Both the position numbers and the translations under genes were made by a program. 49,152 nucleotides of DNA, from positions 1-49,152 of IMG/VR virus record IMGVR_UViG_3300010885_012211, one strand, 5' to 3'. The notes under the pieces were generated by a model, which was not told where the DNA came from, did no database searches, and was given only the letters and a program-made list of their open reading frames with translations. Within the stretch, counting starts at the first letter, position 1; every line of letters starts with the position of its first letter. This document shows, in pieces, positions 1 to 49,152 of this stretch. Source of the stretch: a virus.

Positions 1-52
1 AACATATAAAAAAAGTTACGGTTTGTTGGTTTCTGTAACAACAACGGCAAAG

Positions 53-82
53 CCCTCACACTTGTGGGGGTTTTGTTTTTTA
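53..82 (+). terminator. Rho-independent terminator of the gene upstream of the window
   Basis: CCCTCAC (53-59) pairs with GTGGGGG (64-70) around an ACTT loop, with one G-T pair in the stem, followed by TTTTGTTTTTT. This is a classic intrinsic terminator reading rightward. It ends a transcription unit that lies mostly before the window. Bases 1-52 hold no supportable gene. Confidence 0.8.
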
Positions 83-106
83 GTTACATTTGTTAAAGTC
101 ATTTAT

Positions 107-123
107 TTTTAGTATATTAATAT
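107..123 (+). promoter_or_regulatory. AT-rich start-proximal motif, copy 1 (possible phage promoter)
   Basis: The string TTTTAGTATATTAATAT lies between the terminator and the first gene and overlaps its ATG. The same 17-mer recurs at 12416-12432 and a variant at 18473-18488, always in one of the few real intergenic gaps on this strand. It does not match the Bacteroidota TAnnTTTG element, so a phage-specific promoter is the simplest reading. The overlap with the start codon here is awkward for a promoter; a translation-related or other signal remains possible. Confidence 0.45.
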
Positions 124-703
124 GAAGGAATTTAAAAAACCAGATTTAAAAGCTCCAAGATTTAGACCAGAAGTTTATAATGTTCTAAATAAAGAGTTCT
201 TTGAAAAATTTAAAGAAAAGAATCCAAAGTATAAAAACTTGGATAATGCTATGTTGAAGAAAATTATAAAAACATTTAATCAACTGGTATACCATACAGT
301 AGTAGAAACAAGAGATGGTGTACAATTACCAGAATCTATTGGATGGCTTTTCATTGGGACATGTGAGCAAAGCAAAAAAGATAATATTGATTTTGCTAAA
401 TCCCATAAGTACGGTGTTAAGGTTACAAATAAAAATTGGGAGTCAGATGGTAAACTGGCCAAAATATTTTTTAGCAACTATGCACCAAAACATAAAATGA
501 AAAATAGAGAGTATTGGAGTTTCAATGCATGTAGAGACTTCAAAAGATTGGTTGCTAAAACATACCCAGAGAATTGGCAAATGTATGTTGTAGCAGACCC
601 TAAAACTAAATTAGAACATGCATACAGTAGATTGATGTATAAACATGCTTTAGAAAAACAAACTGCAAAAGCATTAGAAACATATAATGAATTTGAGCTA
701 TGA
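122..703 (+). CDS. Small virion-block protein, possibly IHF/HU-like
   Basis: A 193-residue basic protein, first gene of the tail block. Residues about 30-85 give two helices followed by a strand-rich stretch with 'RDGVQLPESIGWLFIG'. This resembles the helix-helix then 'G..V.LP.fG.l' layout of HU/IHF-like DNA-binding proteins, which crAss-like phages are known to encode near their tail genes. The C-terminal half (about 100-193) is Lys/Tyr/Trp-rich and matches nothing I recognise. The stop overlaps the next start (ATGA), which suggests translational coupling. ATG122 is chosen because the next in-frame ATG is more than 40 codons on. The reading frame is secure; the IHF/HU-like role is inference. 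A structural adaptor is the main alternative. Confidence 0.55.
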   Translation: MKEFKKPDLKAPRFRPEVYNVLNKEFFEKFKEKNPKYKNLDNAMLKKIIKTFNQLVYHTVVETRDGVQLPESIGWLFIGTCEQSKKDNIDFAKSHKYGVKVTNKNWESDGKLAKIFFSNYAPKHKMKNREYWSFNACRDFKRLVAKTYPENWQMYVVADPKTKLEHAYSRLMYKHALEKQTAKALETYNEFEL

Positions 704-1362
704 CAACAATTGGCCAAGCAATATCAAGAGTTAGGAATACACTAAAAGCTGTTAAAGAAGATCCATTCTTGACAGATAGAACTATTTATTTTTCATTGCT
801 GAAGTATGCTCAAACTCTTATTAAGAGAGAAGACAATCAGTTCAGACTTATGAAAATGAGTCAGATATTCAAGGTCTTACCATACATTGAACTTATTGAT
901 GTTGACAAAGTAGAAGCTGGTTGTATTGGTGTATACTCTGAATGTTATTTTAAAAGATCAAAAGAAAAATTACCTACTATACTAAATGGTATGTTTGGTC
1001 CTATTATTCGTACTGTATCTTCTATAGATAGTTCTATAGAAATGTTTAGAACAGATCCGGGAACCTGGATATCAATCACCAAGTCAACTACTTTCAAATA
1101 TAATAAGAGACCATACTTCTGGTATCTTAACGGATATCTTTACTGCCCAAACATTGACTGGGATGCTATAAGAGTTGAAGCTATATTTGAAGGACAGTTG
1201 GATACATGTAGTACTGAACCTTGTTTAATTAGACAAGATGACCCTTTTGTTCTACCTGAATATTTATTTTCAGAAGTAGAGCAGTTTGTAATAAAAGAAT
1301 TAACCATGGCTATGCAAGTTCCAACAGATGGACCGGATGATAGTCAAAATGCTCTTAGATAA
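700..1362 (+). CDS. Ring/adaptor-type tail protein (head-tail connector block)
   Basis: A 220-residue protein, probably one of the ring or tubular proteins between portal and tail. Residues 1-60 are helical ('IGQAISRVRNTLKAV...'), the middle is strand-rich with aromatic residues ('YFWYLNGYLYCPNIDWDAIRVEAIFEG'), and the C-terminus returns to helix ('YLFSEVEQFVIKELTMAM'). This helix-beta-helix plan is typical of P22 gp4 / T7 tail-tubular-A type adaptors. It overlaps the gene before by 4 bases and the gene after by 1 base, so the three are probably translated as a coupled unit. Structural studies of crAss-like phages describe several stacked ring proteins encoded just before the large muzzle gene, which fits this position. 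Which ring it forms cannot be told here. Confidence 0.6.
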   Translation: MTTIGQAISRVRNTLKAVKEDPFLTDRTIYFSLLKYAQTLIKREDNQFRLMKMSQIFKVLPYIELIDVDKVEAGCIGVYSECYFKRSKEKLPTILNGMFGPIIRTVSSIDSSIEMFRTDPGTWISITKSTTFKYNKRPYFWYLNGYLYCPNIDWDAIRVEAIFEGQLDTCSTEPCLIRQDDPFVLPEYLFSEVEQFVIKELTMAMQVPTDGPDDSQNALR

Positions 1363-2402
1363 TGGATTTTAATTACACTCTTAAGTATAGAACATTTGAC
1401 CAGTTACTGGAAGATGTTACTATTGACCTAAATACTTTTGCTCTAGAAAACATGATAGAGCCTCAGCAATTAATTAAAGTTGCAAGAAAGTTGAACTATG
1501 ATTTAGGTCTAAGAATCAATCAACAAAAAGAAGTTGTATTGGAAGTGTGTCATGGTAAAGTAAAATTGCCAGATGACTTTTATACTTTTAATTATGCTTT
1601 TATTTGTGCTGATAGAGTGGAGAGTGTTGGTTATGGTGGTATGGTAGGTGGTACTAATATACAAGAAGTGCCCTATAGAGAAACACCAAGTACAGTAAAT
1701 ACTTGCGCACCAGAAACTGTAAACTGCAGAACTTGTAATTCTAATCCGTGTAATCATACAGCAGCATGTGATCTTAATCATCCTATAGTAGATCCTATAC
1801 CTACAGAGTATGATCCTAACAATCCTTATGGTGATACATGTATTGCTCCAAGAGTATTTATGAACTGTAAAGGTGAGAAATGGGAATTAGTACAAGTAGT
1901 AAGATCAGGTGCCCATAGAATTTATAGATCACTCATTCCATTAAGAATGAGAGCTAGTGAAAATATAGATTGTGAGTGTCCTAACTTATATTACAATACA
2001 CCGGACCAAGGATGGATAAAAGGAGGATACTTGTTTACTACTTTTCAAGATGGTAATGTATATTTAAATTATCAAGGTGAGTTAGTAGATGATAATGGTA
2101 GTTTATTAGTTCCAGATCATGAGTTACTTAATGACTACTATGAATATGCACTAAAGAAAAGAATTATTGAAAACCTAGCACTTAATGGAGAAGATGTTGC
2201 TCAAAGACTTCAGATAATTATTCCGGAGTATAGAGCTGCAAGAAACAATGCATTAAGTCTTGTCAATACACCAAACTTTAAAGAAATGGAAAAAGTATGG
2301 TGGACTAATAGAAGAGCACAGTATGGTAAATACTATGAGATGTTTAAATCATACTCATACGGAAACTATGCTAGAGTTAATTTTAACAATAGAGTTATCT
2401 AA
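1362..2402 (+). CDS. Ring/tail-tubular-type protein
   Basis: A 346-residue protein directly upstream of the 1,807-residue tail protein. It has an N-terminal helical part (1-60), a beta part starting at 'EVCHGKVKLPDDFYTFNYAF' (about 62-82), an inserted Cys-rich loop (about 115-205, with 'CRTCNSNPCNHTAACD' and 'CECP'), a beta strand pair 'GNVYLNYQGELVDDNG', and a helical C-terminus. The 'V.LPDDF' strand and the 'YYEYALKKRIIENL' helix are the layout of tail-tubular/ring adaptors. The Cys-rich loop is unusual for such a protein and may form disulfides or bind metal on the virion surface. The start is shared with the previous stop (TAATG). Confidence 0.6.
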   Translation: MDFNYTLKYRTFDQLLEDVTIDLNTFALENMIEPQQLIKVARKLNYDLGLRINQQKEVVLEVCHGKVKLPDDFYTFNYAFICADRVESVGYGGMVGGTNIQEVPYRETPSTVNTCAPETVNCRTCNSNPCNHTAACDLNHPIVDPIPTEYDPNNPYGDTCIAPRVFMNCKGEKWELVQVVRSGAHRIYRSLIPLRMRASENIDCECPNLYYNTPDQGWIKGGYLFTTFQDGNVYLNYQGELVDDNGSLLVPDHELLNDYYEYALKKRIIENLALNGEDVAQRLQIIIPEYRAARNNALSLVNTPNFKEMEKVWWTNRRAQYGKYYEMFKSYSYGNYARVNFNNRVI

Positions 2403-2404
2403 TC

Positions 2405-5400
2405 ATGGCTAAGAAGAATATTCAAGATACTAATCAAAATATTACTCATAGTTTTATAAAAGGTCTTAATAAAGATTCAGATCCTTCATATGTACAAGAA
2501 GGAATGTGGACTCATGCTATTAATGCAACTAATAATACTATTGAAGGTGACGTAGGCTCATTATCTAATGAGTCATCAAACTTCTTGTGTATTAGTGCAG
2601 GAACAACAATGCCTAGCACTGTAGTTAACAAATATATTATTGGAGCTGTTTATTTATTTTCAGATAAGTGGATAATCTTTACTGCTGGACATAATGCTTT
2701 AGGACAACCAAGCACATCTGAGATTGGATTGTTTGAAGAAGAACGCTGTATATATAGACCAATTGTTCAAGATAGATGTTTACAGTTTGATAAGAGATAT
2801 CTTATATCAGGATCATCAAGAGAAAAAGAAGACTGTTCATGGCAAGTATATTGGGCTGATGGTTTAAATCCAGATAGGTATTTAAATATAGGTGATCCTA
2901 AAACTTGGCCTACTCCAGACTATTCATGGTTAGGTGGAGGCGGGTTATCAATGAACTATTATTCAAACGGAACTGTAACAGATTTTTTATGGCCGGGTGT
3001 AGCATGGAATCAGACACCTGTTGTAATTGATAATTGTACTTTCTTTACAAAAATAAACACATTAGATTGCTTACATACAAGACTAGCAAGACTAGTGGAA
3101 ACACCTTGTTTAAAATTAAGACTTGGGTCTCAAGGTGGAACAATGGCTAATGGTACTTACTTTGCAGTTATAGCTTACACTATTAAAGGTCAAAGAGTAA
3201 CAGATTATTTTTCTCCTAGCAATAATCAATTTGTATTTACACCAAATGATCTTGAAAGCTCATTGGTAATTGATGTATCTGCAGACTCGGATAATTTTGA
3301 TGAGTTTGTATTAGTATTAGTACAGAATATTAATCAAGGCACTGTTGCAAAACAGATTGGTTTTTATTCTACTAAGACAACAAGAATTGCAATTGATCAG
3401 GTAACCCCAACCTTACCTACTATTCCTATTGAGCAAATACCTATACAAACACCGGTATTTGAAAAGTCTGATCAAATGACAGATGTAAATAATTACTTGC
3501 TCCGTGTAGGACCTACATCTAAGTTTGATTTTAATTACCAACCATTAGCTAATCTTATTAGAGCTAAGTGGGCTTCAGTAGAATATCCAGCAGATTATTA
3601 TATTAATGGCGGAAGCAATACTAATTATCTTAGAGATGAAGTATATGCATTCTTTATCCGTTGGGTGTATGACACAGGAGACAAATCTGCATCATATCAT
3701 ATTCCGGGAAGACCATCAACTACATTTACAATTCCAACAACAGGTGCTACTGTAGCTGAGACAGCTCCTGCAACATTACCAAATAATCTTGCAACTGATG
3801 ATAGAATATTTGAAGTATATAACACTGCATATTCTACAGCTAGTCCATATACAGGTACAACATTAGCGGATGGTGGTTTTGTATTAGAAGTTGGTGATAT
3901 GGGTTATTGGGAATCTGAAGAAATTTACCCGGATAATAGACCTGATATATGGAACTCAAATACATACTGTTGGACAACACCACAAGGTCAAGATCCAAAA
4001 TATAATTTATGCGGTAAAGCAATTAGACATCATAAGTTTCCAGAAAACTATTTGTCTAATAATGCAACAACTAATTTGCTACATTTTAAAAATAACCCTA
4101 ACCCAGCTTCTATAGGTAATGATTATTTTATAAGAGTATTGGGTGTATTTTTTGAAAACATTATATTACCAAAAGATCAAGAAGGAAATGACATTCCCGG
4201 TATAGTAGGTTATGAGATATTAAGAGGATCTAGAGAAGGAAATAAAACCATTGTAGCAAAAGGAATGGTTAATAACTTTAGAACCTTTGAAATAAAAGGA
4301 AATGCAAATAAAGGAAGAACCGGATTGTATGCTAATTACCCATTTAATACAATTGAACCTATAGGACCAAATGCTGGTGATATGACAGGTTATGATGATC
4401 CATACTTTCATAACATAAATCAAAACATTCCTAGAGATATTATATCTTTTCATTCTCCGGATACAATGTTTAGGACACCATTCTTAAATACTACGGAATT
4501 AAAGTTATACGGTAACTTATCTGGATTTTCAACTCAGCAGTTTATTGAACCAGATAGACATCCTAAGTTTAAATTACTTGCAGATGCAGCTATATTTCCT
4601 ATGTACTTGATAGGTATATCTGAAGCTATTATATCTATGATAGGTAAGAGAACATATAACTCTTTAGAACCTAACTATTTTGATGGGCAATACACTACAA
4701 TAACGCCAGCTGTTGTTAACAGTCCAGCACAGATTGCAGCACAAAGTGCAATTGCAGCTGCTACTGTTGCTCGTAATACTACTATTGATACATATTATTC
4801 AACAGGTGGTGGATACTTAGCAGATGCAATTACAGCATTTGTAGCAGGTTATAATAATACTGTTCCTGCTATTGCAGATGATGCTTTAACTGCTGTAGTA
4901 AATACACAAGCTGGTATTCCTAGTTCAGGTGTAAAACCAATTACTAAATATGTAGGAACAATTGAATTTCCTGCATATGCTTATTTACCTGGACCACTTA
5001 GATTACTTGGCGGTGTTAATCAAATTATATTTTATTTCTGTGAAGGAGCAAGTGCTACTTTAGATTTGATCTATGCTTTACTTCCATACCGTCAATTTGC
5101 ATTACAACAAGTAGCTCATGGTTTTTACAGCGGTATGAATCAAAATTCAATCAATAACCTATACAGATTTAAAATTGAAGAGAGTTTTTATATAAGAGAT
5201 AATATACAAGAAGTTTCAAGATATCAATCAAATACTGGTAACTGGAGATCCTTTAGTATAAATAATCTTAAGAGACCTGACTCAGTTGTAATAAGAACTA
5301 AGTCGGGACCATATCATAATCCTTTATATCCAGATGGTGTAACTACAGGTCCTGCATTACTTAATGGAGATAAATCATTAGTTACTCTAGGCACTTTAAT

Positions 5401-7828
5401 ACAAGGTCCTTCTTGGGCGGGTACACCTGCTTATCCTTCTGGTACATTACCATCTTTTAATGATTATGATATTCCGTTTAGTTTACCTATACAAAGTCAC
5501 TATGCTGCAATTAAAGGTAGAGTAAGAAATCAATATGGACAATTAGATGGTATCAAACAAATTGTAATCACTCCATGTGAGCAAAAGTTTAATTTTTTAT
5601 CTGTACCAGAATACGGTCCATATTCATTGCCGGGATGCAATGGAATGTTTAAATATAAAAAAATAGATAGAACACCTATCTTGTTTAATGGGGATACATA
5701 CATAAATAGATACACTGAAAAAAATACAATGTGTTTCTATTATGATTGGTTATACGGTCAACCGGACGGTTATGAATATAACTACTATCTAAGGAACATG
5801 ATTCCTAATCTTAGATTTAATGCTAATAGTATAAAATATGATGTTAGTGATTTATCAAATGTATTAAATATATCAATAAACCCTATATCTTTTAATCCTT
5901 CAACAACACCAGGAACTGGAGCTTTACCTACTAGGTTTTATAATCTTGACTATTATGTTAAACCAAGTAGAAAGTATGATTATGATCAGGACAAACCTAT
6001 AGGAACACCAGACACATATCCTGGAATATTTGGAGCTAAAGATTCTAGATTTTATATTGCCAATTCATCCATAAGAGATTTCTTTGTTGAGTCTGATGTA
6101 CTTGTAGATTTTAGAAAACAAGGAGACTATGATTGGGAAAGACATTATGATCCATACAGATATACTAATTACATATCTATGTTTAATGCTGATCCTGCTA
6201 TTTTAGGAAAAGGTAATGTTTATTTCTATGATTATTCACTGAGTGTATCTAAACTATATAGTCAGTATTTTTCTGCCGGCAGTATACAAAGTAAATATTA
6301 TGATCCTAATGTGGGTAAGTTGTGTTATACATATTATCCGGATAAAATCATTTACTCATTACCACAGCAAAATGAGTCTAATAAAGATAGCTGGTTTATT
6401 TATTTAGTAAATAACTACAAACAGTTTATATCACAAATATCTGGAGTTAAGTCAATTAATAAATCTGGTATTTTTATTACTTTTAAAAATGATAGCCCAT
6501 TAATGTTTCAAGGTGTAGATACACTACAGACAGAATTGGGAACTAAGATTACTATAGGTGACGGAGGTTTATTTAGCCAACCACAGCAATCAATTACAAA
6601 TGCAGACAGACCATATGAGTATGGTTCATCTCAAAATAGATTATCTGTTATATCATCTCCTATTGGTATATTTTATATTTCACAAAATCAAGGAAAAATA
6701 TTAGCTTATAATCAAGGGTTACAAGAAATATCTCAGAATGGTATGAGATGGTGGTTTACATTATTTTTACCATACAGACTTACAGATGACTTCCCTGAAT
6801 ATCCTTGGGTAGACAATCCGGTAGCTGGTATAGGTTGTCAATCAGTATATGACAATACTAATGGTATTTTATACTTTTCTAAAAAAGACTACAAGCTTAA
6901 AGACTCCATGAAAGGTACAGTGCTTTATGTACCACTTAATGCAAATGGCACGGGAGATTATTTTACATTAAAAAATAATCGCAGTGTTAATTTCATGCTA
7001 GGTGACACTGCACCTAATGCATTATGGAGAGTATATTTTGAAGATGCTTCATGGACTGTAAGTTATGATCCTAAAAATCAATTTTGGATTAGTTTCCATG
7101 ACTGGCATCCTGATTTAGTAATACCAACTAAAGATACATTCTTAACCACTAAGAAAAATGGTGCTTGGAAACATAATATATTATGTGCTGATTTTTGTAG
7201 ATTTTATGGAGAACAAAGACCTTTTGAAGTTGAGATTCCATTTGTCACAGGTCAGACAGTAACTACTTTAAGATCATTTGAATATTTATTAGAATGCTAT
7301 AGGAGAGATGCATTAAGCTGTGTTGATCAACATCAGGTATTAGATTTTAATTTTGATCAAGCTGTTGTTTATAACTCTGAGCAAGTTTCAGGATATTTGA
7401 ACTTAAATATTTTTCCAAAAAATAATGTTACTCTAAGTCTTCAGTATCCTAAACTTAATAGCAACCTTAGTTCATTTGATATACTATTTTCTAAAGAAGA
7501 AAATAAATATAGATTTAATCAATTCTGGGATATAACAAGAGATAGAGATGAGTTTCCTATTGGTTCAAATTATCCTCCTACAGGTCCATTAGTTCCGGGA
7601 ACTACACAGTTACTAGGAAACTATGCATCTGAAAATACATGGATTACAAGTCCGGATGGATATACAAGAGTTCTTAATTCAAATAACATGGATTATAACA
7701 AACCATTATTACAGAGAAAAAAGATTAGACATTATATGAATTTCTTAACTTTAAGAAAAACAAATTCTGGTAATGTTAACATGAACTTGAAATTAACTAA
7801 TAGTAAGAATCAAATATCTATCAGGTAA
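2405..7828 (+). CDS. Large tail stabilisation / muzzle-type protein
   Basis: A 1,807-residue, Tyr/Asn/Pro-rich, mostly beta protein. The N-terminal stretch 'SFIKGLNKDSDPSYVQEG...NATNN...GSLSNE' (about 16-60) is the hallmark start of the crAss-like phage 'stabilisation' protein, comparable to P22 gp10-type tail plugs, where repeated strands build a propeller-like barrel at the tail tip. The long body has repeating 'YF.R...Y' and Trp-rich strands. An Ala/Thr-rich helical stretch (about 771-845) interrupts the beta pattern. By position it follows the ring proteins and precedes the cargo genes, as the muzzle gene does in studied crAss-like phages. It would close the tail channel and open on infection. 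The stop overlaps the next ATG (TAATG). Confidence 0.7.
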   Translation: MAKKNIQDTNQNITHSFIKGLNKDSDPSYVQEGMWTHAINATNNTIEGDVGSLSNESSNFLCISAGTTMPSTVVNKYIIGAVYLFSDKWIIFTAGHNALGQPSTSEIGLFEEERCIYRPIVQDRCLQFDKRYLISGSSREKEDCSWQVYWADGLNPDRYLNIGDPKTWPTPDYSWLGGGGLSMNYYSNGTVTDFLWPGVAWNQTPVVIDNCTFFTKINTLDCLHTRLARLVETPCLKLRLGSQGGTMANGTYFAVIAYTIKGQRVTDYFSPSNNQFVFTPNDLESSLVIDVSADSDNFDEFVLVLVQNINQGTVAKQIGFYSTKTTRIAIDQVTPTLPTIPIEQIPIQTPVFEKSDQMTDVNNYLLRVGPTSKFDFNYQPLANLIRAKWASVEYPADYYINGGSNTNYLRDEVYAFFIRWVYDTGDKSASYHIPGRPSTTFTIPTTGATVAETAPATLPNNLATDDRIFEVYNTAYSTASPYTGTTLADGGFVLEVGDMGYWESEEIYPDNRPDIWNSNTYCWTTPQGQDPKYNLCGKAIRHHKFPENYLSNNATTNLLHFKNNPNPASIGNDYFIRVLGVFFENIILPKDQEGNDIPGIVGYEILRGSREGNKTIVAKGMVNNFRTFEIKGNANKGRTGLYANYPFNTIEPIGPNAGDMTGYDDPYFHNINQNIPRDIISFHSPDTMFRTPFLNTTELKLYGNLSGFSTQQFIEPDRHPKFKLLADAAIFPMYLIGISEAIISMIGKRTYNSLEPNYFDGQYTTITPAVVNSPAQIAAQSAIAAATVARNTTIDTYYSTGGGYLADAITAFVAGYNNTVPAIADDALTAVVNTQAGIPSSGVKPITKYVGTIEFPAYAYLPGPLRLLGGVNQIIFYFCEGASATLDLIYALLPYRQFALQQVAHGFYSGMNQNSINNLYRFKIEESFYIRDNIQEVSRYQSNTGNWRSFSINNLKRPDSVVIRTKSGPYHNPLYPDGVTTGPALLNGDKSLVTLGTLIQGPSWAGTPAYPSGTLPSFNDYDIPFSLPIQSHYAAIKGRVRNQYGQLDGIKQIVITPCEQKFNFLSVPEYGPYSLPGCNGMFKYKKIDRTPILFNGDTYINRYTEKNTMCFYYDWLYGQPDGYEYNYYLRNMIPNLRFNANSIKYDVSDLSNVLNISINPISFNPSTTPGTGALPTRFYNLDYYVKPSRKYDYDQDKPIGTPDTYPGIFGAKDSRFYIANSSIRDFFVESDVLVDFRKQGDYDWERHYDPYRYTNYISMFNADPAILGKGNVYFYDYSLSVSKLYSQYFSAGSIQSKYYDPNVGKLCYTYYPDKIIYSLPQQNESNKDSWFIYLVNNYKQFISQISGVKSINKSGIFITFKNDSPLMFQGVDTLQTELGTKITIGDGGLFSQPQQSITNADRPYEYGSSQNRLSVISSPIGIFYISQNQGKILAYNQGLQEISQNGMRWWFTLFLPYRLTDDFPEYPWVDNPVAGIGCQSVYDNTNGILYFSKKDYKLKDSMKGTVLYVPLNANGTGDYFTLKNNRSVNFMLGDTAPNALWRVYFEDASWTVSYDPKNQFWISFHDWHPDLVIPTKDTFLTTKKNGAWKHNILCADFCRFYGEQRPFEVEIPFVTGQTVTTLRSFEYLLECYRRDALSCVDQHQVLDFNFDQAVVYNSEQVSGYLNLNIFPKNNVTLSLQYPKLNSNLSSFDILFSKEENKYRFNQFWDITRDRDEFPIGSNYPPTGPLVPGTTQLLGNYASENTWITSPDGYTRVLNSNNMDYNKPLLQRKKIRHYMNFLTLRKTNSGNVNMNLKLTNSKNQISIR

Positions 7829-10800
7829 TGAGTAATAAGAAAGCACTACAAATAGCAACTAAACAACTTAATAAAGCAAAAGCACCAAGTAAACCAAAGG
7901 ACATAATTTATGATCCTAGAGGTCAATGGAAATACCCTGGACAAAATACAAGAATACCAAGTAATAGAATTACTATGAAAGGTGTACCATATCCAGTATA
8001 TGGACAACCCAATAGAGGGCAAGCACAAATGATGTACCCAGGTGCAGAATATTTGTTTCCTGGAGCAGACTATGTAGATGAATATCCAGAGATGGCTGTA
8101 GGAGGTGCTGCAGGTTGTCCTCCAAATTGTCCACCAAATGCTAATGATAGTTTAGCTATTTATAAAAATGCACTAGAACAAAAAGCCTACTATGATAAAC
8201 TTAGACAATATTTTGAACCTCCTAAGTTAGATAAAGACCCTTTATCTCTTAGTACAGTTAAAAACAATATAAAAAAACTTGAAAAAGAACATTTACAATA
8301 TACAGATCAATCATTTTGGTCACCAGAAGAAAAAAAGAAATTTAATGAAATAAAAAAGAAAATTAAATCAAATAAAGATCCTAATATTAGTTATATAGTA
8401 GATGCAATTACTGGAGCACTAGATCCAAATGCTCCAGCACTAAGATATGATTCAAGAATATCACCTCAAGGAATGATGAACTATGATCCTATTGAACAAA
8501 AATTTACAAGTAGAGAGCAAGCAATAATTGATAAAATAGAAAATGATAGAAAGACAAGATTAAACATAGGTACTATTACTCTTTATGATCCAAGTAAAGC
8601 TGATTCGATGGGAGGTACCAAAGCTCAATGGTTAGATTATGCTAAAAAACATAAAATTCCTGAAAGAGAAATGATTGGTATTTTGTATAAACAAAAAATG
8701 AAAAATGAATCAAGACAAAAATTAAAAGGATTTATGACATATATTCCTTACTATGATCCAATAGCGGTTAAACCAAGTAAGTTACTTACAGATGATGAAG
8801 TTAGATTAAGATATAAAAAGTATGGTAGAAATGGAATTTCAGAATCTCAATTAAAAAGATTAGGTTTACTTGATGATAAAAAATCAGATGTTGTAAAGGA
8901 TAACAAAAATGTTAGACCACCTGTTAAAGATGTAAAACAAATAACAGAACCAGAACCTATTAAAGATGATGTAGTTAAAACACAAGATAATGTTTATAAA
9001 GATGTAGTTCTTGATAAGCTACCACTTAAGGATATAACATTAGATACACCTAAAGGAGAATTAATACAAGGTGAACCGGAAGAATACTATTCACCTCAAT
9101 ATATTCAACCAGGATATAAAAAGACTTATCCTGCTTTATATATGAAACATCATACTTCTGGACAACTTATACCACATGCTAGACCAGCATTAACAACTCA
9201 ATATAAAGCAACACCTTATTCTAGAGTATTACAAAAAGTAACTGGCTATGATCCTAGATATATGGAAGGTTACACAGATGAAGAAGGTAACTATATTCCG
9301 GGAGAAGCTGAAAAGGCAGAGTTAGAAAAAAGAAGAATACAGTTTAAAGGTCTTAGTAGTCCACAGGATAAAGCTGCACAAGAAGAATATAATAGAGCAT
9401 ATGATGAATATGAAAATGAAAAAGCTAAACAAAAGTTTTATTCTAATATTATAAAATCTGGTGTTTTTCAAAATACTCGTTCTAAGTATCAGCCTGGAGG
9501 AGAAACAGGATGTCCAGAAGGATATGCATTTAATCCAAGAACTGGAGAATGTGTAGAATGGAATCCAACAATATGGAGTTCAGAAGAACAGCCAACTTCA
9601 TTTGATCCAGTAGGAGATGTTATATACATGAATCCTAATGATAGACAGGAAGGTATGTCTGATGAAGAGTATGCACAACTATATCAAGATCAACTTGAGC
9701 ATGAACAGTTACATAGACTTCAGTGGAAAAATGATGAACTGAAAGGGCAAAACCAAATACCTTTAAGAATGCCATCTACAGTTGATAACCAAGAATATCC
9801 GGGTGATCATTACTATAACAGAAGATCTGAAGAAGTAGACTATCTACATAACTATTGGAAAAACCATCATCCGGAAGAAGCTGAATTTATTCCAGATGAT
9901 GTTATATATAATAGTGAGACAGATCCTGCTATGTATGTTCTTCCTTGGACAGTAGAAGGAGAAGCAAGGGATTATGAGTATGCTACACATGGTGGTATGG
10001 AATCTTTGTTTCCTAAAAAACAAGATGGAGGTCAATCAGATTATCTAGAACTAGAACTTACTCCGGAAGAAATAGAAGAATACAGAAAAGGTGGTTATAT
10101 AGTAGAAGATATTTCTATACCTTCATTAAATAATTACCAAGATGGAGGAGAAGAAACTGATCCACCAGCCGATGGTATAAAAGAAAAAGTATCTTATGCT
10201 GAGGGTGAAACACCGGAAGGATTTGCACAAGGAATGCCAGTGTATTCTGAAGTAACTAAAAAAGCTGAAGCCCCTTATTGGTTAGAGGCATCTAGAGAAT
10301 ATGAAAAGAAAAACTCTAAACAAGCATTTATTGATGAAAAGAAAAGAGAGTATCTTAAAAATACCAACAAGGGTCTTAGTAAAGCTGCAGGAATTTCTAT
10401 GGATAATTTTCCAGAAGAGGTAGAAAAAAACTTTGAGAAAGCATATGACTATAAAAAGAATACTTATGTAGCTAAAAAGTTAGGTAAGGAATATGGCTTC
10501 TCTCCTAAGAAAAGAGGAGAGTGGGTAGACTATTTATCAAAAGGTGAAAGAAATGTAATTGCTAATTCTAAATTTGAATCTAAACTACAACCAAGTTTAT
10601 GGGATAGAACATTAGCGGGACTTGTAACACTGACTACTCCATTTGATGCAAGAGCTAATGATGCTATGAATAGAGGAGAGTTACCAGGACTTACAAAAAA
10701 AGAACAAAAAGAAATTAAAGATGCTGAATTATTTGGTGTTCCTGTAGGTGGTTTAGAAGCATTAGCTGGGTTGGATGCTCTAGGTGTTGCTGCAGCAAAT

Positions 10801-12387
10801 GCAATAGAACAATCCGGTAATGAATTTTACGGAGGTTCTTATAGACAAGCTCCAGGTGAAAATTTATTTTTAGGAGTAAGTGGTTTATCAGGACAACCTA
10901 TGGCTAATGTAAAACCCGGACAAGTTGCAGCATTAAACCCTCTTAATTATACTTTACCATATGACATACCTATGTTAGGTGCTTCAGTAGTTAGAGGTGT
11001 TGGAAATCTTGGTAAGTTTGTTAAAGAAATGCCTTCTGCTTTAAATGCAAACTTAATACAAAATAGTGGAAGATTTGCTAAACCAAAATATGCAAAACTA
11101 CCTGTTAATGTAGAAGCTAGTGAAATAGCAAGAATGAATCAAATTGATGAAGCCAAAGGAATTCTAGCATATAGAAATCCAAATAAATCACAAAACATAA
11201 AAGACTTTGTAGCAAAGACAAATTTATCAGATGATGATCTTGTTCAAATATTTGGAAAAACAAAAGAAGAAATTTTAAATTTAAAAAATAATACTAAACC
11301 TAATAAACCTCTAAGTAATCAAAGACCTGCTATACCTACAGAATTACTTCTTGATCCAGATCTTGCTCCAATTGCTAATAGTAATCAAGGTACCTTTATT
11401 AATGGTAGAATGATTAATAATAATGAAGATTTCTTAGATGTTTTAGAACAAGAAGGAAATATATATGATTACTTAATGAGTAATCCTGATACCTCAACTT
11501 TATTGTTAAATGATCCAGCAACTAGGCAAAGAACAATGGAACATTTAGCATATGGCTCTTCAAGTGAAGTACCAACTGCTGCAAGTAGTTCTTCTAGAAC
11601 TGGATCACATTCTGATATGGCAATAGAAGCCATGAATCAAGAACCAGCCTACATGAGAAGAAATAGAGATCTTGCACAAAGATTAAGTAATGCTGCAGGT
11701 AATGCTACTAACTCAGGATACAACCGTGTATATAATATACAAGATGTAATTGATCAAGCTATTCATGTTCCAAATAAAAAATTATCAACTGTAGAAGAAA
11801 TAAAAGAAATCCCCCAAAATATTAGAAAATTATTTGAACCTACTGTAGAAAAAAATTATGTTGAGGCTGTTCCAACTTTATATGCTTCCTCTTTTAAAAA
11901 TAAAAGAGAAATGCTTGGAGCAATGAATGCAAGAATAAAAGAAGCCGTTGATAATGCAGACATAGGAGAAGTTATTACAGGATCTACTAACACAAGTTAT
12001 AATTCATATTTACCACAAGTAGATATGATATTTAAAAATGCAGGTAAAGAAGGTCTTTCTGAACCAGTCTTCTTAGGACATCATATGATGAATGATTCTG
12101 GATTCTTATCTCAAAATCTTACAGATAATAAAAAAATATTAGAATATGTAAATAACAATCTGAATAAGATTCAAAAAAGAACTGGAAAAAATTTAAATCT
12201 AGGACAACATAAACCATATATAAAAAATAATTACATATATCTTCCACAGTATGGTTTAAGAAAAATAAGTGATAATGTTTCTAAAATTGTAAAGAAAGAA
12301 GGTGGAGAAATAATACTTGATAATATATCAGATGCAGATTTACAAAAGTATGTAGATGCAGGATATATAGTAGAAGAACTAGACTAA
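7828..12387 (+). CDS. Large virion/cargo protein with HExxH metallopeptidase domain
   Basis: A 1,519-residue hydrophilic, Lys/Tyr/Pro-rich protein. Visible parts: a basic, Pro-rich start (1-60); 'GCPPNCPP' near 95-105; charged coiled or unstructured stretches (to about 545); a CPEGYAFNPRTGEC loop (Cys562 and Cys575); and a likely zinc peptidase domain with HEQLH at 625-629, then 'YNRRSEEVDYL', whose Glu668/669 lie about 40 residues on, as in gluzincin-type sites. A module 'GG...LTPEEIEEYRKGGYIVEDI' sits at 734-762 and a second copy ends the protein (1492-1519). A Gly/Ala-rich, weakly hydrophobic stretch lies near 965-1000. It lies between the tail block and the RNAP cluster, so it is probably packaged or tail-associated. 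The peptidase call rests on motif and spacing only. Confidence 0.6.
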   Translation: MSNKKALQIATKQLNKAKAPSKPKDIIYDPRGQWKYPGQNTRIPSNRITMKGVPYPVYGQPNRGQAQMMYPGAEYLFPGADYVDEYPEMAVGGAAGCPPNCPPNANDSLAIYKNALEQKAYYDKLRQYFEPPKLDKDPLSLSTVKNNIKKLEKEHLQYTDQSFWSPEEKKKFNEIKKKIKSNKDPNISYIVDAITGALDPNAPALRYDSRISPQGMMNYDPIEQKFTSREQAIIDKIENDRKTRLNIGTITLYDPSKADSMGGTKAQWLDYAKKHKIPEREMIGILYKQKMKNESRQKLKGFMTYIPYYDPIAVKPSKLLTDDEVRLRYKKYGRNGISESQLKRLGLLDDKKSDVVKDNKNVRPPVKDVKQITEPEPIKDDVVKTQDNVYKDVVLDKLPLKDITLDTPKGELIQGEPEEYYSPQYIQPGYKKTYPALYMKHHTSGQLIPHARPALTTQYKATPYSRVLQKVTGYDPRYMEGYTDEEGNYIPGEAEKAELEKRRIQFKGLSSPQDKAAQEEYNRAYDEYENEKAKQKFYSNIIKSGVFQNTRSKYQPGGETGCPEGYAFNPRTGECVEWNPTIWSSEEQPTSFDPVGDVIYMNPNDRQEGMSDEEYAQLYQDQLEHEQLHRLQWKNDELKGQNQIPLRMPSTVDNQEYPGDHYYNRRSEEVDYLHNYWKNHHPEEAEFIPDDVIYNSETDPAMYVLPWTVEGEARDYEYATHGGMESLFPKKQDGGQSDYLELELTPEEIEEYRKGGYIVEDISIPSLNNYQDGGEETDPPADGIKEKVSYAEGETPEGFAQGMPVYSEVTKKAEAPYWLEASREYEKKNSKQAFIDEKKREYLKNTNKGLSKAAGISMDNFPEEVEKNFEKAYDYKKNTYVAKKLGKEYGFSPKKRGEWVDYLSKGERNVIANSKFESKLQPSLWDRTLAGLVTLTTPFDARANDAMNRGELPGLTKKEQKEIKDAELFGVPVGGLEALAGLDALGVAAANAIEQSGNEFYGGSYRQAPGENLFLGVSGLSGQPMANVKPGQVAALNPLNYTLPYDIPMLGASVVRGVGNLGKFVKEMPSALNANLIQNSGRFAKPKYAKLPVNVEASEIARMNQIDEAKGILAYRNPNKSQNIKDFVAKTNLSDDDLVQIFGKTKEEILNLKNNTKPNKPLSNQRPAIPTELLLDPDLAPIANSNQGTFINGRMINNNEDFLDVLEQEGNIYDYLMSNPDTSTLLLNDPATRQRTMEHLAYGSSSEVPTAASSSSRTGSHSDMAIEAMNQEPAYMRRNRDLAQRLSNAAGNATNSGYNRVYNIQDVIDQAIHVPNKKLSTVEEIKEIPQNIRKLFEPTVEKNYVEAVPTLYASSFKNKREMLGAMNARIKEAVDNADIGEVITGSTNTSYNSYLPQVDMIFKNAGKEGLSEPVFLGHHMMNDSGFLSQNLTDNKKILEYVNNNLNKIQKRTGKNLNLGQHKPYIKNNYIYLPQYGLRKISDNVSKIVKKEGGEIILDNISDADLQKYVDAGYIVEELD

Positions 12388-12401
12388 ACTTTATAAGTTT
12401 A
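12385..12401 (+). repeat. 17-bp inverted repeat overlapping a stop codon, copy 1
   Basis: TAAACTTTATAAGTTTA is an inverted repeat with 7-bp arms (TAAACTT/AAGTTTA) and a TAT loop; its first three bases are the stop codon of the 1,519-residue gene. A copy differing by one base lies at the equivalent place at 18442-18458. An AT-only stem without a strong T-run is a poor intrinsic terminator; an RNA-processing site, weak pause site or operator is possible. Confidence 0.55.
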
Positions 12402-12415
12402 ATAAATAAATTTAA

Positions 12416-12432
12416 TTTTAGTATATTAATAT
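12416..12432 (+). promoter_or_regulatory. AT-rich start-proximal motif, copy 2 (possible phage promoter)
   Basis: TTTTAGTATATTAATAT, identical over 17 bases to copy 1, lies 12 bases before the ATG of the 1,054-residue gene and 14 bases after the inverted repeat. Its placement in an intergenic gap supports a role in starting transcription of a new unit. Confidence 0.5.
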
Positions 12433-12444
12433 ATATCTTAGTAC

Positions 12445-15400
12445 ATGAAGAAAAAAGTAAGAATATATAAGGCTCCGGATGGTAACGGAAAATATATAAA
12501 CAAAACTGCAAAGTTTTTAAGAAAGGCTGCAACAGGTGGTGTAGCTGATCCGGATGCTTATTATAATGAGTTGATTAAAACAGCATATGTATCTATTAAG
12601 AACAATAAAGATGTTAAAGATTTATATGATACATTTTTAGCTCAGAACCTAGCTCCTGAACAAATTAAAAAGTTGCTTAGTGATGTATATGGATTAATGA
12701 TTGATAATGGTGAAATTAATCCTATTGATGCTCAGTTAACTTTAGATGATTTAGAAACTCAAATAGAAAGTGAAGGAAGCTCAGCTGCCCCAGTACAAGA
12801 TGAATCACTTCAAGCAGCTGATGAAAATGAAGAAGCTAGTGAAGCCTCAGATGATGATGCAGAACAAATGAATCAGTATAGACAGCAGTCTATGGCTATT
12901 GCAATGCAACCCGGTGATGAAGAAGAGTTTGCTAATGAAACTGATGATAGATCATACCTTGGATATCAATATGGTGGTCCATTAATGATGGATGAAGGTG
13001 GTGAATATGAAGATGATGAAGATGCTGTTATAGATCAGTTTAATAATCAAATGACAGAAGATCAATATACTGGAGACATAGAAGATATAATGCAAACAAC
13101 ACCAGGAATGCAACAGATTACATTTCCAGGTATTGAAAATTACTTGTATGATTATCAACCTATATCTGATGGTCAATCTATAAACTACTTACAACCATTT
13201 GAAAATTCAGAATCAGAAGAACCTGAATACAAATTTGGTGGGCCTTATTCTAAAAAAAGGTTTATCAAGAATGTAATGAAGTTGGTTAAGAAAGCTGAAG
13301 GTGATGAGATACAACATACTGAGACTGCTACTCCTATGGATGATCTTACAAATACTGTTAAAGATAAAAAATCAAGCTTTATAAATTCTGTTAGATATTC
13401 TGCAAATGAAGCTAAGATAGGTGAAATGCATGATCAAATGCAACAGCAGCAAAATGCAGATCCAATGATGCAACCTCAAGCTGCAAGAGGCGGTATGATT
13501 TCACCAAGACAGTATAGAAAAATGTATAAGGCAATTATGCAAGCTCAAAGAGCTGCAGGTATGTCTAATTATGATGCCCAAGTAAGATTACCTTATTCAG
13601 GATTTGCTGGTTATTATAATACCTATGCTGGAATGCCGGGAACAGGAGCTATTAGTTATCCTGACCTAATGAGATATTATACATCTATACCACATACTGA
13701 AGTACATAGTAAAGATTTAATGCCGCATATACAAGTACTAGATACTGATATATTTGGTAGACCAAAAAATTATATTGTTGGTTCAGGATATAGACCAAGC
13801 TCACAAGAGCAAGCTGAAGATTCTGAAATGATTAATAACATCAAAGGCCAAATGTATCTTCCTTCTGATGATGCAGCAGATGCAGATAATGAAGAAATGC
13901 CAGAAGGTTATTCAGGAGAAGAAATGCCTGAAAGTTATTATTCAGATAGAGAAGCAATTGAAGAAGGTTTGGTTCCGGGTATGCAGTTTGGAGGTACATT
14001 AACTGCAGATACTGATATGCTAACTAAGTTTATGTATGGTCAAGCTACACAACCTGAACTTGCTAAAAATGTAAATGATCCTTATAATCAAGACATGACT
14101 GAATCTGACATGCCTGAAGCAAGATTTGGTAGAGTAGCAAGAGGATTGAGAAATGTATTAGTTCCATGGAATCCAATTGCAGGATATGCAGGTTCTTGGA
14201 AAAAACAAAGAGGACTTCCTTTTTATGCTCAATCTGGCAATCCATACTTAGGATCTTTACAAGGTGCAAGACCTGTAGCAACTCATGTAGATAAGACTAC
14301 ATTCATAGGAAGAAGACCAAAAGAATGGACTGAGTATTATCAGACTCCTGGAAGTATTGGATCATTTGATGCCGGCACAATGTATAAAGGTTCTGATGGT
14401 CAAATGCATTATTTTAATGCTGGTAATAATATGATGCAAAATCAAGTTCAAACTAAGTCAAAAAAACAAACTGAACCTGAAGAGTATAATACTGATACAT
14501 CTGGTATGAGTGGTGCAGCAAGAAGAGCTGTAAGACAAGGTGAAAGAGAAATGCAGAGAAATGAAAGAAGAGCTGCTAGAAATCCAGAAGGTAATGTTCC
14601 ATTTGATATTAATATGCCTAACAGAGAATCATCAGGATCTGAAAACCTTGGACTAGGTACCAGAATGAAAATGCTAAATGCAAAAATGCAAGGAGCCGGT
14701 AGATCTGATGATGATAATTTAGGATTGGGTACTAAGTTAAAAATGTTTGGTGCAAAACTATCAGGCGCAGATCAATATGCTAAAGGTGGTGTACCACAGT
14801 ATTATCCTGGTGGACCAACTCTATTAACTTCTAAACCTGCATTTGATCAGTTTAAATCACAATGCCCTCCAGGATCTATGAAAGATCCTCAAACTGGATT
14901 GTGTAAAAACTTTGCCGGAGAAGTAGTTCCAAATAATCAAACAGCTACAGCTGCAACTATATTCCAACAAAATACTGAAGGTATTGGTGCTAATAATCCT
15001 ATGGCATATAGTGGTACAAATAATCTTACAGGTCAAAATGCTATGCACTTTAATGCACAAGGTACCGGGTATGAAAACAAAGGTCTTGTAGATTTATCTG
15101 AACAAGATAAAAATAAAGGCAATTTGATTGGTGCTAAGTTTAGAAAAAAAGATATGCTTAATGTTGATCCTGAAGCTGGTGTTAATGTATTTAACATGGG
15201 TGTTAGAGGTGTGACAGGTTTAATAAATAGAGGAAATCAAAATGCATTAGAAGCTCAATTGTATAATCAATTTAACTCAAATAATCTTTCATCATCACAA
15301 GCTGATAAAATGAGAGGTCATTGGGTAGATTTAGGATCACAGTTAGGTCAATTTGAATTTGATAAAATGGGTCAGGACACAAGTGGTTATTCATCTTATG

Positions 15401-15609
15401 GTGGATATGGTGGACAGTTTGAAGATGGTGGAGAAGCTAATATAAATGACGGTGTAATGATTAATGAACCATATCCATATTATCCAGAAAGTGAAGATGT
15501 AGAAGAACCATTTCAAGTTGCAAAATCAGGTGGTGAGAAAGTTACCTATATGTCTGAAAAACAAATCAGAGAGTTTTTAGCAGCAGGTGGAGAATTAGAA
15601 TATTTATAA
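12445..15609 (+). CDS. Large virion/cargo protein, GG-rich and acidic
   Basis: A 1,054-residue protein of low complexity: acidic Glu/Asp/Gln/Met-rich segments alternating with Tyr/Gly/Pro-rich ones. The N-terminus 'KKKVRIYKAPDG' resembles that of the next gene. Repeated double glycines after an aromatic or charged residue occur throughout ('YGG', 'FGG', 'RGG', 'EGG'). A loop CPPGSMKDPQTGLC (Cys807 and Cys820) has the same pattern and spacing as one in the previous protein. Residues 640-760 are Arg/Met-rich helices with a near-repeated 'NLGLGT(R/K)(M/L)KM'. It ends in 'GGEKVTYMSEKQIREFLAAGGELEYL', related to the terminal module of the previous protein. No enzyme motif was seen. Position and composition suggest a tail or cargo protein with no assigned function. 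Confidence 0.5.
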   Translation: MKKKVRIYKAPDGNGKYINKTAKFLRKAATGGVADPDAYYNELIKTAYVSIKNNKDVKDLYDTFLAQNLAPEQIKKLLSDVYGLMIDNGEINPIDAQLTLDDLETQIESEGSSAAPVQDESLQAADENEEASEASDDDAEQMNQYRQQSMAIAMQPGDEEEFANETDDRSYLGYQYGGPLMMDEGGEYEDDEDAVIDQFNNQMTEDQYTGDIEDIMQTTPGMQQITFPGIENYLYDYQPISDGQSINYLQPFENSESEEPEYKFGGPYSKKRFIKNVMKLVKKAEGDEIQHTETATPMDDLTNTVKDKKSSFINSVRYSANEAKIGEMHDQMQQQQNADPMMQPQAARGGMISPRQYRKMYKAIMQAQRAAGMSNYDAQVRLPYSGFAGYYNTYAGMPGTGAISYPDLMRYYTSIPHTEVHSKDLMPHIQVLDTDIFGRPKNYIVGSGYRPSSQEQAEDSEMINNIKGQMYLPSDDAADADNEEMPEGYSGEEMPESYYSDREAIEEGLVPGMQFGGTLTADTDMLTKFMYGQATQPELAKNVNDPYNQDMTESDMPEARFGRVARGLRNVLVPWNPIAGYAGSWKKQRGLPFYAQSGNPYLGSLQGARPVATHVDKTTFIGRRPKEWTEYYQTPGSIGSFDAGTMYKGSDGQMHYFNAGNNMMQNQVQTKSKKQTEPEEYNTDTSGMSGAARRAVRQGEREMQRNERRAARNPEGNVPFDINMPNRESSGSENLGLGTRMKMLNAKMQGAGRSDDDNLGLGTKLKMFGAKLSGADQYAKGGVPQYYPGGPTLLTSKPAFDQFKSQCPPGSMKDPQTGLCKNFAGEVVPNNQTATAATIFQQNTEGIGANNPMAYSGTNNLTGQNAMHFNAQGTGYENKGLVDLSEQDKNKGNLIGAKFRKKDMLNVDPEAGVNVFNMGVRGVTGLINRGNQNALEAQLYNQFNSNNLSSSQADKMRGHWVDLGSQLGQFEFDKMGQDTSGYSSYGGYGGQFEDGGEANINDGVMINEPYPYYPESEDVEEPFQVAKSGGEKVTYMSEKQIREFLAAGGELEYL

Positions 15610-15618
15610 TTTTGTATT

Positions 15619-18444
15619 ATGTACTACAAAGTAAGAATTAAAAAAATGCCAAAGGCAAGAACCGGTTATCAAGTAAGAGGTTCTTTATTTAATGATGTAC
15701 CAGCTTTTGGTGGAGCAGATTATAATTCATATATAGGAACTCCTAACCTTAAAGAATCTAAATACATTACAGCAGTTCCAAGAGATAAAGCTAATTTAGA
15801 AGCAGAAGGTGGAGAAACTGTATTAGGTGATATCAATGGTGATGGATTTCCAGAACACAAAATTATAAAAGGACCAAGACACTCAGAAGGTGGTGTCCCA
15901 CTTAATCTTCCAGATGATAGCTTTATCTTTAGTGATACTAAATCAATGAAGATTAAAGATCCTAATATATTGGCTATGTTTAATAAGCCAATGAAAAAAT
16001 CTGGGTATACCCCGGCAGAATTAGCTAAATCATATGACTTAGAAAAATACAGAAAAATTCTTCAGGATCCAGACTCTGATATGATAGACCGTAAGACTGC
16101 TGAATTAATGCTAAGAAACTATAATGTTAAGTTAGCACAATTAGCATTAGCACAAGAAGCTAAGAAAGGATTTCCACAAGGGATTCCAAAAGTTGCTGAA
16201 CCTGCTATGCAAGCTATGGGTCTTACTCCAGAAAGTGTATTACCTATGGACTTAAATAAATTAAAAGGTCCACAACAAGAAATGCCACAAGAAGAAGCGG
16301 AATCTCCAGAGTATCAAGAAGAAGAACCACAAGAACAAGAGATGGCTGAACAAATGAATCAAAACCAGCCAGTTGCAATGCCAATGCAGGAAGAACAAGA
16401 AATGGCTTGGGGTGGTGTTCCAATGGCAGAATACGGTATGACAATTGCAGATTATGGTATGCCTTTCTATGATATACCAAATGCAGAATATGGAATGCCT
16501 ATGGGTATTACTTCACGTAATTATATGGGTAGAGAACCTATGTATGCCCGTGGTGGTATTTCTTATGATGATGCTTTTGAGTTATACAAAATGGACGGTG
16601 GAGGCAAAGTCTATAAAGAATCAGATTTACCAGAAGGCACAACTGTAAAATCTGCAAAAGATCCTTCTATTAAAGTTGGAGATTTTGTTAGAGATGCTGA
16701 TGGTAATATTAGAAAAATTAAAGCTGGTTCATTAAAACAAACTGTATCATCAGCAACATTACCAGGTACAAGAGCAGAGTTCATAAATGCTAGTCCAGAG
16801 AATAAAGCTATAATGGATAAAGGTGATGCTATTCTTGATAGAGCAATTAGGGAAGGCAAAGCATATATAAAAAATGGAAAATTAAATCTTAAAGGTGATT
16901 TGAATTTATCATTTGAGGATAGGATCGCTTTAAGTAAAGCTTTAAATGCATCACAAGAATTTGGTACTGGTAAATATATAATTGGAACTCAACATAGAAA
17001 TGATCCATATTCAAAAATGACTTCTGGAAAATTAGCAAAAGGATCTTTTGTTGCAGGATTTAAACCTGAAGATTATGAAAAAAGATATTTATTTGAAAAA
17101 GCAAGAGGTCTAGGAAATACAGAAGAAGAAGCTTTTAAAATTGTAAGTGATGTATATAGTGATAATAAAAAAATTGCACAATTAAGAAGAGAGTATTTAG
17201 GAGCTATTGGAAAGAAAAATTTAGCTGAAGGTAAAACAGACGATCAACTTTTAAACAATAGCTTTTATAAAACAAACTATGCTACTGTAACAGAAGGTAT
17301 TGAACAATCATTAGGTGAATCTGGATATAGGCCTAAAATGGGTAATGAAGGTCTTTCAGGTTTTGAACATTTTGATGCAGCTGGGTATAAACCAGATTTC
17401 CAATATGAACAAGATAATACTTGTACTTGTACAGATGGAACTGTTAAAGAACTAGTTGACGGCAAATGTCCATGTGAAGAAAAAGAACAAGAACAACCAA
17501 AAAATCAAAAAGAACAACCATGTGAATGTACAAAAGCAGATGGTACAAAAGTTACATCATACTATGATGAATCTACTGGTGATTGTTCTCAACTACCATG
17601 TCAAGAAGCTGCACGTCCTACAGACATTCCAGCACCATGGTGGTTACAAGATACAATTAAAACTGCTGCAATAGCAGGAGATTTAATGGGTATTAAAAAA
17701 TACATGCCATGGGCACCGGATCCAAGTCTTGTAAAACCAAGACCTGTATTCTTAGATCCTACAAGAGAATTAGCAGCACAGTCTGAACAAGCTAATATTC
17801 AAACACAAGCATTAGCACAATTTGCCGGACCACAAGCTTTATCTGCTAGATCATCTAGTGTACAAGGTCAAGCTGCTAAACAAGCTGCTGATACTCTTTC
17901 TAGATACAATAATGCTAATGTCAATATTGCAAATCAGTTTGAAATGAAAAGAGCTGATATTGATAACCAAGAGACATTAATGAAACAAGCTTCTAGACAA
18001 AAATTATATGATCAAAATACTATTGCTAATCAGCAGTTTGATAATTCTAAGAGAGCTATGAGAAATGCATTAGTTAATCAATATACTAATGCTATAACTA
18101 ACCGTTGGCAAACACATGCTCTGAATCAAATGTTTCCTCAGTTTAATGTTGATTCTTCAGTAGGTGGTAGAGGTTTCTATACTGGTGTTAATAAAAAAAT
18201 AACTCCAGGCACAGGTGGTAGAACTTACAATGACTTACTTTCATATTACAAAACCGATATGCGAATGACAGATGCAGATGCAATTAATGCAGCTGATAAA
18301 GCTTGGAAAAATCAATCTGCTAATAGTAATAATGATCTAGCAGCCTACAATGCTCACTTTGGAAAGAGAAAGGGAAAGAAAGGCGGAGAGAGCAATCATC
18401 CAGGGTTTTTATATGGTGATGTTACCTTTCCATTCATCCTCTAA
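15619..18444 (+). CDS. Conserved Bacteroidota-phage virion protein ('GGETVLGD' type)
   Basis: A 941-residue protein. The N-terminus 'YYKVRIKKMPKARTGYQV' is followed by a well-ordered domain (about 30-200) with 'EGGETVLGDINGDGFPEH' and 'GPRHSEGGVPLNLPDDSFIF', a pattern I recognise from virion proteins of crAss-like and other Bacteroidota phages, where it is unassigned. Then come a Gln/Glu/Met-rich linker with AEYGM/ADYGM repeats (about 225-300), a second globular part (330-590), a Cys-rich linker (about 597-660, with 'CTCTDG', 'CPC', 'CECTKADG'), and a helical C-terminus (about 690-860) rich in Gln/Asn/Ala that could be coiled coil. The 10-base gap to the previous gene suggests a shared transcript. 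A structural or ejected role is inferred from position. Confidence 0.6.
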   Translation: MYYKVRIKKMPKARTGYQVRGSLFNDVPAFGGADYNSYIGTPNLKESKYITAVPRDKANLEAEGGETVLGDINGDGFPEHKIIKGPRHSEGGVPLNLPDDSFIFSDTKSMKIKDPNILAMFNKPMKKSGYTPAELAKSYDLEKYRKILQDPDSDMIDRKTAELMLRNYNVKLAQLALAQEAKKGFPQGIPKVAEPAMQAMGLTPESVLPMDLNKLKGPQQEMPQEEAESPEYQEEEPQEQEMAEQMNQNQPVAMPMQEEQEMAWGGVPMAEYGMTIADYGMPFYDIPNAEYGMPMGITSRNYMGREPMYARGGISYDDAFELYKMDGGGKVYKESDLPEGTTVKSAKDPSIKVGDFVRDADGNIRKIKAGSLKQTVSSATLPGTRAEFINASPENKAIMDKGDAILDRAIREGKAYIKNGKLNLKGDLNLSFEDRIALSKALNASQEFGTGKYIIGTQHRNDPYSKMTSGKLAKGSFVAGFKPEDYEKRYLFEKARGLGNTEEEAFKIVSDVYSDNKKIAQLRREYLGAIGKKNLAEGKTDDQLLNNSFYKTNYATVTEGIEQSLGESGYRPKMGNEGLSGFEHFDAAGYKPDFQYEQDNTCTCTDGTVKELVDGKCPCEEKEQEQPKNQKEQPCECTKADGTKVTSYYDESTGDCSQLPCQEAARPTDIPAPWWLQDTIKTAAIAGDLMGIKKYMPWAPDPSLVKPRPVFLDPTRELAAQSEQANIQTQALAQFAGPQALSARSSSVQGQAAKQAADTLSRYNNANVNIANQFEMKRADIDNQETLMKQASRQKLYDQNTIANQQFDNSKRAMRNALVNQYTNAITNRWQTHALNQMFPQFNVDSSVGGRGFYTGVNKKITPGTGGRTYNDLLSYYKTDMRMTDADAINAADKAWKNQSANSNNDLAAYNAHFGKRKGKKGGESNHPGFLYGDVTFPFIL

Positions 18445-18458
18445 ACTTTAAAAGTTTA
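18442..18458 (+). repeat. 17-bp inverted repeat overlapping a stop codon, copy 2
   Basis: TAAACTTTAAAAGTTTA, one base different from copy 1 at 12385-12401, again begins with the stop codon of the gene before and again stands about 15 bases before the AT-rich motif. Its recurrence in the same arrangement suggests a functional boundary element. Confidence 0.55.
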
Positions 18459-18472
18459 TTAAACTTAAAAAA

Positions 18473-18488
18473 TTTTAATATATTTATA
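18473..18488 (+). promoter_or_regulatory. AT-rich start-proximal motif, variant copy 3
   Basis: TTTTAATATATTTATA matches copies 1 and 2 at 14 of 16 positions and lies 18 bases before the ATG of the 1,048-residue gene. It may drive the unit holding the giant cargo genes. In so AT-rich a genome chance similarity cannot be excluded. Confidence 0.35.
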
Positions 18489-18506
18489 CTATAGAATCAA
18501 TAAACC

Positions 18507-21500
18507 ATGGCAACATATATACAAGGGGTTACAGATTATATTCCAGATTATCAGCCTTTTCAGCCTGATTTAAATTTCTACTCAAGTTTTTTGCAACATA
18601 AGCAAAATGAATATGATTCTAACTGGCAATCATTAAGTAATCTCTATGGTCAATATTTTAATGCTGAGCTTACTAATCCAGAAAATATTAAAATAAAAGA
18701 TAAATTAATTAAACAGATTGATTTTAACTTACAAAGAGTTGCTGGATTAGATTTATCATTAGAACAAAATGTAGAACAAGCAACACAAATTTTTACACCA
18801 TTTTACCAAGACAAGTCTCTAATGAGAGACATGGCGTATACTAAAAATTTTAATAATGATCTAGCAAGAGCTCAAGCTTTACAGTCATCAAAAGATACTA
18901 AAGAACAAGAAAAGTACTGGCCAATAGGTATTGAGTACATGATGTATAAAAAAGATGAGTTTGCAAAAGCTAAAAGAGAAGACTTAGTAAATATACCAGA
19001 TACTAAATATATACCACGTGTTGATGCAATCAAGTTATATACAAAGACAGCATCTGACCTTGGTATATCTGCTGATATTACACAAACAGACGGTAGATAT
19101 TTTGTAAGAAAAAAGAATGGTGATCAATTATTACAACCATTAGAAAATATCTTTGGTGCTACATTTGCAAATGATCCAGCTTTACAACAAGCTTATCAAG
19201 CACAAGCCTATGTAGAAAGAAAAAGACATATTGCTCAAAATAAAGGTAACTTTAATGGTGATGAATTAGCAACAGAAAGAAAGTATCTTACTGATCAATT
19301 AGCTGTAATAAAAGAATATTCAAAACTTAGAAGTGCTAAAAATAAAGCTAACACAGAACAAGTAAGCAAACAGCTTGATAAAGTAAATGAAAAGATATCT
19401 ACTGGTCAAGGTAACCAATATTCAGATCAATATAAAAATGCATTAGAGGAAGCTTTCGGCATTGCACAAACTGTAGAAAAAGTTTCAACACAAGTTGAAG
19501 AAGCTGTTTCTCCTTCTAATTCAAATTCAGTTACATCAAGTGGTGGTGATAGAAACATTGAACCAAACATTGATGTACTAAGATTTCAAGTTGAAGCAGG
19601 CACCGCATCAATGTTAGCTGATCAAGATATATTGAGAGCTGCATATGAATATTCAAGAAAAGGAATGGTCATTGATGTTACTGCAGATCCATACGGAGTA
19701 GCTGCACAAAACAATGCATATAGAATGCAGCAACAACAATATGCTTCTCAATTAAAAAGAGAAGAGATGAAGTTGAAAAAAAACTATGACATTGAAGTTG
19801 CAACTGTAAAAGCTGGTCTTGAAAGTGGTTCTTTATTAACTGATGAAAAAGGAAATATAATACCTAACATGGCAGCATTTACACCTGTAATATTTAAAGG
19901 TAAAGATGCTTCTGGAGCTGCAACTGATGCTGTTACAAGTTTAATTAAAGAAAATCACTTATCATTTATAGATCAAACAAGAACATCTGCTGATCCAATG
20001 ATCAGACAAATGACAAGATATATGAATGATGCAGTAGCTTCTGGGTTATTTTCAAGTAAAGAAGAAGCTAATAAATATTTCTTTGGTGATAAAAAAGGAA
20101 AGACTTGGTCTAACATAGATGAGTTTTGGTCTAAGTATGATAAATATGCCGGAGGATATCTATATGGTTTAAATACACAAAAAGATAGTAAGCTAAGTAA
20201 ATTATATGCAAGAGTAGTACAGTTTGCAAAAGCTCACAGAGGAGATGATGATATATCAGCTGCTTTTTTAAATAGTAAAAGTCATGGTAAATTTAATGAG
20301 TACCTTACATTTGTTACAGGTATGCATACTGTAAACCAAAAAAATCATGATGCTATTTTAAAAAATATGAAAAGTAGTACAGAATTTGGAGGTTTACCTA
20401 ATGATGTAAAAGATAAGTTAGCGTCCTTATTACTTACATCTGACAACAGCATGATGTCTGAAGAACAATTTATTAAAGCTGCTAAACCTATTATAGATAA
20501 ACTTAAACCTAATTTACCTAAAAATACTGGTTACGGTGATTTTGAACAAGCTTTTAATTCAATGACTTCAGCTCAAAGAAATAAACTTAACCAATTACTT
20601 AAACAAGAAAATAAAAAGAAAGGTAAAAAAGATGCAGGAGTTATTTCTTATAGTAAGGAACTTAATAATCTTTCAGAAAGAGATGTAAACACAATTTCTC
20701 GTAAATATTTCTCTACAATCTATAATATAGATCCTAATACAAGTCAGCCAATAAATAATGAAAAAGTATTAAGAATTATGTATAAAGATGCTAGAAAAAC
20801 TTATGTTGAATCTGTACAAAATAGTAAAGAAATATTAAGTATTACACCTGGTATTGGTGGAAAAGCAAATGCTACTTATTCTCCTGCTGAACAAGATTGG
20901 ATGATATACCCATCTGTCATTGGTACTGATGGATTTAAAGGTTGGAAAGAATTAATTACTAATGATTTAGGAAATGTAAATTGGTATGATAGTAGTAAAA
21001 ATAATATCAGTTTTTTTGGTGGTACTGTTGATGGTATAGATGAAACAAAAGGTTTATTTACTGATCCAAAAGAATTAGTAAATATATCTCAGTATGTATT
21101 AAGTAAACTATGGAGTCAAACAGGTGATAAAAAAGCATTACCATTTAGACTAGGTAGTAACCAAAGAGCTTTGGAAAAAAGAAATAAAGGTTCAATGACT
21201 GTTTATCCAGACTATAAGTTCTTGAAAGACTTGTTACAAGGTGATGGTCAAGGCATGCTAAATGAAAAAATGATAAAAGCAATGTCTACTAACGGGATTA
21301 CTTTCATTACAGATAGTAGAAACTGGAACAATGCTGTATTTAAATCAAATCAATATACACCATTAGAATCAGTTGTACGCGCACTTGGTTCAGTTACATA
21401 TGAACATCCGATGGGTGGTGGTAAGTACACTATAAGTGAAGATAGGACATCTACATCACCATATAAAATTAGATACAGTTTAAATGAATTAAATCCTGAT

Positions 21501-21653
21501 GGAACAACTTCAACAAATGATTTTGTTTTACCACCTAATGCCTATAATCTTGAAGCATTAACAGAAGAAATGGTTGATGCAATGGATAATATGAGCATTT
21601 TTAATAAAGGTACTTCTATAGACATGAGAACCGGAAAATTTTCAAATCAATAA
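18507..21653 (+). CDS. Helical virion/cargo protein conserved in crAss-like phages
   Basis: A 1,048-residue, predominantly helical, Lys/Gln/Asn-rich protein. The N-terminal stretch 'GVTDYIPDYQPFQPDLNFYSSFLQHKQNEYDSNW' (about 6-40), followed by helices with 'LSLEQNVEQATQIFTPFYQDKSLMRDM', is of a type I associate with crAss-like phages, where it is a virion protein without assigned activity. Residues about 300-440 contain a Ser/Asn linker and a Gln-rich helix that may be coiled coil. The C-terminal third is mixed helix and strand. No enzyme motif or membrane segment is evident. It starts after a real intergenic gap with the AT-rich motif and is followed after 5 bases by the first giant cargo gene, so it probably leads the cargo operon. 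Confidence 0.55.
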   Translation: MATYIQGVTDYIPDYQPFQPDLNFYSSFLQHKQNEYDSNWQSLSNLYGQYFNAELTNPENIKIKDKLIKQIDFNLQRVAGLDLSLEQNVEQATQIFTPFYQDKSLMRDMAYTKNFNNDLARAQALQSSKDTKEQEKYWPIGIEYMMYKKDEFAKAKREDLVNIPDTKYIPRVDAIKLYTKTASDLGISADITQTDGRYFVRKKNGDQLLQPLENIFGATFANDPALQQAYQAQAYVERKRHIAQNKGNFNGDELATERKYLTDQLAVIKEYSKLRSAKNKANTEQVSKQLDKVNEKISTGQGNQYSDQYKNALEEAFGIAQTVEKVSTQVEEAVSPSNSNSVTSSGGDRNIEPNIDVLRFQVEAGTASMLADQDILRAAYEYSRKGMVIDVTADPYGVAAQNNAYRMQQQQYASQLKREEMKLKKNYDIEVATVKAGLESGSLLTDEKGNIIPNMAAFTPVIFKGKDASGAATDAVTSLIKENHLSFIDQTRTSADPMIRQMTRYMNDAVASGLFSSKEEANKYFFGDKKGKTWSNIDEFWSKYDKYAGGYLYGLNTQKDSKLSKLYARVVQFAKAHRGDDDISAAFLNSKSHGKFNEYLTFVTGMHTVNQKNHDAILKNMKSSTEFGGLPNDVKDKLASLLLTSDNSMMSEEQFIKAAKPIIDKLKPNLPKNTGYGDFEQAFNSMTSAQRNKLNQLLKQENKKKGKKDAGVISYSKELNNLSERDVNTISRKYFSTIYNIDPNTSQPINNEKVLRIMYKDARKTYVESVQNSKEILSITPGIGGKANATYSPAEQDWMIYPSVIGTDGFKGWKELITNDLGNVNWYDSSKNNISFFGGTVDGIDETKGLFTDPKELVNISQYVLSKLWSQTGDKKALPFRLGSNQRALEKRNKGSMTVYPDYKFLKDLLQGDGQGMLNEKMIKAMSTNGITFITDSRNWNNAVFKSNQYTPLESVVRALGSVTYEHPMGGGKYTISEDRTSTSPYKIRYSLNELNPDGTTSTNDFVLPPNAYNLEALTEEMVDAMDNMSIFNKGTSIDMRTGKFSNQ

Positions 21654-21658
21654 AAGCA

Positions 21659-24600
21659 ATGGCAGAAGAACAAAACCCACTTGAAGGATTACCACAAGGT
21701 GAATTTATTAGACCAGCAACTACAGACGTTAAAAACTATTTGCCTTTTAATAACCCTATAACTCCAGATGATGAGTTATATTCACCTACACCGGTAAGAC
21801 AACCTAGGTTAGCTAGACAAGGTTTACCAGGTAGATCAAGTAATATACAACAGTATGCTGTTAAAGATAAAGTAACTGCTTATCCTCCATTTGCTCCAAA
21901 TCAAATGCCTCAAAGCTTTAAAAGGGGAGATAGATATTCAGATCATCTTAATACAATGATCCAAAAGAGAGCTCAGAGCAGTATAGATTCAAATGTATAT
22001 GCTAAACCTTTTATGTATGATGCAACAGCATCTGGAGCTAACAAAGCAAGGTATAAAGCATATGGTCAAAAAACTTATGATAGAGTTGGATTTAATCCGG
22101 AAATAAATAATGAGGAAGTATTTAATGCTAATACATCTATGTTAGATGATTACATTAGAATGGGTACTCATGCATTTTTACCAATGCTTACTAATGGTCT
22201 ATTTGCTAATCCTAAAAGTTACGGAAAGCTGTTGTCTGGTGACATAGGACAGGATCTTAGTGAAGCTGAAGATTATGAAAATTATAACAATCTAGGTTAT
22301 TCAACTAAAGGTGGTGTATTTGGTTTTATAAATAACATGTTTAACAGTGTTGCTTATAGTGCGGGTATCATGATAGAAAGTACTGCTGAAATGGCTTTAC
22401 TAGGTGCTGTAGAAGGATCAATTGTAGGTCCTGAAGGTACTGTAGTTGGTGGTGCATTAGGTGGTGCAACTGGAGCTGTAAAAGGTTTATTCAGTTTACC
22501 AAAAGCATTATGGAACATGGGTAAGTTTGGAGGAGCCATGGTGAAAAATCTAGGTAATTTAGAAAGATTCAGTGCTGCCCAAAGATTGTTTAATACTGCT
22601 GCAAGAACTACTGTTAACTTTATTAATCCCATAGAAAATACTACAAGTGCATTAAAAGCTGCATATGGTGAAGCTAACAACTTAACTAACTTAGCAAGAG
22701 CATCAAAGTCAGCTGCTGGATTTTTTAGAGATGTAAGTTTTATAAATGCAGCATTTTCAGAAGGTAGACTTGAAGGAGGAATGGTTGAAAATAATGCTTA
22801 CAGATTAGGATATGATAGATTCTGGAAAGAAAATAATAGAGCCCCTAATGAACAAGAACAACTTGATTTAAGAAAAACAGCAAAGCTAGCAGGTTTTCAG
22901 GATACATGGAAAAACGGATTATTAGTAATGTATACTAATAAAATTGCTTTTCCTAATTTGTATAAAGGAAACATGCTTACCAGACTTACTAATAATGTTG
23001 CAAGAATAGGTGATGAGTTTGATATTATATATAAAGCAGCAAAAAGACAAGCAGTTAAAGCTGGTGAAGATGTAACTAAAAAAGTAGTTACAGAAGGTAC
23101 ATATGAAATTGCTGATTTTAATTTAAGAAATGCATTAAAAGGATTAATAAGACCAGGAAACTTGGGTAAAGCTTCTTTAAATTATTTCAAGACTAATTTA
23201 ATGGAAGGTACTCAAGAGGTTATGCAAGATGTTATTGCTAATGCAACTGAGAAGTATTATTTAGATGCTTACTTTGATCCGGCAAAACAAAACTTTGATT
23301 ACTCTATAGGTGCTCTTGGAGATGCTTTTGGTGCACAAGCTGGTGAAAGAGGCTTTGAAACATTTGCTTCTGGATTCTTTATGGGTATGATGTTAAAACC
23401 TTTTGGAGGAGCCGTACCTAGATATGCATCTATGATGTATACTAAAGCTACTAAAAGTGCAGAAGAGTATGAAACTTATATAAAAGAAAGATCTGAATAT
23501 GGAGAAAGAGTTGTAAAGGCACTTAACCGTATGGATCAAAATCCTGCAGACTTTTTAAATGACAGAAAAGTAAACTATGGTGTTGCTGCTAAATTATCTA
23601 AAATACATAATGATGATGACACTACTACTAAAGAACATAAAGATGCAGTACAAGTAGGTTTTTCTTCAGATGTTTTAACTGCATTATCTTCTGGAACTTT
23701 TGATATTTGGAAAAAGAACTTTAGTAGGTTTAAACAATTAAATGAGAAAGAGTTAGAACAAGCTTTTGAGTTGGAGCCAGGTGAAGGTGGTAAAGCTAAA
23801 AAGATGCTTGATGATTATCTTAAGAAAGCTGATAAGCTTCAAGAGAGATATAACTATGGAATGAAAACATTTGGCAGTAAAATGGTAGATGTTAGTAAAT
23901 TAAAAAAGGGTACACCTGAGCATGATAAAGCTACCATTTACAATTTAGCTCTTGACAGAAGTATTAAGAATATGATATTTATGCAGGACTCTTTTGATAA
24001 TAATCTTGAGAGACTTGCTAAAATGTACAAAACTTGGTCTCCTTTAGATCCAAATGCAAAACTTCCAGGATTTGATTTTCAAACCTTAACTGACCCATCA
24101 CTACTCAATAACACTATAGATATGCTAAGTGCTGAACTTGAAGCATTAAAGCAATCTATGGAATCAACACAACCTAATTTAGTATTATCATCTAAAGTAG
24201 ATGATAAAGAAGAATTATTAAATACCCTAAAAGAATTCAGCAAAAGCCAACTTGACTTTTTTAAAGCTAGGTTTCAAAATGATGCATTTAATGAAGCAAG
24301 AAAGAAGTACATGGAAGAACAAAATCTTTCTGAAGGTGATGCTGAGTTAAAAGCATTTGATGAAATTGCAGGTCAGTATAAAAAATCTGGTGTTAATCCT
24401 GTAGATAATTTTAAATCAAGCTTTAGTAATTTATTAAAGAAGCTAGCCGGAAGTGATGTTAACTATCAAAAAATGTTAAATAGCTTAGGTAAAAGTAAAA
24501 GCTTTGATGATGTATTTAATGATCTAGTAGATATACATGAGTTGAGTTATGAAAATTCAGTAATGACTCCTTACATAAACTTATTACTAGATACTGATGG

Positions 24601-27600
24601 TTTCTTTGAGCATGTCAATAGAAACTTTGAGTGGATGAGTAATTTATATAGTAATAAAAAAGAATACTATAAAGATGCTGTAAATAAGTCTATTGAGCTT
24701 AAAGAATATAATGACCTTTTAAAAAGTCTTTCTGATAAAAACATCTATGTAGATCTTGAGCAGTTTGCTGATTGGATGGAGGATAAAAACAATCTTCCTG
24801 ATTATTTTATTGATGCTACATCTGGTGCAGAAAGAATTGTGCCTAAAGGTAGTATGCTTTATGGTAAATATGTTGAAGAGTTTGAAAGAGTAACTAAGAT
24901 ACAAGAAGAAAAGCCAGCCGGAAACCCTGCAGATCTTAAAGGTCAAATGGAACAAGAGATTGAGGATTTAGAAGAAAAGAAACAAAAAGAGTTAGATGAT
25001 GCTGAGTTAAACTTCAAAAGAGACATTGAAGAAGAAAGAGGAGCACCACTTGAAAAGCTTAGAGAAACTGAAGCTGAAAGTACAAAAGAAACTACTGTTG
25101 AATCAGAACAAGATCCAACTCAAGCTGTCTTAGATAAATTTCAAGAAGCAATACAATTAGTTGAGTCAGAAGATATAAATGATGTATTTAATGCATACAA
25201 TGTTATCTGGAAAAACTCATTAATAGATATTGATCAATTTAATGGTGATGTAAAAAAATATGAAAAGTTCTTTAATCAAAGAGCTAGAAAAATATTAGAT
25301 GACAAAAAGAGAATGGCAGAAGAAATAATGCCATTAGCTGAGTCATATGATTGGTCTGATGAAAATGAAAAAATCATGGCAGCTGTAAATAATGCAGTTG
25401 TTATGGATATTGTTAATGAAGAAATTGAAAAAGCAAAACAAGAAACAGTAAAAACAGTTCAATCAGAACCGGTTGTACTTGTTGAAAATTCTGAGTCATG
25501 GAAAGATTACCAAGCGGTAATCAAAGCAATAGAAGAAAACTATGATAAACTTATCAAACAAGTAACAAAAAAATATGCGGAGCAAGGTCTACAACCAGAA
25601 GGAGTAGAAAAAATTACTATTAATACTGAGTGGGATAGTATTCCTGATGAGAAATTCAAAAGTAGATTAACAAAACTTTTTGATACATATCTTAAAGGAA
25701 GAGGTCAAGAGAACTTACTTGCAGAAGATCCTGATGAATATGCTAGACTAAGAGGTAACTGGTTCAGAGAACAAGGTGATCTTATTGATGAGTATAATGC
25801 AAATACTGCGGCTAAAGCTATTAAGAAAGAAAGAGAAGCTACTATGCTTATTGAACCAACTCTTAAATACTTTGAGTCTGATGGAGACATGGTTTCTAAA
25901 CCACTAAATTATCTTAATAAAATTCTAGACGGTTTATTAGCAGTTGATGAGTTAGGAATGAAACTAAATAAAAAGAAAGAAGTAGTTCCATTAACTAAAA
26001 AAGAAAAAGAGAATTTAAAAAATGATATAGCAGCAATTGAAGAACTTATAGAAAAGAAAAGAAACATTGCTACACCTATATCTAACTTTGAAAAAAGCTA
26101 TAATATATTTACTCAAAATATTCTTGATAGACAAAAAGAAGTTGAGCAAATACTTGATGCTGAAGGTAATGTTGAATCTAGAGTACTAGATGGTAAAACA
26201 CCTGAAAGGGTGACAAATATTGCAGAGGCAATTGACATTGAGTTAACCCCGGGTAAAAAACCATACGTATACTCTCCACTTGAAGATAAAACTAAAGATG
26301 TATTTGATGATGAGGGTAATGTAATTGACCAAAAATTTATACCATCACCAGTATTAGAAATATTTAATTTAATTAATGATGATGACTCAATAAAACCTGA
26401 AGCTAAAGCAGATAAGTTTGTTGAGAAGTTTTTGCAATTAAAGTATCCTGCATTTGAGGAAACTACAAAGAATAAGATTACCGGTAAAAAAGTTGAAAAC
26501 CCTAAAAATGAAGCACTTAGAAAAGCTTTAAAAGAAGACTTTTCAAGAGAAAATGTAATTAAAACTATTCAAAATTTATCATCTAAAGAATCATCTGATG
26601 TTGGTAATACAATGGATGTTCTTATAAAAGAATTTTTGACTAGAGAAGGTACAGGTTGGAAAAAACTAACCAAACCGGATAACATGACACAAGAAGTCTT
26701 TGATAACTTGTTTGGTACCAGAGGTATTATAACTAGATTTAGAGATGGAATTATTGATGGAAAATATATGATTGTAGGTGCCAGTACACTTGTGTTTGAT
26801 AAAACATTAGGTGAAAGGGGTATTGCAGGTGAGACAGATTTAATTGCTATTGATGACCAGGGTAATTTTAATATTATTGATGTTAAAGCATTAACTAATG
26901 ATAAATGGAAAGCTTTTGATGGTGATATAAGATTAAAAGAAAGAATAGATGAATTAACAAAAGAAGGTAAGTCTCAAGATGAAATAGATAATGATGCTAA
27001 AGTTATTGAAGCTAAAAAAGATGCCTTTAAAAGTAAAAAGAAATACTTTAGTTTACAGCAGTCTATTTATAGAAACCTATTCTTTAATATGACAGGAATC
27101 ATGCCTAAAGAAATTGGATTATTACCAATAGAAGTAGAGTATGATAAACTAGGTAATATAGTAAGTGCAAAACTGTCAAACTTAGTACCAGAAGATTTTA
27201 GTACTATTGAGCTTAAGTATATGCCGGAAGTAGAGACTAGAGTTCCTTTAAAGGCTGCTCCAATTGCTAAAGCTCCTACAACTACCCAACCTACTGAAGC
27301 TAAAGAAGAAGATGTTTATCAAGTAACTAAACCTAAGTCAAATAAACTTTCTAATAACATTGGACAAACTGTAGTATATCAAGGAGAAATAGGTAAACTC
27401 ATTCTTAATGCTGATGGAACATATGGTGTGCAGTTACCAAACAATATTATTAAAACTCTAACCTTTAATATCAAAGATATAATAGATGGTAAAACTACAT
27501 TTGATCAAGCTGGTGTTCTTCCTGTACAGTTAATTACTAACTACGGTCAGATCACAAAGATTGATGGTACTGAGATGAATGCTGAGTTTTTAAATGATGA

Positions 27601-29206
27601 GGAAACTAAAGCTGTAGTAAATGGAGTAATGTATACAGTTAATAGAAATGAACTTGGTAACATAGAATCATTAACATATGAATCTAATGCTAAAGACATT
27701 GCTGATATACAAGAAAAAATATCTGACCTTGATGAGGAGTTAGCTAAATTAAAAGAAGAATCAGTTACACTTACATCAGAAGATAAGTACAATCAACTAC
27801 AAACTAGAGTTCAAGAATTAACAAATGCTATTGCTAATACAGAAAATGAGGATGTAAAACAAAGACTTACAAAAAAGAGAATTGTTATTTCTAGTCAGTT
27901 TGCACAAATGAAAAATGCACAAAATGCAAATGTTAGAAAAATAGCACAATTAGAAATTGAAACTAAGTCTCTTGAAACAAAGCTTAAAAATTTAGAAGCA
28001 AGTAATTATATAAGAACACTAACAGGCGGTAATGCTGATAATATAATCTTTGCACTCAATGCATTGCCAAATAGTTTCCAAAAGAAAACTGCTAATTTAA
28101 AACCTAAAGATCAAGAAACAATCCTTAAAGAAATTTCTAGATTATCTGTAGCACCTTCTACTTCAGAAAGTATAGATGAAATCTTTGAAGACATGCCTTA
28201 CTCAGTTGATAGATTGTGGGCAGGTGGAATTAATGCAATTAATGAAGCTGACTTAGCTGAAATTAAAACTTGGACAAATTCTGCAATTCAGAAATTAAAT
28301 GATTTAGCTTCTGTGTTATTAAATAAAGGAGATTTAATTGATGATGTTACAAATCAAGTCAATGCAATTAATAATTTTGTAAGCCAGTTAAGCTTAATTA
28401 AACTAAATAAAGATGGAAAAATCAGCAAAAAGCAACCAAAAGAAGCAAGAGAAGCCTTCAGCCCTGAGACCAGCACTACTACATCTAAGGATGAAGTCAC
28501 TGCCAGTGGACAGGCAGAGGGAGCTACTGGACAAGATACAGGAGTTAAACCAACACAAGAGCAAATGAAAGCAGCCCTTCGGGGTATAAATGCATCTGCA
28601 GATGAGTTACTTGAAGGAATAACAACTGAAGAAGGTGAGGCTGAGTCAATTGATAAGACAGCAGAGTTTGTATCTGCAATGAATGAAGCTAAATCAGACA
28701 AAGAGTTAGATAAAATTTACTATGAAGCATTAAAAGAAATTGATGAAAATCCAGCTGTTGGAACATCAAGTGTAATTATAGATGCTTATAAGAAAGCTAG
28801 AACTAAATTAGCTATTGAATTATCTGCAGAAAATGCTAAAAATGATGGTTATGTTATTGTAAAAGATGATAACTTTGAGTACTCAAGAAAAGGAACTATT
28901 TGGAATTTTGGTGGGGTTAATAAAGATGGTTCTGTTGTACTAAAAAGTATTTCTGGAACAGAATTACTAACAGTTACAGAAGAAGAATTACAAAAATATT
29001 TTGGTAGAATAAATGAAGAATCTATGGCACAAGCTGATGTTGAAGTCACACAAGAAGATCAAGAACTTGCAAATGCTACTACAAAAACAGTAGAAGAAGC
29101 ATTAGCAGATTCAACAGTATTAAGAAATGCTGAAAAAGAAGTAAATGAAGCTCAACAAAAAGGTAGCTTTAGAGATAAGTTGAAAAACAGAAAATGTAAT
29201 ATTTAA
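21659..29206 (+). CDS. Giant virion cargo protein with PD-(D/E)XK nuclease-like domain
   Basis: A 2,515-residue protein. After a Pro-rich start come two or three hydrophobic Gly/Ala-rich stretches (about 218-300, 'GAVEGSIVGPEGTVVGGALGG') that could insert in a membrane, then helical regions and a charged coiled coil (about 1094-1180). Residues about 1650-1810 look like a RecB/Cas4-type nuclease: 'GIAGETDLIAIDDQGNFNIIDVKA' gives Asp1727, Asp1741 and Lys1743, and 'LQQSIYRNL' gives the following QxxxY (Gln1800, Tyr1804). A long coiled coil lies at about 2012-2116 and a small beta domain at about 2400-2450. It ends KCNI. Family knowledge predicts DNA cleavage if the core is intact; the substrate is unknown. 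It precedes the RNAP gene by 3 bases and is probably packaged and ejected with it. Confidence 0.65.
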   Translation: MAEEQNPLEGLPQGEFIRPATTDVKNYLPFNNPITPDDELYSPTPVRQPRLARQGLPGRSSNIQQYAVKDKVTAYPPFAPNQMPQSFKRGDRYSDHLNTMIQKRAQSSIDSNVYAKPFMYDATASGANKARYKAYGQKTYDRVGFNPEINNEEVFNANTSMLDDYIRMGTHAFLPMLTNGLFANPKSYGKLLSGDIGQDLSEAEDYENYNNLGYSTKGGVFGFINNMFNSVAYSAGIMIESTAEMALLGAVEGSIVGPEGTVVGGALGGATGAVKGLFSLPKALWNMGKFGGAMVKNLGNLERFSAAQRLFNTAARTTVNFINPIENTTSALKAAYGEANNLTNLARASKSAAGFFRDVSFINAAFSEGRLEGGMVENNAYRLGYDRFWKENNRAPNEQEQLDLRKTAKLAGFQDTWKNGLLVMYTNKIAFPNLYKGNMLTRLTNNVARIGDEFDIIYKAAKRQAVKAGEDVTKKVVTEGTYEIADFNLRNALKGLIRPGNLGKASLNYFKTNLMEGTQEVMQDVIANATEKYYLDAYFDPAKQNFDYSIGALGDAFGAQAGERGFETFASGFFMGMMLKPFGGAVPRYASMMYTKATKSAEEYETYIKERSEYGERVVKALNRMDQNPADFLNDRKVNYGVAAKLSKIHNDDDTTTKEHKDAVQVGFSSDVLTALSSGTFDIWKKNFSRFKQLNEKELEQAFELEPGEGGKAKKMLDDYLKKADKLQERYNYGMKTFGSKMVDVSKLKKGTPEHDKATIYNLALDRSIKNMIFMQDSFDNNLERLAKMYKTWSPLDPNAKLPGFDFQTLTDPSLLNNTIDMLSAELEALKQSMESTQPNLVLSSKVDDKEELLNTLKEFSKSQLDFFKARFQNDAFNEARKKYMEEQNLSEGDAELKAFDEIAGQYKKSGVNPVDNFKSSFSNLLKKLAGSDVNYQKMLNSLGKSKSFDDVFNDLVDIHELSYENSVMTPYINLLLDTDGFFEHVNRNFEWMSNLYSNKKEYYKDAVNKSIELKEYNDLLKSLSDKNIYVDLEQFADWMEDKNNLPDYFIDATSGAERIVPKGSMLYGKYVEEFERVTKIQEEKPAGNPADLKGQMEQEIEDLEEKKQKELDDAELNFKRDIEEERGAPLEKLRETEAESTKETTVESEQDPTQAVLDKFQEAIQLVESEDINDVFNAYNVIWKNSLIDIDQFNGDVKKYEKFFNQRARKILDDKKRMAEEIMPLAESYDWSDENEKIMAAVNNAVVMDIVNEEIEKAKQETVKTVQSEPVVLVENSESWKDYQAVIKAIEENYDKLIKQVTKKYAEQGLQPEGVEKITINTEWDSIPDEKFKSRLTKLFDTYLKGRGQENLLAEDPDEYARLRGNWFREQGDLIDEYNANTAAKAIKKEREATMLIEPTLKYFESDGDMVSKPLNYLNKILDGLLAVDELGMKLNKKKEVVPLTKKEKENLKNDIAAIEELIEKKRNIATPISNFEKSYNIFTQNILDRQKEVEQILDAEGNVESRVLDGKTPERVTNIAEAIDIELTPGKKPYVYSPLEDKTKDVFDDEGNVIDQKFIPSPVLEIFNLINDDDSIKPEAKADKFVEKFLQLKYPAFEETTKNKITGKKVENPKNEALRKALKEDFSRENVIKTIQNLSSKESSDVGNTMDVLIKEFLTREGTGWKKLTKPDNMTQEVFDNLFGTRGIITRFRDGIIDGKYMIVGASTLVFDKTLGERGIAGETDLIAIDDQGNFNIIDVKALTNDKWKAFDGDIRLKERIDELTKEGKSQDEIDNDAKVIEAKKDAFKSKKKYFSLQQSIYRNLFFNMTGIMPKEIGLLPIEVEYDKLGNIVSAKLSNLVPEDFSTIELKYMPEVETRVPLKAAPIAKAPTTTQPTEAKEEDVYQVTKPKSNKLSNNIGQTVVYQGEIGKLILNADGTYGVQLPNNIIKTLTFNIKDIIDGKTTFDQAGVLPVQLITNYGQITKIDGTEMNAEFLNDEETKAVVNGVMYTVNRNELGNIESLTYESNAKDIADIQEKISDLDEELAKLKEESVTLTSEDKYNQLQTRVQELTNAIANTENEDVKQRLTKKRIVISSQFAQMKNAQNANVRKIAQLEIETKSLETKLKNLEASNYIRTLTGGNADNIIFALNALPNSFQKKTANLKPKDQETILKEISRLSVAPSTSESIDEIFEDMPYSVDRLWAGGINAINEADLAEIKTWTNSAIQKLNDLASVLLNKGDLIDDVTNQVNAINNFVSQLSLIKLNKDGKISKKQPKEAREAFSPETSTTTSKDEVTASGQAEGATGQDTGVKPTQEQMKAALRGINASADELLEGITTEEGEAESIDKTAEFVSAMNEAKSDKELDKIYYEALKEIDENPAVGTSSVIIDAYKKARTKLAIELSAENAKNDGYVIVKDDNFEYSRKGTIWNFGGVNKDGSVVLKSISGTELLTVTEEELQKYFGRINEESMAQADVEVTQEDQELANATTKTVEEALADSTVLRNAEKEVNEAQQKGSFRDKLKNRKCNI

Positions 29207-29209
29207 GAA

Positions 29210-32200
29210 ATGGCTTGTGAATTAAATATAGAAGATGCTTTAGCTCTTTATCAAGATATTTATGAGGATATCAAACAAAAAATTGATGGTGCAGACCCTA
29301 AAAAGTTTAATATAAGTACATATATTAAAACTTTATATAATGATTTAGTGGATCCAGAAGATCCTACAAATGCATTACAGGTAGCACAAGCTGTACCTCA
29401 AATTTTAGATTCATTGATAGCTAACAATAGAGATGTTAAAAATTATTTTCTTAAAAATAATATTGACAGAAATGCTATAGATAAGTTGTTCTTTGATTTT
29501 GAAGACATTAAGAATGTTGCAAAGTATGTAAAGACACCAACAAGAAGAGTTGCTGAGGTTAAAGCTGATATAAAAAATGTTAGTAAGAATTCTAAAAATG
29601 TAGAGATTAAAAATCCTACTCCGGCTGTTATTGCTAAAAGTGCTACACAAGCTAATAGCGCAATTATCTCAGATGCATTAACTACACAACCCCAGTTTGC
29701 AATTCCAAAAGATCCAACTAAAGTAACTCCTGAAGAAAAAGATTTACAGGATCCACAAAAGGTTATGTTTGAAAATGTAATCAAACAAATTATCTATATT
29801 GCAGAAGAAAGAGCTGATGATACAGAAGATGTTGTATACCAGGGTAAAAATCTAGCTATTAGAGCAGTAAACTTACTTGACTTTCCAGAGGAGTATTTAG
29901 CAAATAGTGAAAAAGACTTTAAAGCTCAAAACCCAAGTAGTGATTTGATTTTATCTGCAATAGTAGATACAGATGGTAACTATATTTATTTTACTGAAGA
30001 TGGTAATATAACTGAAGACCCGTCTAAAGGTAGAATAGTTTATCAGTATATAAGAAAAGTAAGACTAGAAAAAGGTGCTCTTACTCTTATGAATAGATCA
30101 AACTATGCATATTCACTTCTTCCGGCTGAAACTATTGTTGATCAAGAAAATGCAGCAATAGAAGAACAAGATGGCATTGGTATGAGCAATAGTGAGTACA
30201 ATGCTAAAGTAAAACAAAAAAAAGCTGAACAGAAAGAACAGTTAAATAAACTATATCAACTAAACAATGTTGTAAATGAAAATAGAGATAAAGTTTATTT
30301 ACTTCCTATTACTGGTGGTTCTTTTGGAATTATAAAAACAACTTTTCTTCCATTAGCACAAACAGATTTAAAATTTAATGAGCTTACTAAACCTATTATA
30401 GGTGGTAAAAAAAGTGGTTATATCCAAGTTGGTGTAAATAAACAAGGCACCGCAGGTCTTATTAGAAGTCAAGTATATCTTCAGAGAGGAAATGTTGATG
30501 AAGCTTTAGCTAGAAAAGTAGCTCAAGTTCTTACTACAAATGCTACTTTTCCTAATGGTGAACCATTTACTGTTAATCAAAGAGCTGCCTATGCTCAAAA
30601 GGTGTTTGGAAACATTACAAGAAATAAGTTTAATGTTGAAGCACTTGATGTTGATGGTGTACTTGAACTACAAGTAAAGATAGCAGGTCTCCCAATAAAT
30701 CAGGATGTACTATATACTCCAGAGTCTGAGGAAATGATCTTTAATCATTTGATGAATGCTGTTGAATCATCAGATGGTATAAAGTATTCAGCTAATGTGC
30801 ACTATGATGGTAAATCAATACGTAAAGACATTACAGATTATGAAATTGAAGGTGATAAAATTAAAAAGATAGAAACATTATACTTTGATTTTGTAAAACC
30901 ATATGTATTAATTGAATACAGTAATCAATCTGGTCAGTTTTTCTTAGGAAGAAATGCTTACTTATCTTTAAGTATACCAAATGAAATACTTCCTCTAACA
31001 GATGATAGCTATGATTTTGCATCTGTAGCTACAGAAAAGAAAAAAACTGCAAGAAAAACTACTAGAACTAGAACTGCAACAACTAAAGAACCAGTTGTTG
31101 ATGTAGAACCAGGAGAGGTAGTCTTTGAAGTAAAAAGACAGTACTCTAGAAATGTTGCTATTACTAATATGGAAGTAGCAGATGCTACTGTAAATATTGC
31201 TGCTGACTTTTCTAAAGGTGACGCAGCTGCTGTAAGAGATAAGAATTCTCCAAAGTATTTTTACCTTGCATTAACTGGTAAGAAAAATGCAGCATTACAG
31301 TTATCTGATGCAGCAATTACCAATTTAGCTAAGCAACTTAATAAAACTAATCCTGAAGTATTAAACTTTGTAGGAAACAATATTGTTGAGTTACTACAAT
31401 CTCCGGGAAAGTATACACAAGAACAGATTGATAAATTTATATTCAATATTTTAGATAAGCTAATTCCACAGTTAGATCTTAAACCACTTGAGATTGTTAC
31501 TAATGGTGAGTCAGGTGTATCTGAAGCAGTTGTAAAAGCAGGAATGAAATTAGGATTACCTGTAAGAGTTACTGCACCAAAAGGATATGCATATACAGAA
31601 TGGTATTCTAAATCTAAAAATAAATCTTTTACTGTGGTAAATAAGAAAAGATTTATGGCAAGATTTGAGGAGCAACCAGAGCAGGCTGATCCAGATAAAG
31701 TAAAATTGTCTAGAAAAAGAAAAGCTGTATCAAAATCTAAAGAGGAAAACAAGAAGGTTACAAAAAAGATAGTTTCTAAGAAAACCACGACAACACCGGT
31801 GGCTGCTAAAACTAAAAAACAAGCTGCTAAAACAAATCTTACTGCAGCACAAGAAGCAGAAATAAAAAAGAAACTAGAAGCATTACAGAAGTTAGCACAA
31901 ACCTCAGCAAAAAAAGTTTCTTTATTTAAAGAGAATGACACTGAATTGGAAAGATCTAAATCAGTAGGTAGCTTTTTTGATAGATTGTTTACTACTGAAG
32001 CTGAGAAAAGAAAAGTTAGAGAATGGTGGGACAATCATGTTTTATCTAAGTATCTTCCTGTTGAAGTAATAACTGAAATTGTTAATTCAAATGCATTTGC
32101 AACTTGGACCAAACATGGTATTACTTTATATGAAGCAGATGGTGGTACTTCAGTAGACTTATATCATGAAGCATGGCATGGTTTCTCTCAGTTATTCTTA

Positions 32201-35200
32201 ACTCAAGATGAAAAAATTGAGTTATATGAACATATGCGCACGTTCCCAAAATGGGAAAATGCAGAGTATATAGATATTGAAGAAGCATTAGCTGAAGATT
32301 TTAGATCTTATGCTAAGTTCCAAACTAAGTTCCCGGGAATAGTAGGTAAAATATTTACTAAGATAGGTAACTTTTTAAGAGCAATGTTTAGTAAGATTAC
32401 TAGAAGAGATCTTACAAGACCTAGAGATATTGCAATGGTAAAAGATCTTTATGATAAACTTTACAAAGGTGAGATCTTAGACTTTACATATTCAATGGAT
32501 AATGTATTCCCAGAATGGCATTCATTAAACAGAGACAAAGTTCCACAACCAATAACTAAAGAGGCTAAAAACTTTGAAGAGTTTACTATAGATGAAGCTA
32601 ATCAAATAAATGTTACATTAGATAACTTAATTGGCCGGGCTATTGAAGTATATAATAATGAACTAAAAACAAAAGCTGGTCCTGTTAAAATCTTTGCTGA
32701 CCCTCAAAATAGAGTTAAACTTTATAATCAAGTATTATCTGACTTACAAGATGAGGAAGAAAGATACATTGCAATGAAAACTCTTCATGAGGAAAATATG
32801 ACAGACTCAGAAGAAGATTTATACATATCAGAGCAGCTTAGTGATAAACTGCAGCTTCTTACCAAGATGATTAAAAACTTTGGAGACATAGAAAAATCAT
32901 TAAGTGGTAAAGAAAAAAATAAAGGACTAGTAGCATTTCACATTAGGAATTCTAGGTTCAATGTATTAAAGCAAGCTTATCTTGATGAAGATACTACTGA
33001 TCTTGATCAGTCATATACTTTTAATGATGATAGAAATAATAAATTCAGTGCTAAAGATTTAGCTTCTGAAGATACTATGATGTTATTAGGAAGTATATTC
33101 CAAGTAAAAAGAGATTCAAAAGGTATGGTCATAAGAGATGAAAATGGCTTTGCTGTAAGAGAAACAGATTACTTTGGATTTGATCAACTAGAAGATATCA
33201 ATATAACTTGGAGTAGAGTAGCTAAAGTTCTTGCAGGATCATTAGATCCACAAGAGATCATGACCAGACTAAGAACTAGTCAAGCTAATTATCCTGAGTT
33301 TGAACAGTTGATTAACATGTTACCTGATCCATATAAATATGGTGAAGAGGCATACAAAAATGTTTCAGAAGAAAAATTAGAAACAAACTTTTGGCAAGAT
33401 TTAAAGAAACCAAGAGTTACTTATATTCAGCTTACTATAAATAAAACTATTACCCAAAAAGAACAAAAAGATGAAATGGGTAAAAAGATTGCAGAAGAAA
33501 AGTCTAAGTTTGAATCAGGAGTATCTAAATCTAATTTTTCTATTAAATCAGTAATACAAGATTGGGAATCTAATTTTACAACATCAACTCCAGATACTAA
33601 TCCATATGTAGATTTTGATGATTATGATAATCCAATACTAAATACTGGAAAAATTTTAGAAACCTTTACCGGTAAATCTGGTTTTGACAACAAACTAGCA
33701 CTTAAATTTTTAAATACTTTAGGTATTTACTTAGATACTTATAGTCCTGACATTAATACAATCACACAAGATTATGTAAAATTAAGTAATGCTTATCAGT
33801 TAAATCTAATGCTTGATACAATAAAAACTGTACACCAAGCAAGTAAAGGTACTGATTTAAAGAAAATTGCAGATGCTGAATCTTTTAAAAGAAACCCGTT
33901 AAAATATCTACAGGAAGGACTACCAAAATCACTCCGTAAAAAAGAAGGTGAAAAAGGTGATGTAAGAAGTAAGATAATGTCATTAGCATCATTACAAGCT
34001 GCTTTTTCAGATGGTTATTCAAACTTTAGTGTACTTACTCCAGAAGGTAACAGAGTATGGGATCAATTCTTAGATAACACAATTACAAGAGTTGTTACTT
34101 CCATTAACCTAGCAGAAACTTGGCAAGAACTTACTTTAGATTCTGCAGATCCTAATGGTAGATTTAGACACATGAGATGGTTAGCTGAAGCTAATAGCAC
34201 ATCTTCTAAATTTTCAATAATACTTAATTCTATTTTTTATCTAGATCCAATGGATATAAAAAGATATGGTAAAAAAAGAAAAGTGTTAAATCCTGAATCA
34301 AATGAGATAGAAGATGCTAGATTAATACTAAATAATGTTGGGGGAACTCAGTTAGTAACAGTAGACTCTAATGATGTTGTTGGAGTTTCTACAGCTTCAT
34401 CAGATGGTACTACTAAGTTTCTTCAAGAAATGCATACAGTTTTACTCAGTGGTATAGAAGAATTCATGCGTCATGCATCTAAAAATACTGCAATGGGTCT
34501 AAGAACTGATGAGCTTAAGACTTATGATGGTAAACAATCTAAAAATCTTTATGTAGATATAACAGCCTTTAAACCTAATGCATTAGGAGAAGGTGAAAAC
34601 CATGGCTTTGATATTGTATCTGGTTACATTGCTGCTGAAGCAAATAGAATATTTAGATATAAACTAAACAAAGAGACTCCTGACTTACCTATTGAAGAAA
34701 GAATGTCTGAATGGACAGGGTATAATAGAAAGGTAAGAAGAAAAGATGGAACTGTAGTTGATGCAGCAGAAGCATTTACAATATTTGATGATGTATTAAC
34801 TAGCAATACTCAAAAAGAGATATATCAAATTATTGATAAAGCACTAAGTGAAGGTAAAGCAAGCTTTAATCTTAAGGATGTATTTGAACAAAATCAAGAA
34901 TTAAGAACAAAAGCTAAAAATGATGTAACTAATTATTTTGAAAAACAAACTAAAGCTAACTTGGCAAGATTAGAATCTGCAAGATATATTGATGATAGTC
35001 TGTATGGTAAATCTTCTCAGCCGGGAATGTCACAAAAACAAGTTGATACTACCATAACAAAAGCATACACATATAATTCTTTCATACATAAAGTTGAAAC
35101 TATAATACTTGCATATGGTGATGCTCTACAGTATAACCATGATAAAGAAGAGTTCCATAAAAGAAATGCGGGATTAACTTCAGGTGGTAGAGGCTTTAGG

Positions 35201-38200
35201 TCAGATATAAAAATGATAAGTTATGTTAATTCAACTAACTTTAAACAAAGATATTTAGAAAAACTTGGTATTGAACCAAGACAGTATGACGGTACTTTTG
35301 TTAGTGCAATTCTAAAAGAAGATGTAGTAGATCAATCTATTTATTATGATGAGTATTTAGAAGATCTTACAAACACTTATGAAAAAAGAATAGGTGACCG
35401 TGAGAAAGCAAAAGAAATGGCTGAAACTGCATTGAAGGATTACAAAGGTATGAAGCATGCAGATGGTCAAGGATACATATCTTTTGAATCATATAGATTA
35501 TTTAAAAAACTAGAAGGTAAGTGGTCAGATGCTCAAGAAATGCTATATAGAAAAGTAGTTAATGGTGATAAAATTAATGTTGATGAAATAGTTGAGTATT
35601 TCCCACCATATAAATTACAGCATTTTGGGCACATTGAAACTAAAGGTTTAGGTCTTGTATCATTTCATAAATTTTCATTAGCACCATTAATTCCATCGTC
35701 TATTGCTAATTCTAATCTAGAACCTTTGCATAGAAAAATGATGGAGCAAAAAGTAGACTATGTAGTTTATGAGACTGGTTCTAAAGTTGGTCATATTGGT
35801 ACAGGAGATGTTGTAATTAACAAAGATGGTTCATTTAACAATGATGTAGTATTTACTAAGAATGTAATATTTGCTGAGTATGTTAAAAACCAAACTGAAA
35901 TAAATGCAGCATATAAAAACAAGTCTGTGTTCTCAACTCAGATGCGTAAGTTAATTCTTGAGGGTCTTTATGAAAAAGGTGTTATTGATACTCCTAAAGA
36001 AGATAACATTACAAATCCAAGAGTAAGAAGATATCTTGATAATGTATCTGAATACAGTGAAGTGTTAAAACTTCAACTCTTAGATGAAATTGGTTTTGAG
36101 CAAGTAGGAGATGAGTATGTTCCTGCGGACAAAAACAGTATTGAAAAACTAGCTAATTTAATTAGAAAAAATCTTGAAAGAGAAGATGTTTATGGAGATC
36201 ATCTTATTGATCTTATAGATGTTACAGAAGATGGATCTTTAAGATATGATTTATCAATACATCCTGAAGCACCTAAAATAGAAAGACTATTGCTTTCTAT
36301 TATAAACAAAAGACTAATTAAACAAAAAGTAAATGGTGAGTCATTGGTACAGAAATCTGTATCTATGTTTGATGGTGTATTTAAACTAGCAAATAAACCT
36401 GAAGTTAAATCAGAAGAATGGGCTAAGAAATATACGGGCTCAACTATATTACCAACTTATCATAAAAGAAAAGATGGTTTTACTGCTGCTGCAAAAGTAA
36501 TGATTGCATTACAAGGTGATTATGCTAACTTACTTAATCTAGAAGATTCAGAAAATCCAGGTCAAATTATAGGTACTATTGATAGATTAAATGAGCTTAT
36601 TAAAAATTCTGAGTGGGTTGATGCTAATAGAAAATTAATTACAATGGTAGGTGTTAGGATTCCGGTACAGGGTCTTAACTCTATGGAATTCTTTGAAGTG
36701 TATCATTTCTTACCACCAGAAGAAGGTAATGTTATTGTTGTTCCATCTGAGATTGTAGCTAAGTCCGGGGGTGACTTTGATATTGATAAGTTAACTATGT
36801 ATATGCCTAACATTGGTGAGGACGGTACATATGCTGAGAGACTATTTACAAATGAAGATGGTAAGTCTGCATTAGATAGTTTAAAAGAACAGATAGCTGA
36901 AAGAAAAGCAGAAGGAAAAGATATAGATGATGTATTTGATATTCAACTAGCTGCATTACAAAATGAGCTTGTTGAAGATATCAGAAACATATTAGAGTTA
37001 CCTCAAAACTATACTTCACTTATCACACCAAATGGTACTTATTTATTAAAAGATATTGCAGAAGACTTATCACAATATGTAATGGATTATGACCCTTACC
37101 AAAATATGATGAGTACTGAATATAATATGAGTGCTCCTGATAAAAATGGTAAGTCTAAAAAAGTAATCAGCCCTACAAGAATTGTAGAAGCATTATATAA
37201 TGTCTATAAGCATGAATCTAATATCTATGGTAAAAGAACATTAGGTCTTGGTGCTGTTGAGAATACATTTAATGTGTTATTTAATTCAATACCGGGTGGT
37301 GTCTATATGCCGGATACTTTTATATATGGTACTGAAACAAATCCAAGACAATCACTATTATGGCTTAGACATAATAAAGTAAATATAAATGGTACAGATG
37401 TGATATCTTTATCTAATAGATATGATGTTGAAAATAGAGTTAAAATTGCTGATGTATTTTCTCAGCTAATCAATGGTTGGGTAGATGTTGAAAAAGATCC
37501 ATGGATATTCTTTATTCAAGGTAACTATGAAGTAGCTCCGATATTACTTTATTTACTTAAAGCAGGAGTTCCAATAGAAGATGCTATTTACTTTGTTTCC
37601 AATCCTTTAGTAAGAGAGTATGTAGATGAGCAAAGAAAAGCTAAATCAACTTTTGCTGATGTCCTTGGTAGAAAACCAGACTCAAGAAACTTTGTAAAAT
37701 ATGAAGCAGCTACTCAAGTAATTGGTAAACATTTCCCTGCTGATCAGTTAAAAATGTATTCAAAAAATCTTGATAGATATGATACTGGTTATCAAATGGC
37801 TGTAGACTACCTTACTAAAAATGGACAAACTGAATTTGACAAAGAAGATATGTATAATCTTATTGTAGATTATAAAAAAAATGCTTTAACTCCAGAGCAA
37901 GAAGAACTTGCTAAAACTATGTTCTTACATTTTATTCAGATTGAGCAACAAACAGGAGCTCTTACAAGATTAAAAATGGCATCTAATCCGGATACCAATA
38001 CTAAGTCTAGCGGAACTGAAGTTGAGATGTCTCAAGCTGCAATTGAAGAGATGAGATATAATACTAGTGTAATGCCGGGTCTTATTGATTTAATTAAGTC
38101 TGATTCAGTAATTGGTTCATTCTTTAATAACCCATTGGCTCTTGCATTAAACAATACTTTATTTACATTAAGATTTAATAAAGCTGTCTCAGGTTATTTA

Positions 38201-39919
38201 ATTGCAAGAAGAAGTAAAATCCAATCAGATTCAGAAAAAATGTTTGGTCCAGGTAACATTGAAATGTTTACTAATACATTTAAGAATGATATTATAAACT
38301 ACTTATTTCAAAATGCAGTAAGAAAGTATAAGTTATCTGATAGTTATAAATCATATGAATTAAAAACATCAATACCTGTAAAACTTATACCGCAGTTAAA
38401 CAAATTTTCTTCATATGTAAAGAAAGAAACTGATGGTACTGCTACATTATATATTGATCAAAGTGCAATTAAAAAAGACTTTAAAAATGAGACATATGCA
38501 AAAGGCTCAGATGCTGAAAACAGCTATGAAAAATTAGGTCTATACCCTTTAGCTCTTGCAACATTTAAACAAAATTCAAGTACTAATGAAGGTGAGTACA
38601 TAAGATTTGTAGCTGAGAGAGAATACTTAAGAAGCATTTATACTTTATCTGACTATTCAGAGACAGATGAATTTGAGACTTACAAGAAAGAAGTAAAAGC
38701 TGAGTTTCCTGGTTTATCTTCAGAAAAATTAGCTAGAATAACATATGAAAAATTCTTAGCTTTTAGAGCTCTTGAAAACACAATGAACCCGTATCATATG
38801 TTTAAAGATCCTAAAAACTCTTTTGCAGTACAAATGAGTAATGTACTTAAGAATAAAGAACTTGCAAAGAAGTATCCGGTACTTAGTAAACTAAAAGTGC
38901 AACCGTCAAAGGAAAACAAAATGTTTAACCTTTATGTTGCAGAGAAAGATTACACAACTGACCTATCAAACTTATATTATAAAAACTTAGAGGACTTAAC
39001 AAACCCGGCAGTTAAAAAAGTTGCTAATGAAGTAGAGAATGAAAAGATAAGTGATATGTTTAAAAGATTACCTTTGTATGCATTTATGCAGACAGGTATG
39101 AATAAATCTAAGTTTAACTTTACTAACATTGTAAACTTTACAGATTTTATTGATATTGTAAACTCTGAAACTCAGGCATTTACAGATGCTATGAAGAATG
39201 ACAAAACAGCTAATAGATTTTTAGACAACTATTACAAAATGTTTATTAAACAAAATCAAGATGTTAATAGAAGCAAGTTTAAAAACTATCTAAGTGATTT
39301 TAGTTTTGAAGAGCCAACTAAGACTGAAGAAGTTACTGATAAAATTAATCCGCAGTATATTTTAAAACCAACAAATAGAGAAAATATATTCTTATATAAT
39401 GATACTACTAAAGCAGGAGCAGCACTATATAAAGGAATGGCTACAAATAATACTGATACAGTATTTGTATACGGAACTACAGTAGCTCATTTGCAGAATA
39501 AAGACAATACTAATTTTATATCCGGACAAACAGAGCTGTATAAACAAGCAAAAGATATGTCTGTAGGTCTACCAACAGCAGCTGATCTTATACAAGATAA
39601 CTTAGCTACAATTCCTCAATCAGCATATCAGAAAATTAAAAACAACTGGGAAAGTAAAATTGCAAGTTTAAAAGGATTAACTAATGATGGTGTTAAAATT
39701 GCATTTTCTGAGAAAGGATACGGTAATTCAAGAGTGATGCCTCAAGAATTATTTGTATATTTAAGTAAGAGATTGTATGAAGAGTTTGGATATTTGAATC
39801 CTAACTCAATACAGTTTCAAGAAGTGTATGAAACAATTACTAATATACAGGGTATCTCTGATGAAGAAATCTTACAACAAAGAGATCTAGAAGAAGACCC
39901 GTTTAAATGTGATATATAA
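29210..39919 (+). CDS. Virion-packaged RNA polymerase polyprotein (DFDxD) with SLOG-like and zincin domains
   Basis: A 3,569-residue protein that should be ejected with the DNA and transcribe early genes. The active-site motif DFDID is at 2522-2526, within 'VRIPVQGLNSMEFFEVYHF...VPSEIVAKSGG-DFDID', matching the double-psi-barrel region of beta'-like polymerases. Known: crAss-like phages package a DFDxD RNAP, and that of phi14:2 is 2,180 residues, so about 1,400 residues are extra here. N-terminal additions, in order: a basic linker (about 606-628); a SLOG / molybdenum-carrier-like Rossmann domain (about 660-810, 'TNGESGVSEAVVKAGMKLGLPVRVTAPKG'); a second Lys-rich linker (about 830-883); and a zincin domain with HEAWH at 986-990 and Glu1025/1029. 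The tail (about 3400-3560) holds another alpha/beta region. It ends KCDI and its stop overlaps the next ATG. The RNAP call is strong; the accessory domains are pattern-based. Confidence 0.85.
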   Translation: MACELNIEDALALYQDIYEDIKQKIDGADPKKFNISTYIKTLYNDLVDPEDPTNALQVAQAVPQILDSLIANNRDVKNYFLKNNIDRNAIDKLFFDFEDIKNVAKYVKTPTRRVAEVKADIKNVSKNSKNVEIKNPTPAVIAKSATQANSAIISDALTTQPQFAIPKDPTKVTPEEKDLQDPQKVMFENVIKQIIYIAEERADDTEDVVYQGKNLAIRAVNLLDFPEEYLANSEKDFKAQNPSSDLILSAIVDTDGNYIYFTEDGNITEDPSKGRIVYQYIRKVRLEKGALTLMNRSNYAYSLLPAETIVDQENAAIEEQDGIGMSNSEYNAKVKQKKAEQKEQLNKLYQLNNVVNENRDKVYLLPITGGSFGIIKTTFLPLAQTDLKFNELTKPIIGGKKSGYIQVGVNKQGTAGLIRSQVYLQRGNVDEALARKVAQVLTTNATFPNGEPFTVNQRAAYAQKVFGNITRNKFNVEALDVDGVLELQVKIAGLPINQDVLYTPESEEMIFNHLMNAVESSDGIKYSANVHYDGKSIRKDITDYEIEGDKIKKIETLYFDFVKPYVLIEYSNQSGQFFLGRNAYLSLSIPNEILPLTDDSYDFASVATEKKKTARKTTRTRTATTKEPVVDVEPGEVVFEVKRQYSRNVAITNMEVADATVNIAADFSKGDAAAVRDKNSPKYFYLALTGKKNAALQLSDAAITNLAKQLNKTNPEVLNFVGNNIVELLQSPGKYTQEQIDKFIFNILDKLIPQLDLKPLEIVTNGESGVSEAVVKAGMKLGLPVRVTAPKGYAYTEWYSKSKNKSFTVVNKKRFMARFEEQPEQADPDKVKLSRKRKAVSKSKEENKKVTKKIVSKKTTTTPVAAKTKKQAAKTNLTAAQEAEIKKKLEALQKLAQTSAKKVSLFKENDTELERSKSVGSFFDRLFTTEAEKRKVREWWDNHVLSKYLPVEVITEIVNSNAFATWTKHGITLYEADGGTSVDLYHEAWHGFSQLFLTQDEKIELYEHMRTFPKWENAEYIDIEEALAEDFRSYAKFQTKFPGIVGKIFTKIGNFLRAMFSKITRRDLTRPRDIAMVKDLYDKLYKGEILDFTYSMDNVFPEWHSLNRDKVPQPITKEAKNFEEFTIDEANQINVTLDNLIGRAIEVYNNELKTKAGPVKIFADPQNRVKLYNQVLSDLQDEEERYIAMKTLHEENMTDSEEDLYISEQLSDKLQLLTKMIKNFGDIEKSLSGKEKNKGLVAFHIRNSRFNVLKQAYLDEDTTDLDQSYTFNDDRNNKFSAKDLASEDTMMLLGSIFQVKRDSKGMVIRDENGFAVRETDYFGFDQLEDINITWSRVAKVLAGSLDPQEIMTRLRTSQANYPEFEQLINMLPDPYKYGEEAYKNVSEEKLETNFWQDLKKPRVTYIQLTINKTITQKEQKDEMGKKIAEEKSKFESGVSKSNFSIKSVIQDWESNFTTSTPDTNPYVDFDDYDNPILNTGKILETFTGKSGFDNKLALKFLNTLGIYLDTYSPDINTITQDYVKLSNAYQLNLMLDTIKTVHQASKGTDLKKIADAESFKRNPLKYLQEGLPKSLRKKEGEKGDVRSKIMSLASLQAAFSDGYSNFSVLTPEGNRVWDQFLDNTITRVVTSINLAETWQELTLDSADPNGRFRHMRWLAEANSTSSKFSIILNSIFYLDPMDIKRYGKKRKVLNPESNEIEDARLILNNVGGTQLVTVDSNDVVGVSTASSDGTTKFLQEMHTVLLSGIEEFMRHASKNTAMGLRTDELKTYDGKQSKNLYVDITAFKPNALGEGENHGFDIVSGYIAAEANRIFRYKLNKETPDLPIEERMSEWTGYNRKVRRKDGTVVDAAEAFTIFDDVLTSNTQKEIYQIIDKALSEGKASFNLKDVFEQNQELRTKAKNDVTNYFEKQTKANLARLESARYIDDSLYGKSSQPGMSQKQVDTTITKAYTYNSFIHKVETIILAYGDALQYNHDKEEFHKRNAGLTSGGRGFRSDIKMISYVNSTNFKQRYLEKLGIEPRQYDGTFVSAILKEDVVDQSIYYDEYLEDLTNTYEKRIGDREKAKEMAETALKDYKGMKHADGQGYISFESYRLFKKLEGKWSDAQEMLYRKVVNGDKINVDEIVEYFPPYKLQHFGHIETKGLGLVSFHKFSLAPLIPSSIANSNLEPLHRKMMEQKVDYVVYETGSKVGHIGTGDVVINKDGSFNNDVVFTKNVIFAEYVKNQTEINAAYKNKSVFSTQMRKLILEGLYEKGVIDTPKEDNITNPRVRRYLDNVSEYSEVLKLQLLDEIGFEQVGDEYVPADKNSIEKLANLIRKNLEREDVYGDHLIDLIDVTEDGSLRYDLSIHPEAPKIERLLLSIINKRLIKQKVNGESLVQKSVSMFDGVFKLANKPEVKSEEWAKKYTGSTILPTYHKRKDGFTAAAKVMIALQGDYANLLNLEDSENPGQIIGTIDRLNELIKNSEWVDANRKLITMVGVRIPVQGLNSMEFFEVYHFLPPEEGNVIVVPSEIVAKSGGDFDIDKLTMYMPNIGEDGTYAERLFTNEDGKSALDSLKEQIAERKAEGKDIDDVFDIQLAALQNELVEDIRNILELPQNYTSLITPNGTYLLKDIAEDLSQYVMDYDPYQNMMSTEYNMSAPDKNGKSKKVISPTRIVEALYNVYKHESNIYGKRTLGLGAVENTFNVLFNSIPGGVYMPDTFIYGTETNPRQSLLWLRHNKVNINGTDVISLSNRYDVENRVKIADVFSQLINGWVDVEKDPWIFFIQGNYEVAPILLYLLKAGVPIEDAIYFVSNPLVREYVDEQRKAKSTFADVLGRKPDSRNFVKYEAATQVIGKHFPADQLKMYSKNLDRYDTGYQMAVDYLTKNGQTEFDKEDMYNLIVDYKKNALTPEQEELAKTMFLHFIQIEQQTGALTRLKMASNPDTNTKSSGTEVEMSQAAIEEMRYNTSVMPGLIDLIKSDSVIGSFFNNPLALALNNTLFTLRFNKAVSGYLIARRSKIQSDSEKMFGPGNIEMFTNTFKNDIINYLFQNAVRKYKLSDSYKSYELKTSIPVKLIPQLNKFSSYVKKETDGTATLYIDQSAIKKDFKNETYAKGSDAENSYEKLGLYPLALATFKQNSSTNEGEYIRFVAEREYLRSIYTLSDYSETDEFETYKKEVKAEFPGLSSEKLARITYEKFLAFRALENTMNPYHMFKDPKNSFAVQMSNVLKNKELAKKYPVLSKLKVQPSKENKMFNLYVAEKDYTTDLSNLYYKNLEDLTNPAVKKVANEVENEKISDMFKRLPLYAFMQTGMNKSKFNFTNIVNFTDFIDIVNSETQAFTDAMKNDKTANRFLDNYYKMFIKQNQDVNRSKFKNYLSDFSFEEPTKTEEVTDKINPQYILKPTNRENIFLYNDTTKAGAALYKGMATNNTDTVFVYGTTVAHLQNKDNTNFISGQTELYKQAKDMSVGLPTAADLIQDNLATIPQSAYQKIKNNWESKIASLKGLTNDGVKIAFSEKGYGNSRVMPQELFVYLSKRLYEEFGYLNPNSIQFQEVYETITNIQGISDEEILQQRDLEEDPFKCDI

Positions 39920-41109
39920 TGGCTTGTATAGCAAAAGAAAATGCAATTAATTACTTAATTAAACATGGTGGTACTGATGATGTTAGAAAAGTAATTAACT
40001 ATCAGAAGTTTGATGAAATCAATAATAAGCTGACTGGTATAGCTGAAGATAAGTATGGTCTTAAGACTAATGGTAATAAACTATTTACTATTCAGTATGA
40101 AGCTATTAATTACATAGCAGATACTCCAACATACAGAGAAAATAAATATACTGTACCAAGAGCTATTCCTAATGACATTCTTTTTGAAGAGTTAGATAGA
40201 CTGATCAGAATTCATGATATGAAAAAAGATCAAGGTCTGAATCCTCCGGAGCAACCTATGATGATGAGGCAACCTACTCCAGAAGTAGATTATAAATTAA
40301 AACTTATTAATGGTCTAAATAAGATAAGTAGAAATAAATTTGAACCGGAGAAACTACAAGGCTGGTTAAATGACCTTCAAAAGCAAGGAGTTCCTGCACA
40401 GCAATTAGAGATATTTAAAAATGTTGCTAAACCAGGAATGACTAAAGATGAAATAGCTGTAGCTATTGCTGCTAATTATAGTTATACTGTTGATATTAAT
40501 ATTGCTACTGAACTTATTAAAAGTGCTAATGTAGCATATGATACATTTACTTTAAATGGTGATGATTATTCTAAAATAGATACTTATAGAAAAAATGGTA
40601 ATGTAATAACTAAAGAAGAATATAATTTAGCTACTGAGCAATATAAAAAAACTGAAAATTTAGGAAATAGAAATACTCAATACTACTCTAACTTATCAGT
40701 ACCAGGAGGTACTAATTATACAGAACAAGAAATAGCTACACCAGAAATTACTCCTTCTATTAAAGGACATGCTGAGTTTGCTACAGAACAAGGTATAGGT
40801 TGGTTTAGAAGTGATGAAAAAGATGCCACAAAAATAGAAAGAAAAGATTTAGGTACTTTTAATGTAGAAAATGATATTTATACACAAAAGTTTGATGCTG
40901 AAAAAATAGAAACTACTTATTATAAAAATAATAATTTAATATCTAAAGAAGAATATACTAAATCTAGGTTAAAACAACCTGAATTTAAAACTCGTAGAAT
41001 ACTAGAAGTACAATCTGATATTTTCCAAAAGTCAAGAGATATTAAAAGTGCAGAAGATATATATGCTGAAATAAAAAAATCAGGTGATTTAATTGTAGAT
41101 TGTGGATAA
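39919..41109 (+). CDS. N-terminal part of a split polyvalent cargo protein
   Basis: A 396-residue protein starting MAC. Residues 1-100 are helical ('AINYLIKHGGTDDVRKVINYQKF...'); the rest contains 'LNKISRNKF...LQGWLNDLQKQGVPAQQLEIFKNV' and, near 285-375, 'GHAEFATEQGIGWFRSDE' and 'RRILEVQSDIFQKSRD'. I associate these last motifs with large polyvalent phage proteins in which they are followed by 'NQFLQLLNKDNNW', and that continuation is found instead at residue 197 of the 2,232-residue gene 1.2 kb downstream. The gene therefore looks like the front of a protein separated from its back by the GIY-YIG gene and a kinase domain. It ends 'SGDLIVDCG', which resembles a natural end more than a random stop. 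Function unknown. Confidence 0.55.
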   Translation: MACIAKENAINYLIKHGGTDDVRKVINYQKFDEINNKLTGIAEDKYGLKTNGNKLFTIQYEAINYIADTPTYRENKYTVPRAIPNDILFEELDRLIRIHDMKKDQGLNPPEQPMMMRQPTPEVDYKLKLINGLNKISRNKFEPEKLQGWLNDLQKQGVPAQQLEIFKNVAKPGMTKDEIAVAIAANYSYTVDINIATELIKSANVAYDTFTLNGDDYSKIDTYRKNGNVITKEEYNLATEQYKKTENLGNRNTQYYSNLSVPGGTNYTEQEIATPEITPSIKGHAEFATEQGIGWFRSDEKDATKIERKDLGTFNVENDIYTQKFDAEKIETTYYKNNNLISKEEYTKSRLKQPEFKTRRILEVQSDIFQKSRDIKSAEDIYAEIKKSGDLIVDCG

Positions 41110-41124
41110 ATATATTGAAATTTA

Positions 41125-41156
41125 TTTGGTAAATCAGAATGTATTTTGTATCTTTG
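41125..41156 (+). promoter_or_regulatory. Bacteroidota-type promoter of the GIY-YIG gene
   Basis: TTTG (41125-41128), a 20-base spacer, then TATCTTTG (41149-41156) matches the Bacteroidota primary-sigma consensus TTTG / TAnnTTTG with the preferred spacing. The predicted start point falls at or within a few bases of ATG41161, so the mRNA would be leaderless or nearly so. It is the only full match to this consensus I found upstream of a gene in the window. Confidence 0.75.
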
Positions 41157-41160
41157 TATT

Positions 41161-41754
41161 ATGAAAGCACCAGATTATAAAGGAAGTTGTATATATGTAA
41201 TTAAGAACAATATAAATGAAAAATGTTATATTGGTTCAGCATATCATTTTAATAATAGAAAATATGCTCATGATTGGAAATTAAGAAAAGGTATTCATGT
41301 AAATACTATTTTACAAAATTTTGTAAACAAGTATGGAGTAGATAGTTTATATATAGAAATATTAGAAAAAGTAGAAGATGCTATTGAACTTATAAAAAGA
41401 GAACAATGGTATATAGATAATCATAATTCTGAATTTAATATTCTAAAAATTGCAGGAACAGATTATCATATTGAAAGAAAAAGAAAAGATGAAACTAAAA
41501 AATTGATTTCAGATAGTAGAAAAGATTTTAAATATACAGATGAAAGTAAAAAGAAAATGTCTGAAACAAGGATTAGAAAAATAGCAGAAGGACAACTTAA
41601 TAGTAAACTAACTGCTGAACAAGTAAAAGAAATTAAAACTTTTTTGAAAGAAGGTAAAAAAGGTAGAGATTTAGCTTTACAATTTAACGTAAAACCATCA
41701 CAAATTTCTAATATTAAAAAAGAAAGATGTTGGACTAATATAACAATAGATTAA
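41161..41754 (+). CDS. GIY-YIG homing endonuclease with NUMOD3-like and HTH parts
   Basis: A 197-residue free-standing endonuclease. Residues 8-26 'GSCIYVIKNNINEKCYIGS' form the GIY-YIG core (Tyr12, Tyr23), followed by Arg33, His37 and Glu81 in 'REQWYID', the expected catalytic set, and 'FNI' near 92-94. Residues about 125-140 'YTDESKKKMSETR' look like a NUMOD3 DNA-binding motif, and the C-terminus 'LTAEQVKEIKTFLKEG...ALQFNVKPSQISNIKK' is a helix-turn-helix. An in-frame TTG at 41146 would add five codons but lies inside the promoter -7 region, so ATG41161 is preferred. It lies between two halves of an apparently split cargo gene and carries a host-type promoter, as expected of a selfish gene. 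It probably cuts the uninterrupted locus of related phages. Confidence 0.85.
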   Translation: MKAPDYKGSCIYVIKNNINEKCYIGSAYHFNNRKYAHDWKLRKGIHVNTILQNFVNKYGVDSLYIEILEKVEDAIELIKREQWYIDNHNSEFNILKIAGTDYHIERKRKDETKKLISDSRKDFKYTDESKKKMSETRIRKIAEGQLNSKLTAEQVKEIKTFLKEGKKGRDLALQFNVKPSQISNIKKERCWTNITID

Positions 41755-41756
41755 TT

Positions 41757-44700
41757 ATGGCATGTAAACACATATATAAAGGAATAACTTATAACTCGAA
41801 AGAAGAGTTTATTGAAAAAGTTATAAATCCTCAATTAAAAACTTTAGCTAAAGATAATTCAAAAAAAGTTATTTTACCTATTGGTACTTCTGGTAGTGGC
41901 AAATCCACTTGGATTAAGTCTTTACCTAAAGATAAATATACTATTATTTCACCTGATGAAATGAGGGTAGAATTTACAGGTAATATGGATGATAAATCTA
42001 AAGATAAAGAAATATATGAAGCTGTAAAAGAAAGAACTATAAAAGCTGTAAATAGTGGTAAACAAGTAATTATTGATACTACTAATCTTCAAAAAGAAAG
42101 AAGAAGAGATTTTTTAAATGCTGTAAAAAAAGCAATACCTGATGTAAGTTTAGAGTATAAGTTATTAGAGTTAAATCCAGAACTTGCTAAACAAAGAATT
42201 AAAGCACAAATAGAAAGAGGTGAAAATAGGGCAAATGTACCTGATAGTACAATAGATAGGCATGCTTTATTATATAAAGAAATGTTAGAAGATATTAAAG
42301 AAGAACCTTTAACACCTTTTAATTCTACTGATAACTCTCCTCAGAATCAGTTTCTCCAACTTCTAAACAAAGATAATAACTGGGTAACATTTTTTGTTAA
42401 ATCTATTATACAAGGTAGTGCTAAGAAAGGTTATGAGAAAGTATTATTTCCTAGTGGCAATACAGCTAGTAAAGTTCAAGGTCATACTACTTTAGAAGAG
42501 TTTAAAAAAGGAAAAGAAGACAGGATTAAAGAACTTGAGAAAGAAAATCAAGAACTTAAAAATAAAAAATTAGATCTTGAAGTTGAAAAAGCTTATGCAT
42601 CTTTATTTGAACCAATAACACAAGAACAATTTGATAAAACAAATAAAAATCAAATTGAAAGTAATAATAGAGAAATAAATCAACTTAAAGAAGAACTTAA
42701 AAGAGTAGAGGGACCAGAAGGTTTTGTTGCTCTTAGACCTATTTATAACTTTTATGAAAATACTGTAGCTAATGTTCTTAAAAAACAAGGATATAATCCT
42801 GTATTAATTACAGATGAGTATGGTAATACTTGGTATGAAGTTACTATAGAAGAAAATAGAGATCTTGCTCCTATTGCATTTATGAAAGAAACTGCAGATA
42901 TGTTTGCAGAGATTCCGGAAATTGAAATAAATATCCAATCATTAAATAATCAAAGAGCAAAAGAAGCAGCAAATGCATTAGCCAATAAGATTGCTACAGC
43001 ACTTAATGTAAGTTTTAGAAATATAACAGCTGAAGAAGCTAAAAATATTTTAAAAGATAGAGTGATTGGTTACAAAGGTGAACCAGCATTTTATTTTGCG
43101 GGGACTGTATATATAGTAGGAGATAATATAAACATGCATACTGTACTGCATGAGTTTTCTCATCCTCTATTACAAGCTATAAAAAAGGATAATCCGGAAT
43201 TGTTTAATAAACTTTATGATCAGTTAGCTGGCACTGGAGAAGGAGAAGGTATAAAAGACTATGTAAGAAAAAACTATCCGGAATTAAAAGAAGATACAGA
43301 CTTATTTAAAGAAGAGTGTCTTGCATTTGCATTACAATTAAAAGCTGTAAATAAAGTTACCGGTCAAGCTGAAACTCAAGGGTTTATAGACTTTATTAAA
43401 AACTTATTATACTCAATTAAACAAGCAGTTAAAAAAATCTTTAATATCAAGCAAGGTGTTACTGATATAAATGTTGATACTACTATTGAAAAACTAGCTG
43501 AGAAACTATTAGGAGAAGAGTTTGATCTCAAAATACCTAAAGTAACTGCACAAGACATGGAGATGTTTGCCAGATTCAATATTGAAAGTGTTAAACAACT
43601 TATAGAGAATGCATCTGTAAAATCCATTAATGAAATAATTAATAGATTATATCAAGCAGATCTTGAAATTATTACAAAAGCTGAAAACTTTGTTGGAGAT
43701 AAAGCATCTCAAAAAATCATTAGAGAAAGTATTTTTAACCAGGGAACAACAGAGTTAGCTAAAGGTATTAAGAAATCACTTAAAGGTTATCAAACAGTAA
43801 CAACTACACAACAAGCTACTGTAGAAGAAAAAATAAACAATGCATTAGAAGCTGAGAAAAGAAGACTTGAGGACCTTAATAATAAAGCAGTATCACTTGT
43901 AACATCTTTAGGTCTTACAGATGAGATGCTAAAAAATATTGTAAATGAGTTAACACTATTACAAAAAGGTAACTACACTAATCCACATAAAGTTGCAGTA
44001 ATTAATTTATTTAAAGGCATAGCCAGAAGATTATATCAAACAACTTCAGATATTGATCAGGTATTAAAGAAAGACTTTTCATTTGATACTAGTAACCCAT
44101 TGGCACAGATGCTTAATGAAATTACTAGAAATGCAATTAGAGCTGAAGAACTAGTAAGAGAGATGAGCAAAGAGATTACTACATCTAAGCTTGTTGAAAT
44201 TACCGGGTATATGACTCAGTTTGTAGAAGATGAGATGAAATCTGATTTAGGTAATATACTTAAGAACATACTTAATGAAGAAGAGTTTAACACTTTTGTT
44301 GATAAAATCATAAATCAACAAGTTACTGATGCTGACATAAATCAAGTAATAGCTAAAGACCCTACTGGTAAGATTGAAAGTAAGTATATCAATAAATTTA
44401 TTGGTAGATACAATCAGTATATACTAAATGCTCCAAAAATAAGAGCAGTACTTGAAGGTAAAACAAGAGATGTTAGCCCACTTAATAGATTTTTAGAGAG
44501 TTACTCAAGCAGTAATAATCCTATAATTGGTGGTATCAGTACTTGGATAGAAGAGCAAAAGACTGAATCAGAGCAAAGAGTTTGGAAAAGAGCAATGGAT
44601 TTTAAAGTTCAATTGGAAACTTTATTGCCGGCAGTTGGATTTAGCAAAAGCAATACTAGACAATTACTAGACATGCTTACTTTTGAAGATGAAGTAGTAG

Positions 44701-47700
44701 GTTATAATAAAAAAACAGGTCAAATTGAAAGAAGAAAAGTTCATACTTTTTTAAATCCTCACGGTAATGGTTGGAGATATGAGTTAGACTCAAGAGAGTT
44801 TGCTGTCTTTGAAGCTAGAAGAAATGGTGATGAAGCTGCAGTAAAAGCTGCAGAAACTGAACTTAGAAACTTCAAAAGAAACTACATGTTTGATGAGTAT
44901 GTTCCTGAGTATTATGAAAAGGATGAAATCTTTAAAAAATATCCACTTGGTGATGAAGCTTGGTTAGATAAAAAATTAGCACTTGACACATTTGCAGCAG
45001 AACAAAATAAACTGCATAATGAAACTGAAAGGTTTGAGAATTATTCACAAGTTCAAGAAGCTTGGAGAAAGTATCAACAGTTATATTCTTTGAGATATGA
45101 AGATGGTACAATGAAAACCGGTAATGATCTTGAAAAAGCTAAGATACTAATAGAGTATAGAAATACTACAAGAGATTATTATGAGTTTGTACCTATCAAG
45201 GGTTCATTACAAACTGCTTATAATGAATTTGTAAATCTTAAAAAAGCACAAGGTTTATCCGGTGAAGAACTAGATATTGCTGTAAAAAAATGGATTAAGC
45301 AAAATACAAAAATACTTTACTCAGAAGAGTACTATAAAGATAAGTCAAGACTATTAACTAGATTAAGAGAGCTACAAAGAAAAATAAATGAGTCAGCAAG
45401 TACTGAGTTTAATCCTTCAGATGCTTTTGATGAAATCTTTGATTTGATTAATTCATATAGAGATGAACAAGGTCAACCAATGGCAACTTTATTATCTAAA
45501 GATAAGCTTACTAAAATTAAACAGTTACAACAAGAAGTAAATAACTATAGACGGGCGGTAGATAAACAAACTGGTTTGTCAAGTGACTTACTTGATGAGT
45601 TAAATACTTTTATTAAAAGACACAAACAGGGAGAGACACTTTCTCCGGAAGAACAAAAAAGATATTTATATCTTAGTGACTTATCATCTGAATCTGGATT
45701 GTCTGCACATGAATTAGCAGAGTTTGATAATATACTAAATGAGTTGGGTAACTTAAGTACTAAAATACCTACTGATTATTATATGGATGAACTTAACTTT
45801 AATTTGTCAAAACACAATATTAAAGCTAAAACAGAAGATGAAGTTGATGATTATATTAATTCAGAAGAATTTAGAGAGTTAGTAAAGTCAGATGATAACT
45901 TCTTTAGCTGGTTTAAACTAAATCATGTCAATAAGAAAGTATACGTAAAAGGTAAAGGTCTTGTGACTAAACAAGAAAGAACATTTGCTAACTCAGTATC
46001 TGTACCTAAAGATCCTAGTCATATTATAACTACTGAAATTGTTGACTCTGAAACCGGTAAAACAATAGTGATTAATGGTGTGCCTAACTCAAGACACTCA
46101 TTCTTCAAAGTAAAAGATAAGTATAGAACTATTCCATTTGGTCTTACTAAAGAAGAAAAAGCTAAATACATAGGAACTGTTATAGATAACAAAGGAAACT
46201 ATTTACCTAGACCTCATAATCCAGGTCAGAAAAATAGTGCGGTAGATGCTAAGTTTGTTAATCAAAGATACATGGATCTTAAACTTGCAAATAATGCTCA
46301 GTTTAAACTTCTAGAAGCTACTACAAAATGGCATTTACAGACTCAAGATGGTAAGTCTAATTACAGTAAGTTGTATATGGACATGCCAAGATTTGCTATT
46401 AAAGGTGTAGTAGAAGCATTTCAAGCAGGTAAGTATGGAGAAAAAGCCGGACAAATTAAAGAGAGTGTAAGTGAGTGGTGGAAACAAAAGTTTGGAAGAT
46501 CTGTGCAAGATTCTGAAAATGAATTTAATTATAATGCAGAAAATAACTTAGTTAATACTGATTTGAACGGAGATGAGATTACTTATATACCTGTTCAAGG
46601 TCTGTATAAATTAGATCCAAAAGCTGTCAATCCAGATGTAATGGAGAATATATTAAAGTATGCACTGTCTGTAGAAGAACAGTCACAGCTTTATAAAACA
46701 TTACCTCTTATTGAAACTATGTTAGATACATTAGCTGATAAAGATGCTCAGCCAAAAAACATGGAGGCATACAGTAGAAACTTAAAAGCAGTGTTTAATG
46801 AGTTAAGAAATCCAAATAAAAAGTTTGGAACTAATAATCTACTAGGACAATTACAAAGTTTAGTACAAAGAGAATACTATGGAGTGAAAAACTCTGATGT
46901 ATCAGAACAATATCCTAAGTTGACTAAATTTTTAGGTGCTCTACAAGGTTTATCAGCACAAGCTTCATTAGCTGTTAATTTATCATCAGATTTAAAAAAC
47001 CAGTATGCTGGTTATGTACAGTTGATTATTGAAGCTGCCGGAGCTGAATTTGTAAACATGAAAGATTTAGCAGTAGGCCGCGGGTTTTCATTTAAAACAA
47101 TGTTAAACTGGTCTAGCTTTGGTAGCAAAGGAATCTATGCAGTAGGTCCCGGAGAATTAAATGTACAACTTGTAGAAATGTTTGATCCGGCCTTTAAAGC
47201 TAAAGATAACTTTGGTAAAAGTATTTCAAGACATATATGGAAAGATCTCATTAATGGTGAATGGAAATATATGCATAGAAAGTTTGGTGAACTTGAGGTG
47301 GCTTTAACATTATTTGGCTCTATGTTAAATGCTGAAAAAGTAGAACAAGTATTACCTGATGGAACTGTAAAAGTATTACATTACCAAGATGCATGGGAAA
47401 AAGGACCGGATGGTGTTGTTAAACTTAAACAAGGAATTCACCCTTCATGGAGTAATCAAACTGTTAAACATGTTTTTGAAGGTGGTCAAAAGCTTACTGA
47501 TATTGCTAAAATGTATGGAGTAACTGTACAGGAGATTAAAAAACTCAACAGCATAAAAGATGAAGTTGATTTAAATGATGGTCAGGAAATCATAATAGCA
47601 AACTCTGAAAGATTTAAATTATTCAAAAGAAAAGTTCAAGGTCTTTCTAGAGCTCTATTTGGTGCTTATGATGAATTTGGTCAACCTGAAGGAAATAAAT

Positions 47701-48455
47701 ATTTGATGTACCGCATGTTCTTCTTTATGAGAAAATGGTTTACACCAATGTTTGTAAATAGATTTGGTATTGATATGGATAAAGAAAATAATCCATATGG
47801 TGAAAGATATGATTGGGCATTAGGAAGAACTAGAAAAGGCTTTTACATTCAAGCATTTCAAACATTATTTGAAGGTATGAAAACCCTAGGTAAAAGCTTT
47901 AAGTATATGAGTAAAAAAGAAAAAGTAGCTTTGAGAAAACTTGCTGCTGAAGGTACTACAATTATTATGTTCTCAGTATTAGCATCAATGTTGTTTGGTT
48001 ATGATGATGATGATGAAGAAAAATGGAATAAAATCAGAGAAAGATCCGGTGTAATTGGATCTGATGAGTTTAATACATGGGGCTTTATGCAAAATCATAT
48101 GTTAGCACTTATGTTAGGTTTACAAGCAGAGACATCAGCTTTTGTACCATTACCAAAAATTGCAGGAATAAATTTTGGAGCAGATGATTATGCAAACATC
48201 CTTACATCAACAACTACATCATTCGGTAATACCTTATTATTATATTTGGAAATACTATCAGATGTACTTAATTTAGTTACCTTTAATGATCTTTCAGTAT
48301 ATAAGAAAGAAGCAGGACCATACTCTTGGGAAGAAAAAGATGATTACAAAATAGTAAATCACTTATTAAGAACAGTGGGTGTTACAGGTTCTACTGGAGA
48401 TCCAGAAACTATAGTTAAAAATTTAAGAAATAGCGCAAGCAGAATTGGTAGGTAA
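41757..48455 (+). CDS. Giant polyvalent cargo protein: kinase, zincin, LysM, hydrophobic C-terminus
   Basis: A 2,232-residue protein starting MACKHIYKG. Residues about 38-185 are a P-loop kinase of the polynucleotide kinase/zeta type: Walker A GTSGSGKST (43-51), SPDEMR (65-70), IIDTTNL (105-111) and 'RANVP...IDRH'. From 197, 'NQFLQLLNKDNNWVTFF' begins a polyvalent-protein region with a coiled coil (about 250-320). A zincin domain has HEFSH (465-469) and Glu519/520, followed by an amphipathic helix like that after the zincin in the RNAP protein. After a long helical body, residues about 1904-1950 form a LysM repeat ('GGQKLTDIAKMYGVTVQEIKKLN'). Hydrophobic stretches lie at about 2066-2085 and 2147-2180. 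Likely ejected; LysM and hydrophobic parts suggest envelope contact. Enzyme activities are inferred from motifs. Confidence 0.7.
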   Translation: MACKHIYKGITYNSKEEFIEKVINPQLKTLAKDNSKKVILPIGTSGSGKSTWIKSLPKDKYTIISPDEMRVEFTGNMDDKSKDKEIYEAVKERTIKAVNSGKQVIIDTTNLQKERRRDFLNAVKKAIPDVSLEYKLLELNPELAKQRIKAQIERGENRANVPDSTIDRHALLYKEMLEDIKEEPLTPFNSTDNSPQNQFLQLLNKDNNWVTFFVKSIIQGSAKKGYEKVLFPSGNTASKVQGHTTLEEFKKGKEDRIKELEKENQELKNKKLDLEVEKAYASLFEPITQEQFDKTNKNQIESNNREINQLKEELKRVEGPEGFVALRPIYNFYENTVANVLKKQGYNPVLITDEYGNTWYEVTIEENRDLAPIAFMKETADMFAEIPEIEINIQSLNNQRAKEAANALANKIATALNVSFRNITAEEAKNILKDRVIGYKGEPAFYFAGTVYIVGDNINMHTVLHEFSHPLLQAIKKDNPELFNKLYDQLAGTGEGEGIKDYVRKNYPELKEDTDLFKEECLAFALQLKAVNKVTGQAETQGFIDFIKNLLYSIKQAVKKIFNIKQGVTDINVDTTIEKLAEKLLGEEFDLKIPKVTAQDMEMFARFNIESVKQLIENASVKSINEIINRLYQADLEIITKAENFVGDKASQKIIRESIFNQGTTELAKGIKKSLKGYQTVTTTQQATVEEKINNALEAEKRRLEDLNNKAVSLVTSLGLTDEMLKNIVNELTLLQKGNYTNPHKVAVINLFKGIARRLYQTTSDIDQVLKKDFSFDTSNPLAQMLNEITRNAIRAEELVREMSKEITTSKLVEITGYMTQFVEDEMKSDLGNILKNILNEEEFNTFVDKIINQQVTDADINQVIAKDPTGKIESKYINKFIGRYNQYILNAPKIRAVLEGKTRDVSPLNRFLESYSSSNNPIIGGISTWIEEQKTESEQRVWKRAMDFKVQLETLLPAVGFSKSNTRQLLDMLTFEDEVVGYNKKTGQIERRKVHTFLNPHGNGWRYELDSREFAVFEARRNGDEAAVKAAETELRNFKRNYMFDEYVPEYYEKDEIFKKYPLGDEAWLDKKLALDTFAAEQNKLHNETERFENYSQVQEAWRKYQQLYSLRYEDGTMKTGNDLEKAKILIEYRNTTRDYYEFVPIKGSLQTAYNEFVNLKKAQGLSGEELDIAVKKWIKQNTKILYSEEYYKDKSRLLTRLRELQRKINESASTEFNPSDAFDEIFDLINSYRDEQGQPMATLLSKDKLTKIKQLQQEVNNYRRAVDKQTGLSSDLLDELNTFIKRHKQGETLSPEEQKRYLYLSDLSSESGLSAHELAEFDNILNELGNLSTKIPTDYYMDELNFNLSKHNIKAKTEDEVDDYINSEEFRELVKSDDNFFSWFKLNHVNKKVYVKGKGLVTKQERTFANSVSVPKDPSHIITTEIVDSETGKTIVINGVPNSRHSFFKVKDKYRTIPFGLTKEEKAKYIGTVIDNKGNYLPRPHNPGQKNSAVDAKFVNQRYMDLKLANNAQFKLLEATTKWHLQTQDGKSNYSKLYMDMPRFAIKGVVEAFQAGKYGEKAGQIKESVSEWWKQKFGRSVQDSENEFNYNAENNLVNTDLNGDEITYIPVQGLYKLDPKAVNPDVMENILKYALSVEEQSQLYKTLPLIETMLDTLADKDAQPKNMEAYSRNLKAVFNELRNPNKKFGTNNLLGQLQSLVQREYYGVKNSDVSEQYPKLTKFLGALQGLSAQASLAVNLSSDLKNQYAGYVQLIIEAAGAEFVNMKDLAVGRGFSFKTMLNWSSFGSKGIYAVGPGELNVQLVEMFDPAFKAKDNFGKSISRHIWKDLINGEWKYMHRKFGELEVALTLFGSMLNAEKVEQVLPDGTVKVLHYQDAWEKGPDGVVKLKQGIHPSWSNQTVKHVFEGGQKLTDIAKMYGVTVQEIKKLNSIKDEVDLNDGQEIIIANSERFKLFKRKVQGLSRALFGAYDEFGQPEGNKYLMYRMFFFMRKWFTPMFVNRFGIDMDKENNPYGERYDWALGRTRKGFYIQAFQTLFEGMKTLGKSFKYMSKKEKVALRKLAAEGTTIIMFSVLASMLFGYDDDDEEKWNKIRERSGVIGSDEFNTWGFMQNHMLALMLGLQAETSAFVPLPKIAGINFGADDYANILTSTTTSFGNTLLLYLEILSDVLNLVTFNDLSVYKKEAGPYSWEEKDDYKIVNHLLRTVGVTGSTGDPETIVKNLRNSASRIGR

Positions 48456-48457
48456 TT

Positions 48458-48598
48458 ATGGCAAAGACAGCAACAGTATCAGTAAAAGCTTATATCAAAG
48501 TTAAGAAATCTAGACCAGGTGTGCATAGCAAAACAAAGAACTCTAAAATGAAGAGTTCTAAACATTACAAAAAGGCATACCGGGCGCAAGGCCGGTGA
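48458..48598 (+). CDS. Small basic conserved phage protein (46 residues)
   Basis: ATG48458 opens two bases after the stop of the giant gene and runs to TGA at 48596-48598. The product, beginning MAKTATVSVKAYIKVKK, is strongly basic, with 'RPGVHSKTKNSKMKSSKHYKKAYRAQGR' compositionally like a nucleic-acid-binding tail. I recognise the pattern 'RPG.H.K.K.SK...SK.YKK.YRGQG' from short genes of Bacteroidota phages. Function unknown; DNA compaction or RNA binding would fit its charge. It closes the rightward transcription unit. Confidence 0.7.
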   Translation: MAKTATVSVKAYIKVKKSRPGVHSKTKNSKMKSSKHYKKAYRAQGR

Positions 48599-48631
48599 GA
48601 AAAAAAAAGGGGAACCTATAAAAGGCTCCCC
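48599..48631 (-). terminator. Rho-independent terminator for the leftward genes
   Basis: Read on the minus strand, GGGGAGCC (48631-48624) and GGTTCCCC (48616-48609) form an 8-bp stem with one G-U pair around TTTTATA, followed at once by eight T (48608-48601). On the plus strand the same stem has an A/C mismatch and only weak T content after it, so the site serves mainly the leftward genes and perhaps, weakly, the rightward ones. Confidence 0.85.
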
Positions 48632-48636
48632 GGAAT

Positions 48637-48828
48637 TTAATTATTATCATCTTCTTCACAACAGTCACATTTTTCTTCTGTAACTGTTAATCCATACTGA
48701 TTGTCATACCAATCTCTAGCTTCTTTTTTGCTAGGTGTATCAATATCACCACTAGCCATTGCTTCTGCTCCGGCTATATATGCTTCAATCATTGCTTTTC
48801 TAAATGCTATTGGGTGCATCTGTATCAA
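48637..48828 (-). CDS. Small hypothetical protein with CxCC acidic tail
   Basis: A 63-residue protein. Residues 4-28 'MHPIAFRKAMIEAYIAGAEAMASGD' form one amphipathic helix and the C-terminus ends 'EEKCDCCEEDDNN', a CxCC cluster in an acidic tail that could bind metal. The listed ATG overlaps the upstream gene by 29 bases; starts at 48819 (Met4) and 48792 (Met13) are alternatives, the last avoiding overlap but cutting the helix. It is the last gene before the leftward terminator and is probably co-transcribed with the MazG-like gene. I do not recognise a characterised family. Confidence 0.55.
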   Translation of the reverse strand: MIQMHPIAFRKAMIEAYIAGAEAMASGDIDTPSKKEARDWYDNQYGLTVTEEKCDCCEEDDNN

Positions 48829-49152
48829 GTTTAATAAATTTACTTAAGTCTGGTTTATGATATCCAGGCCCTTTTAAAATTTTACCATCTTCTCTTAATA
48901 CAGGCTTACCATCTTTACCTAGCTTACTCATATTACTAGCATGGATCTCTTCAAAAACCTCTTCAATAATATGTTGCATACCATGTTTAAGTATAGTACC
49001 ACATAGAATATACAGTTTATCACCTAAAGCATCTGCTATATCAATAAGGGAATTTTTAAAACAAGCATCAATATACTCATTTGTTTCTTCAATCATAAGT
49101 CTATGTCTTAGTATAGCTTCATCTTGTTCAATATTCTGTGGCCATACACCAT
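48800..49152 (-). CDS. MazG-like nucleotide pyrophosphohydrolase (partial, start beyond window)
   Basis: The frame stays open to the window edge beyond the internal Met at 49096, adding 'GVWPQNIEQDEAILRHRL' upstream, so the true start lies outside. 'RHRLMIEETNEYIDAC' followed by 'IDIADALGDKLYILCG' is the EExxE ... DxxxD pattern of all-alpha NTP pyrophosphohydrolases (MazG / PRA-PH type), and 'NMSKLGKDGKPVLREDGKILKGPGYHKPDL' is the usual C-terminal stretch of phage members. Such enzymes hydrolyse NTPs or dNTPs to monophosphates and may adjust nucleotide pools or lower the alarmone signal. The gene is transcribed against the virion genes, as expected for the early/replication side of the genome. 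It ends in TAG, the only TAG stop among the genes listed here. Confidence 0.75.
   Translation of the reverse strand, partial: GVWPQNIEQDEAILRHRLMIEETNEYIDACFKNSLIDIADALGDKLYILCGTILKHGMQHIIEEVFEEIHASNMSKLGKDGKPVLREDGKILKGPGYHKPDLSKFIKLDTDAPNSI

What the first reader, a model, noticed from the sequence alone, without database searches (positions are those of the whole stretch)
21659..48455. A packaged set of enzyme domains around the virion RNA polymerase
Seen: four giant/large ORFs covering 26 kb carry, besides DFDID, a nuclease-like core (D1727, D1741xK1743), two zincin motifs (HEAWH, HEFSH), a SLOG-like Rossmann domain, a Walker A kinase and a LysM repeat. Known: crAss-like phages eject a DFDxD RNAP, and 'polyvalent' phage proteins carry conflict enzymes into the host. 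Inference: this phage delivers a combined transcription and counter-defence payload at the moment of DNA entry. The specific combination may be undescribed.
Basis: partly seen in the sequence, partly recalled or inferred. Interest (0 to 1): 0.75.

Follow-up and report, generated by a model that had tools for sequence, protein, structure and literature searches.

The report
Cysteine-riveted chain of injected phage proteins
The giant proteins that a crAss-like phage packs with its RNA polymerase contain almost no cysteine except one at each end where two proteins would meet, a pattern that disappears when the genes are fused and appears when they are split, so these proteins are probably joined end to end by disulfide bonds into one thread that is pulled into the bacterium.

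Summary
The motifs are real. P1 carries a RecB/Cas4-type nuclease. P2 carries a SLOG module, a zincin and the DFDID polymerase. P5 carries a kinase, a zincin and LysM. Zincins, polymerase and nuclease are conserved core. SLOG and kinase are exchangeable modules in fixed slots. Delivery fits virion proteomics of relatives; 'counter-defence' is untested.

The surprise is a cysteine code. P1 (2515 aa) has one Cys, at 2513; P2 (3569 aa) has two, at 3 and 3567; P3 (396 aa) has two, at 3 and 395; P5 starts MAC. Across Crassvirales, Cys marks both sides of every P1|P2|P5 junction. Fused junctions lack it (102/103 and 117/119 polymerase ORFs agree), and a 5642-aa triple fusion has none. Extra split-off ORFs carry Cys at both ends. 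The homing element, shared at 96% DNA identity with a divergent phage, brings its own Cys-ended caps.

Best explanation: head-to-tail disulfides join the ejected proteins into one thread, released by reduction in the cytoplasm. The pattern is shown; the bond is inferred.

The parts
21659..29206 (+). P1: first link of the chain, 2515 aa, homologue of crAss001 gp47 / phi14:2 gp67 type proteins; sole Cys at aa 2513
26426..27358 (+). P1 aa 1590-1900: PD-(D/E)XK nuclease of RecB/Cas4 type (D1727, D1741xK1743, Q1800xxxY1804)
   Evidence: pLDDT 83; top Foldseek hits AdnA, Exo5, RecE, Cas4 family; best E 3.5e-3, weak
29195..29197 (+). P1 C-terminal junction Cys2513 codon
29210..39919 (+). P2: virion RNA polymerase giant protein, 3569 aa; only Cys at aa 3 and 3567
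29216..29218 (+). P2 N-terminal junction Cys3 codon (MAC)
31067..31765 (+). Slot A (P2 aa ~620-852): variable insertion site, here filled with a cpYpsA-type SLOG module
32042..32389 (+). P2 zincin metallopeptidase region (HEAWH aa 986-990, EE..AE aa 1024-1029), conserved core, homologous to the zincin at the C-end of crAss001 gp47
35927..37369 (+). P2 aa 2240-2720: RNA polymerase catalytic core with DFDID (36773-36787)
39293..39349 (+). Slot B (P2 aa ~3362-3380): empty here; in relatives holds SLOG, kinase, 2OG-Fe(II) oxygenase, DprA-like or NADAR-like modules
39908..39910 (+). P2 C-terminal junction Cys3567 codon
39919..41109 (+). P3: N-terminal fragment of the third giant protein, 396 aa; only Cys at aa 3 (39925-39927) and aa 395 (41101-41103)
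40987..41846 (+). Mobile homing element: Cys-ended C-cap of P3 + GIY-YIG gene + Cys-bearing N-cap of P5; 96% identical to L213 5231-6090, flanks 70% and 79%
41161..41754 (+). GIY-YIG homing endonuclease (ORF 41146-41754 opens with TTG; first ATG at 41161)
41757..48455 (+). P5: C-terminal fragment of the third giant protein, 2232 aa; junction Cys3 (41763-41765) plus one internal Cys521; no Cys at the C-end
41868..42326 (+). P5 aa 38-190: P-loop polynucleotide-kinase-like module (AAA_33 / PNKP), mobile between slots and proteins
43149..43163 (+). P5 zincin motif HEFSH (aa 465-469); HExxH present in 73/73 homologues
47493..47597 (+). P5 LysM repeat (aa 1913-1947)

Best explanation
The region encodes the ejected transcription complex of a crAss-like phage. 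Its giant proteins form one ordered chain, P1 (nuclease), P2 (zincin and RNA polymerase), P5 (zincin). Each polypeptide is almost free of cysteine except for a single cysteine at every end that faces another link. These cysteines most likely form head-to-tail disulfides (P1 C-end to P2 N-end, P2 C-end to the N-end of the third protein; in this phage also P3 C-end to P5 N-end). The separate proteins would then travel through the narrow portal and tail as one continuous, partly unfolded thread in fixed order, and reduction in the host cytoplasm would release them. Where two genes are fused a peptide bond does this job and the cysteines are absent; where a gene is split they are present. Accessory enzyme modules (SLOG, kinase, others) are inserted and exchanged at a few slots, mostly near the junctions. 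A GIY-YIG homing element splits the third gene here and carries its own cysteine-ended caps, so that the broken protein can be re-joined without splicing. Shown: the cysteine pattern, its dependence on fusion state, the slots, the mobile element. Inferred: the disulfide, its head-to-tail pairing, and its role in ejection.
For: Window chain proteins: seven Cys in 8712 aa, six of them at junction ends. 60 non-redundant IMG/VR relatives: P1 C-end Cys 45/45, P2 N-end 50/51, P2 C-end 53/54, P5 N-end 52/53, P5 C-end 0/30; only 20 internal Cys in 371,878 aa. Named phages: phi14:2 gp67 has its only Cys at 1797/1797, gp66 at 3 and 2179/2180, gp65 at 3; crAss001 gp47 has its only Cys at 2339/2341, gp50 at 5, 1334 and 2404/2412, gp49 at 5. 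Fusion tests: P1P2 fusions keep only the C-end Cys (Fpv3 sole Cys 4286/4287); P2P5 fusions keep only the N-end Cys; a P1P2P5 fusion of 5642 aa has none. Agreement is 102/103 and 117/119 RNAP ORFs. Prediction confirmed: extra ORFs between P2 and P5 have Cys only at residue 3 and the last residue, and the same module inside P2 or P5 lacks them. The homing element carries both Cys caps in two divergent phages. Order and strand of the genes do not matter. Control ORFs of the same genomes have 0.96% Cys and 5-7% terminal Cys. Disulfides exist in crAss001 virions.
Against: No direct evidence for the bond. Assembly happens in a reducing cytoplasm, so the bond would have to form late or with help. The Bayfield study does not report linked peptides from these proteins. 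Some breaks lack a Cys pair: L042 P1, L050 P2, L057 and L045 third gene, and L143 and L175; several look like frameshifts or introns, but this was not proved. Gut crassviruses keep more internal Cys (0.12%). C1 cargo of some phages also has a terminal Cys without an obvious partner. Sequences are related: only about five independent changes on the P1|P2 side and one on the P2|P5 side.
Confidence: 0.72

Rival explanations
1. Ordinary crAss-like virion RNA polymerase complex with polyvalent-type conflict enzymes; the terminal cysteines have no role in joining the chains.
For: Homology to known virion RNAP proteins; zincin, PDDEXK, SLOG, kinase, NADAR and AlkB-like modules resemble polyvalent protein content (PMC5512222).
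Against: Does not account for terminal Cys that follow gene fission and fusion. No defence-system match.
Confidence: 0.1
2. The terminal cysteines bind something other than each other, for example a shared metal ion, the portal or C1/C2 cargo, or a thiol partner during packaging, at each chain end.
For: One Cys per end; C1 cargo in p-crAssphage also has a lone terminal Cys.
Against: Cys occur strictly on both sides of a junction, never on the outer ends of the chain (P1 N-end 0/8, P5 C-end 0/100), and vanish in pairs on fusion.
Confidence: 0.12
3. The chain proteins are ligated by peptide-bond chemistry that uses Cys (intein-like trans-splicing or an enzyme), not by disulfides.
For: Cys at the start of the downstream protein resembles a +1 Cys extein residue; crAss-like phages are rich in inteins and introns (PMC7886860).
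Against: No intein or group I/II intron match was found in the window (Pfam, Rfam); Cys is also needed on the upstream side; the Cys position varies (residue 3-6 at the start, last residue to about 10 in at the end).
Confidence: 0.04
4. Relics of a polyprotein cut by the resident zincins, with Cys near old cleavage sites.
For: Zincins lie near slots; processing by zincins is proposed for polyvalent proteins.
Against: The ends are true gene starts and stops, on different strands in several phages; fused versions lack Cys at the junction.
Confidence: 0.01
5. Chance or an annotation or assembly artefact.
For: A few broken genes do not follow the rule.
Against: Per-end rates of 98-100% against 5-7% in control ORFs of the same genomes; independent blind set; the same split in L213.
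Confidence: 0.01

Closest known systems
crAss-like phage virion RNA polymerase complex (phi14:2 gp65/gp66/gp67; crAss001 gp47/gp49/gp50)
   Same: Homologous DFDxD polymerase, nuclease-bearing P1 and third giant protein; packaged in virions by mass spectrometry; follows Ring/muzzle genes
   Different: The window's clade has longer proteins, the P1|P2 cut lies before the zincin instead of after it, and the third gene is split by a GIY-YIG element. The junction-cysteine rule holds in both but was not found described in the papers available to me
N4 (Schitoviridae) virion RNA polymerase gp50
   Same: Giant ejected polymerase purged of cysteine: 3500 aa, zero Cys. Published reason: passage through tail and periplasm (PMC3715699, PMC3915230)
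   Different: N4 uses one polypeptide, so it has no junction. Crassviruses purge cysteine but keep one at each junction. The polymerase folds are unrelated
Polyvalent proteins of phages and conjugative elements (Iyer et al. 2017, PMC5512222)
   Same: Large delivered proteins with zincins and exchangeable enzyme domains
   Different: Here modules sit in a few fixed slots of a conserved RNA polymerase complex and move between two different proteins of one chain; no ArdC-N or DdrB-ParB type domain was detected in the window
Homing elements that spare their host gene (self-splicing introns, inteins)
   Same: A mobile homing endonuclease sits inside an essential-looking gene without apparent loss of the product
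   Different: No intron or intein was found. The element ends one ORF and starts another, and both new ends carry a cysteine; re-joining by disulfide is my inference

Membership tests
Crassvirales (crAss-like phage) | Ring 1, Ring 2 and muzzle proteins in the structural block | tested here: met
   PF24228 6.7e-11, PF25702 1.6e-23, PF25731 8.3e-23
Crassvirales (crAss-like phage) | Giant transcription-block protein with DxDxD motif homologous to known crAss-like RNAP | tested here: met
   DFDID aa 2522 invariant in 49 homologues; tblastn to phi14:2 g066 3e-19
Crassvirales (crAss-like phage) | MCP, TerL, portal, IHF signature genes | not tested
   Window is a 49-kb fragment that starts after these genes
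Virion RNA polymerase complex | Proteins are inside the virion | not testable with these tools
   Only by homology: crAss001 gp47, gp49, gp50 and phi14:2 gp65-gp67 detected by MS
PD-(D/E)XK nuclease, RecB/Cas4 type (P1) | D, DxK and QxxxY catalytic residues on the expected fold | tested here: met
   Residues invariant in 26 sequences; AF2 model pLDDT 83; Foldseek hits to AdnA, Exo5, RecE, Cas4 at E >= 3.5e-3, weak but consistent
Zincin metallopeptidase (P2, P5) | HExxH plus downstream acidic ligand helix, conserved | tested here: met
   P2: H986, E987, H990, E1024, E1025, A1028, E1029 invariant in 49/49; P5: HExxH in 73/73. Activity not tested; the AF2 model of the P2 slice was too weak for a fold match
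SLOG (cpYpsA) module (P2 slot A) | Match to a SLOG profile | tested here: met
   phrog_10774 3.5e-8; homologue L035 slot B hits PF12694 2.5e-10 and is 33.5% identical to the window module
Polyvalent proteins | Delivered multidomain protein with zincin and conflict domains | tested here: inconclusive
   Zincins and exchangeable modules present; no defence or conflict activity shown; PADLOC negative
Disulfide-joined protein chain (proposed) | Cys at both sides of every junction, absent from outer ends and from fused junctions | tested here: met
Disulfide-joined protein chain (proposed) | Actual inter-protein disulfide in virions | not testable with these tools
   Needs non-reducing gels or MS; predicted peptide masses
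Group I/II intron or intein (for the P3|P5 split) | Intron RNA or intein domains at the break | tested here: not met
   No Rfam match at gathering threshold in the window; no intein Pfam hit; P5 has its own start codon

The most novel reading that the evidence does not exclude
Crassviruses deliver their transcription machinery as a single disulfide-concatenated polypeptide thread of roughly 600-990 kDa (by summed masses) that is taken apart by the reducing host cytoplasm. Because any cut in the thread can be sealed by a terminal cysteine pair, the chain is freely re-segmented in evolution, takes up exchangeable enzyme modules at its slots, and tolerates a homing endonuclease that re-joins its host protein with its own cysteine caps instead of splicing.
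Probability: 0.6. Interest if true: 0.95.

Novelty: categorically new. Interest (0 to 1): 0.88.

Why it matters
How giant proteins pass through a phage tail too narrow for their folds is an open question, raised for both N4 and crAss001. A covalent but reversible head-to-tail link explains how three separate giant proteins could follow each other in order into one cell, and it yields exact testable predictions, including peptide masses that could be looked for in existing non-reduced mass-spectrometry data. It applies to the most abundant viruses of the human gut. The homing element that carries its own cysteine caps would be a way, other than introns and inteins, for a mobile element to live inside an essential gene. 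The slots give a map of which enzymes these phages exchange in their injected payload.

Tried and rejected
(1) PDB profile search with the RNAP core alignment: no meaningful hit; homology rests on tblastn to phi14:2 gp66, which is 6vr4.
(2) AF2 of P2 aa 640-1110 gave pLDDT 65; Foldseek hits were not informative for the zincin.
(3) Cys as an RNA or DNA junction motif or translational coupling signal: rejected because P1 lies on the opposite strand to P2 and P5 in crAss001, DAC15, cr116_1 and cr128_1 and the Cys position varies.
(4) Intron or intein at the P3|P5 split: no Rfam or Pfam support.
(5) Assembly artefact for that split: rejected because the same split occurs in L213.
(6) Defence link by PADLOC: nothing convincing.
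(7) Exact-pattern search for the P3 end in IMG/VR: no match.
(8) GIY-YIG relatives: only the L213 copy and one distant hit.
(9) Literature: no paper found that describes terminal cysteines in Crassvirales. Drobysheva et al. 2020 was not held, nor PMC5736458, the Yutin et al. 2018 paper.
Full report
WHAT IS THERE. The window is an IMG/VR record of 49,152 bases. It begins in the tail block of a crAss-like phage: Ring 2 (700-1362), Ring 1 (1362-2402) and muzzle (2405-7828) match Pfam crAss models. After four further large ORFs come the genes of the finding: P1 (21659-29206), P2 (29210-39919), P3 (39919-41109), a GIY-YIG homing endonuclease (41146-41754) and P5 (41757-48455).

CORE AND MODULES. 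Eighteen close and many distant relatives were fetched. In most relatives P3 and P5 are one ORF. A MAFFT alignment of 49 complete P2 proteins shows near-constant length from aa 852 to 3362, and two large variable slots: A (aa ~620-852, 6 to 427 residues) and B (aa ~3362-3380, 13 to 594 residues) (lengths). A third slot, C, lies between P3 aa ~95 and P5 aa ~400 (37 to 815 residues). The zincin motifs, DFDID and the P1 nuclease residues are core: HE[AS]WH 49/49, DxDxD 49/49, HExxH in P5 73/73, nuclease residues invariant in 26. The SLOG and kinase are slot modules. The window's slot-A SLOG is homologous to a slot-B module in L035 (33.5%, 1.7e-21), and its slot-C kinase is 63-64% identical to slot-B modules in L019 and L039. 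Other slot contents are 2OG-Fe(II) oxygenase with DUF7831, cpYpsA SLOG, a DprA-like protein and a weak NADAR match. A clear NADAR domain sits in the RNAP protein of the gut phage cr126_1. The kinase module was found in eight further loci at 66-74% identity, within different chain proteins.

THE CYSTEINE CODE. P1 (2515 aa) has one cysteine, at 2513. P2 (3569 aa) has two, at 3 and 3567. P3 (396 aa) has two, at 3 and 395. P5 (2232 aa) has two, at 3 and 521. In 60 non-redundant relatives the ends facing a junction carry Cys in 45/45 (P1 C-end), 50/51 (P2 N-end), 53/54 (P2 C-end) and 52/53 (P5 N-end), while the outer P5 C-end has 0/30; internal Cys number 20 in 371,878 residues. The isolates agree: phi14:2 gp67 1797/1797, gp66 3 and 2179/2180, gp65 3; crAss001 gp47 2339/2341, gp50 5, 1334 and 2404/2412, gp49 5. 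Other ORFs of the same 18 genomes have 0.96% Cys and terminal Cys in only 5% (N) and 7% (C).

NATURAL EXPERIMENTS. (i) Fusion of P1 and P2 (Suoliviridae, Fpv3): N-end without Cys, C-end with Cys; Fpv3 has a single Cys at 4286 of 4287. (ii) Fusion of P2 and P5 (Intestiviridae, including p-crAssphage): N-end with Cys, C-end without. (iii) Fusion of all three (L162, 5642 aa, homologous to P1, P2 and P5): no cysteine at all. (iv) Extra ORFs between P2 and P5 in L061, L065, L075, L076 and L096 have exactly two Cys, residue 3 and the last residue. I predicted this before looking. The same module fused to P2 (L063, L068-L070) or lying inside P2 (L023, L024) or P5 (L010, L036) has no junction Cys. (v) The P1|P2 cut lies before the zincin in the window's clade and after it in Steigviridae (homology of the two zincins: hhalign probability 99.1); both cuts carry the Cys pair. 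(vi) The GIY-YIG split described below. In a second set of 79 loci found only by the DxDxD pattern, polymerase ORFs fall into N+C+ 31, N-C+ 21, N+C- 5, N-C- 2, mostly with matching partners where these lie within the fetched stretch. With architecture labelled by homology or length, Cys state agrees in 102/103 (N side) and 117/119 (C side). With profile labels alone: P5-alone N-end 126/128 and C-end 0/100; P2P5 fusions N-end 6/6 and C-end 0/6; P1P2 fusions N-end 0/10; P1-alone C-end 10/10 and N-end 0/8. On a tree of 128 polymerase cores the P1|P2 architecture changes five times; four independent pairs are all concordant (sign test 0.125 on its own, too few pairs for significance); the P2|P5 side changes once. 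The case therefore rests on the exactness of the rule over many kinds of event, not on one test.

A HOMING ELEMENT WITH CYSTEINE CAPS. In the window the third gene is broken inside one slot-C domain, after the conserved 'RRILEVQSD.FQK.RD' segment (intact relative L040). P3 runs on to '...KSGDLIVDCG' and stops; after the GIY-YIG gene P5 starts 'MACKHIYKG...'. A divergent phage, L213, has the same arrangement: a 345-aa ORF with Cys 4 and 344 ending 'VDCG', a GIY-YIG gene 97% identical, and a 1903-aa ORF starting 'MACKHIYKG' whose only Cys is residue 3. DNA identity is 96% over 860 bases (window 40987-41846), dropping to 70% and 79% outside. The mobile unit thus includes the Cys-ended tail, the endonuclease and the Cys-bearing head. 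No intron or intein signature was found. The kinase is not part of this unit; L213 lacks it.

MECHANISM. Homologues of these proteins are in the virions of crAss001 and phi14:2. In crAss001 they must at least partly unfold to pass constrictions under 50 A (PMC10172136). N4-like phages have a giant ejected polymerase with no cysteine (N4 gp50: 0 in 3500), which published work ties to passage through the tail or periplasm (PMC3715699, PMC3915230). Crassviruses show the same purge but spare one cysteine at each junction. Disulfides between tail proteins are resolved in crAss001 virions, so thiols in the particle do oxidise. The simplest reading is a head-to-tail disulfide chain that keeps P1, P2 and P5 in single file, N-end of P1 first, and is cut by reduction in the cytoplasm. 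Thioredoxin-like genes lie near the polymerase block in several of these phages; this is suggestive only. The bond itself, the pairing partners and the effect on ejection are inferred.

The packaged enzyme set is real, and its delivery is likely by homology. Counter-defence remains a guess: PADLOC finds nothing convincing. The individual core domains are known for this phage group: PDDEXK in a transcription-block protein (PMC7886860) and zincin fusion (record annotation).

LIMITS. No wet-lab evidence. The 12-residue definition of an end was fixed on the first set and reused on the second. Exceptions (L042, L045, L050, L057, L143, L145, L175, L204) were inspected: some are Cys slightly further in (L145 Cys 20, L204 Cys 1380/1411), others are broken genes of unknown cause. 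C1 cargo with lone terminal Cys in three phages is unexplained. The original phi14:2 structure paper and Yutin et al. 2018 could not be read, so prior mention of the cysteines cannot be fully excluded.

Noticed in passing
L106 4700-7273 (p-crAssphage gp47), L109 4528-6801, L108 8102-9898: C1-type cargo proteins of some crassviruses have a lone Cys near one end (856/857; 747/757; residue 5) although no partner end is evident; perhaps self-pairing or a further link.
   Followed up: no
window 15619-18444 (Q3), aa 602-661: Eight Cys clustered within 60 residues (CxC pairs) in an otherwise Cys-free large structural protein; looks like a metal-binding or disulfide knot.
   Followed up: no
L042 13292-15073, L045 13325-14440, L056 13307-13831, L080 13502-15037: Slot B of the polymerase protein carries AlkB-like 2OG-Fe(II) oxygenase, DUF7831, a weak NADAR match or a DprA-like SLOG in different phages.
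   Followed up: partly
L117 17004-24212 (cr126_1): NADAR domain (1.7e-13) near the N-end of the RNA polymerase giant protein of a human gut crassvirus.
   Followed up: no
L205-L212: Polynucleotide-kinase-like module 66-74% identical to the window's, in eight crass-like loci whose other matches to the window are mostly far weaker, within several different chain proteins: a recently mobile module.
   Followed up: partly
L162 1022-17950: One 5642-aa ORF fusing all three chain proteins, with no cysteine at all.
   Followed up: yes
L106, L109, L111, L114, L103, L105: Thioredoxin or thiol-disulfide isomerase genes lie within a few kb of the RNA polymerase block in several crassviruses.
   Followed up: no
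L143 and L175: The two polymerase ORFs that break the cysteine rule; L175 also has an 871-aa ORF with Cys at 3 and 871 only.
   Followed up: partly
L102, L113, L115: In-frame stops in annotated genes (cr4_1, cr131_1, cr60_1), consistent with a recoded stop codon as known for some crassviruses; terminal Cys rule still holds, apart from the break inside the RNAP gene of cr131_1.
   Followed up: partly
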